DNA from: a virus | Length of the DNA: 40,420 bases | Strand: one strand, 5' to 3' | Virus record (IMG/VR): IMGVR_UViG_3300025646_000112 | Location: 1-40,420 of that record | Part shown: piece by piece, positions 1-40,420 of the stretch | Numbering within the stretch: position 1 is the first letter of the stretch | How the letters are laid out: each line of letters opens with the position of its first letter | Program-made: the position numbers and the translations under genes | The notes under the pieces: model-generated | The model's input: the letters and a program-made list of their open reading frames with translations, nothing else | The model's database searches: none | Told to the model about the DNA's origin: nothing

Positions 1-1280
1 CAAAGAGAACAGTTATTATGTGTAGTCGTGGTCATGGAAAATCTGTTTTTATGAGAGCATGGGTTGTTTGGAATCTATGTTTTCAAGAACCTCCATATCA
101 AATGGTCTATATGTCTTCTAACCAAAAGCAGACAAATATGCACATGAAATCTATTTCAAAAATGTTTAGTCATCCTATCCTTGAGAAATTTAAGCCCGAA
201 GGAAACAAAGGTTGGGCTGTTGAAGAAATGAATTTGGCCAATGGTAATTCTATTGTTGCTCGTTCAGTCAATTCTCAGTTTCGTGGTCTTCATCCTCAAG
301 AAGTTATTATTGACGACCCTTTGAAAGAGTTTAGCGTAAGCGGTATTCAAAAAGTCACAGATTGGTTTTTTGGTGACTTGACTCCTGCTATTCATTCTTC
401 TGCTAAAGTTCGTATTATCGGAACGCCTTTCAGTTACACAGATATTTACCAACAACTCTCGGAAAATTCAGTTTATACGATGAGAGTTTACCCCTGTTTG
501 AATTCTCTTAATGAACCACTTTGGCCTGAACGCTGGAACTACGAATCTTTAATGGAACGAAAAGAAGAAATGGGTTCACTTCTATTTACTAGAGAATATA
601 TGTGTGTTCCTATTTCTACTGGAACTTCTCTTTTCAATCCCGAATTTTTAGAAAGTGCAAAGAACAAAGATTTAGTTCTAAAACCAATCCGTAGAGAAGG
701 CCACAAATACTTTGTTGGTATTGACCCTGCTATTTCTACTGATGGAGATTACAATGTCATTACTGTTCTTGAAATGGATGAGAATGAAAATAAATCTATT
801 GTGTATATTGACCGAGCAAAGAATGTTGAGTTTAGAGAAAACATACAGAAGGTTAAAATTGTTAATAAACTGTTTAATCCCGAAGCAGTATTTTTTGAAA
901 GTAACGGGTTCGCTAAATCGTTCATTCAAGAGATTAGAAACACGGCTGATATTCGGCTACATGATTTCACTACAACTCGTAGAAAGAAACAGGAGATTAT
1001 TCTTAATTTACAAATGACTTTAGAGAACGGCAAAATGAATTTCCCTTATGGAAATGAAGAAAGTCGTAAGGTTACTGGAGAATTGATTAGTGAATTATCT
1101 ATGTTTGCCATTAATGAAAATGGCAAATTTGAAGGTATTGGCGCACACGATGACATGGTTATGAGTTTGGCTTTGGCTAATGCCGCAACTTTCCAATCTA
1201 CTGATAACTTTATTTTATTAGACGATATGGGAATATTTGACGACACTCCACGCTCTCCTATAATGGGGCTAAATTTCTAA
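1..1280 (+). CDS. terL: Terminase large subunit, 5' end cut by window edge
   Basis: This is the packaging motor that pumps viral DNA into the prohead and cuts the concatemer. The frame is open to the window edge: codons before the ATG at 18 read KRTVI and form the strand leading into the Walker A loop CSRGHGKS (about 21-44). The ATG at 18 is therefore not the start, and the N-terminus lies outside the window. Walker B with catalytic acid is VIIDDP (about 304-321), followed by the coupling motif IIGTP (about 415-430). The C-terminal half is an RNase H-fold nuclease with acidic residues in GIDPA (about 718), FFES (about 892) and HDD (about 1147). All parts of a full ATPase-nuclease are present and look intact. 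It heads the late gene module. Confidence 0.93.
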   Translation, partial: KRTVIMCSRGHGKSVFMRAWVVWNLCFQEPPYQMVYMSSNQKQTNMHMKSISKMFSHPILEKFKPEGNKGWAVEEMNLANGNSIVARSVNSQFRGLHPQEVIIDDPLKEFSVSGIQKVTDWFFGDLTPAIHSSAKVRIIGTPFSYTDIYQQLSENSVYTMRVYPCLNSLNEPLWPERWNYESLMERKEEMGSLLFTREYMCVPISTGTSLFNPEFLESAKNKDLVLKPIRREGHKYFVGIDPAISTDGDYNVITVLEMDENENKSIVYIDRAKNVEFRENIQKVKIVNKLFNPEAVFFESNGFAKSFIQEIRNTADIRLHDFTTTRRKKQEIILNLQMTLENGKMNFPYGNEESRKVTGELISELSMFAINENGKFEGIGAHDDMVMSLALANAATFQSTDNFILLDDMGIFDDTPRSPIMGLNF

Positions 1281-1290
1281 GGTGATTAAG

Positions 1291-2643
1291 ATGGTAGAGG
1301 CAGAAAAATTAATTGAGGCCAAGCCATTAATTGAACAATTAGAAGAGTTAGACCAAGAAGAAAAAGAAATCCTTAGTCAAGTAGAAGGAGATTTGAAACT
1401 GTCTTTTGGCCTTACTCATGTTATGTCGGAGATTGAAGAGATACAGAAGTTATCAACTGATTACAACATAAATGCAACCGATGCTAGAAAACAATTAGAT
1501 TTTTTCCCAAATGAATATATCGTTCAAGACCAAACAGTTCCCGACCTCGTTAAAAAGATGAGGAATGCTCGTAGAGGACTAAAAGGCGAGCAGAGAGAAA
1601 AGATGGCAAAGGCTATTGATACTATGATTGATGCTTATGCTGACCACATACACAAGTGCATTGATTCTATTACATGGGTCACTCCATACAAAACAACTTT
1701 GCTTAAGATGCGATTTAACGAAAAGGACTTACAAAAACTCTACAAAATGAAAGATGTAGATATTCGTAGAGAAACAGTTGATGCTCTATGCAAGTATTGG
1801 GAAGCCGATTTGTCCCAAAGAGAAATGGCTTTTGGAAAAGAATATAGTCAATTACAAAAGACAATGAATGAGGCTAAGAAAGAATTTAGAGGGGCTATCA
1901 ATAAAATTACAGACCAATCAATTACAAAGTCTAAAAGAGAAAGGATAGAAGATTTTGTTCTCAAGGCGGTTTGTGAAAATCAAGGAATTAATGCTAATAG
2001 AATTCATGACCTTATGCCAACTAATCTGTATAATGCATCTTCACCAAATACCATTGCTAAGATGATTAATAAATTAGATATTGCTTCTGTTGATGGGGCA
2101 TACTATAAGATGCCATCTATGTTAAAGAAAAATATTTGGGCTTATACTGCGGCATTCATTGACTCGGATGGATATATTACACTTGACCGCAATATGAATC
2201 CTAGAGTTGGACTGGTGGCTACGGGAGAGAGAGGAAAGGCTTTCATGCAGGAAATGCATAAGTCAATTGGCTTTGGTCGTATGCACCTTGACCAAAAATC
2301 TCCTCAAGACACACGGCTGATTAATAGATTGAACTTTTATTCTCAAGACGATGTTACTAATCTTTTAACTAAGTGCTTACCACATTTTAAATTGAAAAAA
2401 TCAAATGCTGAATTGCTTCTTGAGTTGATTAGGATGAAGAAGTCATTTAAGAAAGAAGATTGGTATAAAGATAGATGTGATGAAATTTTTAAACTTATGA
2501 AGTGGGAGAACCATAAAGACCATGTTGGATTTGATTGGTCTAAGGAAGGTATTTACCTTGATGACATTCAAAAGTATAAAGACAATTGTAAAATGTCTGT
2601 AATGGATTCTCTTGAACAAATTGGAACTCCTATGGTGGTTTAG
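1291..2643 (+). CDS. Winged-helix protein fused to a LAGLIDADG endonuclease-like domain
   Basis: The 450-residue protein has three parts. A charged helical N-terminal region (about 1-215) comes first, then a winged-helix-like segment (about 220-280, around KAVCENQGINANRIHDL). A single-motif LAGLIDADG domain (about 283-390) carries AAFIDSDGYI near residue 287 and a late helix NAELLLELI typical of the family. LAGLIDADG proteins are homing endonucleases, maturases or derived DNA-binding regulators. Which applies here cannot be seen. No intron or intein boundary is visible in terL or in this gene. I chose the ATG at 1291 over the in-frame GTG at 1282 because that GTG lies inside the Shine-Dalgarno box AGGTGATT. 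Its place right after terL would also suit a packaging DNA-binding protein, but that is only inference. Confidence 0.75.
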   Translation: MVEAEKLIEAKPLIEQLEELDQEEKEILSQVEGDLKLSFGLTHVMSEIEEIQKLSTDYNINATDARKQLDFFPNEYIVQDQTVPDLVKKMRNARRGLKGEQREKMAKAIDTMIDAYADHIHKCIDSITWVTPYKTTLLKMRFNEKDLQKLYKMKDVDIRRETVDALCKYWEADLSQREMAFGKEYSQLQKTMNEAKKEFRGAINKITDQSITKSKRERIEDFVLKAVCENQGINANRIHDLMPTNLYNASSPNTIAKMINKLDIASVDGAYYKMPSMLKKNIWAYTAAFIDSDGYITLDRNMNPRVGLVATGERGKAFMQEMHKSIGFGRMHLDQKSPQDTRLINRLNFYSQDDVTNLLTKCLPHFKLKKSNAELLLELIRMKKSFKKEDWYKDRCDEIFKLMKWENHKDHVGFDWSKEGIYLDDIQKYKDNCKMSVMDSLEQIGTPMVV

Positions 2644-2645
2644 TT

Positions 2646-3065
2646 ATGCCAATTACTCATAAAAAAGATGGTTGGTATTGGGGCGGAAGAGGGCCATTTA
2701 AATCTAGAAAAAAAGCAGTTGAAGTTGCACAGGCCGCTTATGCTAGTGGCTATGTAAAGAAATCTTGGAAAAGTATTCTTAAGATTGAAAGTGAAGTTGA
2801 TGGTAGAAAGGTTAGAACTTCGCCCGAAGAATCAATTGACTTTTTGACTTACAGGAGTTGGGCTTGGCAATCTAAAAAAGCGAGAGAATCAGAAGGAATG
2901 ACAGGCGGATTTAAAGACAAAGAACATTTAGAATTGATTACAACTCCAAAAGGAAAAGCACTTGGCTATGATGTTAAAGGCGATGAACTCAAAAGATGGA
3001 TTAGAACTTGGAATGCCGAGTTTGGTGAAAAACTAGGGGCAATATATCCAACAGGTGATGAATGA
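2646..3065 (+). CDS. Small protein with phage-type GWYWGxxGPF domain
   Basis: The 139-residue protein starts with a short domain, about residues 3-36: THKKDGWYWG, GPFKSRKKA and AAYASGY. From memory, this signature recurs in virus and phage structural regions, but its function is unknown to me. It is followed directly by KSWKSILK, an internal copy of the W-x-x-I-L-K peptide that begins several neighbouring proteins. The C-terminal half (about 55-139) is charged, Trp-rich and unrecognised. The start follows GGTGGTT after the previous stop. The stop overlaps the next ATG as ATGA, so translation is probably coupled. It may be a minor head protein. Confidence 0.6.
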   Translation: MPITHKKDGWYWGGRGPFKSRKKAVEVAQAAYASGYVKKSWKSILKIESEVDGRKVRTSPEESIDFLTYRSWAWQSKKARESEGMTGGFKDKEHLELITTPKGKALGYDVKGDELKRWIRTWNAEFGEKLGAIYPTGDE

Positions 3066-3439
3066 TGTGGCAAGAAATTCTTAAGAAAGAAAAGGATGCT
3101 TGCTACTATAAAGTTAAATCAAGATATAAAGACTGGCCTAGTGCTTATGCTAGCGGGGCTTTAGTTCAATGTCGTAAAGTCGGTGCAGATAATTGGGGAA
3201 ATTCGGTTGAAAAAGGCGGAGATGATTTCGCAAGAGAAAAGAAAGAAGGACTTCATGGTTGGTTTTCAAGAGCAGGAGGAAGTGGTTCGGAAACAGGTTG
3301 GGTTTCTTGTCAATCTTGTGAAGATGATAAAGAAGGAACAAAACCTTGTGGAAGAACAGATGCTTCTAAAGGAACTAAACAAAGATGTAGGCCAACTTGT
3401 GCCGCCTGTAAAACATATAAAAGGAGGAAAGGAGAATGA
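3062..3439 (+). CDS. DUF5872-like cysteine-containing protein
   Basis: The protein begins MMWQEILKK, one of the recurring W-x-x-I-L-K tags. It continues with KDWPSAYASGALVQCRKVG, NWGN, KKEGLHGWFSR and a Cys-rich tail (CQSC, CGR, CRPTCAAC). I recognise this series as the phage-associated domain called DUF5872. It occurs widely in marine phage and giant-virus proteins without an assigned function. Several conserved Cys suggest zinc binding, which is inference. Two starts are possible, ATG at 3062 and ATG at 3065. The second has the better spacing from AGGTGAT (3053-3059) and would give MWQEILK, as in the gene at 16315. The gene overlaps both neighbours by 4 bases. Confidence 0.65.
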   Translation: MMWQEILKKEKDACYYKVKSRYKDWPSAYASGALVQCRKVGADNWGNSVEKGGDDFAREKKEGLHGWFSRAGGSGSETGWVSCQSCEDDKEGTKPCGRTDASKGTKQRCRPTCAACKTYKRRKGE

Positions 3440-3855
3440 GCGATTGGAAAGATATACTAAAAGCCCCACTATTAACAGATGAAGAAGAAAAAGAAATTGC
3501 TGATTTGATGCGGTTTAGAAATATGACAAGAGAAGAAGCCGAAAGAAAAGTGAGAAAGGATGCTGGTAAATTAGATTCTAAAACACCAGTAGGTAGATTT
3601 GTTAAAAGTAGTTGCGGAACAGAAAAAATGCATGGCGGTTGTGGTTGCGATGAATGCCGAGAAAAGACTAACAAATCTTATTGTCCTCATTGTGATGGAA
3701 ATGCACCAAAAAGCGAATGCGTTTGTGGAAAAATGGAAAAGAAATTGTTTGGTAATCAAAAGGTAATTGCGGCCAAAGCACCACCAAAGGATGAAATTAC
3801 TGGTGCAGATTTCAAAGCCCTTCGTGGAGAAAAAAAGAAACTAATGAAAGAATAA
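3436..3855 (+). CDS. Hypothetical zinc-binding protein with W-x-x-I-L-K N-terminus
   Basis: The 139-residue protein begins SDWKDILKAP, the recurring tag. A helical segment follows (about 14-50; EEEKEIADLMRFR, TREEAERKV). Then comes a dense cysteine region (about 58-100) with HGGCGCDECR, CPHCDGNAP and CVCG, likely one or two zinc ribbons. The C-terminus is lysine-rich. It has a strong Shine-Dalgarno (GGAGG and GGAG just upstream), and its ATG overlaps the preceding TGA. I do not recognise the family. Its place among tagged proteins between terminase and portal suggests a minor virion or packaging accessory protein. Confidence 0.6.
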   Translation: MSDWKDILKAPLLTDEEEKEIADLMRFRNMTREEAERKVRKDAGKLDSKTPVGRFVKSSCGTEKMHGGCGCDECREKTNKSYCPHCDGNAPKSECVCGKMEKKLFGNQKVIAAKAPPKDEITGADFKALRGEKKKLMKE

Positions 3856-3870
3856 CATTGAGTGATGAAT

Positions 3871-4158
3871 ATGGATTGGAAAGAAGTTCTAAAAAAAGAT
3901 AAAGAAGATATGCGAGTAGGAACAGTATATCCATCCGATAGAGCAGGTAAAAAAATAATGATGCTAACCCATGAAGGTAAGAAAATCCATGCTGGTGCTA
4001 AAGGCTATGGTAATTGGAAAGGTAAAGGAAAGAATCGTGGCGGTGGCACACATCATAATCCAAAACGCAGGGCTAATTTTAAAGCGAGACATAACTGCGA
4101 CCAATGTAAAGGTAGAATTACAACTCCTAGATGTTTAGCCTGTAAAAAACTATGGTGA
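3871..4158 (+). CDS. Small basic zinc-knuckle protein with MDW tag
   Basis: The 95-residue basic protein starts MDWKEVLKKDKED, the clearest copy of the recurring N-terminal tag. A short strand region (KKIMMLTHEGKKIHAGAKGYG) and a Gly/Lys/His-rich stretch follow. The end is RRANFKARHNCDQCK and TPRCLACKKLW, two CxxC pairs that probably bind zinc. The C-terminal RxxFxxRHxC pattern resembles short proteins of phages and large DNA viruses, but I cannot name a family firmly. I chose the ATG at 3871 over GTG 3862 and ATG 3865 because GAGTGAT precedes it and MDW matches other tagged starts. It likely binds nucleic acid. Confidence 0.6.
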   Translation: MDWKEVLKKDKEDMRVGTVYPSDRAGKKIMMLTHEGKKIHAGAKGYGNWKGKGKNRGGGTHHNPKRRANFKARHNCDQCKGRITTPRCLACKKLW

Positions 4159-4212
4159 GAGTAAACAGTTAAAACCCATGCCCACTACAAATGATTTAGG
4201 GGAGTCTTGACT

Positions 4213-5865
4213 ATGGCCGAAGAAAACCGCAGATTCTCCATAACGAATCTATTTAGGAGAAAAACCCCTACTCCTGCTGATAGACAAATTTACAGCATGG
4301 GAATTCAAGAGAGGCAAAACAATAACATAATGACTGCGCCAATTATTTATTCAATTGTTCAGCAATCAGTTATTGTAAGAACTTGTATTACTCAACTTAA
4401 GCAGGAAGTATTTCGTAGAGGCTATCTTTGGGAAAAGGCATACGAAGCCCGTTGTAGAGACTGCGGGAAAGAACATCAACGGCCTGTTCAAGAATGCGCC
4501 CGTTGTGAATCAACTCAATTAGATAAGCCCGACCCAAAGCAATTAGAATACGCTGAGAAGTTTATGGATGGCTATGTGAATAAAGCCGAACAATTGTTTA
4601 TTGATGTGCTACAAGAACTTGAAGATGATTTAAACATCATGGATGATGCATACATTGTTCTCGTCAAAGAATATTTTATTGATGGCAATGGTCAAATTAG
4701 AATGCACCGAATCAAAGAAGTGTTTAGAGGCGACCCCGTTACTATGATGATTTATTGTGATGATGAAGGCATTCGTGGAACAAAGGGATTTACTTGTGTG
4801 AATCACCGTCAATTTATTTCTACTGAACCCCATGAAGTTTGTGAGATTTGTAATGGAAATCTTTTCCCTATTCATTATGTAAATCGTGTCGGTGGCCAAG
4901 ACCAATATTTCTTAGAAGGAGAAGTTCTTCATTTTAGCAAATATAATCCTAGTCGTCTTTACGGTCTTTCTCCAATTCTAACTCTCTATAATCTTGTCAT
5001 GACTCTTATTGCTATGGAGAACTATGTCAATTCATCTTACACAAAGAGTAGAATGCCGAGAGGACTACTCGCAGTCCAAACTAGAAACATGGACTCAATG
5101 AGGAACTTTTGGAGAGCAACAAAAGAAAAGATGGAAGCCGACCCTCATTTTATTCCTGTTATGGGAATTGAAGCCGAGAATGGAAAGGGTGCGGTTGAAT
5201 GGATTAAGTTCATGGATAGCCTCAAAGAAATGGATTATGTTTCTGTAAAGGATGATTTGCGAGATAGAATTTCAGCATTCTATGGAGTAAGTAAAGTGTT
5301 TATGGCTGATAATACTACAAGCGGTGGATTGAATAATGAAGGTATGCAAATCCTAGTAACCAATAGAGCCGTTCAAAAAGCACAAACTGTTTACAACAAT
5401 TATGTTTTCCCGTTCCTCATTAGGCAATTTGGAATTACTGATTGGAATTTGAAACTCCCACCAAGCGAAGAAGAAGATGAAATTGCCATACTTCGTAAGC
5501 GTGAAATTGAAGTTAATATTGCCGCATCAATTAAGAATCTTGGTTTTGAAATTGAAATGGATGAAGATGGTAACTTTACTTATAGTAAGCCCGAACCAAA
5601 AGAAGAGAAGCCTCCAATGGGTGAAGAAGGAAACAATGCAGAACTTGACCCTCTTGCTGGCTCTAATTTAGACCAAAGGGATTTAGATGAAATGCAAAGG
5701 AATTTTGCACAAGGCGGAGAACAACAATCAAAGCCACAAGAGAACCCGCCAGCCACAAGGAATAAAAGGAGAATGAGCGTAGGCCCAGATAAGAGATTAA
5801 CTGGTTTACCCAAAGAAGCAGGAAACCAAAATGTAGATTCAAGAAGCGAAAGGAGAGTTGGATGA
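4213..5865 (+). CDS. Portal protein with two inserted zinc-ribbon-like elements
   Basis: The portal forms the dodecameric ring through which DNA enters the capsid. The 550-residue length fits the family. Typical portal segments are seen: a core with EVLHFSKYNPSRLYGLSPI (about 237-255), a long helix with LIAMENYVNSSY, and a C-terminal FYGVSKVFMADNTTSGGLN region (about 355-375). The tail after residue 465 is hydrophilic. Two insertions stand out. CRDC with CARC (C81, C84, C95, C98) is the first. The second is CVNH with CEIC (C195, H198, C210, C213), about 100 residues later. Both look like zinc ribbons, which are not usual in portals. ATG at 4213 is preferred to TTG 4207 because GGGGAG lies upstream. 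A TTAAAA stretch near 4170 in the 54-base gap could be a weak promoter. Confidence 0.85.
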   Translation: MAEENRRFSITNLFRRKTPTPADRQIYSMGIQERQNNNIMTAPIIYSIVQQSVIVRTCITQLKQEVFRRGYLWEKAYEARCRDCGKEHQRPVQECARCESTQLDKPDPKQLEYAEKFMDGYVNKAEQLFIDVLQELEDDLNIMDDAYIVLVKEYFIDGNGQIRMHRIKEVFRGDPVTMMIYCDDEGIRGTKGFTCVNHRQFISTEPHEVCEICNGNLFPIHYVNRVGGQDQYFLEGEVLHFSKYNPSRLYGLSPILTLYNLVMTLIAMENYVNSSYTKSRMPRGLLAVQTRNMDSMRNFWRATKEKMEADPHFIPVMGIEAENGKGAVEWIKFMDSLKEMDYVSVKDDLRDRISAFYGVSKVFMADNTTSGGLNNEGMQILVTNRAVQKAQTVYNNYVFPFLIRQFGITDWNLKLPPSEEEDEIAILRKREIEVNIAASIKNLGFEIEMDEDGNFTYSKPEPKEEKPPMGEEGNNAELDPLAGSNLDQRDLDEMQRNFAQGGEQQSKPQENPPATRNKRRMSVGPDKRLTGLPKEAGNQNVDSRSERRVG

Positions 5866-6089
5866 TGACAGAAGATACACGACAAAAAGAAATTAGACTA
5901 AAGAAAGAGTTAGCACAACTTCGTGCAAAACATGCGAATGAAGATAGAGTGGTAAAACCAACTAGAGATTTTTCTATGGGAATTCCTGCTGATACTTCAC
6001 ACAAAGCAAAACTAAGTTCGGCAGATTCGCCCGATGTAATTTTACTTCCCAAACACCGAAGAGGCAATAAAGAAAACATTCCATATTGA
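5862..6089 (+). CDS. Small hypothetical charged protein
   Basis: The 75-residue protein has an N-terminal basic helix (KEIRLKKELAQLRAKHA) that could form a coiled coil, then an extended, probably disordered tail. It lacks cysteines and membrane segments. The ATG at 5862 overlaps the portal stop (ATGATGA), and ATG 5865 is equally possible after AAGGAGAG. The tight coupling to the portal suggests a packaging or head role, but no family is recognised. Confidence 0.5.
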   Translation: MMTEDTRQKEIRLKKELAQLRAKHANEDRVVKPTRDFSMGIPADTSHKAKLSSADSPDVILLPKHRRGNKENIPY

Positions 6090-6099
6090 GGTGAAGTAA

Positions 6100-8157
6100 A
6101 TGAATTCTTCAAATGTGCTTAAAGCAAAAGGAGATAAAACCTTTAGCAGTTTTGATGAATTATATGCTTACGAAGCACAAACAGACCCCAATTTGAAAGA
6201 TAACTTTGCATCTAATGAATTAAAACTTGAGGGTCTAAAACAATATACTCTTTCTAACGAAGATAAAAAACAAATAGATAATGCTAGAAAATTCAATAAG
6301 CAAATAGATGAATTAAATGATAGTCTAGGTGTTAAAAGAAAAAAAGGAACTGACTATAAAATTTATTCAACTACGCCATCTTCTAAAAGTTTATTTCCAT
6401 TTATTACAAATTCTTATTTATTTGTTGAGTTTTTAAATTTCCTTAACAGTTGTATGACAATGAGAGCGAATGAGAAAATCGCTAATTACTTTTCATCTGG
6501 TATTTTAAACTACATTAAGATGGCTGAATATGAATCGCCAATTGAAGAAGATAAATATACTCAAGAGGATATAGATAAGGCAAAAGAATTAGAAGAAGAA
6601 TTGTCTATGATTTGTGAAAAAGCACAAAATTTTGCCCTTAAAAAATATTCAAATATTAATGGATTTAAAGCAGTATCTTTGGCCTATGAAAAAATGTATA
6701 ATAAAAAATATCTCACGGCAAAAGATAAGAGATTAAAGGGTTCTGCTATTAAAGATATTATTTATTATTTGAATACTGATTTAACTCCTAAAGAAGAAAT
6801 AACTGGAATAATTACTATTATGAAAAAACATAAAATAGACATAGATAATAGAAATAAAATTCTAGAAGATTTAGACGAAGCCAATAAAAAAGCATTGGAA
6901 GAAGGCAGATTAAAGGGAGAACTAACTCGTAAACTCCAAAGAGAACATAGAAATAAAGAGATGGAGTTAGCAAAAGAAACGGATTCAGTTAAAATAACAG
7001 AATACATGGATTCTCTACCTGAAGGAATTAAAGAAGAAGTTATTGAACAATATAAAGAAATAGTAATACCACAGATTAAATCTCGCATTGAAGCAAAAGA
7101 AAATAAAGATACACCTTTTAATTCCACAGAAAAGAATGAATTAGAAAAAAGACTTGAAAATTACAAAAAAATGCTAGTAGAAACTAAAAATAAATATGAT
7201 TCCTTTATGAAAGAAAGAAATAAAGAATTGAAAACTATTGAAGATAAAATACAGAATGCAAAAAAAGTATTTCAAGAGTGGAGTGAATCAACAGTTGGAA
7301 ATAGAAAACCAAATGAATATAGTCTCAAAGACCAACAATTAGAAAAAAAATTAGCAGAGTTTAGAAAACAAATAGATGAAATTAATCAAAAAAATAAAAA
7401 AGAGAAAGAAAATTTGTTAGACAAAATAAAAATTACTAAAGAACAAATTAGTTCAACAGAAAATGCTTTAAAAGAAAAGGGAGATAGTGAGTCATCAATT
7501 GATGAATTACAACTTTTTTTGGATGAGTATAATTTTAATTATATGCATTTAGATATTTTACATAGGAAATTTATGAATGATTTAGTGGATGAACAATTAC
7601 AAGATTACACAGATGAAATCAATCAAAAATTTAAAGATATTAAAGAAAGTAAAAAGATGGAGTTTAATCGCATTGAGAGAGTCAAAGAACAAATTGATTT
7701 TTTAGTAGATAATGCAGAAGAAATCATACGAATAGCAAATCTAGTTGATTCAATTAATGCTAATAAAGGAGAATTATTTATTGAATCCAAAGAGGATGAA
7801 GAAATAGATAAGAATAAATTTATAAAACAAGTTAAAGAAGCAAAGGATGCCTACATTGAATCTGGAAATCACATTGAAGATATTATAAAATTACTTTCTA
7901 AATTGGAAAAAGAATATGAAGAGGTTTCGGATTTCTTAGAAGAAATAACAGAAGATAGCGAATCCGAAGAAGCAAAAACAGATATTAATGAAATCATAGA
8001 AGATATAGATGAGGAAATAAATGATTCCTTAGTTAATAGAGATAGAATTTTTAGAGAAATAAATAGCAAAACAAAAGACCTCAATGAAGAAATAGAAACA
8101 TTAACTCAGTTGATAACAGAAACAAAAAAGATTGGATTTAAAAAATATAAGGAGTGA
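6100..8157 (+). CDS. Long coiled-coil protein of unknown function
   Basis: The 685-residue protein is dominated by Lys/Glu-rich heptad-like helices from about residue 150 to the end. The N-terminal 130 residues contain a hydrophobic patch (FPFITNSYLFVEFLNFLN). No catalytic motif was found. Codon use is more A-rich than in portal or capsid genes, with runs of AAA, ATA and GAA. The gene starts after GAGGTGAAGTAA and ends just before the Shine-Dalgarno of the next tagged gene. It resembles the second coiled-coil protein at 18160 in length class and composition, but I see no convincing alignment. It could be an internal head or scaffold-like protein or a host-directed protein. Confidence 0.6.
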   Translation: MNSSNVLKAKGDKTFSSFDELYAYEAQTDPNLKDNFASNELKLEGLKQYTLSNEDKKQIDNARKFNKQIDELNDSLGVKRKKGTDYKIYSTTPSSKSLFPFITNSYLFVEFLNFLNSCMTMRANEKIANYFSSGILNYIKMAEYESPIEEDKYTQEDIDKAKELEEELSMICEKAQNFALKKYSNINGFKAVSLAYEKMYNKKYLTAKDKRLKGSAIKDIIYYLNTDLTPKEEITGIITIMKKHKIDIDNRNKILEDLDEANKKALEEGRLKGELTRKLQREHRNKEMELAKETDSVKITEYMDSLPEGIKEEVIEQYKEIVIPQIKSRIEAKENKDTPFNSTEKNELEKRLENYKKMLVETKNKYDSFMKERNKELKTIEDKIQNAKKVFQEWSESTVGNRKPNEYSLKDQQLEKKLAEFRKQIDEINQKNKKEKENLLDKIKITKEQISSTENALKEKGDSESSIDELQLFLDEYNFNYMHLDILHRKFMNDLVDEQLQDYTDEINQKFKDIKESKKMEFNRIERVKEQIDFLVDNAEEIIRIANLVDSINANKGELFIESKEDEEIDKNKFIKQVKEAKDAYIESGNHIEDIIKLLSKLEKEYEEVSDFLEEITEDSESEEAKTDINEIIEDIDEEINDSLVNRDRIFREINSKTKDLNEEIETLTQLITETKKIGFKKYKE

Positions 8158-8164
8158 AATAAAC

Positions 8165-8515
8165 ATGGATTGGATGAAAGTTCTAAAAGAAGAAATTGTT
8201 GAGACTGATGCTGATATTTTATCTTCTCTTGATGATAAACAAAGAAAGCGACTTAAGAAAACACTTCAATCAGCCGAACCGACTGAATTTTTCGGTCAAG
8301 ATTTTACAAAACTCGGAGAACTTATTGAAATTATGAGCGAACTAAATTTAGTTAAAGCCGATAAGAAACTCAACAAGAAGATGAAATCAATGGATGAACG
8401 GAATATTGATATTGTAGCCACCGCTACCAAACTTCGTAAGGAGTATGAATTGTTGTTTAGGCAACTCTATGATATGGTCTATCCTAAGAGAATGGAGGAT
8501 GAAGTAAATGAGTGA
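8165..8515 (+). CDS. Small helical protein with MDW tag
   Basis: The 116-residue protein begins MDWMKVLKEEI, another copy of the recurring N-terminal peptide. The rest is predicted helical and charged (DDKQRKRLKKTL, KLGELIEIMSELNL, KLRKEYELLFRQLYDMVYP). The open frame extends upstream to 8132, but AAGGAGTGA lies 10 bases before the ATG at 8165 and the MDW start matches sister proteins, so I use 8165. It overlaps the next gene by 8 bases. No family is recognised. Confidence 0.55.
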   Translation: MDWMKVLKEEIVETDADILSSLDDKQRKRLKKTLQSAEPTEFFGQDFTKLGELIEIMSELNLVKADKKLNKKMKSMDERNIDIVATATKLRKEYELLFRQLYDMVYPKRMEDEVNE

Positions 8516-8753
8516 AGATAATTCAATTAATGAAGACCTGTTAGCCATCGTTAAGGCATTGGCTGATAAGGTTGAGAGTCTAGAAAAAACAATTTACGCT
8601 AAAGATAGTCTTTTGATGAAGGCTGGCTTAGTCGTTACCCAAAGTCCAACTCCAAGCATGAATAGAACTATTGGTGGTTCTTCTACCATTAGCGGAGATA
8701 TTTCTAAAATGGATTGGAGTGATATTCATAAGATGATTAAGGAGTATGAGTAA
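8508..8753 (+). CDS. Small protein with C-terminal MDWSDIHK peptide
   Basis: The 81-residue protein has an N-terminal coiled coil (LLAIVKALADKVESLEKTIYAK), a Ser/Thr/Gly-rich linker and the C-terminal end SKMDWSDIHKMIKEYE. That end closely matches the last residues of the protease-scaffold protein (ASMDWADVHRLVGGNY). Coiled coil, flexible linker and terminal docking peptide make up the layout of a miniature scaffold or adaptor. The gene has a strong GGAGG at proper spacing. A role in head assembly is inferred from the shared C-terminus and location. Confidence 0.55.
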   Translation: MSEDNSINEDLLAIVKALADKVESLEKTIYAKDSLLMKAGLVVTQSPTPSMNRTIGGSSTISGDISKMDWSDIHKMIKEYE

Positions 8754-8754
8754 A

Positions 8755-8988
8755 ATGCCTGAAAGAGTAACTAAAGAAGAAAGAATGATTAGTCTAGCCA
8801 TTGAAAAGGCTCGCCTAGCAAAAGAAATGCTACAAGAGGAATCTATTCATGAAAGACTTCCTGTTGAAGATGATAGCCAAGAAGTGAAAATCACAAAGCC
8901 AAAGAATCTACGAGCAGAAAAAATTCAAAATCAAACTGCTAAAGATGAAGGCTACGGATTGGCTGGAGAAGTTACAGACAATTCGTGA
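8755..8988 (+). CDS. Small charged hypothetical protein
   Basis: The 77-residue protein (from ATG 8755) has an N-terminal helix (KEERMISLAIEKARLAKEMLQEE) and a polar, probably unstructured C-terminal half. The alternative ATG at 8746 lies almost directly on TAAGGAG, so 8755, ten bases downstream, has the spacing used by neighbours. No motif is recognised. It lies between the MDW-tailed protein and the ligase. Confidence 0.45.
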   Translation: MPERVTKEERMISLAIEKARLAKEMLQEESIHERLPVEDDSQEVKITKPKNLRAEKIQNQTAKDEGYGLAGEVTDNS

Positions 8989-8993
8989 TTTCC

Positions 8994-11501
8994 ATGAAAC
9001 TCTCTAGCATTGAGAAAGATAAGCAACCTTCGGTTGAAATTCTTCGCCTATTTGAAAAGGTTAGAGTCGCCTATCTTTCTGCTAATGAAGACCCAAAAGA
9101 ATATGGTAATCGCTGGAGAAGCGCAGTTAAGTTAATAGAAGAATCATATAATGAATATGATTCTGCTGGAAAAGAAATGAAAAACTTCGTTGAAGAAAAA
9201 GACTTAGAGGATAAGGAAGTAAATAATCCTCAAAGCCAAACTGCTAGAAGAGTATATCAAGGAATAAAGCAACTAAGATATGCTTCGGAATTAGTAGATG
9301 ACCCATTTGCTAGAAGATTTAAAGAAAATGTATTAGAAGAACTCTTAGGAAATCCCGAAAGCATGATTAAATTCGTTCACTATGCTTTGAGAAGTGATTC
9401 TAAATCTTTGCCTAAAGAAGTATGGGCGATAAAAGATATGGGAGAAGACACTTTAACTGATGGACTACAAGGGCTTGATTTGCAGGAAGAAGATATTGCT
9501 CTTTACATCATTGAGCATTATGGTGACGGTAAAGATTCAAAGAAAGTAGAAAAAGAAGTTAAACAGGCTTTAGATATGTTGGAACTTCTTTATTTCTCAA
9601 GATATGATAAAGAAGATTATTCAGCATTAAAAGATATTGAAAAGGCTGAAAAATCAGAAAGTGATTTTATAATTCCAAATAAACCAATGTATCGCATTTT
9701 TGATATTGATGATATTAATGAACTTAAAGGCTTTAGTGGTAATTGGGTCGTTCAAGAAAAATACGATGGTATGAGAGTTCAACTCCATAAGATTGATAAT
9801 AACATCAAAGTCTTTTCTTACAATGAAAAAGATATTACTGATAAGTGTGAAGATATTGTGAAAGAACTTCGTGCAAAGAAGTTCGGAGATTGTATTCTTG
9901 ATGCTGAACTTATTTTATTTGATGGAGATGAAGCCCTACATAGAGCAGATACTATTGCTCATGTTTTCAAAAATAAATATCCCGATGCTAAACTAAGATG
10001 TTCAGTATTTGATATTCTAAGACACGAAGAACAGAATCTAGCAGATGAAGAACTAGAAAAGAGAATTACTATTTTGTTCAATAATTATTCGGGTGACTCT
10101 ACTGATGCTTTGGCTTTCCCATCTAAGAAAGATACTAGAATGGCTGACAACTTAAAAGATATTGAAGAGTATGCTAAAGAGATTATGGAAATGCCTACGG
10201 CAGAAGGAGTTGTCATTAAAGATGCAACCTCTACTTATTATATCGGCACAAAGAAAAATCCAAAGTGGATTAAGTGGAAGAAGTTTGTAGACCTAGATTT
10301 GATTGTCCTTGATAAAAAGGAAACAAAATCCAATTTATTCTCTTATAGTCTAGGGGCAGGGCCAGTAAATGAGGAAAATAAGTTCACTAAAGAAATTGAT
10401 GGAATCCTATACTTAGATGTGGGTAAGGCACTCAATACTTCAATTGAAGTTGATGTAGGTGACATTGTAAGAGTTAAGGTAGATGAAGTAAAACCTAGTG
10501 AGGATAGATTTACTGTTTATTCAGCAAAGGTCATTGAAGTTCCCGAAGTAGAATATCCCGATAAGATTGTTACTTTGGAAATGTTGGCTCAAGATACAAA
10601 GAAGTCGCTTAACTATAATGTAGAAGCACTTGAAAAAGGAATTAGAATTACTGACCATATTCACGGAGAGGCCACCATTATTATGAAAGGTGAATTAGAT
10701 GGTTTTACTATCTATGGCTTTGAACAAAATAATCTAATGTCTAAAAATGCAATTGCTGATTTGAATGTTTGGAAAGAGGCGGCAGTTGAAATCATGAAAA
10801 CTAAAAATAGTGAGATGTTTAATGCTATATTCCAATTCCTTAAAGAAAATGGTGAAAAAGATTTAGCAGACATTGATGAATTCTTAAAGAAACAAATTCC
10901 TTCTTTATACGAAGATACTGTTGGCTCGGATAAAAAAGAACTTGTAAAGTGGCTTAAAGTTAGAAAAGATGATGGGATTCAATTTGTAAATAAAAAATTC
11001 CAAGCCGACCCAACAAAAATTCTTTCGGAAGATGAAGATGAATTGAATGGTGAAATTCTAAAACAATACAAAACTCCCGAAGAATATAGAAAAGGCAACT
11101 TTAAGATTTATGACCGTGAAGATGGTAACTTGAATGTTGTTATGTCTTTAGGCGATGAAAAAATCAATTGGTTTATTGATATTGAAGATAGTGTAGATAT
11201 TTTTGATTTGTTTGGAAAAGCAGGTAAGTTTCCAGCGAGAGTTGCAGATACTATACAAAGAGATAAGGTCATTGATTCGGGAGAAGTGGAATTAGGTATT
11301 CAAAGAAATGGCTATCATGAATATTTCTTAGAAGGAAATAAATTCCAAACTAAGTTTCATGTTAGATACCTTCCCGTTAAAGATAAGAAAATGTGGTTAG
11401 CATGGACTGGATATAAGCAAAAACCTGCCAAAATAGAAGGGGATGAGGGTTTATGGAATATAAGAGAAGATAAATATGCAAATGCCGAAATACCAAAATA
11501 A
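8994..11501 (+). CDS. ATP-dependent DNA ligase with long C-terminal extension
   Basis: The enzyme seals nicks in duplex DNA using ATP. Residues about 1-220 are a helical N-terminal region. The nucleotidyltransferase core begins near residue 235 with motif I EKYDGMRV (predicted adenylated Lys256). It continues with the acidic motif CILDAELILFDG, AEGVVIKD (motif IV) and KWIKWKK (motif V). An OB-fold region follows to about 520. The last 300 residues are extra. They include a beta-rich part with GNFKIYDREDGN and FHVRYLPVKDKKMWLAWTGYK. This vaguely recalls the C-terminal half of LigD-type phosphoesterase domains, but weakly. ATG 8994 is preferred to GTG 8985. The gene sits inside the head operon just before the prohead protease, an unusual place for a replication or repair enzyme. 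Confidence 0.88.
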   Translation: MKLSSIEKDKQPSVEILRLFEKVRVAYLSANEDPKEYGNRWRSAVKLIEESYNEYDSAGKEMKNFVEEKDLEDKEVNNPQSQTARRVYQGIKQLRYASELVDDPFARRFKENVLEELLGNPESMIKFVHYALRSDSKSLPKEVWAIKDMGEDTLTDGLQGLDLQEEDIALYIIEHYGDGKDSKKVEKEVKQALDMLELLYFSRYDKEDYSALKDIEKAEKSESDFIIPNKPMYRIFDIDDINELKGFSGNWVVQEKYDGMRVQLHKIDNNIKVFSYNEKDITDKCEDIVKELRAKKFGDCILDAELILFDGDEALHRADTIAHVFKNKYPDAKLRCSVFDILRHEEQNLADEELEKRITILFNNYSGDSTDALAFPSKKDTRMADNLKDIEEYAKEIMEMPTAEGVVIKDATSTYYIGTKKNPKWIKWKKFVDLDLIVLDKKETKSNLFSYSLGAGPVNEENKFTKEIDGILYLDVGKALNTSIEVDVGDIVRVKVDEVKPSEDRFTVYSAKVIEVPEVEYPDKIVTLEMLAQDTKKSLNYNVEALEKGIRITDHIHGEATIIMKGELDGFTIYGFEQNNLMSKNAIADLNVWKEAAVEIMKTKNSEMFNAIFQFLKENGEKDLADIDEFLKKQIPSLYEDTVGSDKKELVKWLKVRKDDGIQFVNKKFQADPTKILSEDEDELNGEILKQYKTPEEYRKGNFKIYDREDGNLNVVMSLGDEKINWFIDIEDSVDIFDLFGKAGKFPARVADTIQRDKVIDSGEVELGIQRNGYHEYFLEGNKFQTKFHVRYLPVKDKKMWLAWTGYKQKPAKIEGDEGLWNIREDKYANAEIPK

Positions 11502-11510
11502 CCGTGTAAC

Positions 11511-11518
11511 TTAAATAG
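11511..11518 (+). promoter_or_regulatory. TATA-like box before the protease-capsid genes
   Basis: TTAAATAG lies 37 bases before the protease ATG in a 46-base gap, one of few breaks in the operon. An archaeal TATA box there would place transcription start near 11540. The same eight bases occur in the gap at 14670. This is a pattern match only, with no clear BRE. Confidence 0.35.
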
Positions 11519-11547
11519 TAGATTGTTGAACGAGGAGGATGAAAGCC

Positions 11548-12702
11548 ATGACGCTTATGCTAAAGGCTGAGAGAAATGATGAATTTCAAATCCTGAAAAG
11601 CGATGAACTAATGATTGGAGGATATGCGAGTATTGAAATCGTAGACAAACAAAACGATTTGATTACACTAAAAGCACTTAACGAAGCAGTTCAAAAATTT
11701 ATGGAGAAAGATAGATTTAGAAATGTAATGACAAATCACTCAAATGTTCAAGTTGGAGAAGTAGTAAAATCATACAGAGATAAAACGGGGAGGATATGGA
11801 AAACAGAAGTAGACGATGTGGGCTTCTTTGTTGTAATTAAACTCCGTGATGATATTGAAAAAGCAAAAGAAATAAATAGAGGTATTCGCAAAGGGTCGTT
11901 AAGGTCGTTTAGCATAGGAGGACAAGCGTTACAGAAGGTGAAAAAATCTCATCCCGAATTAGGTGAATATAACGAGATTAGTAAACTAGAATTACACGAA
12001 GTAACTATATGCGAAAAAGGAATTAACCCCGAAGCGAAGTTTGACATATTAAAACAAGAAAAAGGAAGTGAAACAATGAGCAAAATGGAAAAAGCATTGG
12101 CAGAACTAGACGCACTTATGGCAGAGGTAAACACTTTGCGTAAGGAAGAAATGAACGAAGAAATGGAAAGCATGGCTATGCCCGAAGAAGAGGAAGAGTC
12201 TATGGGATATTCCGATGAGGAAGCAAAGTCTCTTGTTCCAACAGAAGACGGTGCTGGAGTTGAAATCGGTGAGCCAGCAGACCGTGTTGTGATTGACAAC
12301 GGAAACCCAACAGGTAGCGATATGCCAGTTGTTAAGGCTTTTAACAACGATGAAGTTTCAACTCTTAACCTTACAAATGGAAACATTGAGAAGGCTTACG
12401 AGGCTTTCCGAGCAGAACAACTTGAGAAGTTGGCTTTCTCACAATTGCAGAAGTCTTTTGAGGCTCGCTTTGAAAAAGAACTTTCAAGCCGAGAAGATAT
12501 GCTCGCAAAGCAAAACTATGATGCGGCAACTGAAATTGCTTCTCTTAAAGAAGAATTTAGTGAACTCCGCAAATCTTTGACTGCTGAAAAAGATGCCATT
12601 GTAAAGGCTCAAGAAGCAGTTCGTGCAAACATTCCATCAATGGATGACATTGCCTCAATGGATTGGGCTGATGTTCACCGCTTGGTTGGAGGAAATTATT
12701 GA
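11548..12702 (+). CDS. Prohead protease fused to scaffold (XkdF-like)
   Basis: The protein cleaves and organises the prohead during assembly. Residues 1-170 are an XkdF/S78-like serine protease: GGYASIEIVDKQNDLI (24-39), catalytic His in TNHSNVQVG (H64), the Ser-containing SLRSFSIGG (117-125) and LHEVTICEKGINPEAKF near 150-165. Residues 177-384 are acidic then coiled-coil and act as scaffold, ending in ASMDWADVHRLVGGNY. The ATG at 11548 follows GAGGAGG by nine bases. The ATG at 11539 directly abuts that box and is unlikely. Codon use changes within the gene, from AGA/ATA-rich in the protease half to CGC/CTC/AAG/TTC-richer in the scaffold half, matching the adjacent capsid gene. Confidence 0.82.
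   Translation: MTLMLKAERNDEFQILKSDELMIGGYASIEIVDKQNDLITLKALNEAVQKFMEKDRFRNVMTNHSNVQVGEVVKSYRDKTGRIWKTEVDDVGFFVVIKLRDDIEKAKEINRGIRKGSLRSFSIGGQALQKVKKSHPELGEYNEISKLELHEVTICEKGINPEAKFDILKQEKGSETMSKMEKALAELDALMAEVNTLRKEEMNEEMESMAMPEEEEESMGYSDEEAKSLVPTEDGAGVEIGEPADRVVIDNGNPTGSDMPVVKAFNNDEVSTLNLTNGNIEKAYEAFRAEQLEKLAFSQLQKSFEARFEKELSSREDMLAKQNYDAATEIASLKEEFSELRKSLTAEKDAIVKAQEAVRANIPSMDDIASMDWADVHRLVGGNY
12076..12702 (+). CDS. Nested in-frame scaffold protein (internal start)
   Basis: An ATG at 12076 lies in frame inside the protease gene and is preceded by AAGGAAGTGA at ribosome-binding distance. It would make a 208-residue scaffold (MSKMEKALAELDALM...) without the protease. The position coincides with the end of the protease domain and with the shift to capsid-like codon use. 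Bacteriophage lambda uses the same arrangement (C and Nu3). The product would carry the C-terminal MDWADVHR peptide, placing that peptide in an abundant assembly protein. The site is seen; its use is inferred. Confidence 0.5.
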   Translation: MSKMEKALAELDALMAEVNTLRKEEMNEEMESMAMPEEEEESMGYSDEEAKSLVPTEDGAGVEIGEPADRVVIDNGNPTGSDMPVVKAFNNDEVSTLNLTNGNIEKAYEAFRAEQLEKLAFSQLQKSFEARFEKELSSREDMLAKQNYDAATEIASLKEEFSELRKSLTAEKDAIVKAQEAVRANIPSMDDIASMDWADVHRLVGGNY

Positions 12703-12711
12703 GGTGATATT

Positions 12712-14013
12712 ATGGGATACATTAACACAATTGCAGATTTAGAAGCACAAAGTTACGGACTGAACATGGCAGGATATGCTGGAAACGATTTGTTGAAAGC
12801 GGCTGGCGGACTAAGTGGGCTACATACTCCCCACGATGGAGCGCAAACCGCACCAACAGGTTATTTGGCTAACCTTTACAATCAAGTTTATGGCCAAAAA
12901 GTTTGGTCAATGTTGAACCGAGAATGCAACGCACTTTCAGTTATCTCAAAGCGACCATACACTTCAAGCGGTTGGAGAGTTCTAAGTGAGCGACCTGCTG
13001 GTGGTTCAAGCGCACAACTTTCAGTTGGAACATCGGGTGCTATTGGTGCTTCCGCAACTTCGGCTGATTTGATTGGTGGTGTGCCAGAAAATCAAAGCAT
13101 TGGTAGCGGTGGTCTTCAAGCCATTGCACCAACATATGCTCAACTATACCTTTCTCCAAAGACTGTTGCTCATCAATTTGAGTTCAGCGAAATTGCTTTG
13201 GAAATGGCAAAAATTGATGATGGTATTGGTGACATTAGAGCGCAAATGAGAGAAGACATGGGTAAGCATCACGCTGAAATGCAAAACAAGATGTTGGTTA
13301 TGCCTTTGGAATTCTACGGTGAACCTACCGCTTTGTCTACTCTAGAAGATAACTACACTTCACTTTACAAAGTTGTTACTTCCACCGCAGAAATTGACAT
13401 TGCTGATACAGACAACCTTTACTCCGAAGCACAAGGCGATTTGATTAACAACATTTACGGCTCAAACAGAACAAGTGCTTCTTTCCTTGATGCTACTGTT
13501 GATTACGGTGACGGATATGTTGCGGCAGATGTGCGAAGTCTTACACTTACTCGTCTTAACGCAATGATTCGTGATTTGAGAATTGAAGGCGGTTCACCAA
13601 AGGTTATTTTGACTGGTTACGATACTATTCAAGCATTGGCTGACCTTCTTCAAGCACAAGAGCGATTTATGGATAGAAAAGAAATTGTTCCAACTGTGAA
13701 CGGTGTTCGTGGTGTAAAGGGTCAAGAAGTTGGATTCCGTGTTTCAACTTACTACGATATTCCTTTGATTCCAGTCAAAGACATGGCTTCAACCACACAT
13801 TCATCTGTTACTGGTATTTCCGATATGTTGTTCCTTGATACTGACCATTTGTGGCTTTCAGTCATGAAGCCAACTCAATATCTTGAGGATGGTATTACCA
13901 ACGGAAACCCATTCGGTGTTGGTCGTCTAGGTAATACTGGACTTTACCGAACCATTGGTGAAGTCGGTTGTTCATTCTTTAAGGGTCAAGGCAAGATTAC
14001 GAACCTTCAATGA
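12712..14013 (+). CDS. HK97-fold major capsid protein
   Basis: The main shell subunit, 433 residues. It follows the protease-scaffold gene by 9 bases, with GAGGTGAT before the ATG. The N-terminal 100 residues (YAGNDLLKAAGG, YLANLYNQVYGQKVW) are followed by a Gly/Ser-rich region and a long spine-helix-like segment (AQMREDMGKHHAEMQNKM, about 178-195). Further on are A-domain-like parts with SPKVILTGYDTIQALADLL and FRVSTYYDIPLIPVKDM, and the C-terminal LGNTGLYRTIGEVGCSFFKG. These are typical of HK97-like coat proteins. Codon use is the most C-ending in the window (AAC, TAC, TTC), as expected for the most highly expressed gene. Confidence 0.88.
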   Translation: MGYINTIADLEAQSYGLNMAGYAGNDLLKAAGGLSGLHTPHDGAQTAPTGYLANLYNQVYGQKVWSMLNRECNALSVISKRPYTSSGWRVLSERPAGGSSAQLSVGTSGAIGASATSADLIGGVPENQSIGSGGLQAIAPTYAQLYLSPKTVAHQFEFSEIALEMAKIDDGIGDIRAQMREDMGKHHAEMQNKMLVMPLEFYGEPTALSTLEDNYTSLYKVVTSTAEIDIADTDNLYSEAQGDLINNIYGSNRTSASFLDATVDYGDGYVAADVRSLTLTRLNAMIRDLRIEGGSPKVILTGYDTIQALADLLQAQERFMDRKEIVPTVNGVRGVKGQEVGFRVSTYYDIPLIPVKDMASTTHSSVTGISDMLFLDTDHLWLSVMKPTQYLEDGITNGNPFGVGRLGNTGLYRTIGEVGCSFFKGQGKITNLQ

Positions 14014-14023
14014 GGTGATTTAA

Positions 14024-14290
14024 GTGGCTTTTTCATATACAGTTACTTCAAACACCGTGTTTGGTAATAAGCGAATTGTCTTTGGAAGTTTCACCAATGG
14101 CGTAAGTGATACTGGCGGAGAAGTTGCTACTGGTCTAAAAACAGTAGATTTCTTCATTCCTATCGGTAGTAGCCTACCTCTAACGGCTCAAATCAATGAA
14201 ACTTTCCCTCTTTCTAGCGGGAATGTTACGATTGTTACTGACCCTGATTTAGACGGATATTGGATGGCTATTGGCGACGGTTTGGTTTGA
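14024..14290 (+). CDS. Probable head decoration or minor head protein
   Basis: The 88-residue beta-rich protein starts with GTG after GAGGTGATTTAA. Visible patterns are SNTVFGNKRIVFGSF, VATGLKTVDFF and a final DPDLDGYWMAIGDGLV. Similar small proteins follow capsid genes in many phages. It may be a decoration protein, judged from position and beta character only. It shares the capsid-like codon use of its neighbour. Confidence 0.5.
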   Translation: MAFSYTVTSNTVFGNKRIVFGSFTNGVSDTGGEVATGLKTVDFFIPIGSSLPLTAQINETFPLSSGNVTIVTDPDLDGYWMAIGDGLV

Positions 14291-14299
14291 GGGATTTTT

Positions 14300-14641
14300 T
14301 TGGCTTACATGGAAATCTCTGAATCATCACCATTAAGAAGATTCAAGTGCAATATTCGCTTTACAGAAGTTTCTGTGGTGAAGGGGGAAAGAGTAGAAGT
14401 TCCTAATGATTGGGCTATTTCTGCTTTGAGTCATAACGACCTTCTTTTCTCCTTCACCGCAGAAGATGAAGCATTCTTCAAGGGATTGAACGAGGCTCGC
14501 ATTGCTTTAATTAACAGACAAGTGGAAGAAGAAATTCTTTCCCCAAAGGATGCGATTGCTTTATTCATTCCAAAGAAGTCTAAGCCAATTTCTGTTCCTA
14601 AAGCAACACCTGCTAAGAAGTCTAAGGCAAAGAAAGAGTAA
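14300..14641 (+). CDS. Small head-region protein with lysine-rich tail
   Basis: The 113-residue protein starts with TTG at 14300, nine bases after GAGGGA; an ATG at 14309 is the alternative. Residues 1-80 are a small mixed alpha/beta domain (KCNIRFTEVSVVKGERVEVPNDW, LNEARIALINRQVEEE). The end is a basic tail, PKATPAKKSKAKKE, that could contact DNA. It lies within the capsid cluster. A head-completion or decoration role is possible, but the family is not recognised. Confidence 0.5.
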   Translation: MAYMEISESSPLRRFKCNIRFTEVSVVKGERVEVPNDWAISALSHNDLLFSFTAEDEAFFKGLNEARIALINRQVEEEILSPKDAIALFIPKKSKPISVPKATPAKKSKAKKE

Positions 14642-14669
14642 TCTTTCAGCCATAGATTTTGGAATTGAA

Positions 14670-14677
14670 TTAAATAG
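14670..14677 (+). promoter_or_regulatory. TATA-like box in 71-base gap
   Basis: TTAAATAG occurs 43 bases before the ATG at 14713, matching the element at 11511. It could start a transcript for the accessory block. Support is limited to the repeated element and its position in the gap. Confidence 0.33.
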
Positions 14678-14712
14678 GTGAACACATAAGGACATAAACA
14701 GGGGAACTTAGT

Positions 14713-15006
14713 ATGGGGTTTGCTGGTGGTTGTAGAACAAGTGGAGTATTGACTGCGAGTGCAGTTGTCACAAAGGGTAGAGCATTATTGGTTAGTGTTC
14801 ATGCTTGTGAAGTTGGCGGAACTACACCCGTTACAATTAAAATCTACGATGGCACTTCATCAAGTGGAAAAGAAATTGCTAGGCTAAATATTGCCGCAGG
14901 TCAAACAATTGAGTTTGATATGCATGGTGTTATTTGCGACAATGGAATTTACTTTGAAGAAGTTGCGGCAGGTGGAGATTCAGCAGTCTCTATTGAGTTT
15001 GCTTGA
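14713..15006 (+). CDS. Small beta-rich structural protein
   Basis: The 97-residue protein is almost wholly beta-strand-like: KGRALLVSVHACEVGG, TTPVTIKIYDGTSSSGKEIARLNI, GQTIEFDMHGVICDNGIYFEE, ending in VSIEFA. This jelly-roll-like pattern is common in small uncharacterised phage proteins near capsid or tail genes. AGGGGAAC precedes the ATG. It may be a decoration protein; no precise family is assigned. Confidence 0.5.
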   Translation: MGFAGGCRTSGVLTASAVVTKGRALLVSVHACEVGGTTPVTIKIYDGTSSSGKEIARLNIAAGQTIEFDMHGVICDNGIYFEEVAAGGDSAVSIEFA

Positions 15007-15015
15007 GGCGTTATT

Positions 15016-15420
15016 ATGGCGGCATTGAATCACGATACTAGACTAGTTATGACTATTCTTTTTGTTGGAACACTTAGCGGAGCGAATGTATTCTTTTATG
15101 CTCAATACGGAACAGGATTTCCTTATGGGCCGATGACGCATTCTGTTCTCTTTGGGCTAGGAACAATTGGTTCTATTATGGTCATGAAAGCCGTCTTTGA
15201 TTTGGCTCTCAATGATAAAATTGAACTATGGCTTCTTGATAGAAAGATTTCAGCATATTGGGCTAGAAAGGCTAGAGATGCTGAACAGCGAACTAAATTA
15301 GTAGAAAGCGCAAAGCAATACTCTAACAACTTCGGTTCTTCTCCATTCCAACAACCTCAAATGCTAAGTCAAGAAGATTCCAATTCAGTTGGAAATGAAT
15401 TTTTGATTGGGCTACAATGA
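15016..15420 (+). CDS. Small two-helix membrane protein
   Basis: The 134-residue protein has two predicted membrane segments, about residues 9-28 (LVMTILFVGTLSGANVFFYA) and 42-64 (SVLFGLGTIGSIMVMKAVF). A basic amphipathic helix (YWARKARDAEQRTKLVESAKQ) and a Gln/Ser-rich tail follow. Its topology would suit a holin. However, it stands before a second membrane protein and a GTPase, and no lysis enzyme is seen nearby, so a complex at the host membrane is equally possible. GAGG precedes the ATG. Confidence 0.55.
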   Translation: MAALNHDTRLVMTILFVGTLSGANVFFYAQYGTGFPYGPMTHSVLFGLGTIGSIMVMKAVFDLALNDKIELWLLDRKISAYWARKARDAEQRTKLVESAKQYSNNFGSSPFQQPQMLSQEDSNSVGNEFLIGLQ

Positions 15421-15429
15421 GGGTTATGA

Positions 15430-15645
15430 ATGCTAGGCGACATACTAGGTATGACCGATACTGACTTCATGTATAACCAAAGCAGAGCGCATTCTGCTGA
15501 CATTTTCTTTTTGAAAATGAGAGCATGGTTTTGGGGCAGTTGTGCTACATTGTCGGCTTTATTGATTGGTAACATCATGGGAGTATTTGATTTAAATATC
15601 ATGGGTTGGTTGATTGAGTCTGTAAAGTCCTTTTGGGGGCATTAG
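15430..15645 (+). CDS. Small one-helix membrane protein
   Basis: The 71-residue protein has a polar N-terminus (LGDILGMTDTDFMYNQSRAH), one clear membrane segment at about 35-56 (GSCATLSALLIGNIMGVF) and an amphipathic C-terminal helix (GWLIESVKSFWG). It lies 9 bases after the two-helix membrane protein and 1 base before the GTPase gene, so the three are probably cotranslated. No family is recognised. Confidence 0.5.
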   Translation: MLGDILGMTDTDFMYNQSRAHSADIFFLKMRAWFWGSCATLSALLIGNIMGVFDLNIMGWLIESVKSFWGH

Positions 15646-15646
15646 G

Positions 15647-16309
15647 GTGTCGCTACTAACAGGCTTTGCCGTTGTAATAACAGAAGCGGTCTTCTCTGTT
15701 TACAAAAAACTACACGCAATTAACTTCGGAGTCTATGGGGCGACAATGGTTGGCAAAACTACTTTGGCTCATCAACTTACTACGAGAGGAGAAGTTCAAC
15801 AAATAAACGAAAGAACGGTTGGGCTACATAGAGCATCAAGAAAGTCAATAAAAATTGATGGCCAAACAAATACCATTAAGAGTGCTGATTTAGGAGGAGA
15901 AGCAATCTATTGGAAAGAATGGGTTAAAGATATGCAATTAAGAAAGCCAAAATATATTATTTTCATGATAGACCATAGGCACTTAGATAATTCTTCAAAT
16001 CTTGACCATCAAGTAGCATGGAAGTTTCTTGTAGATACTGTTTGCTCATCAATGTGGCCTACTGGAAAGAAAAAGAAAGAAGAAGACTATCCTTTAGCCA
16101 TAGGTATTTGGGCTAATAAATATGATATTTGGGGAAAGAAATATGATAACGATGAGCCTATTGAAAAACATGAAATATTTGAACCGTTTAAGTATGGAAT
16201 GAGGAAGTTGAACGAGAAGGGAATACCCTGTTTCAAATATATTGTTTCAGCAAAATCTGACCCCGAAATGGTGTATAGAGGAATTATTACAATGATAAAG
16301 GATTACTGA
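15647..16309 (+). CDS. Small Ras/Arf-like GTPase with hydrophobic N-terminus
   Basis: The 220-residue protein carries all the diagnostic GTPase elements in order. G1 is GATMVGKT (31-38), a G2 threonine lies near T57, and G3 is DLGG followed by E85 (81-85). G4 is NKYD (157-160) and G5 is SAK (201-203). The strand before G4 (PLAIGIWANKYD) and the IIFMIDHRH strand fit a G-domain. Residues 1-19 form a hydrophobic helix that could anchor it to a membrane. The GTG start at 15647 lies 1 base after the preceding stop. It should bind and hydrolyse GTP and could act as a switch at the membrane with the two membrane proteins upstream. Its virus role is unknown to me. The Glu/Gln position after G3 is Glu, and the loop 138-148 (TGKKKKEED) is an insertion. 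Confidence 0.78.
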   Translation: MSLLTGFAVVITEAVFSVYKKLHAINFGVYGATMVGKTTLAHQLTTRGEVQQINERTVGLHRASRKSIKIDGQTNTIKSADLGGEAIYWKEWVKDMQLRKPKYIIFMIDHRHLDNSSNLDHQVAWKFLVDTVCSSMWPTGKKKKEEDYPLAIGIWANKYDIWGKKYDNDEPIEKHEIFEPFKYGMRKLNEKGIPCFKYIVSAKSDPEMVYRGIITMIKDY

Positions 16310-16314
16310 TTATT

Positions 16315-16842
16315 ATGTGGAAAGATATTCTTAAGGCTCTTGAAAGAATTGCTTTGAGTGATAAGGATAAAATAAAAATAGAAAAAGTTCCACAAGAAGT
16401 TTCATTCAAACCCAATGGACTATGGTATTCATTTAGTTTAGGAAGTGGCTGGATGAGAGGAAATATGTTAGATTATGGCTGGTTAGAATCATATCAATAT
16501 ATGTTATACTTAGATACTTCCGAATTAAACATTTTACAAATTAAAAACTTAGAAGATGCTAATGCTTTTTATAGCAGATGGAATCGTGGAAAACGCAGAA
16601 ACCAATGGGATAGTGTTGCTTTTTACTATGATGGAGTAGAATTATTAAACTATAATAATTGGGTTGAAAAATATGGTAGCGATAATCCTGTTATGGAAGA
16701 ATTTGGTGGATGGGATATGGATTCGGGATGTATTTGGAATACTCAAAATTTAAAAGTTAAAAAAGTCAAACCTATTGAAGAACGCCACTACAAAAGACAA
16801 CATAAAGAACAATTGAGTTTATATGATGATATAGAGGAGTGA
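16315..16842 (+). CDS. Tagged protein with GLWYS/WDxxSGCIW domain
   Basis: The 175-residue protein begins MWKDILKALERIA, a copy of the recurring tag. It continues with a domain carrying FKPNGLWYSFSLGSGW (about 31-46), YMLYLDTSELNILQI (62-76), WDSVAFYYDGVELLNYN (98-114) and GWDMDSGCIWNT (131-142). I recall this series from uncharacterised phage and large-virus proteins, with KPxGLWYS near the start and WDxxSGCIW near the end. The order of strands and conserved Trp/Tyr/Glu would suit an ADP-ribosyltransferase-like fold, but that is a guess from pattern. It lies 5 bases after the GTPase. Confidence 0.55.
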   Translation: MWKDILKALERIALSDKDKIKIEKVPQEVSFKPNGLWYSFSLGSGWMRGNMLDYGWLESYQYMLYLDTSELNILQIKNLEDANAFYSRWNRGKRRNQWDSVAFYYDGVELLNYNNWVEKYGSDNPVMEEFGGWDMDSGCIWNTQNLKVKKVKPIEERHYKRQHKEQLSLYDDIEE

Positions 16843-16846
16843 TTAA

Positions 16847-17557
16847 ATGTATCAACAACCAAACATTATAGGAATGCAACAACAACCAATGGGTTTTCAA
16901 AATCCACAAGGGGCAAATGTAATGAATGCTTTTTTACCAAAATTACCTAGAGCGAGAAGTGCAGGTATTATTGAAGAGTATATTTACGATGAGCAAAAGC
17001 CAAAGAAAAAACTTAAGGAAATTAAAAAAGTTCTTCTTCCCGAAAAGAAAAAGTTTCTTTTCTTTAAATATGGTAAAAAGTTTAATTTAAAAGACAGATG
17101 TATTGTTTGCGGAACTCAACATTTTTGGGAGGCTGGAGATACATTAAGACCGCCTATTCCATTAACAGAAGTTACAAAAGGTAGACCGATGAAAGGAACA
17201 TATTGTCCTAAACACGCTAGCACATTTATGCAAATGGAAATGCTTGAACAACAAATACTTGCAGAAGAAAATGGGTTAGAATTTACTGCGTTTAAACCTA
17301 AAATGCCAAAGGTTCTAAAAAGTGGCCCAATCAATAACCTTAACAAAGCAGATGTTATGGCTCTAACTGCGACAGGATGGATAATCAAGCCACCGAGCAT
17401 TTCTACAACGGAGTCGGCCACACAAGAAGCGCATAGAATCGTTAATGAAATTAATATTTTAACAGAACAATTAAACTACTTGATGATACACAAAGGAGTT
17501 GAGGCAAATGGGAGTAAGCACGAATACATTGAATTCAGCAATGACGGCACAGAATGA
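16847..17557 (+). CDS. Hypothetical protein with single zinc-finger motif
   Basis: The 236-residue protein has a Gln/Pro-rich N-terminus (residues 1-30), then a basic segment (KPKKKLKEIKKVLLPEKKKF). A likely zinc site follows, built from CIVCG (about 85-89) and YCPKH (about 119-123). Next come a helical part (FMQMEMLEQQILAEE) and a C-terminal coiled coil (AHRIVNEINILTEQLNYLM). GAGGAGTGATTAA gives a strong ribosome site. It overlaps the next gene by 50 bases in another frame. It is not recognised. Confidence 0.5.
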   Translation: MYQQPNIIGMQQQPMGFQNPQGANVMNAFLPKLPRARSAGIIEEYIYDEQKPKKKLKEIKKVLLPEKKKFLFFKYGKKFNLKDRCIVCGTQHFWEAGDTLRPPIPLTEVTKGRPMKGTYCPKHASTFMQMEMLEQQILAEENGLEFTAFKPKMPKVLKSGPINNLNKADVMALTATGWIIKPPSISTTESATQEAHRIVNEINILTEQLNYLMIHKGVEANGSKHEYIEFSNDGTE

Positions 17558-18149
17558 TGCGACATTTAAGACGGTGAATAACCTCTTGTCGCTTCAAGAT
17601 AATCATGTTGAAGAATTTCTTCAATATCATGGTGAATCGTTTTTGGGCGCATTAGAAAAAATGATGGAAGATGTTACTGAAAGAGTAGTTTCACAAATGT
17701 TAGCAAAACTAGCATTTATTCAAGACGGTGGAAACATAAAGGTTAATGCTGATTCTTTAAGAGAATATGAAAGAATTACTCAAGAGAATATTGATTTGGA
17801 TATTCAAAAGATTCTAAGTGCGGCATTAAATGCAGAAATTATTAATCAACGAAAGATGGCTAAATCTCAATACCTTGAATCACAAGGCTTTGGTAATCCA
17901 GCAGGAATGCAGGGAGTTCAAGTTGCTCAAGGTGCATATGGTCAAAGCCAACAAATGTATGCTCAAGGATTTAATGCTACTCAAAACGGAAGTGGCTATC
18001 CAGTTCCACCAGCAGGACAAGATGGATATGGAAGACCATATTGGATTGACCCACAAACAGGACAAATGAGTTATGAGCCTCCTAAGAGTGGTTTGGGATT
18101 AATGAATGTTGCACAAAAAGGGGCGGCTTGGGCTAAGTGGTTAATGTGA
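17508..18149 (+). CDS. Hypothetical protein with Gln/Gly-rich tail and WW-like motif
   Basis: The 213-residue protein starts at ATG 17508, after GGAG; the TTG at 17499 is less likely. Residues 1-120 are helical (VEEFLQYHGESFLGALEKMMEDVTERVVSQMLAKL). A low-complexity Gln/Gly/Ala/Tyr tail follows. Within it GRPYWIDPQTGQMSYEPP (18031-18084) strongly resembles the second half of a WW domain, but the first conserved Trp is missing. The tail end has a hydrophobic amphipathic piece (GLGLMNVAQKGAAWAKWLM). It may be a structural accessory protein; the function is unknown. Confidence 0.5.
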   Translation: MGVSTNTLNSAMTAQNDATFKTVNNLLSLQDNHVEEFLQYHGESFLGALEKMMEDVTERVVSQMLAKLAFIQDGGNIKVNADSLREYERITQENIDLDIQKILSAALNAEIINQRKMAKSQYLESQGFGNPAGMQGVQVAQGAYGQSQQMYAQGFNATQNGSGYPVPPAGQDGYGRPYWIDPQTGQMSYEPPKSGLGLMNVAQKGAAWAKWLM

Positions 18150-18159
18150 GGAGATTTGA

Positions 18160-20115
18160 ATGGCAGTTCAAATCTTTTGGAATAATCGTAAAATAGATAT
18201 GAGCGATGCAAAGGCTCTTTTAAAAGCCGAAATGTTGGGCTATATTATGGGAACAGAAGAATCTAGAACATTCATACCAAATCTTAATGAAGCCGAAAGA
18301 AAGTTTGATGATAGTGATTATGAAAATTATCCCGAAGAAGATATGGAAAAAATGTATATAGAATTTGAAAAAATGCTAAACGAAATTCTTGAAATGTCAC
18401 TAGATGATGTAATCAGTCAATTACCACAAAAAAAATATGGTAATTTGGCAGAAAGAGTTCAAGAACGAAAAGAACAAATTGAAAATAAAAAACTTAAAGA
18501 TTTATTAGAAGGCAACACTATTAATATGATTAGTGGTGCTGGCGCATATGAATTGGGTAGAAAACTAGAAGGACTACCAATGATAGATTTCTTTGAAGAA
18601 ATTAAAGGACAGACTGTTGAATTAGATTTTGTTTTTAAACAAAGAATAAAAGATGATAAGTCTTCTTTTATAATAACAACAACAAACCCTAAAAATGAAG
18701 AAATACACAATATTACAATTGGCTTTTCTGACCATTCTACCGTTAGAGATGTTAAAGAAAAAGCCTTAGAAAAATATGGTATTTACAATGCAGGTTTTAC
18801 AGAAGCGAGAAAAAAAGACCCGTATGTTGTATCTAAAGGAAAGGAAACAATAAAATTTAATCTTGACTTGGCTGAAATTTTAAAAGATGGTAAACTTCTA
18901 CCTAAAGGAACATTAGTAGAATTAACTCCTGAATTAGACGAAAATGGCGACCACGCATTTATAGAAATTGATAAAGATGGTAAAAAAATAAAAAAACTAT
19001 TGTATAAAGAAATTGGCAAAAGAACTCTTAAAACTAAAGAGTATGAAGAAATATTAGAACGAATCAAAACACAAAAAATAGATGAAGATATTATTTCAAT
19101 AGATGATAAGCCATATCGTTTAATATTCAACGAACAAAGCCGTTCAACTAACATTACTGATTGGATTGAAGAAGATGTTAATAAATTCATAACAGATAAC
19201 ATGGAAAAATTTCAATCAGCCTTAAAACCTTATTTAGATGACCCGTTAATTGTGGCAACTGGAAAAGTTAATTTAGATATTAAGACTAGTATTACTAAAG
19301 TTAGCGGAGGAAAAGAAGTAATAGAAGATATAGATTATGAAACTTACACACTAATGGAGGAAGAAGATTTACTTCCCATTGTAGAAGAAGACATTGGGTA
19401 TTTAAAAGAAGACATTACTATTTATGAAGAAAATCTTAAATTGCTCAATAAAACACAAAAGAATATTGTAAATAAAAATAAACCTATGAGAGATAGAGTA
19501 ATGGAATATAAATCAAATATAAATGAGTTAAAGGAACAAAGAGAGAATCTAAGAGAAAGGATTGCTTCTCAGCAAAAAACATCTAATTCAGCAAAAAAAA
19601 TAGGATTTTCGGATGAAGAAACATTAAGAAGATATGACAAACTTATTGAAGAATTTTCCGAAGTAAAAGAACTTACTAAAATACTTAATTACATAGTAAG
19701 AGAAAGAGAAGAAATAAAAAATAAATTAGAAAAAACTAAATCGCTATTGTCTTCTCTTGAGAAATACCTCAAAGATAGAAATATTAGTGCTTTACAATTA
19801 ATGTATAGGGAAGAAAAAGATAAAAAGAAACAGCCCTACGAAAAATATACTACTCAAGAAAAATATATTTCAAGAAATCCCTTTCAAGAACTTTCAAGTT
19901 TTTTGACTTTTATTGCAGAAGTAAAAACAAAAGGTTTGCCAATTTATTACGAAGTTATTGTTGATAGTATAGGAAAAATTGACATAAATCCATCTAAGTA
20001 TTCTAGAACAGGCCAAAAAGGAAGAATGAAAAGGTCATATGATAGCGAAATTGCCGATGGACTTAGAAACATGGTAAACAAAATTAATCGTTTAAAGAAT
20101 GAAATTGGGGGATGA
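18160..20115 (+). CDS. Second long coiled-coil protein, possible beta-grasp segment
   Basis: The 651-residue, very A-rich gene starts at ATG after GAGGAGATTTGA. The N-terminal 150 residues are helical. Residues about 165-270 look globular: ITIGFSDHSTVRDVKEKALEKYGI, then DLAEILKDGKLLPKGTLVELTP. The order strand, TV-helix, then G-x-x-L before a strand recalls ubiquitin-like beta-grasp domains, but weakly. From about 420 to 560 it is coiled coil (ELKEQRENLRERI, REREEIKNKLEKTKSLL). The C-terminus is basic (SRTGQKGRMKRS). It ends the block between capsid and neck genes. No enzyme motif is seen. Confidence 0.55.
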   Translation: MAVQIFWNNRKIDMSDAKALLKAEMLGYIMGTEESRTFIPNLNEAERKFDDSDYENYPEEDMEKMYIEFEKMLNEILEMSLDDVISQLPQKKYGNLAERVQERKEQIENKKLKDLLEGNTINMISGAGAYELGRKLEGLPMIDFFEEIKGQTVELDFVFKQRIKDDKSSFIITTTNPKNEEIHNITIGFSDHSTVRDVKEKALEKYGIYNAGFTEARKKDPYVVSKGKETIKFNLDLAEILKDGKLLPKGTLVELTPELDENGDHAFIEIDKDGKKIKKLLYKEIGKRTLKTKEYEEILERIKTQKIDEDIISIDDKPYRLIFNEQSRSTNITDWIEEDVNKFITDNMEKFQSALKPYLDDPLIVATGKVNLDIKTSITKVSGGKEVIEDIDYETYTLMEEEDLLPIVEEDIGYLKEDITIYEENLKLLNKTQKNIVNKNKPMRDRVMEYKSNINELKEQRENLRERIASQQKTSNSAKKIGFSDEETLRRYDKLIEEFSEVKELTKILNYIVREREEIKNKLEKTKSLLSSLEKYLKDRNISALQLMYREEKDKKKQPYEKYTTQEKYISRNPFQELSSFLTFIAEVKTKGLPIYYEVIVDSIGKIDINPSKYSRTGQKGRMKRSYDSEIADGLRNMVNKINRLKNEIGG

Positions 20116-20117
20116 AA

Positions 20118-21440
20118 ATGGCAATATCATCATCACCTAGCGACTACACCAAAACTGTAAATGGTGTAAATTATTCTTCGGGCTTTGGCTATTACACAGA
20201 TATTTATGCCGTTGCTGACCTTTTACAAATTCCCGATTTTAGCGCATCTACTAATCCAACTGCTGAACAAGTCGGTGCAATTATTAAGCGAGTGGAGGGA
20301 ACAGTTGATGATAAAGCAAAGCGTTCATATCGGCCTATTATCTATAAAAATGAAGTTCATGATTTTGAAATCAGTAGACCTCCTGTTAAAGCATACTACG
20401 GTGGCTACTTGGGTTTTGTTCAACTTACTACAATGAAAGTGACTAAAATTATTTCTCTTAGAATTTGGCAGGGAGATTCATATAAAGAAATCGCTTCTGC
20501 TCATGCTTCAATTAAATTACTTGATAACTTTAGAGACATTTACCAAATCAAATTACAACTTCCCGATTCGGGAGCAACTTTTACATTAGTTGCCGATACT
20601 GCTAGCATAGGTGTAAATGAATTTGATGTTTCTTTAGGAAAGAAAACTGCGGCAAAGGAAATAGAATATTGTGTTAATGAAGTATTTCCATCCCAAACCT
20701 CTCAATTCACAGGGGCTACTCAACCAAAGAGTATTAGTGGAGATAGCCCAAATACAACCAAAAATATATCCGATTTCTTTTATGCTTATTCCGATGATGA
20801 CGATTCTACGAAGATACAAATTTCTTCATTGTTAATGGGAGAAGATGGTTCGGATTGTAATATCATTATCTCTACTCAACAAACCTGCACTACGACAAAT
20901 GCTAGTGTTAATCTCACAGTTGCCGATTCATCAAAACTAGTTGTCGGTATGGTTGTTACTGGAACAGGAATTGATAGCAACACTACTATCTCAAGTATTA
21001 CTGATTCAACAACAGTTGTTTTGAGTAAGATTGCTACTGCTGATGGAACAGATGAAACACTTACTTTTACTGCTACTAACTTGAGCATTCCTACTATTGC
21101 CACAGTAGAACAATTTACTGATAAGCAGGATATGAAAAGATTAGGTTCATTTTGGGCGATTGGAGATGAAGGCAAATTATTCTTCTTGAGAGATTATCCT
21201 TATCATACAAACAATTCAATTATTGTTACTTATGTGGCTGGAGATGCTAGAGTTCCTGCGGCTATTCATGAAGCAACAACAAAACTAGTTGCGGCAGAAA
21301 TTCTAAGGCACGATGACCAAACAATTTTAATTGCTGAAACAGGGGCAAATATTTCTACAAAGGAAAAATATGACATACTTAGAAAAGAGGCTATGGATAT
21401 ATTAACAGGCGCATCGGATATGGTTTTCTTGATTGATTGA
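20118..21440 (+). CDS. Head-tail adaptor (neck) protein with Ig-like insertion
   Basis: The 440-residue protein has an N-terminal helical region (YAVADLLQIPDFSA, TAEQVGAIIKRVEGTVDDKAKRSYRP) like connector proteins that bind the portal. Its C-terminal end AAIHEATTKLVAAEILRHDDQ is also typical of adaptors. A beta domain is inserted at about 255-320 (VADSSKLVVGMVVTGTGI, TTVVLSKIATADGTDETLTFTA), resembling Ig-like repeats of phage tail proteins. The family is usually about 100-250 residues, so this is enlarged. ATG 20118 is chosen over 20112 on spacing from GGGGAT. Confidence 0.55.
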   Translation: MAISSSPSDYTKTVNGVNYSSGFGYYTDIYAVADLLQIPDFSASTNPTAEQVGAIIKRVEGTVDDKAKRSYRPIIYKNEVHDFEISRPPVKAYYGGYLGFVQLTTMKVTKIISLRIWQGDSYKEIASAHASIKLLDNFRDIYQIKLQLPDSGATFTLVADTASIGVNEFDVSLGKKTAAKEIEYCVNEVFPSQTSQFTGATQPKSISGDSPNTTKNISDFFYAYSDDDDSTKIQISSLLMGEDGSDCNIIISTQQTCTTTNASVNLTVADSSKLVVGMVVTGTGIDSNTTISSITDSTTVVLSKIATADGTDETLTFTATNLSIPTIATVEQFTDKQDMKRLGSFWAIGDEGKLFFLRDYPYHTNNSIIVTYVAGDARVPAAIHEATTKLVAAEILRHDDQTILIAETGANISTKEKYDILRKEAMDILTGASDMVFLID

Positions 21441-21441
21441 T

Positions 21442-21681
21442 ATGTCACAAGAACTTTTAGAAACAATAAAACAAATTAAAGGAATAGATGTTTCTAAGAT
21501 ACAAGAATTAATAGAGATTCATACTGAAAGACAAAAAGCAATGATAGAACTTTCAGCAATACTAGGACAAGATGTGAGTTTTACAGAAAATGAAATACTT
21601 CAAAATATTGCAGACCATTACGCTAATGAAGTTCTAAAAGATGTAGAAAAGAAATTATTGGGGGTTTTTTCAAATGGATGA
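21442..21681 (+). CDS. Small helical neck-region protein
   Basis: The 79-residue protein is all helical (LLETIKQIKGIDVSKIQELIEIHTERQ; ILQNIADHYANEVLKDVEKKLLG). It lies between the adaptor and the tail-completion gene and overlaps the latter by 8 bases. ATG 21442 follows GATTGAT after the adaptor stop. Position suggests a head-completion role, but no family is recognised. Confidence 0.45.
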   Translation: MSQELLETIKQIKGIDVSKIQELIEIHTERQKAMIELSAILGQDVSFTENEILQNIADHYANEVLKDVEKKLLGVFSNG

Positions 21682-22183
21682 AGTTAGCCTCCTTATTGAT
21701 TTAATTTCTACTAATTGGTCTAGTTCAGCAACAACTTTACTTTCCGAAGGAGTAATTACTGCTGACCATATTACAACTCCTAATTTTGTAGATGTAAGAA
21801 CTCTAGAAAGAGGTCGTGGAGTTCGCTATGACCTTTCTTCAAAAGATGTGATTATATTCTTTGAAGATAGCCAAACAATTGATTACCCTACTGTTGGATA
21901 TGATATACGCAATGAGAGTTATTCTTTTACTATGCACATTCGCACGATTCAAGATGAAAGGGCTGGAGAAGATGGTGATTTTGGAAAAGATAGGTTAAGA
22001 GTTTTATACTTGATAGCCCGTCATGCGCTTGAGCGTAGTAGGAGGGGCTATACCGCAAGTGATGGTTCGTGTTTCAGTCAATTGTTTGTAGGAAACAGAA
22101 GCGAATCAAATGACCGAGCGAAAAGACTCTTTGGCTATAAGGTTACAGTAGAAGCCAAAAGATTTGCAGTTTCAATACCTTAG
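21674..22183 (+). CDS. Putative tail terminator/completion protein
   Basis: The 169-residue alpha/beta protein has an N-terminal helix (VSLLIDLISTNWSSSATTLL), central strands (RYDLSSKDVIIFFED, ESYSFTMHIRTI) and a helix KDRLRVLYLIARHALERSRRG. A final strand region is GYKVTVEAKRFAVSIP. The size, strand-helix order and position between the neck and tail tube genes fit tail-terminator proteins that cap the tube. No signature motif proves it. GGGGG gives a ribosome site. Confidence 0.5.
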   Translation: MDEVSLLIDLISTNWSSSATTLLSEGVITADHITTPNFVDVRTLERGRGVRYDLSSKDVIIFFEDSQTIDYPTVGYDIRNESYSFTMHIRTIQDERAGEDGDFGKDRLRVLYLIARHALERSRRGYTASDGSCFSQLFVGNRSESNDRAKRLFGYKVTVEAKRFAVSIP

Positions 22184-22210
22184 TTTGTTTGTATGTAAGA
22201 GGGAAAAGAA

Positions 22211-24169
22211 ATGACGACTGATTGTGGAGATATATTTTTAGGAAGCGGGGCGAGTATAACATTTGTTCCCGAAAATGACATTTACTTTCCTTCTACTAAT
22301 GGCGGAAGTGCTTTTGACGGAGTAACTTCTCTTACCGAAATTACAGCCGCCTCTTCATTTAGCAATGTTTTTTCTCTTGTAAATAATTTGTATGTTGGTT
22401 GTATTATTGAGCGATATGGAGTTGGCTCAAATACATATACTGATGAAGTTACAACTGTTACTTTCAATAGCGATACTAAGACTGACTATTCGGCTGACTA
22501 TTTAGTATTCACTATTCTCCCTAGTGATGGTGGGGCGGCTTCAACACACGCATTTTGGTTTGATGATACAGGTGCAATTTCCGAACCTTCTCATGGTGCT
22601 GATGCAAGTAGTTCAGTAGATATTTCCAATGCTGGTGTAATTACAAAAGAAGAATTTGCCGCACTTTTTACTACTGCCGTAAATGCGGTTTCAAATATTT
22701 CTGCTACGAGAAGTGGTAATGTAGTTACTGTTACTAATACTTATGGTGGAAATAATTCTGCCGCTACAACCACAAGCGATTCAACCAATTTATCTCTAGT
22801 AAGAACAGTCGCAGGAAACGAATCAGCAACTCCTGCTTCTTTCCAAGATTGCGCTAGAATTACTTCAAATACTGATACTACGATTACTTTTAGTCCTGCA
22901 CTTACTCCTGCTTCGGGAGATTACTTCGTTATTACTCAATATGGCGCACCTGTTCCTGCACCAACTGATACTGCAAAAAGACTTCTTTCCGATGAATGGC
23001 TTGGTTTGGTAGAAAGCATTACTTTCCCAACAACAGAAGTTGAAATGAAACAGGTTAATCTTGCTCTTGGAGGTTCTAGAAATTGGACTTATCAATATAA
23101 AGGAATTGAAACCGCTAGCGGTGGAAGTATTAATTTAGTTTCTAATCATGCCGCTTGGCTCTATTATTTCTTTGGCCGATGCACAGGAGTTAGCGCAACT
23201 ACTTCTGTTGAAGCAACTACTGACAACTTTACTGCCGCTTCTTCGGGCGCAACTTACATTGATTATGGTTCAGTTACAGAAACAGGGCCAATCTTCTATC
23301 GTTCTGTCGGAGATAAACTTTGTCCTCCAATTGCTAAACACTTAGATAATTACGCTAATATGGATAAATTAACTCTTCCGATTATTGCTAGTGGAGAAAT
23401 TGATAATGAAATCACCTATACTTTTGCAGAACAAAACGGAGAACTTCTCCCATCTTTCTCTCTTGAACAAGTATTCAGCAAATTACCTTCAAGTGATACT
23501 TATAGAACTACGACTACTACTTACGAAGATACAAATTTCGTAACGATTGCTAGAGGTAATAGAGTTAATACTATGACAATTACTGCTAATGAAAATGAAG
23601 AAATTAAAATGACTATGGATTTGTCTACTCGCACAATCCATAATCTTGAAAGCGATGAAGTATATGATGCTAGAAGAGGAGTTACTGATGAAACTGCTTT
23701 CTTTAATTATGATTCCGAATCTAAATTTAGAGAACCTTTCTTTTTCTCAAGTGGCTACTTGAAAGTATTTGGTGTTCAATTCCTAAAGATTAATTCAATT
23801 ACTTTAACTATGAATAATTCTCTAACAGAAAGAAGATTTATTGGCGTTGGAAATAAATCAATTCAAGAAGCAATTCCAGCACAACGAACTTATGAACTAC
23901 AATTTACAGGTCATGTGACTGATGATAGACTTTATCAAGAATTATTGAATCAAGATGAGAATACTTCGGAAACGGATGGCCAAATGGTTGAACTTAACTT
24001 TTCTAAAGCAAATGGTGAATCATTTACATTAAAGTTTAAAGATTACATGGTTTCTGCTAATAATTTCCCATTACCCGATGATAAAGGGCCAGTTGTCGTA
24101 GAAACAACAATTATGCCAAGAAACTTAGAAAGTTGCTCAGTAACAACCCATTGGATTTTACAGGGGTGA
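22211..24169 (+). CDS. Major tail tube protein with large inserted domain
   Basis: The 652-residue beta-rich protein is in the tail tube position, followed by tail chaperones and the tape measure. The C-terminal half has tube-like features: SITFPTTEVEMKQVNLALGGSRNW (about 273-296), KLTLPIIASGEIDNEITYTFAEQNGELLPSFSL and NTMTITANENEEIKMTMDL. The last strand region is FTLKFKDYMVSANNFPLPDDKGPVVVETTIMP. The N-terminal half contains an extra beta domain (about 60-230; FNSDTKTDYSADYLVFTILPSD). Tube proteins are usually shorter, so decoration of the tube surface is possible. The gene is bordered by GTTTGTTTGT stretches at 22183 and 24311. Confidence 0.6.
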   Translation: MTTDCGDIFLGSGASITFVPENDIYFPSTNGGSAFDGVTSLTEITAASSFSNVFSLVNNLYVGCIIERYGVGSNTYTDEVTTVTFNSDTKTDYSADYLVFTILPSDGGAASTHAFWFDDTGAISEPSHGADASSSVDISNAGVITKEEFAALFTTAVNAVSNISATRSGNVVTVTNTYGGNNSAATTTSDSTNLSLVRTVAGNESATPASFQDCARITSNTDTTITFSPALTPASGDYFVITQYGAPVPAPTDTAKRLLSDEWLGLVESITFPTTEVEMKQVNLALGGSRNWTYQYKGIETASGGSINLVSNHAAWLYYFFGRCTGVSATTSVEATTDNFTAASSGATYIDYGSVTETGPIFYRSVGDKLCPPIAKHLDNYANMDKLTLPIIASGEIDNEITYTFAEQNGELLPSFSLEQVFSKLPSSDTYRTTTTTYEDTNFVTIARGNRVNTMTITANENEEIKMTMDLSTRTIHNLESDEVYDARRGVTDETAFFNYDSESKFREPFFFSSGYLKVFGVQFLKINSITLTMNNSLTERRFIGVGNKSIQEAIPAQRTYELQFTGHVTDDRLYQELLNQDENTSETDGQMVELNFSKANGESFTLKFKDYMVSANNFPLPDDKGPVVVETTIMPRNLESCSVTTHWILQG

Positions 24170-24173
24170 TTCT

Positions 24174-24296
24174 TTGCCTAGTCGTAGAGAAAAAATAATG
24201 CTACAGACAATCGTAGTAGAAACACCTACTCCAGTTCCTAAAAAGAAAGGGCGAAAGCCAAAAAAGGAGGTTGTTGAAGAACAATCTAACGAATAA
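24174..24296 (+). CDS. Small basic peptide gene (40 residues)
   Basis: The TTG at 24174 follows GGGGTGATTC, the usual ribosome box here, immediately after the tube protein stop. It opens a 40-codon frame with PSRREKIMLQTIVVETPTPVP then KKKGRKPKKEVVEEQSNE. The GRKPKK core resembles an AT-hook, which would bind the minor groove. TTG is used with similar boxes elsewhere in this window. The peptide is short, so it could be chance, but box and spacing favour a gene. Confidence 0.45.
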   Translation: MPSRREKIMLQTIVVETPTPVPKKKGRKPKKEVVEEQSNE

Positions 24297-24302
24297 TATT
24301 CC

Positions 24303-24333
24303 ACCAACACCGTTTGTTTGTTTGTTGGTTTTT
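24303..24333 (+). terminator. Hairpin with T-run after tail tube genes
   Basis: ACCAACA (24303-24309) pairs with TGTTGGT (24323-24329) around a GTTT-rich loop, followed by five T. CCACC (24301-24305) could alternatively pair with GGTGG (24336-24340), which is the ribosome box of the tail chaperone gene. It may be a partial terminator or a translation switch that lowers chaperone expression relative to tube protein. Confidence 0.45.
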
Positions 24334-24344
24334 GAGGTGGAAAT

Positions 24345-24710
24345 ATGGAAAAAAAAGTTGTAACTGATAAGAGTGTGCTATTTGCACTAAATGAGCCTAA
24401 GTGTCACTTTATTAAAGTGGCCGAAGACATAGACGAATACCTTAAGGTTTGGGTCAAAGAACCTACATGGTTAGAAGTTGATAAAGCCATGAATAGCATG
24501 ATGAAGATTGATGCTAAGAGTCAAAACTTTGACCTTGACCTAAATGCAATGTATCGTTTTATGGTTGAAAACTTTGTTGTAAAGACTGAACCAATGCTTT
24601 CAACCCTTGATATTCTCCGTTTGAGTCCTTATGTTGGAAATCAACTAAAGGAAATTTTACCTAATCCATTTGATGCTTTTAGCGAGGATGAGGAAAAAAA
24701 CGAAAATTGA
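24345..24710 (+). CDS. Tail assembly chaperone (G-like)
   Basis: The 121-residue protein helps the tail tube form around the tape measure. It has the expected position just before the tape measure, and an alpha-helical body (LEVDKAMNSMMKIDAKSQNFDLDLNAMYRFMVENF; LSTLDILRLSPYVGNQLKEIL). It ends in an acidic tail (DAFSEDEEKNEN) within which lies the slippery sequence that allows ribosomes to shift into the next frame. GAGGTGG precedes the ATG and may be masked by the upstream hairpin. Confidence 0.65.
   Translation: MEKKVVTDKSVLFALNEPKCHFIKVAEDIDEYLKVWVKEPTWLEVDKAMNSMMKIDAKSQNFDLDLNAMYRFMVENFVVKTEPMLSTLDILRLSPYVGNQLKEILPNPFDAFSEDEEKNEN
24695..24701 (+). promoter_or_regulatory. -1 ribosomal frameshift slippery heptamer
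   Basis: The heptamer A AAA AAC is in the exact reading phase needed (GAA AAA AAC in the chaperone frame). After a -1 shift the frame reads K-K-R-K-L-R-A-A-I-K and stays open to 24916. An SD-like GAGGATGAGG lies just upstream, as in other -1 frameshift sites. A stable downstream structure is not obvious by eye. Confidence 0.7.
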
Positions 24711-24916
24711 GGGCGGCAATTAAAGGAGGTAAAGCCGAACCTTCTACTGTTTCCCTCATAATTGTATATACATTAGCAAAGGCTTTAGGGATAAGCCCCC
24801 TGCAAGTGTATGAGATGCCAGCCGATTTGGTTCTAAGTATGTTAAGCATTCATAAGATATTTGAAGAATTAAAGGCAGAAGAAATTGAAAAAGCCACTAA
24901 GAGTTTAAAGAGGTGA
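24707..24916 (+). CDS. Tail chaperone downstream frame (T-like), made by frameshift
   Basis: This frame (SLIIVYTLAKALGISPLQVYEMPADLVLSMLSIHKIFEELKAEEIEKA) is helical and sits one base back from the G-like gene. It has no convincing start: the TTG at 24707 lacks a ribosome box. The AAAGGAGGT inside it (24721-24729) has no start codon after it. It is therefore best read as the C-terminal part of a GT-like fusion of about 190 residues running from 24345 to 24916. The fusion tail would bind the tape measure protein, encoded 7 bases downstream. Confidence 0.65.
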   Translation: MRAAIKGGKAEPSTVSLIIVYTLAKALGISPLQVYEMPADLVLSMLSIHKIFEELKAEEIEKATKSLKR

Positions 24917-24922
24917 GAATAA

Positions 24923-26419
24923 ATGGCAACGAATCAAGATATTGTAAATACATTAAGAGAATTAATAGATTTACAAAAAGGATATTCAAATGCCGTAAAA
25001 GAAACCTCAAAAGAATTAACTGCTCAAGAAAGAATTGCGAAAAGAAGAAATGAAAAAGCAGAAGAATATAATACTCGTTTAGGAAAAACAATTGCTACAT
25101 TAACTGCGGTTGATGGAAAAATGGGTAAGTTCAAACGATTTTCATATGGTTTCTTACCAAAAGGTTTCTTTCGTGCGATGAACGCAACTGCTTCAAGTTT
25201 AGAATCAATAGATATTGCTGTTGGAAGAGTTAGAAAAGGAATAGAAAAAACTAGTAAAATAAAATCTTTGTTTGGTAGAACTATGACTATGGGTTTTAAA
25301 GATTTTGATAAAATGGGTTCTCAAATACGGGCGGCACAAACTGCTCAAGAAACTTACTATGGTAGAAGCACTAGTGCCGCATTTAATCGTAGAGGTAGAC
25401 AATATTACATGACCCCCGATGCCGCAGAAAGGCAAATGATTGGTCGCCAAAAGGCTGAAAAAACACTTAGAAGAAAAAGAGCATTAGAAGTAGGCGGAAT
25501 GATTACTGGAATAAGAAAAAGAGAAGAACCTCTAAGTTTACAGAATATGAAAAAAGCGGCAGTTAAATTCTATGAAGGAATAAAAAATACTGATTGGGGA
25601 AAGATTATAAATTTAACAAAAAAATATGTCATACGGGCGGCAATTCTATTTACAGGTGTAGTCTTTAGAGCCGTTGGTATAGTAGTTCTTTTGTATATGC
25701 TATTCAAAGGATTTTGGCCACAAATCAAAGAAAGCGTGATGGCCGCATGGGAAGCAATAAAGCAAGTTGGGATGATTGCTCTCGCTGGATTAAATATGGT
25801 TTGGGAAGGATTAAAAGGAGTTTGGAATGCTTTCTTTGGAGATGGCGATTTAGTTTCTTTAATTGATAGTTTATTAACAATTGCTGGTGGATTACTTATT
25901 TTTGCTGGAGGTCTTGTAATAACTGCCTTGACTGCTGGATTAGTTTTGCTTGGTGGCCTACTTATGGAAACGGGCGCAAGATTACTTACCTTTTTGGGTA
26001 ATTTTTTCAGTAAAACAGGGTCTTTGGTGAACAAAATCGCTACTACTATTGCGGCTATTCTTGGAGTCGTTATGTTTATTGTTTCGGGCGCATGGGCGGC
26101 AGTAATTGCGGCCGCTATTGGATATTATGTCGCTAAGAAATTTGCAGGATTTTTGGGCTTCCATGCTGACGGAGGAACAGTTACTTCTCCTTTACAGATT
26201 GTTGGTGAGCGTGGCCCTGAAATTGCCGCTTTACCGAGAGGAACTAAAGTTATGACAAATACTCAATCAAAGAATATGGTTGGTGGAAATACTTTCAACA
26301 TTACAATTAATGCTAGAGATACTTCGGATGCGGAATTAAGAAGAGTCGCTGATAAAATAGGACAAATGATTAACGGTAAGATTAACAGAACTACTTCTTC
26401 TAGAACATTAGGTGCGTGA
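24923..26419 (+). CDS. Tail tape measure protein (short)
   Basis: The protein sets tail length and may form a channel at entry. The N-terminal 210 residues are helical and basic (ELTAQERIAKRRNEKAEEY). Strongly hydrophobic segments lie at about 235-260, 310-345 and 370-405 (ITALTAGLVLLGGLLM; AAILGVVMFIVSGAWAAVIAA). The C-terminal HADGGTVTSPLQIVGERGPEIAALPRG stretch, then NTFNITINARDTSDAELRRVADKI, is a hallmark of tape measures. At 498 residues it is short, predicting a tail of roughly 75 nm by the usual 1.5 angstrom per residue rule. Confidence 0.82.
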   Translation: MATNQDIVNTLRELIDLQKGYSNAVKETSKELTAQERIAKRRNEKAEEYNTRLGKTIATLTAVDGKMGKFKRFSYGFLPKGFFRAMNATASSLESIDIAVGRVRKGIEKTSKIKSLFGRTMTMGFKDFDKMGSQIRAAQTAQETYYGRSTSAAFNRRGRQYYMTPDAAERQMIGRQKAEKTLRRKRALEVGGMITGIRKREEPLSLQNMKKAAVKFYEGIKNTDWGKIINLTKKYVIRAAILFTGVVFRAVGIVVLLYMLFKGFWPQIKESVMAAWEAIKQVGMIALAGLNMVWEGLKGVWNAFFGDGDLVSLIDSLLTIAGGLLIFAGGLVITALTAGLVLLGGLLMETGARLLTFLGNFFSKTGSLVNKIATTIAAILGVVMFIVSGAWAAVIAAAIGYYVAKKFAGFLGFHADGGTVTSPLQIVGERGPEIAALPRGTKVMTNTQSKNMVGGNTFNITINARDTSDAELRRVADKIGQMINGKINRTTSSRTLGA

Positions 26420-26423
26420 TTAA

Positions 26424-27071
26424 ATGCGAGAATTCTATGTTTATTTAAAATTGAAATCTTTTGATGGAACTGATTTACAATTAGATACAATTCCATTAAG
26501 AGCGAATTCTGTTAGCATTTCAACAGATAAAACAATCCCCGATTTCCCTATTCCTTTAAGTGGTTTAACTACTGGAGAATCAGTTACATTGGCTTTAGAT
26601 TTAGGTATGTCAAGTAAAAGAGTTTCAATTAGTGGATTTATTAACGCTACTCCTCTAAAAAGAAGCCATACTGATTCCGAATCAAGAACTTTTACTGCAC
26701 ATGAAATTGCACAATTAATTGCTTCGGGAGTTGATTCAACAGGTGCGGCAGTAAATCAAGCATTGGATGAATTAGTGGTTTTAATTCCTTCTTATGTTGA
26801 TTCTAACTATGCTTATAGAAGTGGGGTTAATACTTTAAAACCAACATCAACAAGTGAAGCAGATACTCCTCTTATTCCTTTTACTTTTAGAGCGAGAGGA
26901 AGTAGCAATGATAAAGATAACAAATATGTTCCTATTTCATTTGGCTTTCCCGATACAACAACTGCTACTGGATTGAAAGGATATATTCGTTCTTTTAGTG
27001 TAGACTTTGCGGCAGATACAGTGGAACTTTCTTTTAGTATGGAGTTTGTTGTGGCGACTGTTGTTCCTTGA
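26424..27071 (+). CDS. Probable distal tail protein
   Basis: The 215-residue protein follows the tape measure by 4 bases, the usual distal tail or hub-adaptor position. It is beta-rich (REFYVYLKLKSFDGTDLQLD, SVTLALDLGMSSKRVSISGFI, GYIRSFSVDFAADTVELSFSMEF) with a middle helix (TAHEIAQLIASGV). The ISGFI-then-helix pattern and final strand pair are like tail tip proteins. No named family is certain. The ribosome box GTGATTAA is fused with the tape measure stop. Confidence 0.5.
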   Translation: MREFYVYLKLKSFDGTDLQLDTIPLRANSVSISTDKTIPDFPIPLSGLTTGESVTLALDLGMSSKRVSISGFINATPLKRSHTDSESRTFTAHEIAQLIASGVDSTGAAVNQALDELVVLIPSYVDSNYAYRSGVNTLKPTSTSEADTPLIPFTFRARGSSNDKDNKYVPISFGFPDTTTATGLKGYIRSFSVDFAADTVELSFSMEFVVATVVP

Positions 27072-27080
27072 GGTGGCTAA

Positions 27081-28202
27081 ATGTATTCAATCTTTACAGG
27101 AAATCAGCGTTCTCTCGTATTTCCTGTAATGTGTAATGGATTCGCAACTATTGATTATAGTGCCAATATTCCCGATGCTAATTCTCCATCTATTACTAGC
27201 GATGAAGCGGCATATGGAATTTGGGTTCATGAAGGAGATTTTACTTTTGAAAGTGTAATTACTCCATATGATATTAATGGCTATGGAACATATGATGCCT
27301 CAAGAACTCCTCCAACTATTACTGCTTCAAAGAAAATTATGCCAGCATTAGGCCAATCTGTCTACGATGCTGGAAATGAAGGAAACTATGAAAGCGAACT
27401 ATATCTATCAAGAGCGAATCGCTTGACTCATGAAATGATGATTTTTTACAGTAGTGATTTTCAAATTAGCCTAGTAAATACTTCGCTACACAATGAAAAT
27501 CAGCCAGCAGAATACAAGATTAGAGTTAGAATAAGATTAGGAAGCACAACAGAAATTATTGATAGTGATACTGTCATTAGTTCCAACATTACTAGAAACT
27601 ATACTTATAGTGGAGTGGCTGGTTTCAATCAAGATGGTAAAATTAAATATGATAGTTCGGGTCAAACAGTTACATCAGTAAGTGGCTCAACTCTTGTGGT
27701 GTCAAGCACTAGTGATTTCTACGCTGGTTTAGAATTATTTTATCGCAATGGGTGGGATTATTTGAGCATGGGAAAAATTGTTTCAGTAGATTCGGCCACA
27801 GACCTCACCATGTCGGCTAATGTAGATACTTCTTCAACTGGAACTGTATATGTTTATGATGCACAAGACCCTCTCTACATCAACAATTTATTTCATATTG
27901 CCTGTTCTTGGAGTGATACTTATAAGACCTTGAATATTTATTTTAATGGCCTACTCGTCAAGACTGCTACTCATTCCCAAACAGATACCTTTACTTTTGC
28001 GAGAGAAGATTTCTATATTGGGGCTAATGGTCAAGGGGCGAATGGGAGTGAATCAGCAATTACAAATAAGCAATTCATGGGAGAAATGCATGAAATGGCC
28101 ATATTAAATTATACAAAAGACCAATTCGCAGGAAGAAATAATCTTCTTCCAAATTATGATAATACTCTTCTTTATCTTCGGTTTGAGGAGGTTGATTTGT
28201 AA
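27081..28202 (+). CDS. Tail protein with LamG/ConA-like domain
   Basis: The 373-residue protein has a C-terminal laminin-G-like fold: FHIACSWSDTYKTLNIYFNGLLV (about 270-292), FYIGANGQG and FMGEMHEMAILNY (about 333-345). The final strand is LLYLRFEEVD. Such domains bind carbohydrates and occur in phage tail tips. The N-terminus (WVHEGDFTFESVITPYDING) looks like the opening half of the same fold, with an insertion (SVSGSTLVVSSTSDFYAG) between. It is a candidate host surface binding protein next to the giant hub gene. The next ATG overlaps its TAA by one base. Confidence 0.65.
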   Translation: MYSIFTGNQRSLVFPVMCNGFATIDYSANIPDANSPSITSDEAAYGIWVHEGDFTFESVITPYDINGYGTYDASRTPPTITASKKIMPALGQSVYDAGNEGNYESELYLSRANRLTHEMMIFYSSDFQISLVNTSLHNENQPAEYKIRVRIRLGSTTEIIDSDTVISSNITRNYTYSGVAGFNQDGKIKYDSSGQTVTSVSGSTLVVSSTSDFYAGLELFYRNGWDYLSMGKIVSVDSATDLTMSANVDTSSTGTVYVYDAQDPLYINNLFHIACSWSDTYKTLNIYFNGLLVKTATHSQTDTFTFAREDFYIGANGQGANGSESAITNKQFMGEMHEMAILNYTKDQFAGRNNLLPNYDNTLLYLRFEEVDL

Positions 28203-31200
28203 TGACATTATCTGTTACTCCTTCAAGATATGAAGCACCTACCAATCCTCAATTTTACTCTACTTCCGTTACAGATGGAAATAGAATATATACGGCAGTT
28301 GTTCCTAATGGAGATGTTTCTTTTACAGTTGAAGGATTTGGTGGTTCTGTTACAGAATATTCAAATCTTACTAACACCAAAGGATTTAGAATTAAATGTT
28401 ATGATGCCTTAACTGGAGAAGGAATTCAGTTTAATCCATCAACTATTGACTTTGAAACATACGATTATTTTGTTTTAGTTTATTCGGATGACGATTATCA
28501 GCATCACTTTGCTAGAATTAAGGAAATAATCACAGAAGATGAAGAAGGAGATGCTTTTGAATTTGAACCTAAACTCGGAAATGAAATTCCAAAAAATACT
28601 AAGTTTATTATTTTTAAAGGGCCAAGTAAAGCAACAGATGTAGTTGCTATTTCATTAGGAATACTTCAAGATTCTACTAGGGCGCATCTAAGATATAGAA
28701 TGTCATGTTCTAGGCCATTGTTTTATTTTTATGATGGATTGGATAAAGAAGGAGAACTTAATCATAATACTAAGTATTATGTTATGAGAGAAGATGGAAC
28801 TGCTAACAGTTACACTCTTGATAATACAAAAGATGTAGATACTTTTAGAACAGTTCAAGACTTTGGCCAAACAATTGTAGATTATAGTAAATATTCTTTA
28901 AGAGTTACTTTAACTGATACACTAAGAACAATAGATGTAGAAAGTGGAGGAAATATCACTCTAAATGAAGGCGGAACAATGGTCGCAGATAGAACAGACT
29001 ACAATCAGTTTCTACCGAATGCTAGAAGAGATTCCGATGATGACATTACAACAAGAGTTTATACTGGAGAACAAAGATATTTGCACTACGATTATTCTCC
29101 TCTTAGGGCTAACTTTACCTATGGGGTATATACACATCAAACTTATGATTCAGTTAATGGAAGAGGTGGATTTTCGGAAACTAAGATTGTAGATACCTCA
29201 AGAATTCTACAAAAGAAAATTACTGAATTCACAGACTACAAAGTTAGACATATTGTTCATAGAGCAAACATAGATGATTGGTTTGCACTTGAAGCAACAT
29301 TTAGTAGTGACGCAGGTTCTCATGTATTTACTTTTGATACTACTTTTGATTTAGATGGTTTCATTAATGTTGGAGATGAATTAAAAATTGATAGCCGAAT
29401 TTACATTGTTCAAACAATTGGTTCGTTTAGTGGTTTTTCGCAAACAATTACAATGAGAAATAGAAGCCGTTTAGAAACTGAGTCTATTTTAACTTCGGGA
29501 TATTATACTCCTACTTCTGAAGCAATTGTTTATAGAAGGTGTTACAATTTTACAGATAAAACATTAATGGTTGATTTTGACCTTATAGATAACAGATATT
29601 CTAAATTAAGCGTTTCTTTTTCTTCGCTTAATATGACAGAATTGTTTGCTACGGTTTCTGCCGTAGATGCAAAAAGAAAAATGATTACTTTGGCTTTTGA
29701 TGGAGATTCATATTATGATGACCCATTAAGATACGCTTTAGGACAATTTTTAATTCATGTAGAACGGTTTAATGGTGAGATTGAAAACATTTCAAGTAAG
29801 AAAGAGAATGGCCAAACTGTTTTTGAAATTAAAGGAAGAGATAAATTCAATAAATTGATTTCTCCAATTGTGAATCTTAATAGTTTGTTTAGTGAAGATA
29901 TTGTTTATTCTAGCAATAGTCCATATAACAAATTAGGGAATATCAAATCCTCTAGCACATATAGTATTGCATTAGGGGCAACTACTTTAGCAACAGGTGC
30001 TAGTGGAAGTAATTTTGATATTCTTCCAGCCGTAGGAGATAACTTATTTACTGCTAATGGATATATTGGAAAGGTGACTGCTGTTTCTGCTGACCCGATA
30101 ATTTTAACTTTTACTCCTGCAATTACAGAAGCAAATAGCGAAGCAATTTATGTTGAAACAGAAAAGAACTATGTATTTACAAAGGCTCTAGGCTCTAGTT
30201 CGCTGGCTAATGCTACTACCACTTCTTTAACAGGTTCAGCAAATAAAGGAGTTTTCTTTACGGCAGGAAATGAAATATCTTCTGTTGATGGTTCGGAAGG
30301 TAATTCGCTAACAGGAAGCAGTAGTAACACTCATCCAAAGGCAATAGGCTACTCAATAACTCACCCAAATTCAATTAGTGAAGATTTTTCTTTCCAAGCG
30401 AAATTGACTGATGAATTTGGTGGAAGTGCTGATTCGGATTTTGATACTGTAAATGCTTTAATTGATTTTGAAATTGTTTCTATTTCTCAAAAAAATAATG
30501 TCAATGTTATTGAATTAGCCCCATATGTTCCAGTTACTTTAGGAAGAAAAGTAGAATATTATGATTATACTGATGAACAAACATTTACTTCGCATGGAAC
30601 AATAAGTTATATTGGTGGCTCTCCTCCATGTTTACTTCATTTAACTAATTCTTCTGCATATACTTTAAAGGTAGGAGAGGCATTATATGTAGGTTCTTCT
30701 AAAACATTTATAGGCAAAATATTATCAATTCATAGTTTCACTACTTCTTCTGTGATAGTTAAAATATTTTTAGATAGAACAATTTATAATTATGGTATTG
30801 GAGATGAAATTTTTTCTTCTAATAAAGTAATTACTGATTTAGCAGTAATTAATGGGGCGCACTTATGGGGAGGAAAAATATTAATTCACCCACATTTAAA
30901 TTATACTAGCGATGGGTTAGTTCCATTTAATGTAGAAAATACGGTTGGAAGCGGAGATTATAATTCTAAATACGGACAAATGTATTATAAACCCGTAAGT
31001 AGTAGTTTTGGTAAATTTAATTTAAACTTACCAATAGTTAAAGCATCTAACAAACAAATTACTAAATTTTACATTAATAATAGTGCGTTAAATTATCTAT
31101 ATCAATCTTATCAATTTAAACCGAATCTAAGTTCTAATATCATATCATTTGGTCAAACAGACTCTTCTTATAGAACTCTTCCTTTAGATTATAGAGGAAT

Positions 31201-34186
31201 AGGTAGTCCTTTTGGATATAATATAGCGACTTCTTTGATTCATCAAAATGAATATAATAACCTACCACTTAGAAATTCTGGAGGAGATGGAGGACTAATA
31301 TTTTATAATAGTAAATTTACAGATATAGACCAATCGGCCAGTAGACTATTCATGTATGTAGTTGGAGATTTACTGCCTTATTCTTCTTTAAGAAAAGATA
31401 GTTTAATGTCGGGCAATAAAACAATAAATAACTACGATTTGTTTTTATTAGAAAATAAAAAAGCAACAGACTCTTCAATTGAAGGAGGAAATAGATTACT
31501 TTTGAAAGATAGTAATTTTCAATCAATTTCTTTCAATACTGATACTGATATATCTACATTGAAAAGATTTGGATTAATGCGACTTACAGAAATTTGCTTT
31601 GATTCACTTTATAATCAAGTAAATCCTGAAAAACCAATATTGAAAAAATATGGAACAAATTATTCCTCTTATATTACCTCTTCTTCTATTACAGATTTAG
31701 GAGGAATAGTTTCTATTAGTGGAACGAGCATTGTATTTAGTGGAACTGTTTCTTTAGTTAATGGAGATAAGATTTGTGATGAATATGGTAATTTTATAGG
31801 AACGATTGATAGCGGTTCGGGAACAACATATACTCTTCAAGCAGATGGATATTTGACGAATGGCGGATTAGCGGCTTTAAATGCTATTAAAGTAGAAGCA
31901 CACGGATATACACATCAAATATATGGAAGAAATGAAGTGGATTCTTTATTTGAATTAGATTGGGGGAATATTCATCCATTAAAGGGTGCGGTTGTTCCCG
32001 AAGATTCGGCTTTGGGGGGAGACACTTCCGATGAAATATATATTGCTAATGGTGGCACAGTTTCGCAAACAGACCAAGAAATTTATTTGTCCTTTGCATT
32101 AGAAGCCAGTAGTTCACCAATTAGTTCTTATTCTATAATCGGTGGCGGAAATAATGCTGATTTAAAAGTTATTTTGGACTATTGTAAAAACCAACAATCG
32201 CATGAAGGACTCATAGGAGTGGCATTAGATAGATATGATATTGAAAATGGTGGTAAGCATCCATTGGTTGAAGGAAATACAACTCAGGTATTAAAGGACT
32301 CAAAAGCCAATAGTGTTGGAAATGTGGAATTACCAGTATTAACCTCCGACTATCATTTCAAAGAATATAAAGTTCCTATTTCTGCTTCAACTAGTTCTCC
32401 AAGTAATACTAGCGATGATTCTAAAAGCGCAGATGGAGCATATATGGTGTTTAAGCCTAGATTATGGATTGGAACTGCTTCAAATGCAACAATAAAATCA
32501 TCAAATGATAATTTAAATAAAAGCACTATTAATATTAATCCTAGCGGTGGATATAGTAATGGATTTTTACAATTTATTGATTTGACTGGTTGCTATTTGA
32601 TTCCCGAAGATGGAACTAATATTGATGGTAGCGCAAAAACAGGCGGAACTCAATATCAAAGAATTTCTATGACAGATGTAATCCCTAGTGATTTAATTTA
32701 TATTTATTCACATGAAGTTAGTGATTCCGATGTGCATGACCACCATCTTATTACTGATGTGGGTTTAACTAATAATACTGCATATAGAATTCTACAACCA
32801 AATGAGGTTTGTTTTTACGACTTTATGCCTAAAGACATTTACATCAATATGCTACGACCTTCTTATACAAAAAAGGCTAATAGAAATGAAACTTATAATA
32901 TCAATAAAGGCTATTTTTATAGAGATGGAACTGATAATGGAAATGAATTGACTTTAGACGAAGGAGTTCTTTCTATGTTCGTGCCAATTGATACTGATAA
33001 TATTAATGGAGAAAGCAGAATGGTTGTTATCAATACTGATGAGTTTCATGACAATATTTTACCCGAAGGAGAACATGGATTGTATTTTAGTGATGGAGAT
33101 AATTCTAGCAAAGTAACATTATCAGTTAAAAAACATGATACTAATAACCATTCAGTTGTTTTTTCAAAATTATTAAATTTAAATGGTATAGTTTCTGTTT
33201 CCGAACCATTTACTGTAACTTCTAATTCCGAATTAAAGATTAATCCATCAAGAGCATGTATTGGAACAACCGCTACTGTTTGTTTAGAAGCAGAAGATTT
33301 AATCAACGAATTATTTGAACAAAATGGAATTGATTTCTCAATTCCAGAGAATACTGATTACCCTCTTTATTTAGCACCTAATTTCAAAGGCGTAGATTTG
33401 TATGCGGCAATTCGCTATATTATGGAAAGGAAGGATATGGTTTTGAGAGAAGAAAATGGAACTTTTTCTATTACTCAAGATAATGATTCTACTCATTATA
33501 GTAATATTATTCTTAATGATACTGATAAATTCAAAATATATGAATTTGAAAAGGCCACGACTTTATTTGACTTCTACAATGACATTATTGTTTATGGTAA
33601 TACTCACAAAGCAGAACGCAAAGATTTGAGAAGTGTTCAAAAGCGAGGAAGAAAAACATTAGAACATCACGATAAAACTTTACTAACTCAAGACGAAGTA
33701 GATAGAAAAGCCATTGAATTACTTCGCCTACATACTACCTTTAATCAAAAATTAATTATGACTGTTAGCCACGAAGGACTTTCTCAATTAAGGGCTGGAG
33801 ATATTATCAATGTTGAAATTAAACAAGAAAACATTGAGTTAGGGCAATACATGGTTCTTCAAATAGAGCATGAATTAACAGGTCTTATGAAATTAGAATT
33901 AGGTAGATATTCAAAACAATTATCGGATTTGTTCTCGGAATTACTTGTCACTCAAAAGCAAATCAATTCCAATTTGAGAAATGAAACCTTCAATGAAAAG
34001 AGCGTAACATACAACTTTTTAGATACCATCAATATCAAAGAACTACGCCTGTTGATTCGTAAGCGACAAGCAATTGGTGGTTTTACTCTAGGCTTTAGTG
34101 AAACGCTAAATACAGGTGATAACCCATTAGGATTTGATGGGGGAACAATCACCATCACGGATTTGTATGAGGAGGATTTGGCTTGA
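28202..34186 (+). CDS. Giant tail tip/hub protein (1994 residues)
   Basis: This is the longest gene in the window. Most of it is beta-rich, Ser/Thr/Asn-rich and without recognised motifs. Recurrent strand pairs (FTFTPAI, GKVTAVSADPIILTFTPA) suggest repeated small domains. The region at about 1690-1910 resembles the hub of lambda J/gp27-type proteins: YLAPNFKGVDLYAAIRYIMERKDMVL, DFYNDIIVYGN, SQLRAGDIINVEI and YMVLQIEHELTGLMKLELG. The size suggests hub and fibre functions joined in one chain. GAGGAGG lies before the overlapping ATG. It is probably central to host recognition and could vary strongly between related viruses. Confidence 0.65.
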   Translation: MTLSVTPSRYEAPTNPQFYSTSVTDGNRIYTAVVPNGDVSFTVEGFGGSVTEYSNLTNTKGFRIKCYDALTGEGIQFNPSTIDFETYDYFVLVYSDDDYQHHFARIKEIITEDEEGDAFEFEPKLGNEIPKNTKFIIFKGPSKATDVVAISLGILQDSTRAHLRYRMSCSRPLFYFYDGLDKEGELNHNTKYYVMREDGTANSYTLDNTKDVDTFRTVQDFGQTIVDYSKYSLRVTLTDTLRTIDVESGGNITLNEGGTMVADRTDYNQFLPNARRDSDDDITTRVYTGEQRYLHYDYSPLRANFTYGVYTHQTYDSVNGRGGFSETKIVDTSRILQKKITEFTDYKVRHIVHRANIDDWFALEATFSSDAGSHVFTFDTTFDLDGFINVGDELKIDSRIYIVQTIGSFSGFSQTITMRNRSRLETESILTSGYYTPTSEAIVYRRCYNFTDKTLMVDFDLIDNRYSKLSVSFSSLNMTELFATVSAVDAKRKMITLAFDGDSYYDDPLRYALGQFLIHVERFNGEIENISSKKENGQTVFEIKGRDKFNKLISPIVNLNSLFSEDIVYSSNSPYNKLGNIKSSSTYSIALGATTLATGASGSNFDILPAVGDNLFTANGYIGKVTAVSADPIILTFTPAITEANSEAIYVETEKNYVFTKALGSSSLANATTTSLTGSANKGVFFTAGNEISSVDGSEGNSLTGSSSNTHPKAIGYSITHPNSISEDFSFQAKLTDEFGGSADSDFDTVNALIDFEIVSISQKNNVNVIELAPYVPVTLGRKVEYYDYTDEQTFTSHGTISYIGGSPPCLLHLTNSSAYTLKVGEALYVGSSKTFIGKILSIHSFTTSSVIVKIFLDRTIYNYGIGDEIFSSNKVITDLAVINGAHLWGGKILIHPHLNYTSDGLVPFNVENTVGSGDYNSKYGQMYYKPVSSSFGKFNLNLPIVKASNKQITKFYINNSALNYLYQSYQFKPNLSSNIISFGQTDSSYRTLPLDYRGIGSPFGYNIATSLIHQNEYNNLPLRNSGGDGGLIFYNSKFTDIDQSASRLFMYVVGDLLPYSSLRKDSLMSGNKTINNYDLFLLENKKATDSSIEGGNRLLLKDSNFQSISFNTDTDISTLKRFGLMRLTEICFDSLYNQVNPEKPILKKYGTNYSSYITSSSITDLGGIVSISGTSIVFSGTVSLVNGDKICDEYGNFIGTIDSGSGTTYTLQADGYLTNGGLAALNAIKVEAHGYTHQIYGRNEVDSLFELDWGNIHPLKGAVVPEDSALGGDTSDEIYIANGGTVSQTDQEIYLSFALEASSSPISSYSIIGGGNNADLKVILDYCKNQQSHEGLIGVALDRYDIENGGKHPLVEGNTTQVLKDSKANSVGNVELPVLTSDYHFKEYKVPISASTSSPSNTSDDSKSADGAYMVFKPRLWIGTASNATIKSSNDNLNKSTININPSGGYSNGFLQFIDLTGCYLIPEDGTNIDGSAKTGGTQYQRISMTDVIPSDLIYIYSHEVSDSDVHDHHLITDVGLTNNTAYRILQPNEVCFYDFMPKDIYINMLRPSYTKKANRNETYNINKGYFYRDGTDNGNELTLDEGVLSMFVPIDTDNINGESRMVVINTDEFHDNILPEGEHGLYFSDGDNSSKVTLSVKKHDTNNHSVVFSKLLNLNGIVSVSEPFTVTSNSELKINPSRACIGTTATVCLEAEDLINELFEQNGIDFSIPENTDYPLYLAPNFKGVDLYAAIRYIMERKDMVLREENGTFSITQDNDSTHYSNIILNDTDKFKIYEFEKATTLFDFYNDIIVYGNTHKAERKDLRSVQKRGRKTLEHHDKTLLTQDEVDRKAIELLRLHTTFNQKLIMTVSHEGLSQLRAGDIINVEIKQENIELGQYMVLQIEHELTGLMKLELGRYSKQLSDLFSELLVTQKQINSNLRNETFNEKSVTYNFLDTINIKELRLLIRKRQAIGGFTLGFSETLNTGDNPLGFDGGTITITDLYEEDLA

Positions 34187-34536
34187 TTACTGATGAATTA
34201 AAAGAGGCAATAGCGACTTATTTAGCAACTGCCGCTAGTCCGTATATTGATAGTGCTAAAATTGGTTTGGGTGGCAATTCCACAAACCCTACTTCTACTG
34301 ATTTAGATGTAGAGATTGCTGGAGTAAGCCCTTCCATCATTCGTTCAAAATCAGACATAAATGTAATTGAAGTAAAATTATCTGTTAGTGGAACATATAT
34401 TCAAGGAAAGGTTATTCGGGAAGCGGGGCTTTTTAATTCAACAGGCAATATGCTTCAAAGAGTAAACTTTGATGGAGTCGGCCCATTTTCCACAGATGAA
34501 ACACTAGAGATTTTTATTATCATGGAGGTAGAATGA
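34183..34536 (+). CDS. Small tail-tip/fibre-associated protein
   Basis: The 117-residue protein starts with TTG overlapping the hub stop, supported by GAGGAGG upstream. It has an N-terminal helix (TDELKEAIATYLATAASPYIDSAKIGLGG). A beta domain follows, with VIREAGLFNSTGNMLQRVNFDGVGPFS, a pattern I recall from phage baseplate and fibre-attachment proteins. It ends TLEIFIIMEVE. It probably links the hub to the fibre encoded next. Confidence 0.55.
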   Translation: MITDELKEAIATYLATAASPYIDSAKIGLGGNSTNPTSTDLDVEIAGVSPSIIRSKSDINVIEVKLSVSGTYIQGKVIREAGLFNSTGNMLQRVNFDGVGPFSTDETLEIFIIMEVE

Positions 34537-34537
34537 T

Positions 34538-36625
34538 ATGGTAACAAACCCAAATTTTTTCGGACAAAGCACAACTGGAACGCCTAATCAAATTGAAGAT
34601 GGAGTAGATTTCCCTCATACTGGTTTAATCAAAACATTGGCTTTGGGAATGAAAGGCAATTATGTCATTAATGGATTTGATATTACTCCTTCATCGGAAA
34701 CTGCGGGAACAGTTTCAACTGGAACTATTATGAGAGATGGCCAAGTAATTAGCATTAGTGGTGGCTCTCCTCCATATGCAATTACATTAGATACTACATA
34801 TACAAATGGCTATCATTTATTAGTTGTTGATTCTTCAAATACAGTTGTTGTAAGAAATCCTAATTCACCTACAATTGGTGCTGATAAAGTTCCAGCATAT
34901 AATGATGGAGATGTAATTATTGCAGTTTTAACTCATACTGGCGTTAATCCATTTGATATTCAATATCTTACTGTTAGTAAAACCAAAAACAGTTTAAGCA
35001 TTGGAGAAGGAAGTGGAACATATAGCGAAGAAATGTCTATTACGAGCGATGGAACTGATGTTACTTTTACAGGTTCTACAAATACAAATATGGACTTTAC
35101 ACCTTCGGGAAGTGGGAAAGTAAGAATTACGACTGGAGATTTAGAGGTTCAAAATGGAAACTTTGAAGTTCCTAATGGTTATGCTGAAATTACAGTTGTT
35201 GAAAGCATTACTGATGGAGGAGGCGCAGGATTAAGTGCTGGTGCGCCAGTTTATCCAACCAATTACTCTTCGGGAAAAATTACAGTTCAATTGGCTGATG
35301 CTACAATTTCAGCAAGTAAATATCCTGCTATTGGATTAGTCTATGATACCATTACTGCTGGTGGGAATGGTAAAGTGGTTGTTCAAGGATTAACAGGAGA
35401 TATTTCTGCAACTTTGTTTGATGCAGGTTCTTATTCCGAAGGTGACATTATCTATCTTTCACCGAATATTGGAAAACTGACTAATACTCGCCCAACGGCT
35501 GATGCAGACGCAATTCAAAACATTGGAAGAATTGTTCATCTTTCTACATTTACTGCTGGTTCTTCGGGAACGGCTAAGATTCTCGTTCAAGGTTCGGGTC
35601 GTTCAAACGATGTAACGAATGATGGTTTCATTACTACAAATGCTTCTTCTATTCCTTCCGCTAGACAAATTACTGCTGGAACTGATATTAGTTTCACAGA
35701 TGCAGGGGCAGGTTCAACTTTAACTATTGATAATACTTCTACATTAGATTCTGTTACTACAAGAGGGGCAACTACTGGAAATGAAATTAGTGTTGGCACT
35801 ACCACGATTACAGGGGCTTTTTTACCACAAAAAATAGGAACTTTAGATGCTGATGCAACAGTTATTGTTAATTATGCAGATGCTAGTCAAAATGCTACTG
35901 CAAATAGATTTACTTTGCCATCAGCCGCAATTAACGATGGAAAAATACTTTTCATTAAAAATTTAAATGCGACTACAATCATGGAAATTTTTACTTCCGA
36001 TGTTTTTGAAAATGGTGGAGTAAGCACAGATTCAAGATATGTTAGTCCAACTACATTAAATCTAAAACCATATCAAAGTATTATACTACAAGCCCTTACT
36101 GATTCTACAATCATCCCTTTAAGCCCAACTCCTACAACTTTAGCATCGGGATGGTATATTCTTGATAGCGATGAAACAGGAAGTGGAGGTATTGCTAATG
36201 TTGTTGATGATACTTCCCCACAATTAGGTGGAAACTTGGATTTAAATTCACAAGACATTACAGGAACAGGTGATATAAACATTACAGGAACAATTACTGC
36301 TTCTTCTACTATTACTACTACTTCTACTATTAGTGCCGCAACACTTACTGCTACTAAATTAGATACTGATACTAAATCAATATCATCAATACTAACTTCT
36401 GCTGATGCTGGTAAATATCTTTTTGTTGATGCAAGTGTAACAATTACTTTACCCTCCACTCATTCCGCAGGTGAACAATATACTATTTTAGCGAAAGGCG
36501 TTAATGTAACTTTAGATGGTAATGGAAACAATATGAACGGTTCAACATCAACAATTACAATTACTGCATATAATGGTGTAACTTGTATTTCCGATGGAAC
36601 AAACTGGATTGTATTAGGTGCGTGA
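34538..36625 (+). CDS. Tail fibre protein
   Basis: The 695-residue protein is rich in Thr, Ser, Gly and Asn. Its N-terminal attachment region (GVDFPHTGLIKTLALGMKGNYVINGFDITPS) is followed by beta domains. One of these has SAGAPVYPTNYSSGKITVQLADA and SEGDIIYLSPNIGKL, a pattern common in marine phage fibres. A repetitive stem lies near 580-600 (DINITGTITASSTITTTSTIS). The C-terminal domain (ITLPSTHSAGEQYTILAKG, NNMNGSTSTITI, CISDGTNWIVLGA) is a usual fibre end. The DNA at about 36290-36350 is low-complexity ACT-rich and prone to length change. Confidence 0.7.
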   Translation: MVTNPNFFGQSTTGTPNQIEDGVDFPHTGLIKTLALGMKGNYVINGFDITPSSETAGTVSTGTIMRDGQVISISGGSPPYAITLDTTYTNGYHLLVVDSSNTVVVRNPNSPTIGADKVPAYNDGDVIIAVLTHTGVNPFDIQYLTVSKTKNSLSIGEGSGTYSEEMSITSDGTDVTFTGSTNTNMDFTPSGSGKVRITTGDLEVQNGNFEVPNGYAEITVVESITDGGGAGLSAGAPVYPTNYSSGKITVQLADATISASKYPAIGLVYDTITAGGNGKVVVQGLTGDISATLFDAGSYSEGDIIYLSPNIGKLTNTRPTADADAIQNIGRIVHLSTFTAGSSGTAKILVQGSGRSNDVTNDGFITTNASSIPSARQITAGTDISFTDAGAGSTLTIDNTSTLDSVTTRGATTGNEISVGTTTITGAFLPQKIGTLDADATVIVNYADASQNATANRFTLPSAAINDGKILFIKNLNATTIMEIFTSDVFENGGVSTDSRYVSPTTLNLKPYQSIILQALTDSTIIPLSPTPTTLASGWYILDSDETGSGGIANVVDDTSPQLGGNLDLNSQDITGTGDINITGTITASSTITTTSTISAATLTATKLDTDTKSISSILTSADAGKYLFVDASVTITLPSTHSAGEQYTILAKGVNVTLDGNGNNMNGSTSTITITAYNGVTCISDGTNWIVLGA

Positions 36626-37523
36626 TATTTTGTATTGTTCTATTGCTGGCTCAAATGCCGAAACAAAAGCGAATGCTTTTACTTTATCCGAATTAACATT
36701 ACATTCGGAAACAACAGTATCAGTATCAAGCGTAGTTACAGAATTAGATGTAAGTCCAACAGATATTGTTTTGGCTTTAGAGCAATCAACAGATACTATG
36801 GCGGCATATACCTTTACAGGAACATTACCTTCTTTTACTTCTACTTCTGCTACATTATCAGTAAGTGGAAATAACCCAAGAGGTTCTTGTTTTAATAGTG
36901 ATGGAACAAAATTTTATGTTACTGGAACAGATGCTTATATTCGTGGATATGATATACCCCTTCCTACACCACCTACACCTAATGTCAATGCTTATAATAT
37001 TAGTTTGGCTAGTATATCAAGTTCTAAAAGCGGAATTGGATATGGCGGTCAAGGTTTGTTCTTAAAACCCGATGGAACAATTTTGTATGTTGTTGAATCT
37101 GCTAATGTTAGAACTTTAACTTTAACTACGCCTTATGATGTTAGTTCTTACTCTTCCTCTACAACAAGTATTTCTTCAGTTGTAGATAGTGATGGTGACA
37201 CAATATCGGGATTAACTGGAATTAGATTCAATAATGATGGAACTAAATTTTTTGTATGTTATCGGAAATCTCAAGGAACATATGTTACAACTGCGAATCG
37301 TGCTAAGATAGCAGAATTCTCTCTATCAACTCCCTATGATGTTAGTAGTTATACTTTCGTATCAAGTATGGATTTTGGACTAAACATCGGAATACAGGTC
37401 GCCCCCGACACTACTACGCTTCCTGCTGGTTTCGCATGGAATGCTAACGGAACTGCCCTTTTTGTAGCGGGTGTTCATCAAGATACAACACAAAGCGCAG
37501 TTAAAGTTCTAATGTATTCGTAA
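36618..37523 (+). CDS. Beta-propeller-repeat tail protein
   Basis: The 301-residue protein has at least four blade-like repeats of the type F-x-x-D-G-T-K-F-[YF]-V. The copies are CFNSDGTKFYVTGTDAYIRG, FLKPDGTILYVVESANV, FNNDGTKFFVCYRKSQG and WNANGTALFVAGVH. Two also carry L[ST]TPYDVSSY. Similar repeats are frequent in receptor-binding or fibre-tip proteins of marine phages. Start is either GTG 36618, overlapping the fibre stop, or TTG 36630 after GTGAT. It probably modifies or caps the fibre. Confidence 0.6.
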   Translation: MRDILYCSIAGSNAETKANAFTLSELTLHSETTVSVSSVVTELDVSPTDIVLALEQSTDTMAAYTFTGTLPSFTSTSATLSVSGNNPRGSCFNSDGTKFYVTGTDAYIRGYDIPLPTPPTPNVNAYNISLASISSSKSGIGYGGQGLFLKPDGTILYVVESANVRTLTLTTPYDVSSYSSSTTSISSVVDSDGDTISGLTGIRFNNDGTKFFVCYRKSQGTYVTTANRAKIAEFSLSTPYDVSSYTFVSSMDFGLNIGIQVAPDTTTLPAGFAWNANGTALFVAGVHQDTTQSAVKVLMYS

Positions 37524-37545
37524 AGTTTATTTTATACACTTACTT

Positions 37546-38391
37546 GTGCCGATTGTGAGAGTTTCCATCTATGAAGTAAGTCCGAGAGATGGCCTCCAAT
37601 CTCTACCACATTTTATCCCTACTGAACTCAAAAAGGAATTTATTTCTTCTTTGTATGAGGCTGGATTCAAAGATGTAGAAGAAACGAGCATGGCTCATCC
37701 TAAATTAGTTCCGCAAATGGCTGATGCTCAAGAAGTATTCCAACGAGGCGCAGTCTTAGTGATGAACCGTAAAGGATATGAAAGAGCAATAGAAATGGGT
37801 GCTAAGAAAATAAACTTAGTATTTTCTCCATGTGAAACTTTCAATATGAAAAACATGGGTAAAACCCGTAGTGAAATAATCTTAATGTATAAAACATTTT
37901 TAAATGTGCCAAAGAAAGATGTTAGAGTTTATATCTCAATGGCTTTCGGTTCTCCTTATTCTGGTAAATTTGACAAAAAATTAATTAGAAATTGTATTAG
38001 AGATGCTAAGATGTTTGGAAATACAGTTGTATTTGCTGATACTGTTGGTTGTGGAACTCCTAAACAAGTTAAGATATTTGCACAAATAGCAAAAGAAGAA
38101 AATATGCGGTGCGCTTTACATTTACATCATAAAGGAGATGAAGATAAAGCAATTGAATTAGTAAAGGCTGGACTATTTGCTGGAATAAAACAATTTGATT
38201 CTAGTTTGGGTGGATTAGGAGGTTGCCCTTTTACTGAAAATAGCGGGGCTAATATTTCTACTGAAACGCTAGTTAAACATTTAAATTCTTGGGGATTCAG
38301 TTGTGGGATAAGTCCTAGCGATTTAGTTACACCAAAAAGATTAGTTTCTAAGATATTAGAGATACAAAGCCAACCGCTTTTAGTCTTATGA
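37546..38391 (+). CDS. HMG-CoA lyase-like enzyme (HMGL family)
   Basis: The 281-residue TIM-barrel protein matches 3-hydroxy-3-methylglutaryl-CoA lyase, which splits HMG-CoA into acetyl-CoA and acetoacetate. Key features are EVSPRDGLQ (10-18; R14 and D15 in the active site), SMAHPKLVPQMADA and DTVGCGTP. Metal-binding LHLHH (H192, H194) and GGLGGCPF with the flexible-loop cysteine C227 follow, then SGANISTETLV. It differs from classical enzymes after the metal site, where HDTYG is replaced by HHKGD, so specificity could differ. GTG starts at 37546 and 37555 are possible, and no Shine-Dalgarno is seen. A T/A-rich stretch TTTATTTTATAC lies at 37527-37538. It is out of place after tail genes and may alter host metabolism. 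Confidence 0.8.
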   Translation: MPIVRVSIYEVSPRDGLQSLPHFIPTELKKEFISSLYEAGFKDVEETSMAHPKLVPQMADAQEVFQRGAVLVMNRKGYERAIEMGAKKINLVFSPCETFNMKNMGKTRSEIILMYKTFLNVPKKDVRVYISMAFGSPYSGKFDKKLIRNCIRDAKMFGNTVVFADTVGCGTPKQVKIFAQIAKEENMRCALHLHHKGDEDKAIELVKAGLFAGIKQFDSSLGGLGGCPFTENSGANISTETLVKHLNSWGFSCGISPSDLVTPKRLVSKILEIQSQPLLVL

Positions 38392-38424
38392 AATTTTGAC
38401 CTAAAAAAAATCCAAAAAAAATTA

Positions 38425-38457
38425 GGGGGGAGAATCCTAAGACTCTCCCCCCGTTTT
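38425..38457. terminator. Bidirectional terminator between convergent operons
   Basis: GGGGGGAGA (38425-38433) pairs perfectly with TCTCCCCCC (38444-38452). On the plus strand it is followed by GTTTTT. On the minus strand it is followed by TAA and eight T, then GGA and eight more T (the A-runs at 38403-38410 and 38414-38421). It lies exactly between the plus-strand late module and the minus-strand operon. The stop codon of the minus-strand zinc-ribbon gene (38437-38439) falls inside the loop. Confidence 0.8.
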
Positions 38458-38607
38458 TCTAACGAAGTTAGTTTTACTAGACCAAATGCCACCGCATTCT
38501 CTACACTCCCAAAGTTTAACTTGGTCACTAGAACCAACATAAAATCCTTGTAGACGCTTTGCCAAACTTGGCTTTTTACAATAAGCGCAAATCTGTTTCA
38601 ATGTCAT
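38437..38607 (-). CDS. Small zinc-ribbon protein
   Basis: The 56-residue protein has CAYC (7-10) and CREC (35-38) with the body KPSLAKRLQGFYVGSSDQVKLW between, then GGIWSSKTNFV. This is a classical single zinc ribbon. Its ATG overlaps the stop of the upstream membrane peptide (ATGA), and its stop lies in the terminator loop, so it is the last gene of the operon. It probably binds nucleic acid or a host protein. No exact family is assigned. Confidence 0.65.
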   Translation of the reverse strand: MTLKQICAYCKKPSLAKRLQGFYVGSSDQVKLWECRECGGIWSSKTNFVRKTGGES

Positions 38608-38756
38608 TTACGCCTAACCTCTTCTTTACCAATAAGGCGATTCATGTATTCTTCAACGGATTCCTCCGTGATATTAGAACCACCGAATGCGGCAAAAAAG
38701 AGAAGCATAAGTGTAATAAGAAACAGAAGTAGCCAAAACCATTCCCAACCTGTCAT
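38604..38756 (-). CDS. One-helix membrane peptide
   Basis: The 50-residue peptide has a hydrophobic segment at about 4-25 (WEWFWLLLFLITLMLLFFAAF), then a charged tail EESVEEYMNRLIGKEEVRRK. Its ATG overlaps the stop of the exonuclease gene (TGATG) and its stop overlaps the next ATG. The double overlap supports real, coupled translation. The tail would face the cytoplasm or the outside depending on topology. Function is unknown. Confidence 0.6.
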   Translation of the reverse strand: MTGWEWFWLLLFLITLMLLFFAAFGGSNITEESVEEYMNRLIGKEEVRRK

Positions 38757-39349
38757 CACCAATCAACCTCCAAATCCACAAACTTTTCACCATTAATAGA
38801 AAACGCTTTTACAATTCCGTTTTCTTTTCCATAATTCCACAAATCATAAACTAATTGTGTATCTTTCATACAATACTCAACTACTTCATCATATTGACCC
38901 ATTTTCCATAACTTAGGTGCATCAGCACTATCCATTAATTTAAAATCATTCATTGTGCATTTTACCAAATTCTTTAATTGAAATCTTTCTCCATGATTCT
39001 TTAAAAGAATCTTAGAAGTGTCAATATATTGTTCTTCTTTCAAGAATTTATTAATACAGAAAATATCCATTGAATCTCTTAGAACAGGCAAATCAAAGGC
39101 CGCTAAATTATGACCTAATAATAAGCCACCTTTTTCAAAATGGTCATCTAAATCATATTTTAATTCACTAAGAGATTTAATGACATGCCCCGACTTTGCG
39201 AAATTACTTACAGGTTCATCAACATAAACAGTTCCAGTATTTCCATCCCAAGTCGCTACGGTTGAAACTTGAAACATATGGGTATTTGAAAAACCGCCTA
39301 TGTCATGCGACATATTTTTTGTTTCAATGTCTAAGGCTAGAACAGACAT
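38756..39349 (-). CDS. DEDDy-type 3'-5' exonuclease
   Basis: The 197-residue RNase H-fold nuclease has the Exo I motif LALDIET (D6, E8), Exo II LLGHNLAAFDLPVL (about 96-109) and Exo III VVEYCMKD (about 155-162) with Y-x-x-x-D. It therefore belongs to the DEDDy group like polymerase B proofreading domains and YprB-like proteins. It is free-standing, without a polymerase domain. GGTGAATAACC lies before the ATG. Its operon includes a putative ATPase, so it probably acts in viral replication or repair, degrading or proofreading single strands. Confidence 0.78.
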   Translation of the reverse strand: MSVLALDIETKNMSHDIGGFSNTHMFQVSTVATWDGNTGTVYVDEPVSNFAKSGHVIKSLSELKYDLDDHFEKGGLLLGHNLAAFDLPVLRDSMDIFCINKFLKEEQYIDTSKILLKNHGERFQLKNLVKCTMNDFKLMDSADAPKLWKMGQYDEVVEYCMKDTQLVYDLWNYGKENGIVKAFSINGEKFVDLEVDW

Positions 39350-39354
39350 GGTGG

Positions 39355-39579
39355 TTATTCACCCGACCATAGTTTAGAAACTTTTTCCTGTTCTTTGTCT
39401 ACCTTCGGCTTTTCTTCTGTGACAATTGCTCTCTTAAGGAACACTACAATGTTTGACCCTGCTACTGTTACCATAGAAGAACATTCCCATCCATCCTCTC
39501 CATAAGTGTTTAGCGTTTCAATAATTACTTTTGGCCCTTTCGTTACATCAAATACTAAATATGTGTTTTCCCACTTCAT
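39355..39579 (-). CDS. DUF4177-like small protein
   Basis: The 74-residue protein has strands and a helix in the order WENTYLVFDV, KVIIETLNTYGEDGWECSSMVTVAG and NIVVFLKRA. The L-N-x-Y-G-x-x-G-W-E pattern followed by V-F-L-K-R is that of DUF4177-type proteins, common in phages and bacteria with unknown function. The C-terminal 20 residues are charged. Its ATG overlaps the stop of the upstream gene by 4 bases and its stop lies 5 bases from the exonuclease start. Confidence 0.6.
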   Translation of the reverse strand: MKWENTYLVFDVTKGPKVIIETLNTYGEDGWECSSMVTVAGSNIVVFLKRAIVTEEKPKVDKEQEKVSKLWSGE

Positions 39580-40420
39580 TCTATATCCTCTCCAATCAAT
39601 CGTATGTATCTATACTTTCCATGTGTCTTTTCATCAAACTTATGTTCAATTTCTTTAAAATGCCTGTAAATCTGTGCTTTTGATTTTCCTGTTTTCTCAA
39701 TCATTTCTTCTAGGAATTTGCTTTTATGAGTATATCCCTCTTCATCTTTTTCTGTTTCATCGTAAATTGTCATGAATTGAGGCTCAAGTGATTTTTCAGC
39801 GATGCTCGCCTTACGAACCTTTAGGCTCTGTTCAAGCCAAGAAACCAGACTGATATAACACTTCCTCATAATAATGGCCGCTTCTCGCACATGCTGGCCA
39901 GTTACTAAGAAGCGGGAGTCTTTATCTTTAATGTTGAGACTGCGAGCAATACAAACTAATACGCTCATCTTTGTCAAATTGACCATCAATCGTGTAGTAA
40001 AGTTGGAAGCCAACTCAGCAACTTCTTTGCGACTCTTTGTTAGTTCGGCTCTCATATTCTTATATTCAAGAATCAAGTTAGCATTGAATCCGTCAGCAAA
40101 ACGAATCGTCTTAGTAGCATCTCCACCCATTTCTTCATGATGTGTCTTTAACATAGTATAGATTTCTATGAGAGCATTGACATACTTATCAATGGGTTGA
40201 TTAACTTCTTCAATCGTTCCAACCTTTGCTAATTGCTCAAGTCTCATTTGATGTTGAATGTGGTCGGGAACATCAACAACATACATAACCATCCTTTGAA
40301 GCACACCCTTTTCAGCAATCACATTGTTAAGATTGGGTGGAGGATAAGTCATAGCCAATACTGAACGCTCGGAATAGCAGTTTAGGATTTGTCCTCCAAA
40401 ACTTTGTAGGGCTTTTGAAA
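39576..40420 (-). CDS. C-terminal part of a probable ATPase/helicase with winged helix, cut by window edge
   Basis: The frame is open to the window edge, with codons reading SKALQSFGGQILNCYSERSVLA before the TTG at 40358. That TTG is not the real start. The visible part begins with a segment like the end of a AAA+/RecA-type ATPase core (YPPPNLNNVIAEKGVLQRMVMYVVDVP). A long helical region with a basic stretch (AELTKSRKEVAELA; EAAIIMRKCYISLVSWLEQSL) follows. The end is winged-helix-like: SKFLEEMIEKTGKSKAQIYRHFKEIE and GKYRYIRLIGEDIE. This order is seen in replicative helicases and primase-helicases. Walker motifs would be outside the window, so the assignment is tentative. Confidence 0.5.
   Translation of the reverse strand, partial: SKALQSFGGQILNCYSERSVLAMTYPPPNLNNVIAEKGVLQRMVMYVVDVPDHIQHQMRLEQLAKVGTIEEVNQPIDKYVNALIEIYTMLKTHHEEMGGDATKTIRFADGFNANLILEYKNMRAELTKSRKEVAELASNFTTRLMVNLTKMSVLVCIARSLNIKDKDSRFLVTGQHVREAAIIMRKCYISLVSWLEQSLKVRKASIAEKSLEPQFMTIYDETEKDEEGYTHKSKFLEEMIEKTGKSKAQIYRHFKEIEHKFDEKTHGKYRYIRLIGEDIE

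Follow-up and report, generated by a model that had tools for sequence, protein, structure and literature searches.

A terminal peptide shared by diverse proteins of magrovirus-like viruses as a probable capsid-loading tag

Peptides that direct proteins into viral heads and related shells

Scaffolding proteins of P22 and herpesviruses bind the coat through a short helical segment at their C-terminus, and the cargo of encapsulins carries a short loading peptide that docks inside a shell of the HK97 fold. Such cargo-loading (targeting) peptides and their HK97-fold shell are described in an excerpt of PMC11202242. In bacteriophage T4, according to excerpted text, the internal proteins have diverse bodies with the capsid-targeting sequence (CTS) as the only part in common (PMC3012670), and the CTS-bearing proteins named are the three IPs (IPI, IPII and IPIII) and Alt (PMC7411985). 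DarB of phage P1 is targeted to the head by an N-terminal signal longer than 9 and shorter than 30 residues (PMC9024508, in part).

We analyzed a 40,420-nucleotide window, which is the whole stretch taken from IMG/VR record IMGVR_UViG_3300025646_000112. As in T4, a short N-terminal peptide is shared here by diverse proteins, and the T4 precedent invoked in the initial annotation is apt. The sequence of the T4 CTS appears to differ from that of the present tag. T4 is a tailed virus with a prohead protease (excerpts of PMC3012670 and PMC7411985), and an S78 protease is encoded here. However, in 11 related contigs there were 5-22 tagged genes per genome on the strand of the major capsid protein (MCP), against the three IPs and Alt named in the excerpt of PMC7411985. 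Further, the present tag is also found at C-termini or internally, a related peptide is found on the scaffold, and packaging and cleavage are putative here. The Dar proteins of P1 are without a consensus in the excerpt of PMC9024508, whereas here one consensus spans dozens of families. The MCP model matched HK97-fold coats including encapsulins; in contrast to encapsulins, the shell here would be a virus head with a scaffold, and the tag is mostly N-terminal with putative binding. As in P22 and herpesviruses, the scaffold has a short C-terminal helix, here predicted and with putative coat binding, but a related peptide is also present on non-scaffold proteins.

The peptide in the window and in related viruses

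The initial annotation had claimed at least seven proteins with a shared peptide, and all the copies it listed were found where it had placed them or within a few bases. The window contained eight matches to W-x-x-[ILV]-[LH]-[KR] (five N-terminal, two C-terminal and one internal), compared with 0.26 expected from composition (44 picked ORFs, 13,280 aa). Note that the pattern was picked after these matches were seen and was then applied to the loci of relatives, and that the ORFs come from a greedy script instead of a trained gene finder, with some spurious ORFs in the gene totals. The features concerned are as follows.

2646..3065, + strand: internally tagged protein (SWKSILK, with its W at residue 41); a short N-terminal segment precedes the tag
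3062..3439, + strand: N-tagged protein (MMWQEILK) with a DUF5872-like domain below the Pfam cut-off
3436..3855, + strand: N-tagged cysteine-rich protein (MSDWKDILK)
3862..4158, + strand: N-tagged protein (MMNMDWKEVLK), DUF5754-like (E 1.1e-5, slightly under the Pfam cut-off)
4207..5865, + strand: portal protein without the tag, an alternative candidate docking partner
8132..8515, + strand: N-tagged protein; MDWMKVLK starts 11 residues into this longest ORF, and the likely start is the Met codon at 8165
8508..8753, + strand: 81-aa protein, coiled-coil-like by eye, with the scaffold-type tail KMDWSDIHKMIKEYE
11539..12702, + strand: prohead protease (S78), scaffold-like in its C-terminal part, with the tail SMDWADVHRLVGGNY
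12712..14013, + strand: MCP with a predicted HK97 fold, the candidate docking partner
16315..16842, + strand: N-tagged protein (MWKDILK) with a phrog_8582-like body

Absence of the tag from orthologues had been named initially as evidence against its significance. When related viral genomes were searched, the terminal peptide was found to be kept, on a scale larger than first noted. At 80 loci of relatives (1,386 ORFs), including three whose MCP is 100% identical to that of the window and others nearly identical to one another, 215 matches were found compared with 9.0 expected. In the 11 contigs of relatives (78-97 kb), a relaxed form within the first 30 residues was present in 164 of 706 MCP-strand ORFs and in 3 of 702 ORFs on the other strand (Fisher p about 3e-49), despite Trp being commoner on the other strand (2,182 versus 1,670). 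The other strand of the same contigs served as the internal control and as a proxy for replication genes. The tag is rare there, which by this proxy speaks against its being equally common in non-structural proteins, the second outcome that had been set against the proposal. A scan of genome contigs, intended as a host control, returned three probably misbinned viral contigs.

The strict form was present in 122 proteins, 120 of which are encoded on the MCP strand. When residues of the protein starts were shuffled 200 times, the mean number of MCP-strand genes with the strict form was 0.87 (maximum 4), and that with the relaxed form was 2.8 (maximum 8; 164 observed). Of the 422 genes lying over 3 kb upstream of the MCP gene, 156 were tagged, compared with 7 of 112 near it and 1 of 172 on the tail side.

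Alignment of the 120 tagged proteins yielded the consensus MxWxxILK plus one isolated E further on. The cargo tag reads [Met/STND]-W-x-[DNE]-[IV]-[LI]-K, with W at residues 2 to 29, and in some proteins it lies C-terminally or internally; W..[ILV]L[KR] was found within the last 16 aa of 10 MCP-strand proteins and of no other-strand protein. Where the residue preceding Trp is not the initiator (69 N-tags), a helix-cap-like S/T/N/D was present at -1 in 42 (background 0.22) and D/E/N at +2 in 38 (background 0.21).

The tag was present in two magrovirus-like groups (A and B). It was present in none of 712 ORFs of related haloviruses, two other sets and two methanogen viruses, and a simple de novo count for another tag in these tagless outgroups gave nothing as prominent as W..I.K in groups A and B. 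Magroviruses (order Magrovirales) have genomes of 90-110 kb with the morphogenesis and replication modules on opposite strands, and they come solely from metagenomes, with no isolate (PMC12999244). The contigs examined here have near-equal ORF numbers on the two strands. The MCP was 24.6-25.8% identical to those of HVTV-1, HCTV-5 and HCTV-1 over 88-94% of the query; HVTV-1 is listed in the Druskaviridae, the tailed haloviruses whose kinship characterizes magroviruses. No magrovirus record was among the 11 MCP matches in the phage collection. This marine virus group probably infects archaea.

When 2.9 million viral contigs were searched with a nucleotide pattern encoding M-[S, T and others]-W-K-D-I-[L/F]-K, 108 stretches matched, some on contigs already in the comparison set. 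A gene similar to one of this virus group (E 1e-8, <95% identity) was present in 95 of them, and 84 of the 108 had at least two N-tags. As detected with the greedy ORF picker, the 13 stretches without a similar gene comprised four with at least two N-tags, two with one and seven with none. In the first 80 stretches, IFK occurred twice, and 4 of the 88 matched frames fell below 40 aa.

The scaffold tail, capsid loading and alternative explanations

The initial annotation treated the peptide as a single one. Its presence at the ends of unrelated bodies stands, but the single peptide is refined here to two related ones, the cargo tag and a scaffold-type tail, [DENS]-W-[SNKA]-[DE]-[IV]-H-[KR]. A related W-x-[DE]-I-H-K peptide closes both the protease-scaffold and the 81-aa protein, with the motif W as the 12th residue from the end in each. 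Examination of 40 of the 80 loci yielded 39 scaffold ORFs, and every one ended in W..[IV]H[KR]; 10 of the 11 contigs encode a short protein with a scaffold-type tail. AlphaFold folded the MCP with 75 more diverse rows (pTM 0.69, versus 0.19 with 54 rows; three alignments with misplaced rows, A2, A3 and A4, were excluded from folding). The scaffold tail was predicted to be a helix starting at the motif Trp (tail confidence 58-74).

The tag is conserved at the protein level and restricted to MCP-strand genes near the head module, and the scaffold carries a related tail. Since MxWxxILK starts unrelated, apparently late proteins and a similar peptide ends the scaffold, it probably serves as a label by which proteins are loaded into the virus head. 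We therefore favor, at a probability of about two in three, a T4-CTS-like capsid-loading tag that would mark many mostly uncharacterised proteins for the prohead. Late in infection the virus would make many proteins, mostly small and from a rapidly changing repertoire, each carrying the tag as a short helix, usually N-terminal and sometimes C-terminal or internal. The most likely binding partner of the helix in the assembling prohead would be the inner face of the MCP or else the scaffold core itself; the candidate MCP site is that where the scaffold's C-terminal helix ([DENS]-W-S-D-I-H-K) would bind. Tagged proteins would thus be enclosed in the head and would later enter the host together with the DNA. 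That the mini-helix mimics the scaffold's capsid-binding tail, so that cargo takes docks otherwise used by the scaffold, is a more tentative idea, and somewhat less likely than not. No virion proteome was found for these viruses.

If the peptide is a capsid-loading tag, the inner virion proteome would be readable from metagenomes, and a tag recognised from sequence would provide, for uncultured viruses, a list of inner-head proteins open to testing. It would single out dozens of candidate proteins for archaeal takeover or counter-defence and would serve as a rule for spotting proteins delivered into marine archaea. It would also be the archaeal counterpart of the T4 protein-packaging signal, usable for loading heads with proteins.

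The leading alternative, which we regard as unlikely, is that the two peptides are unrelated look-alikes: the scaffold tail would bind the capsid protein, and the N-tag would dock on the portal, terminase, the 81-aa protein or a host protein, with no packaging. The fifth position tells them apart without exception: it is L in all 122 N-tags, although the pattern also admitted H, and H in all 39 scaffold tails. Covariation of tail and tag across clades, sought as proof of a shared dock, was not found: in distant clades the tail drifts to W-x-E-A-H (W-D-E-A-H) or W-x-E-I-N while the tag stays W-x-x-[IV]-L-K, and tag and tail therefore need not share one site. Outgroup loci L164, L169-L172 and L174 have W-containing scaffold tails without N-tags. 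However, the two peptides have the same spacing and similar preferences at -1, +2, +3 and +5, and tagged genes are scarce on the tail side and on the other strand.

It is improbable that the prohead protease docks on the tag, which would then mark proteins for maturation cleavage. The protease domain and a scaffold-type tail do lie in one ORF, and gp21 removes T4 CTS peptides (excerpt of PMC7411985). But no residue was strongly preferred at +6 to +12 after the tag Trp, so that a cleavage site is not visible, and some tags sit at the extreme C-terminus, where their removal would have little effect. A host-cell localisation or stability signal (membrane, degron or host hub) for late accessory proteins is more improbable still, as the scaffold and the 81-aa protein bear the related peptide and the consensus of the 120 proteins has no common hydrophobic anchor after the tag. 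Finally, a DNA- or translation-level constraint (an initiation element or a repeated cassette) would place most copies at gene starts, as found, but the use of all six Leu, both Lys and three Ile codons speaks strongly against it, as do the varying position of W and the C-terminal and internal copies, and we give it almost no weight.

Bodies of the tagged proteins

The claim that the bodies are unrelated was borne out: the 122 strictly tagged proteins fell into 80 body families, 61 of them singletons. The bodies reveal almost no function. Pfam at E 0.001 identified DUF6943 (3), DUF5754 (2) and PAP2 (1) among the 120 proteins, and looser Pfam and NCBIfam searches gave largely weak single matches. 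Among 11 PHROGs families, the one named was phrog_220 (minor head protein and DNA pilot, one member). Positive charge differed weakly between tagged proteins and untagged upstream genes (p 0.04).

Across the 80 families, 182 homologues had the strict motif and 122 did not; 63 of the latter belong to the family of the gene at 8132, whose homologues mostly have no strict motif, and six listed ones start with MT(T)WDYYGxGExxxLK. Several of the listed motif-less homologues have the variants IIK, IVK, ILQ or ILH, and others are cut by a contig end or tagless.

Homologous bodies occur in other phages without the tag. The body of the 16315 protein matched 38 Mycobacterium phage records, and the alignments listed among these all start at residue 27, so that they do not include the tag. 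The DUF5872-like domain of the 3062-3439 protein matched 370 phage records, mostly cyanophages. The idea that other phages carry the same cargo with a different tag is a hint at most, because the DUF5872-like proteins of the cyanophages RN05-S and P-SSM2 and that of CRP-902 do not have the end peptides of their neighbours. In these three phages, end peptides were seen on proteins neighbouring the DUF5872-like one.

Identity of the virus and its head module

The record is a virus contig of 40,420 bases, in which genes of a head and a tail module were recognized as follows.

Head and tail genes of the window
18-1280, + strand, terminase
4207-5865, + strand, portal
11539-12702, + strand, S78 prohead protease with a scaffold-like C-terminal part
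12712-14013, + strand, major capsid protein (MCP)
22211-24169, + strand, tube-like tail gene
24923-26419, + strand, tape-measure-like tail gene

The best named relatives of the MCP were those of the haloviruses HVTV-1, HCTV-5 and HCTV-1 (24.6-25.8% identity). Among 80 IMG/VR loci kept out of 495 for comparison (group A), the MCP was identical to that of the window in three and 67-72% identical in the other 77. Therefore, the virus is most likely a magrovirus. Magroviruses infect Marine Group II archaea and encode their morphogenesis module on one strand and their replication module on the other (PMC12999244); the host of the present virus would thus belong to these archaea. Three MAG contigs labelled Maricaulis and Altibacter (L224, L225 and L226) also possessed a magrovirus-like MCP and are probably misbinned viral contigs. 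The head module further contained an ATP-dependent DNA ligase gene (8985-11501), located between the small genes that follow an 81-aa protein and the protease-scaffold gene.

Abundance, strand and position of the end peptide

The initial annotation had reported a short tryptophan-containing peptide at the ends of otherwise unrelated window proteins, and its copies were found where it had placed them: W-x-x-[ILV]-[LH]-[KR] matched window ORFs 8 times versus 0.26 expected. In the 80 relatives' loci, the same pattern gave 215 matches versus 9.0 expected, 211 of which lay close to a protein end (at most 20 residues from the N-terminus or 25 from the C-terminus).

Strands were compared in 11 long contigs (of 15; 78-97 kb). 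The strict tag, W..[ILV]L[KR] within the first 30-32 aa, occurred in 120 of the 706 MCP-strand ORFs versus 2 of the 702 on the other strand (122 versus 2 when the motif was allowed to start anywhere up to residue 30). Both other-strand matches belonged to a single family, GRWDK[VI]LK, without a nearby preceding Met. A relaxed form was detected in 164 and 3 ORFs, respectively, versus 2.8 and 2.4 after shuffling, and tryptophan was commoner on the other strand (2,182 versus 1,670). Each contig had 5-22 relaxed tags on the MCP strand; the fewest were in the one whose MCP is that of the window and whose sequence begins 15 kb before that gene. Along the MCP strand, relaxed tags were concentrated upstream of the MCP, at distances above 3 kb (156/422 ORFs), with 7/112 near it and 1/172 on the tail side. 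W..[ILV]L[KR] also lay within the last 16 residues of ten MCP-strand and zero other-strand proteins, and internally in six and one.

The bodies of the 122 strictly tagged proteins (120 on the MCP strand, two on the other) fell into 80 families by Blast clustering, 61 of them singletons, and few were explained by family libraries. Near forms such as MSWEDIIK, MTWQDILQ or MNWFDIVK were present on several relatives at first scored untagged. Alignment of 120 tagged proteins left only MxWxxILK and a single isolated E as consensus. The Leu position used six codons (CTA, CTT, TTG, TTA, CTC and CTG) and the Ile position all three; thus, the tag is not a DNA element, and selection on it acts at the protein level. 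Tagged proteins were modestly more positive in charge, with a median of +2.0 per 100 residues versus +0.6 in upstream genes that lack the tag. The difference gave p = 0.04 in the comparison with 292 such genes and 1e-7 in that with other-strand genes, contig ends being unwrapped slightly differently for the p-values than for the medians. This excess would suit packing with DNA, of which it is a weak sign.

Several tagged families had features of their own. The DUF5872-like domain (3062-3439) matched 370 phage records, mostly of marine cyanophages and usually over about 40 residues, at 60-80% identity in 302 and 80-95% in 59. In the family of 8132-8515, the homologues listed start MT(T)WDYYGxGExxxLK, an insertion separating the tag Trp from [IV]LK. 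Tandem paralogues in three comparison loci (L090 15523-17739, L106 496-3286 and L114 5363-8489) carry the tag and then a second short motif of the IDIQKPFKRVKEDDC or LDFNQP..EEEDDC type.

Clade limits and the scaffold tail

Of more than 80 further loci matching an HVTV-1-led alignment, 80 were compared. Forty of these (group B) had an MCP mostly about 50% identical to that of the window (65-70% in a few).

Strict N-terminal tags in the comparison sets
Group A, window-like relatives: 84/1,386 ORFs, in 48 of 80 loci
Group B: 71/596 ORFs, in 25 of 40 loci
Three MAG contigs: 2/55 ORFs
Haloviruses: 0/377 ORFs (20 loci)
Marine set with MAGMSFEEY-type coats: 0/166 ORFs (15 loci)
Five other loci: 0/97 ORFs
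Two methanogen viruses: 0/72 ORFs

The relaxed form was likewise absent from the four tagless sets. A scan of 2.9 million viral contigs for nucleotide sequences encoding M-[S, T and others]-W-K-D-I-[L/F]-K yielded 108 stretches, of which 95 had a gene similar to those of this virus group and 84 had at least two tags, which makes the tag nearly a hallmark of the group.

A scaffold ORF adjoined the MCP at 39 of 40 loci checked (among the 80 of group A), and all 39 ended [ML]-[DENS]-W-x-[DEQ]-[IV]-H-[KR], with 11 or 12 residues separating the Trp from the C-terminus as counted from the end. This tail was present in 11/11 scaffolds of the long contigs, and in 10/11 contigs another protein, some 80 aa long, carried it as well. 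Some outgroup loci without tags (L164, L169-L172 and L174) also had W-containing scaffold tails, so the tail may predate the tag. Among the more distant tagged viruses, this tail was MSWDEIH, MSWDEAH, MSWAEAH or MSWDEIN while the cargo still carried W-x-x-[IV]-L-K, which argues against a strictly identical dock for both.

Among N-terminal tags with a non-initiator residue before Trp, S/T/N/D preceded it in 42/69 and D/E/N stood at +2 in 38/69, preferences that would fit a capped helix beginning at Trp. A second AlphaFold model predicted a helix from the scaffold's motif Trp onward (confidence 58-74). The body of this model resembled HK97-type coats, and its best matches included phage coats and encapsulins.

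Comparison with capsid-targeting sequences

The phage T4 capsid-targeting sequence (CTS) is described as an N-terminal signal of 10-20 residues. It binds to the core of the prohead, is removed by gp21 (PMC7411985, PMC5694885) and can direct foreign proteins into the head (PMC10229621). A similar signal is present on P1 DarB, yet the Dar proteins lack a consensus (PMC9024508). The present pattern, known from sequence, is the same in kind: genes adjoining the head module, diverse bodies and one end peptide. By this analogy, we favor a tag that would work like a CTS and estimate a probability of roughly two in three that it loads proteins into the head. If T4 is a guide, the tagged proteins would then be delivered into the host. 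We found no earlier description of the tag in literature on magroviruses, Poseidoniales viruses, capsid targeting, scaffold cargo and archaeal internal proteins, the coverage of which was incomplete, so that a prior mention is possible; the words scaffold, motif and N-terminal were absent from the magrovirus paper PMC10160649.

Shared peptides were also seen in other viruses. In Roseobacter phage CRP-902 (OQ401624; L139 37155-42406), four proteins encoded between the portal and MCP genes, of which one is annotated as a nuclease, begin with MANP[VI]K; this may be a comparable but unrelated phage tag. ORFs near structural genes of cyanophages RN05-S and P-SSM2 (L137 5956-6273; L141 19764-20530) start MKSFQDFLQES, MRTFQEFLQ and MKSFKQFLEEA, which we take to resemble the T4 CTS. 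In the head region of HVTV-1, gp115 and gp116 (L138 4623-9018) have a VY[IV].SP.EAPE...V..G..GG segment in common.
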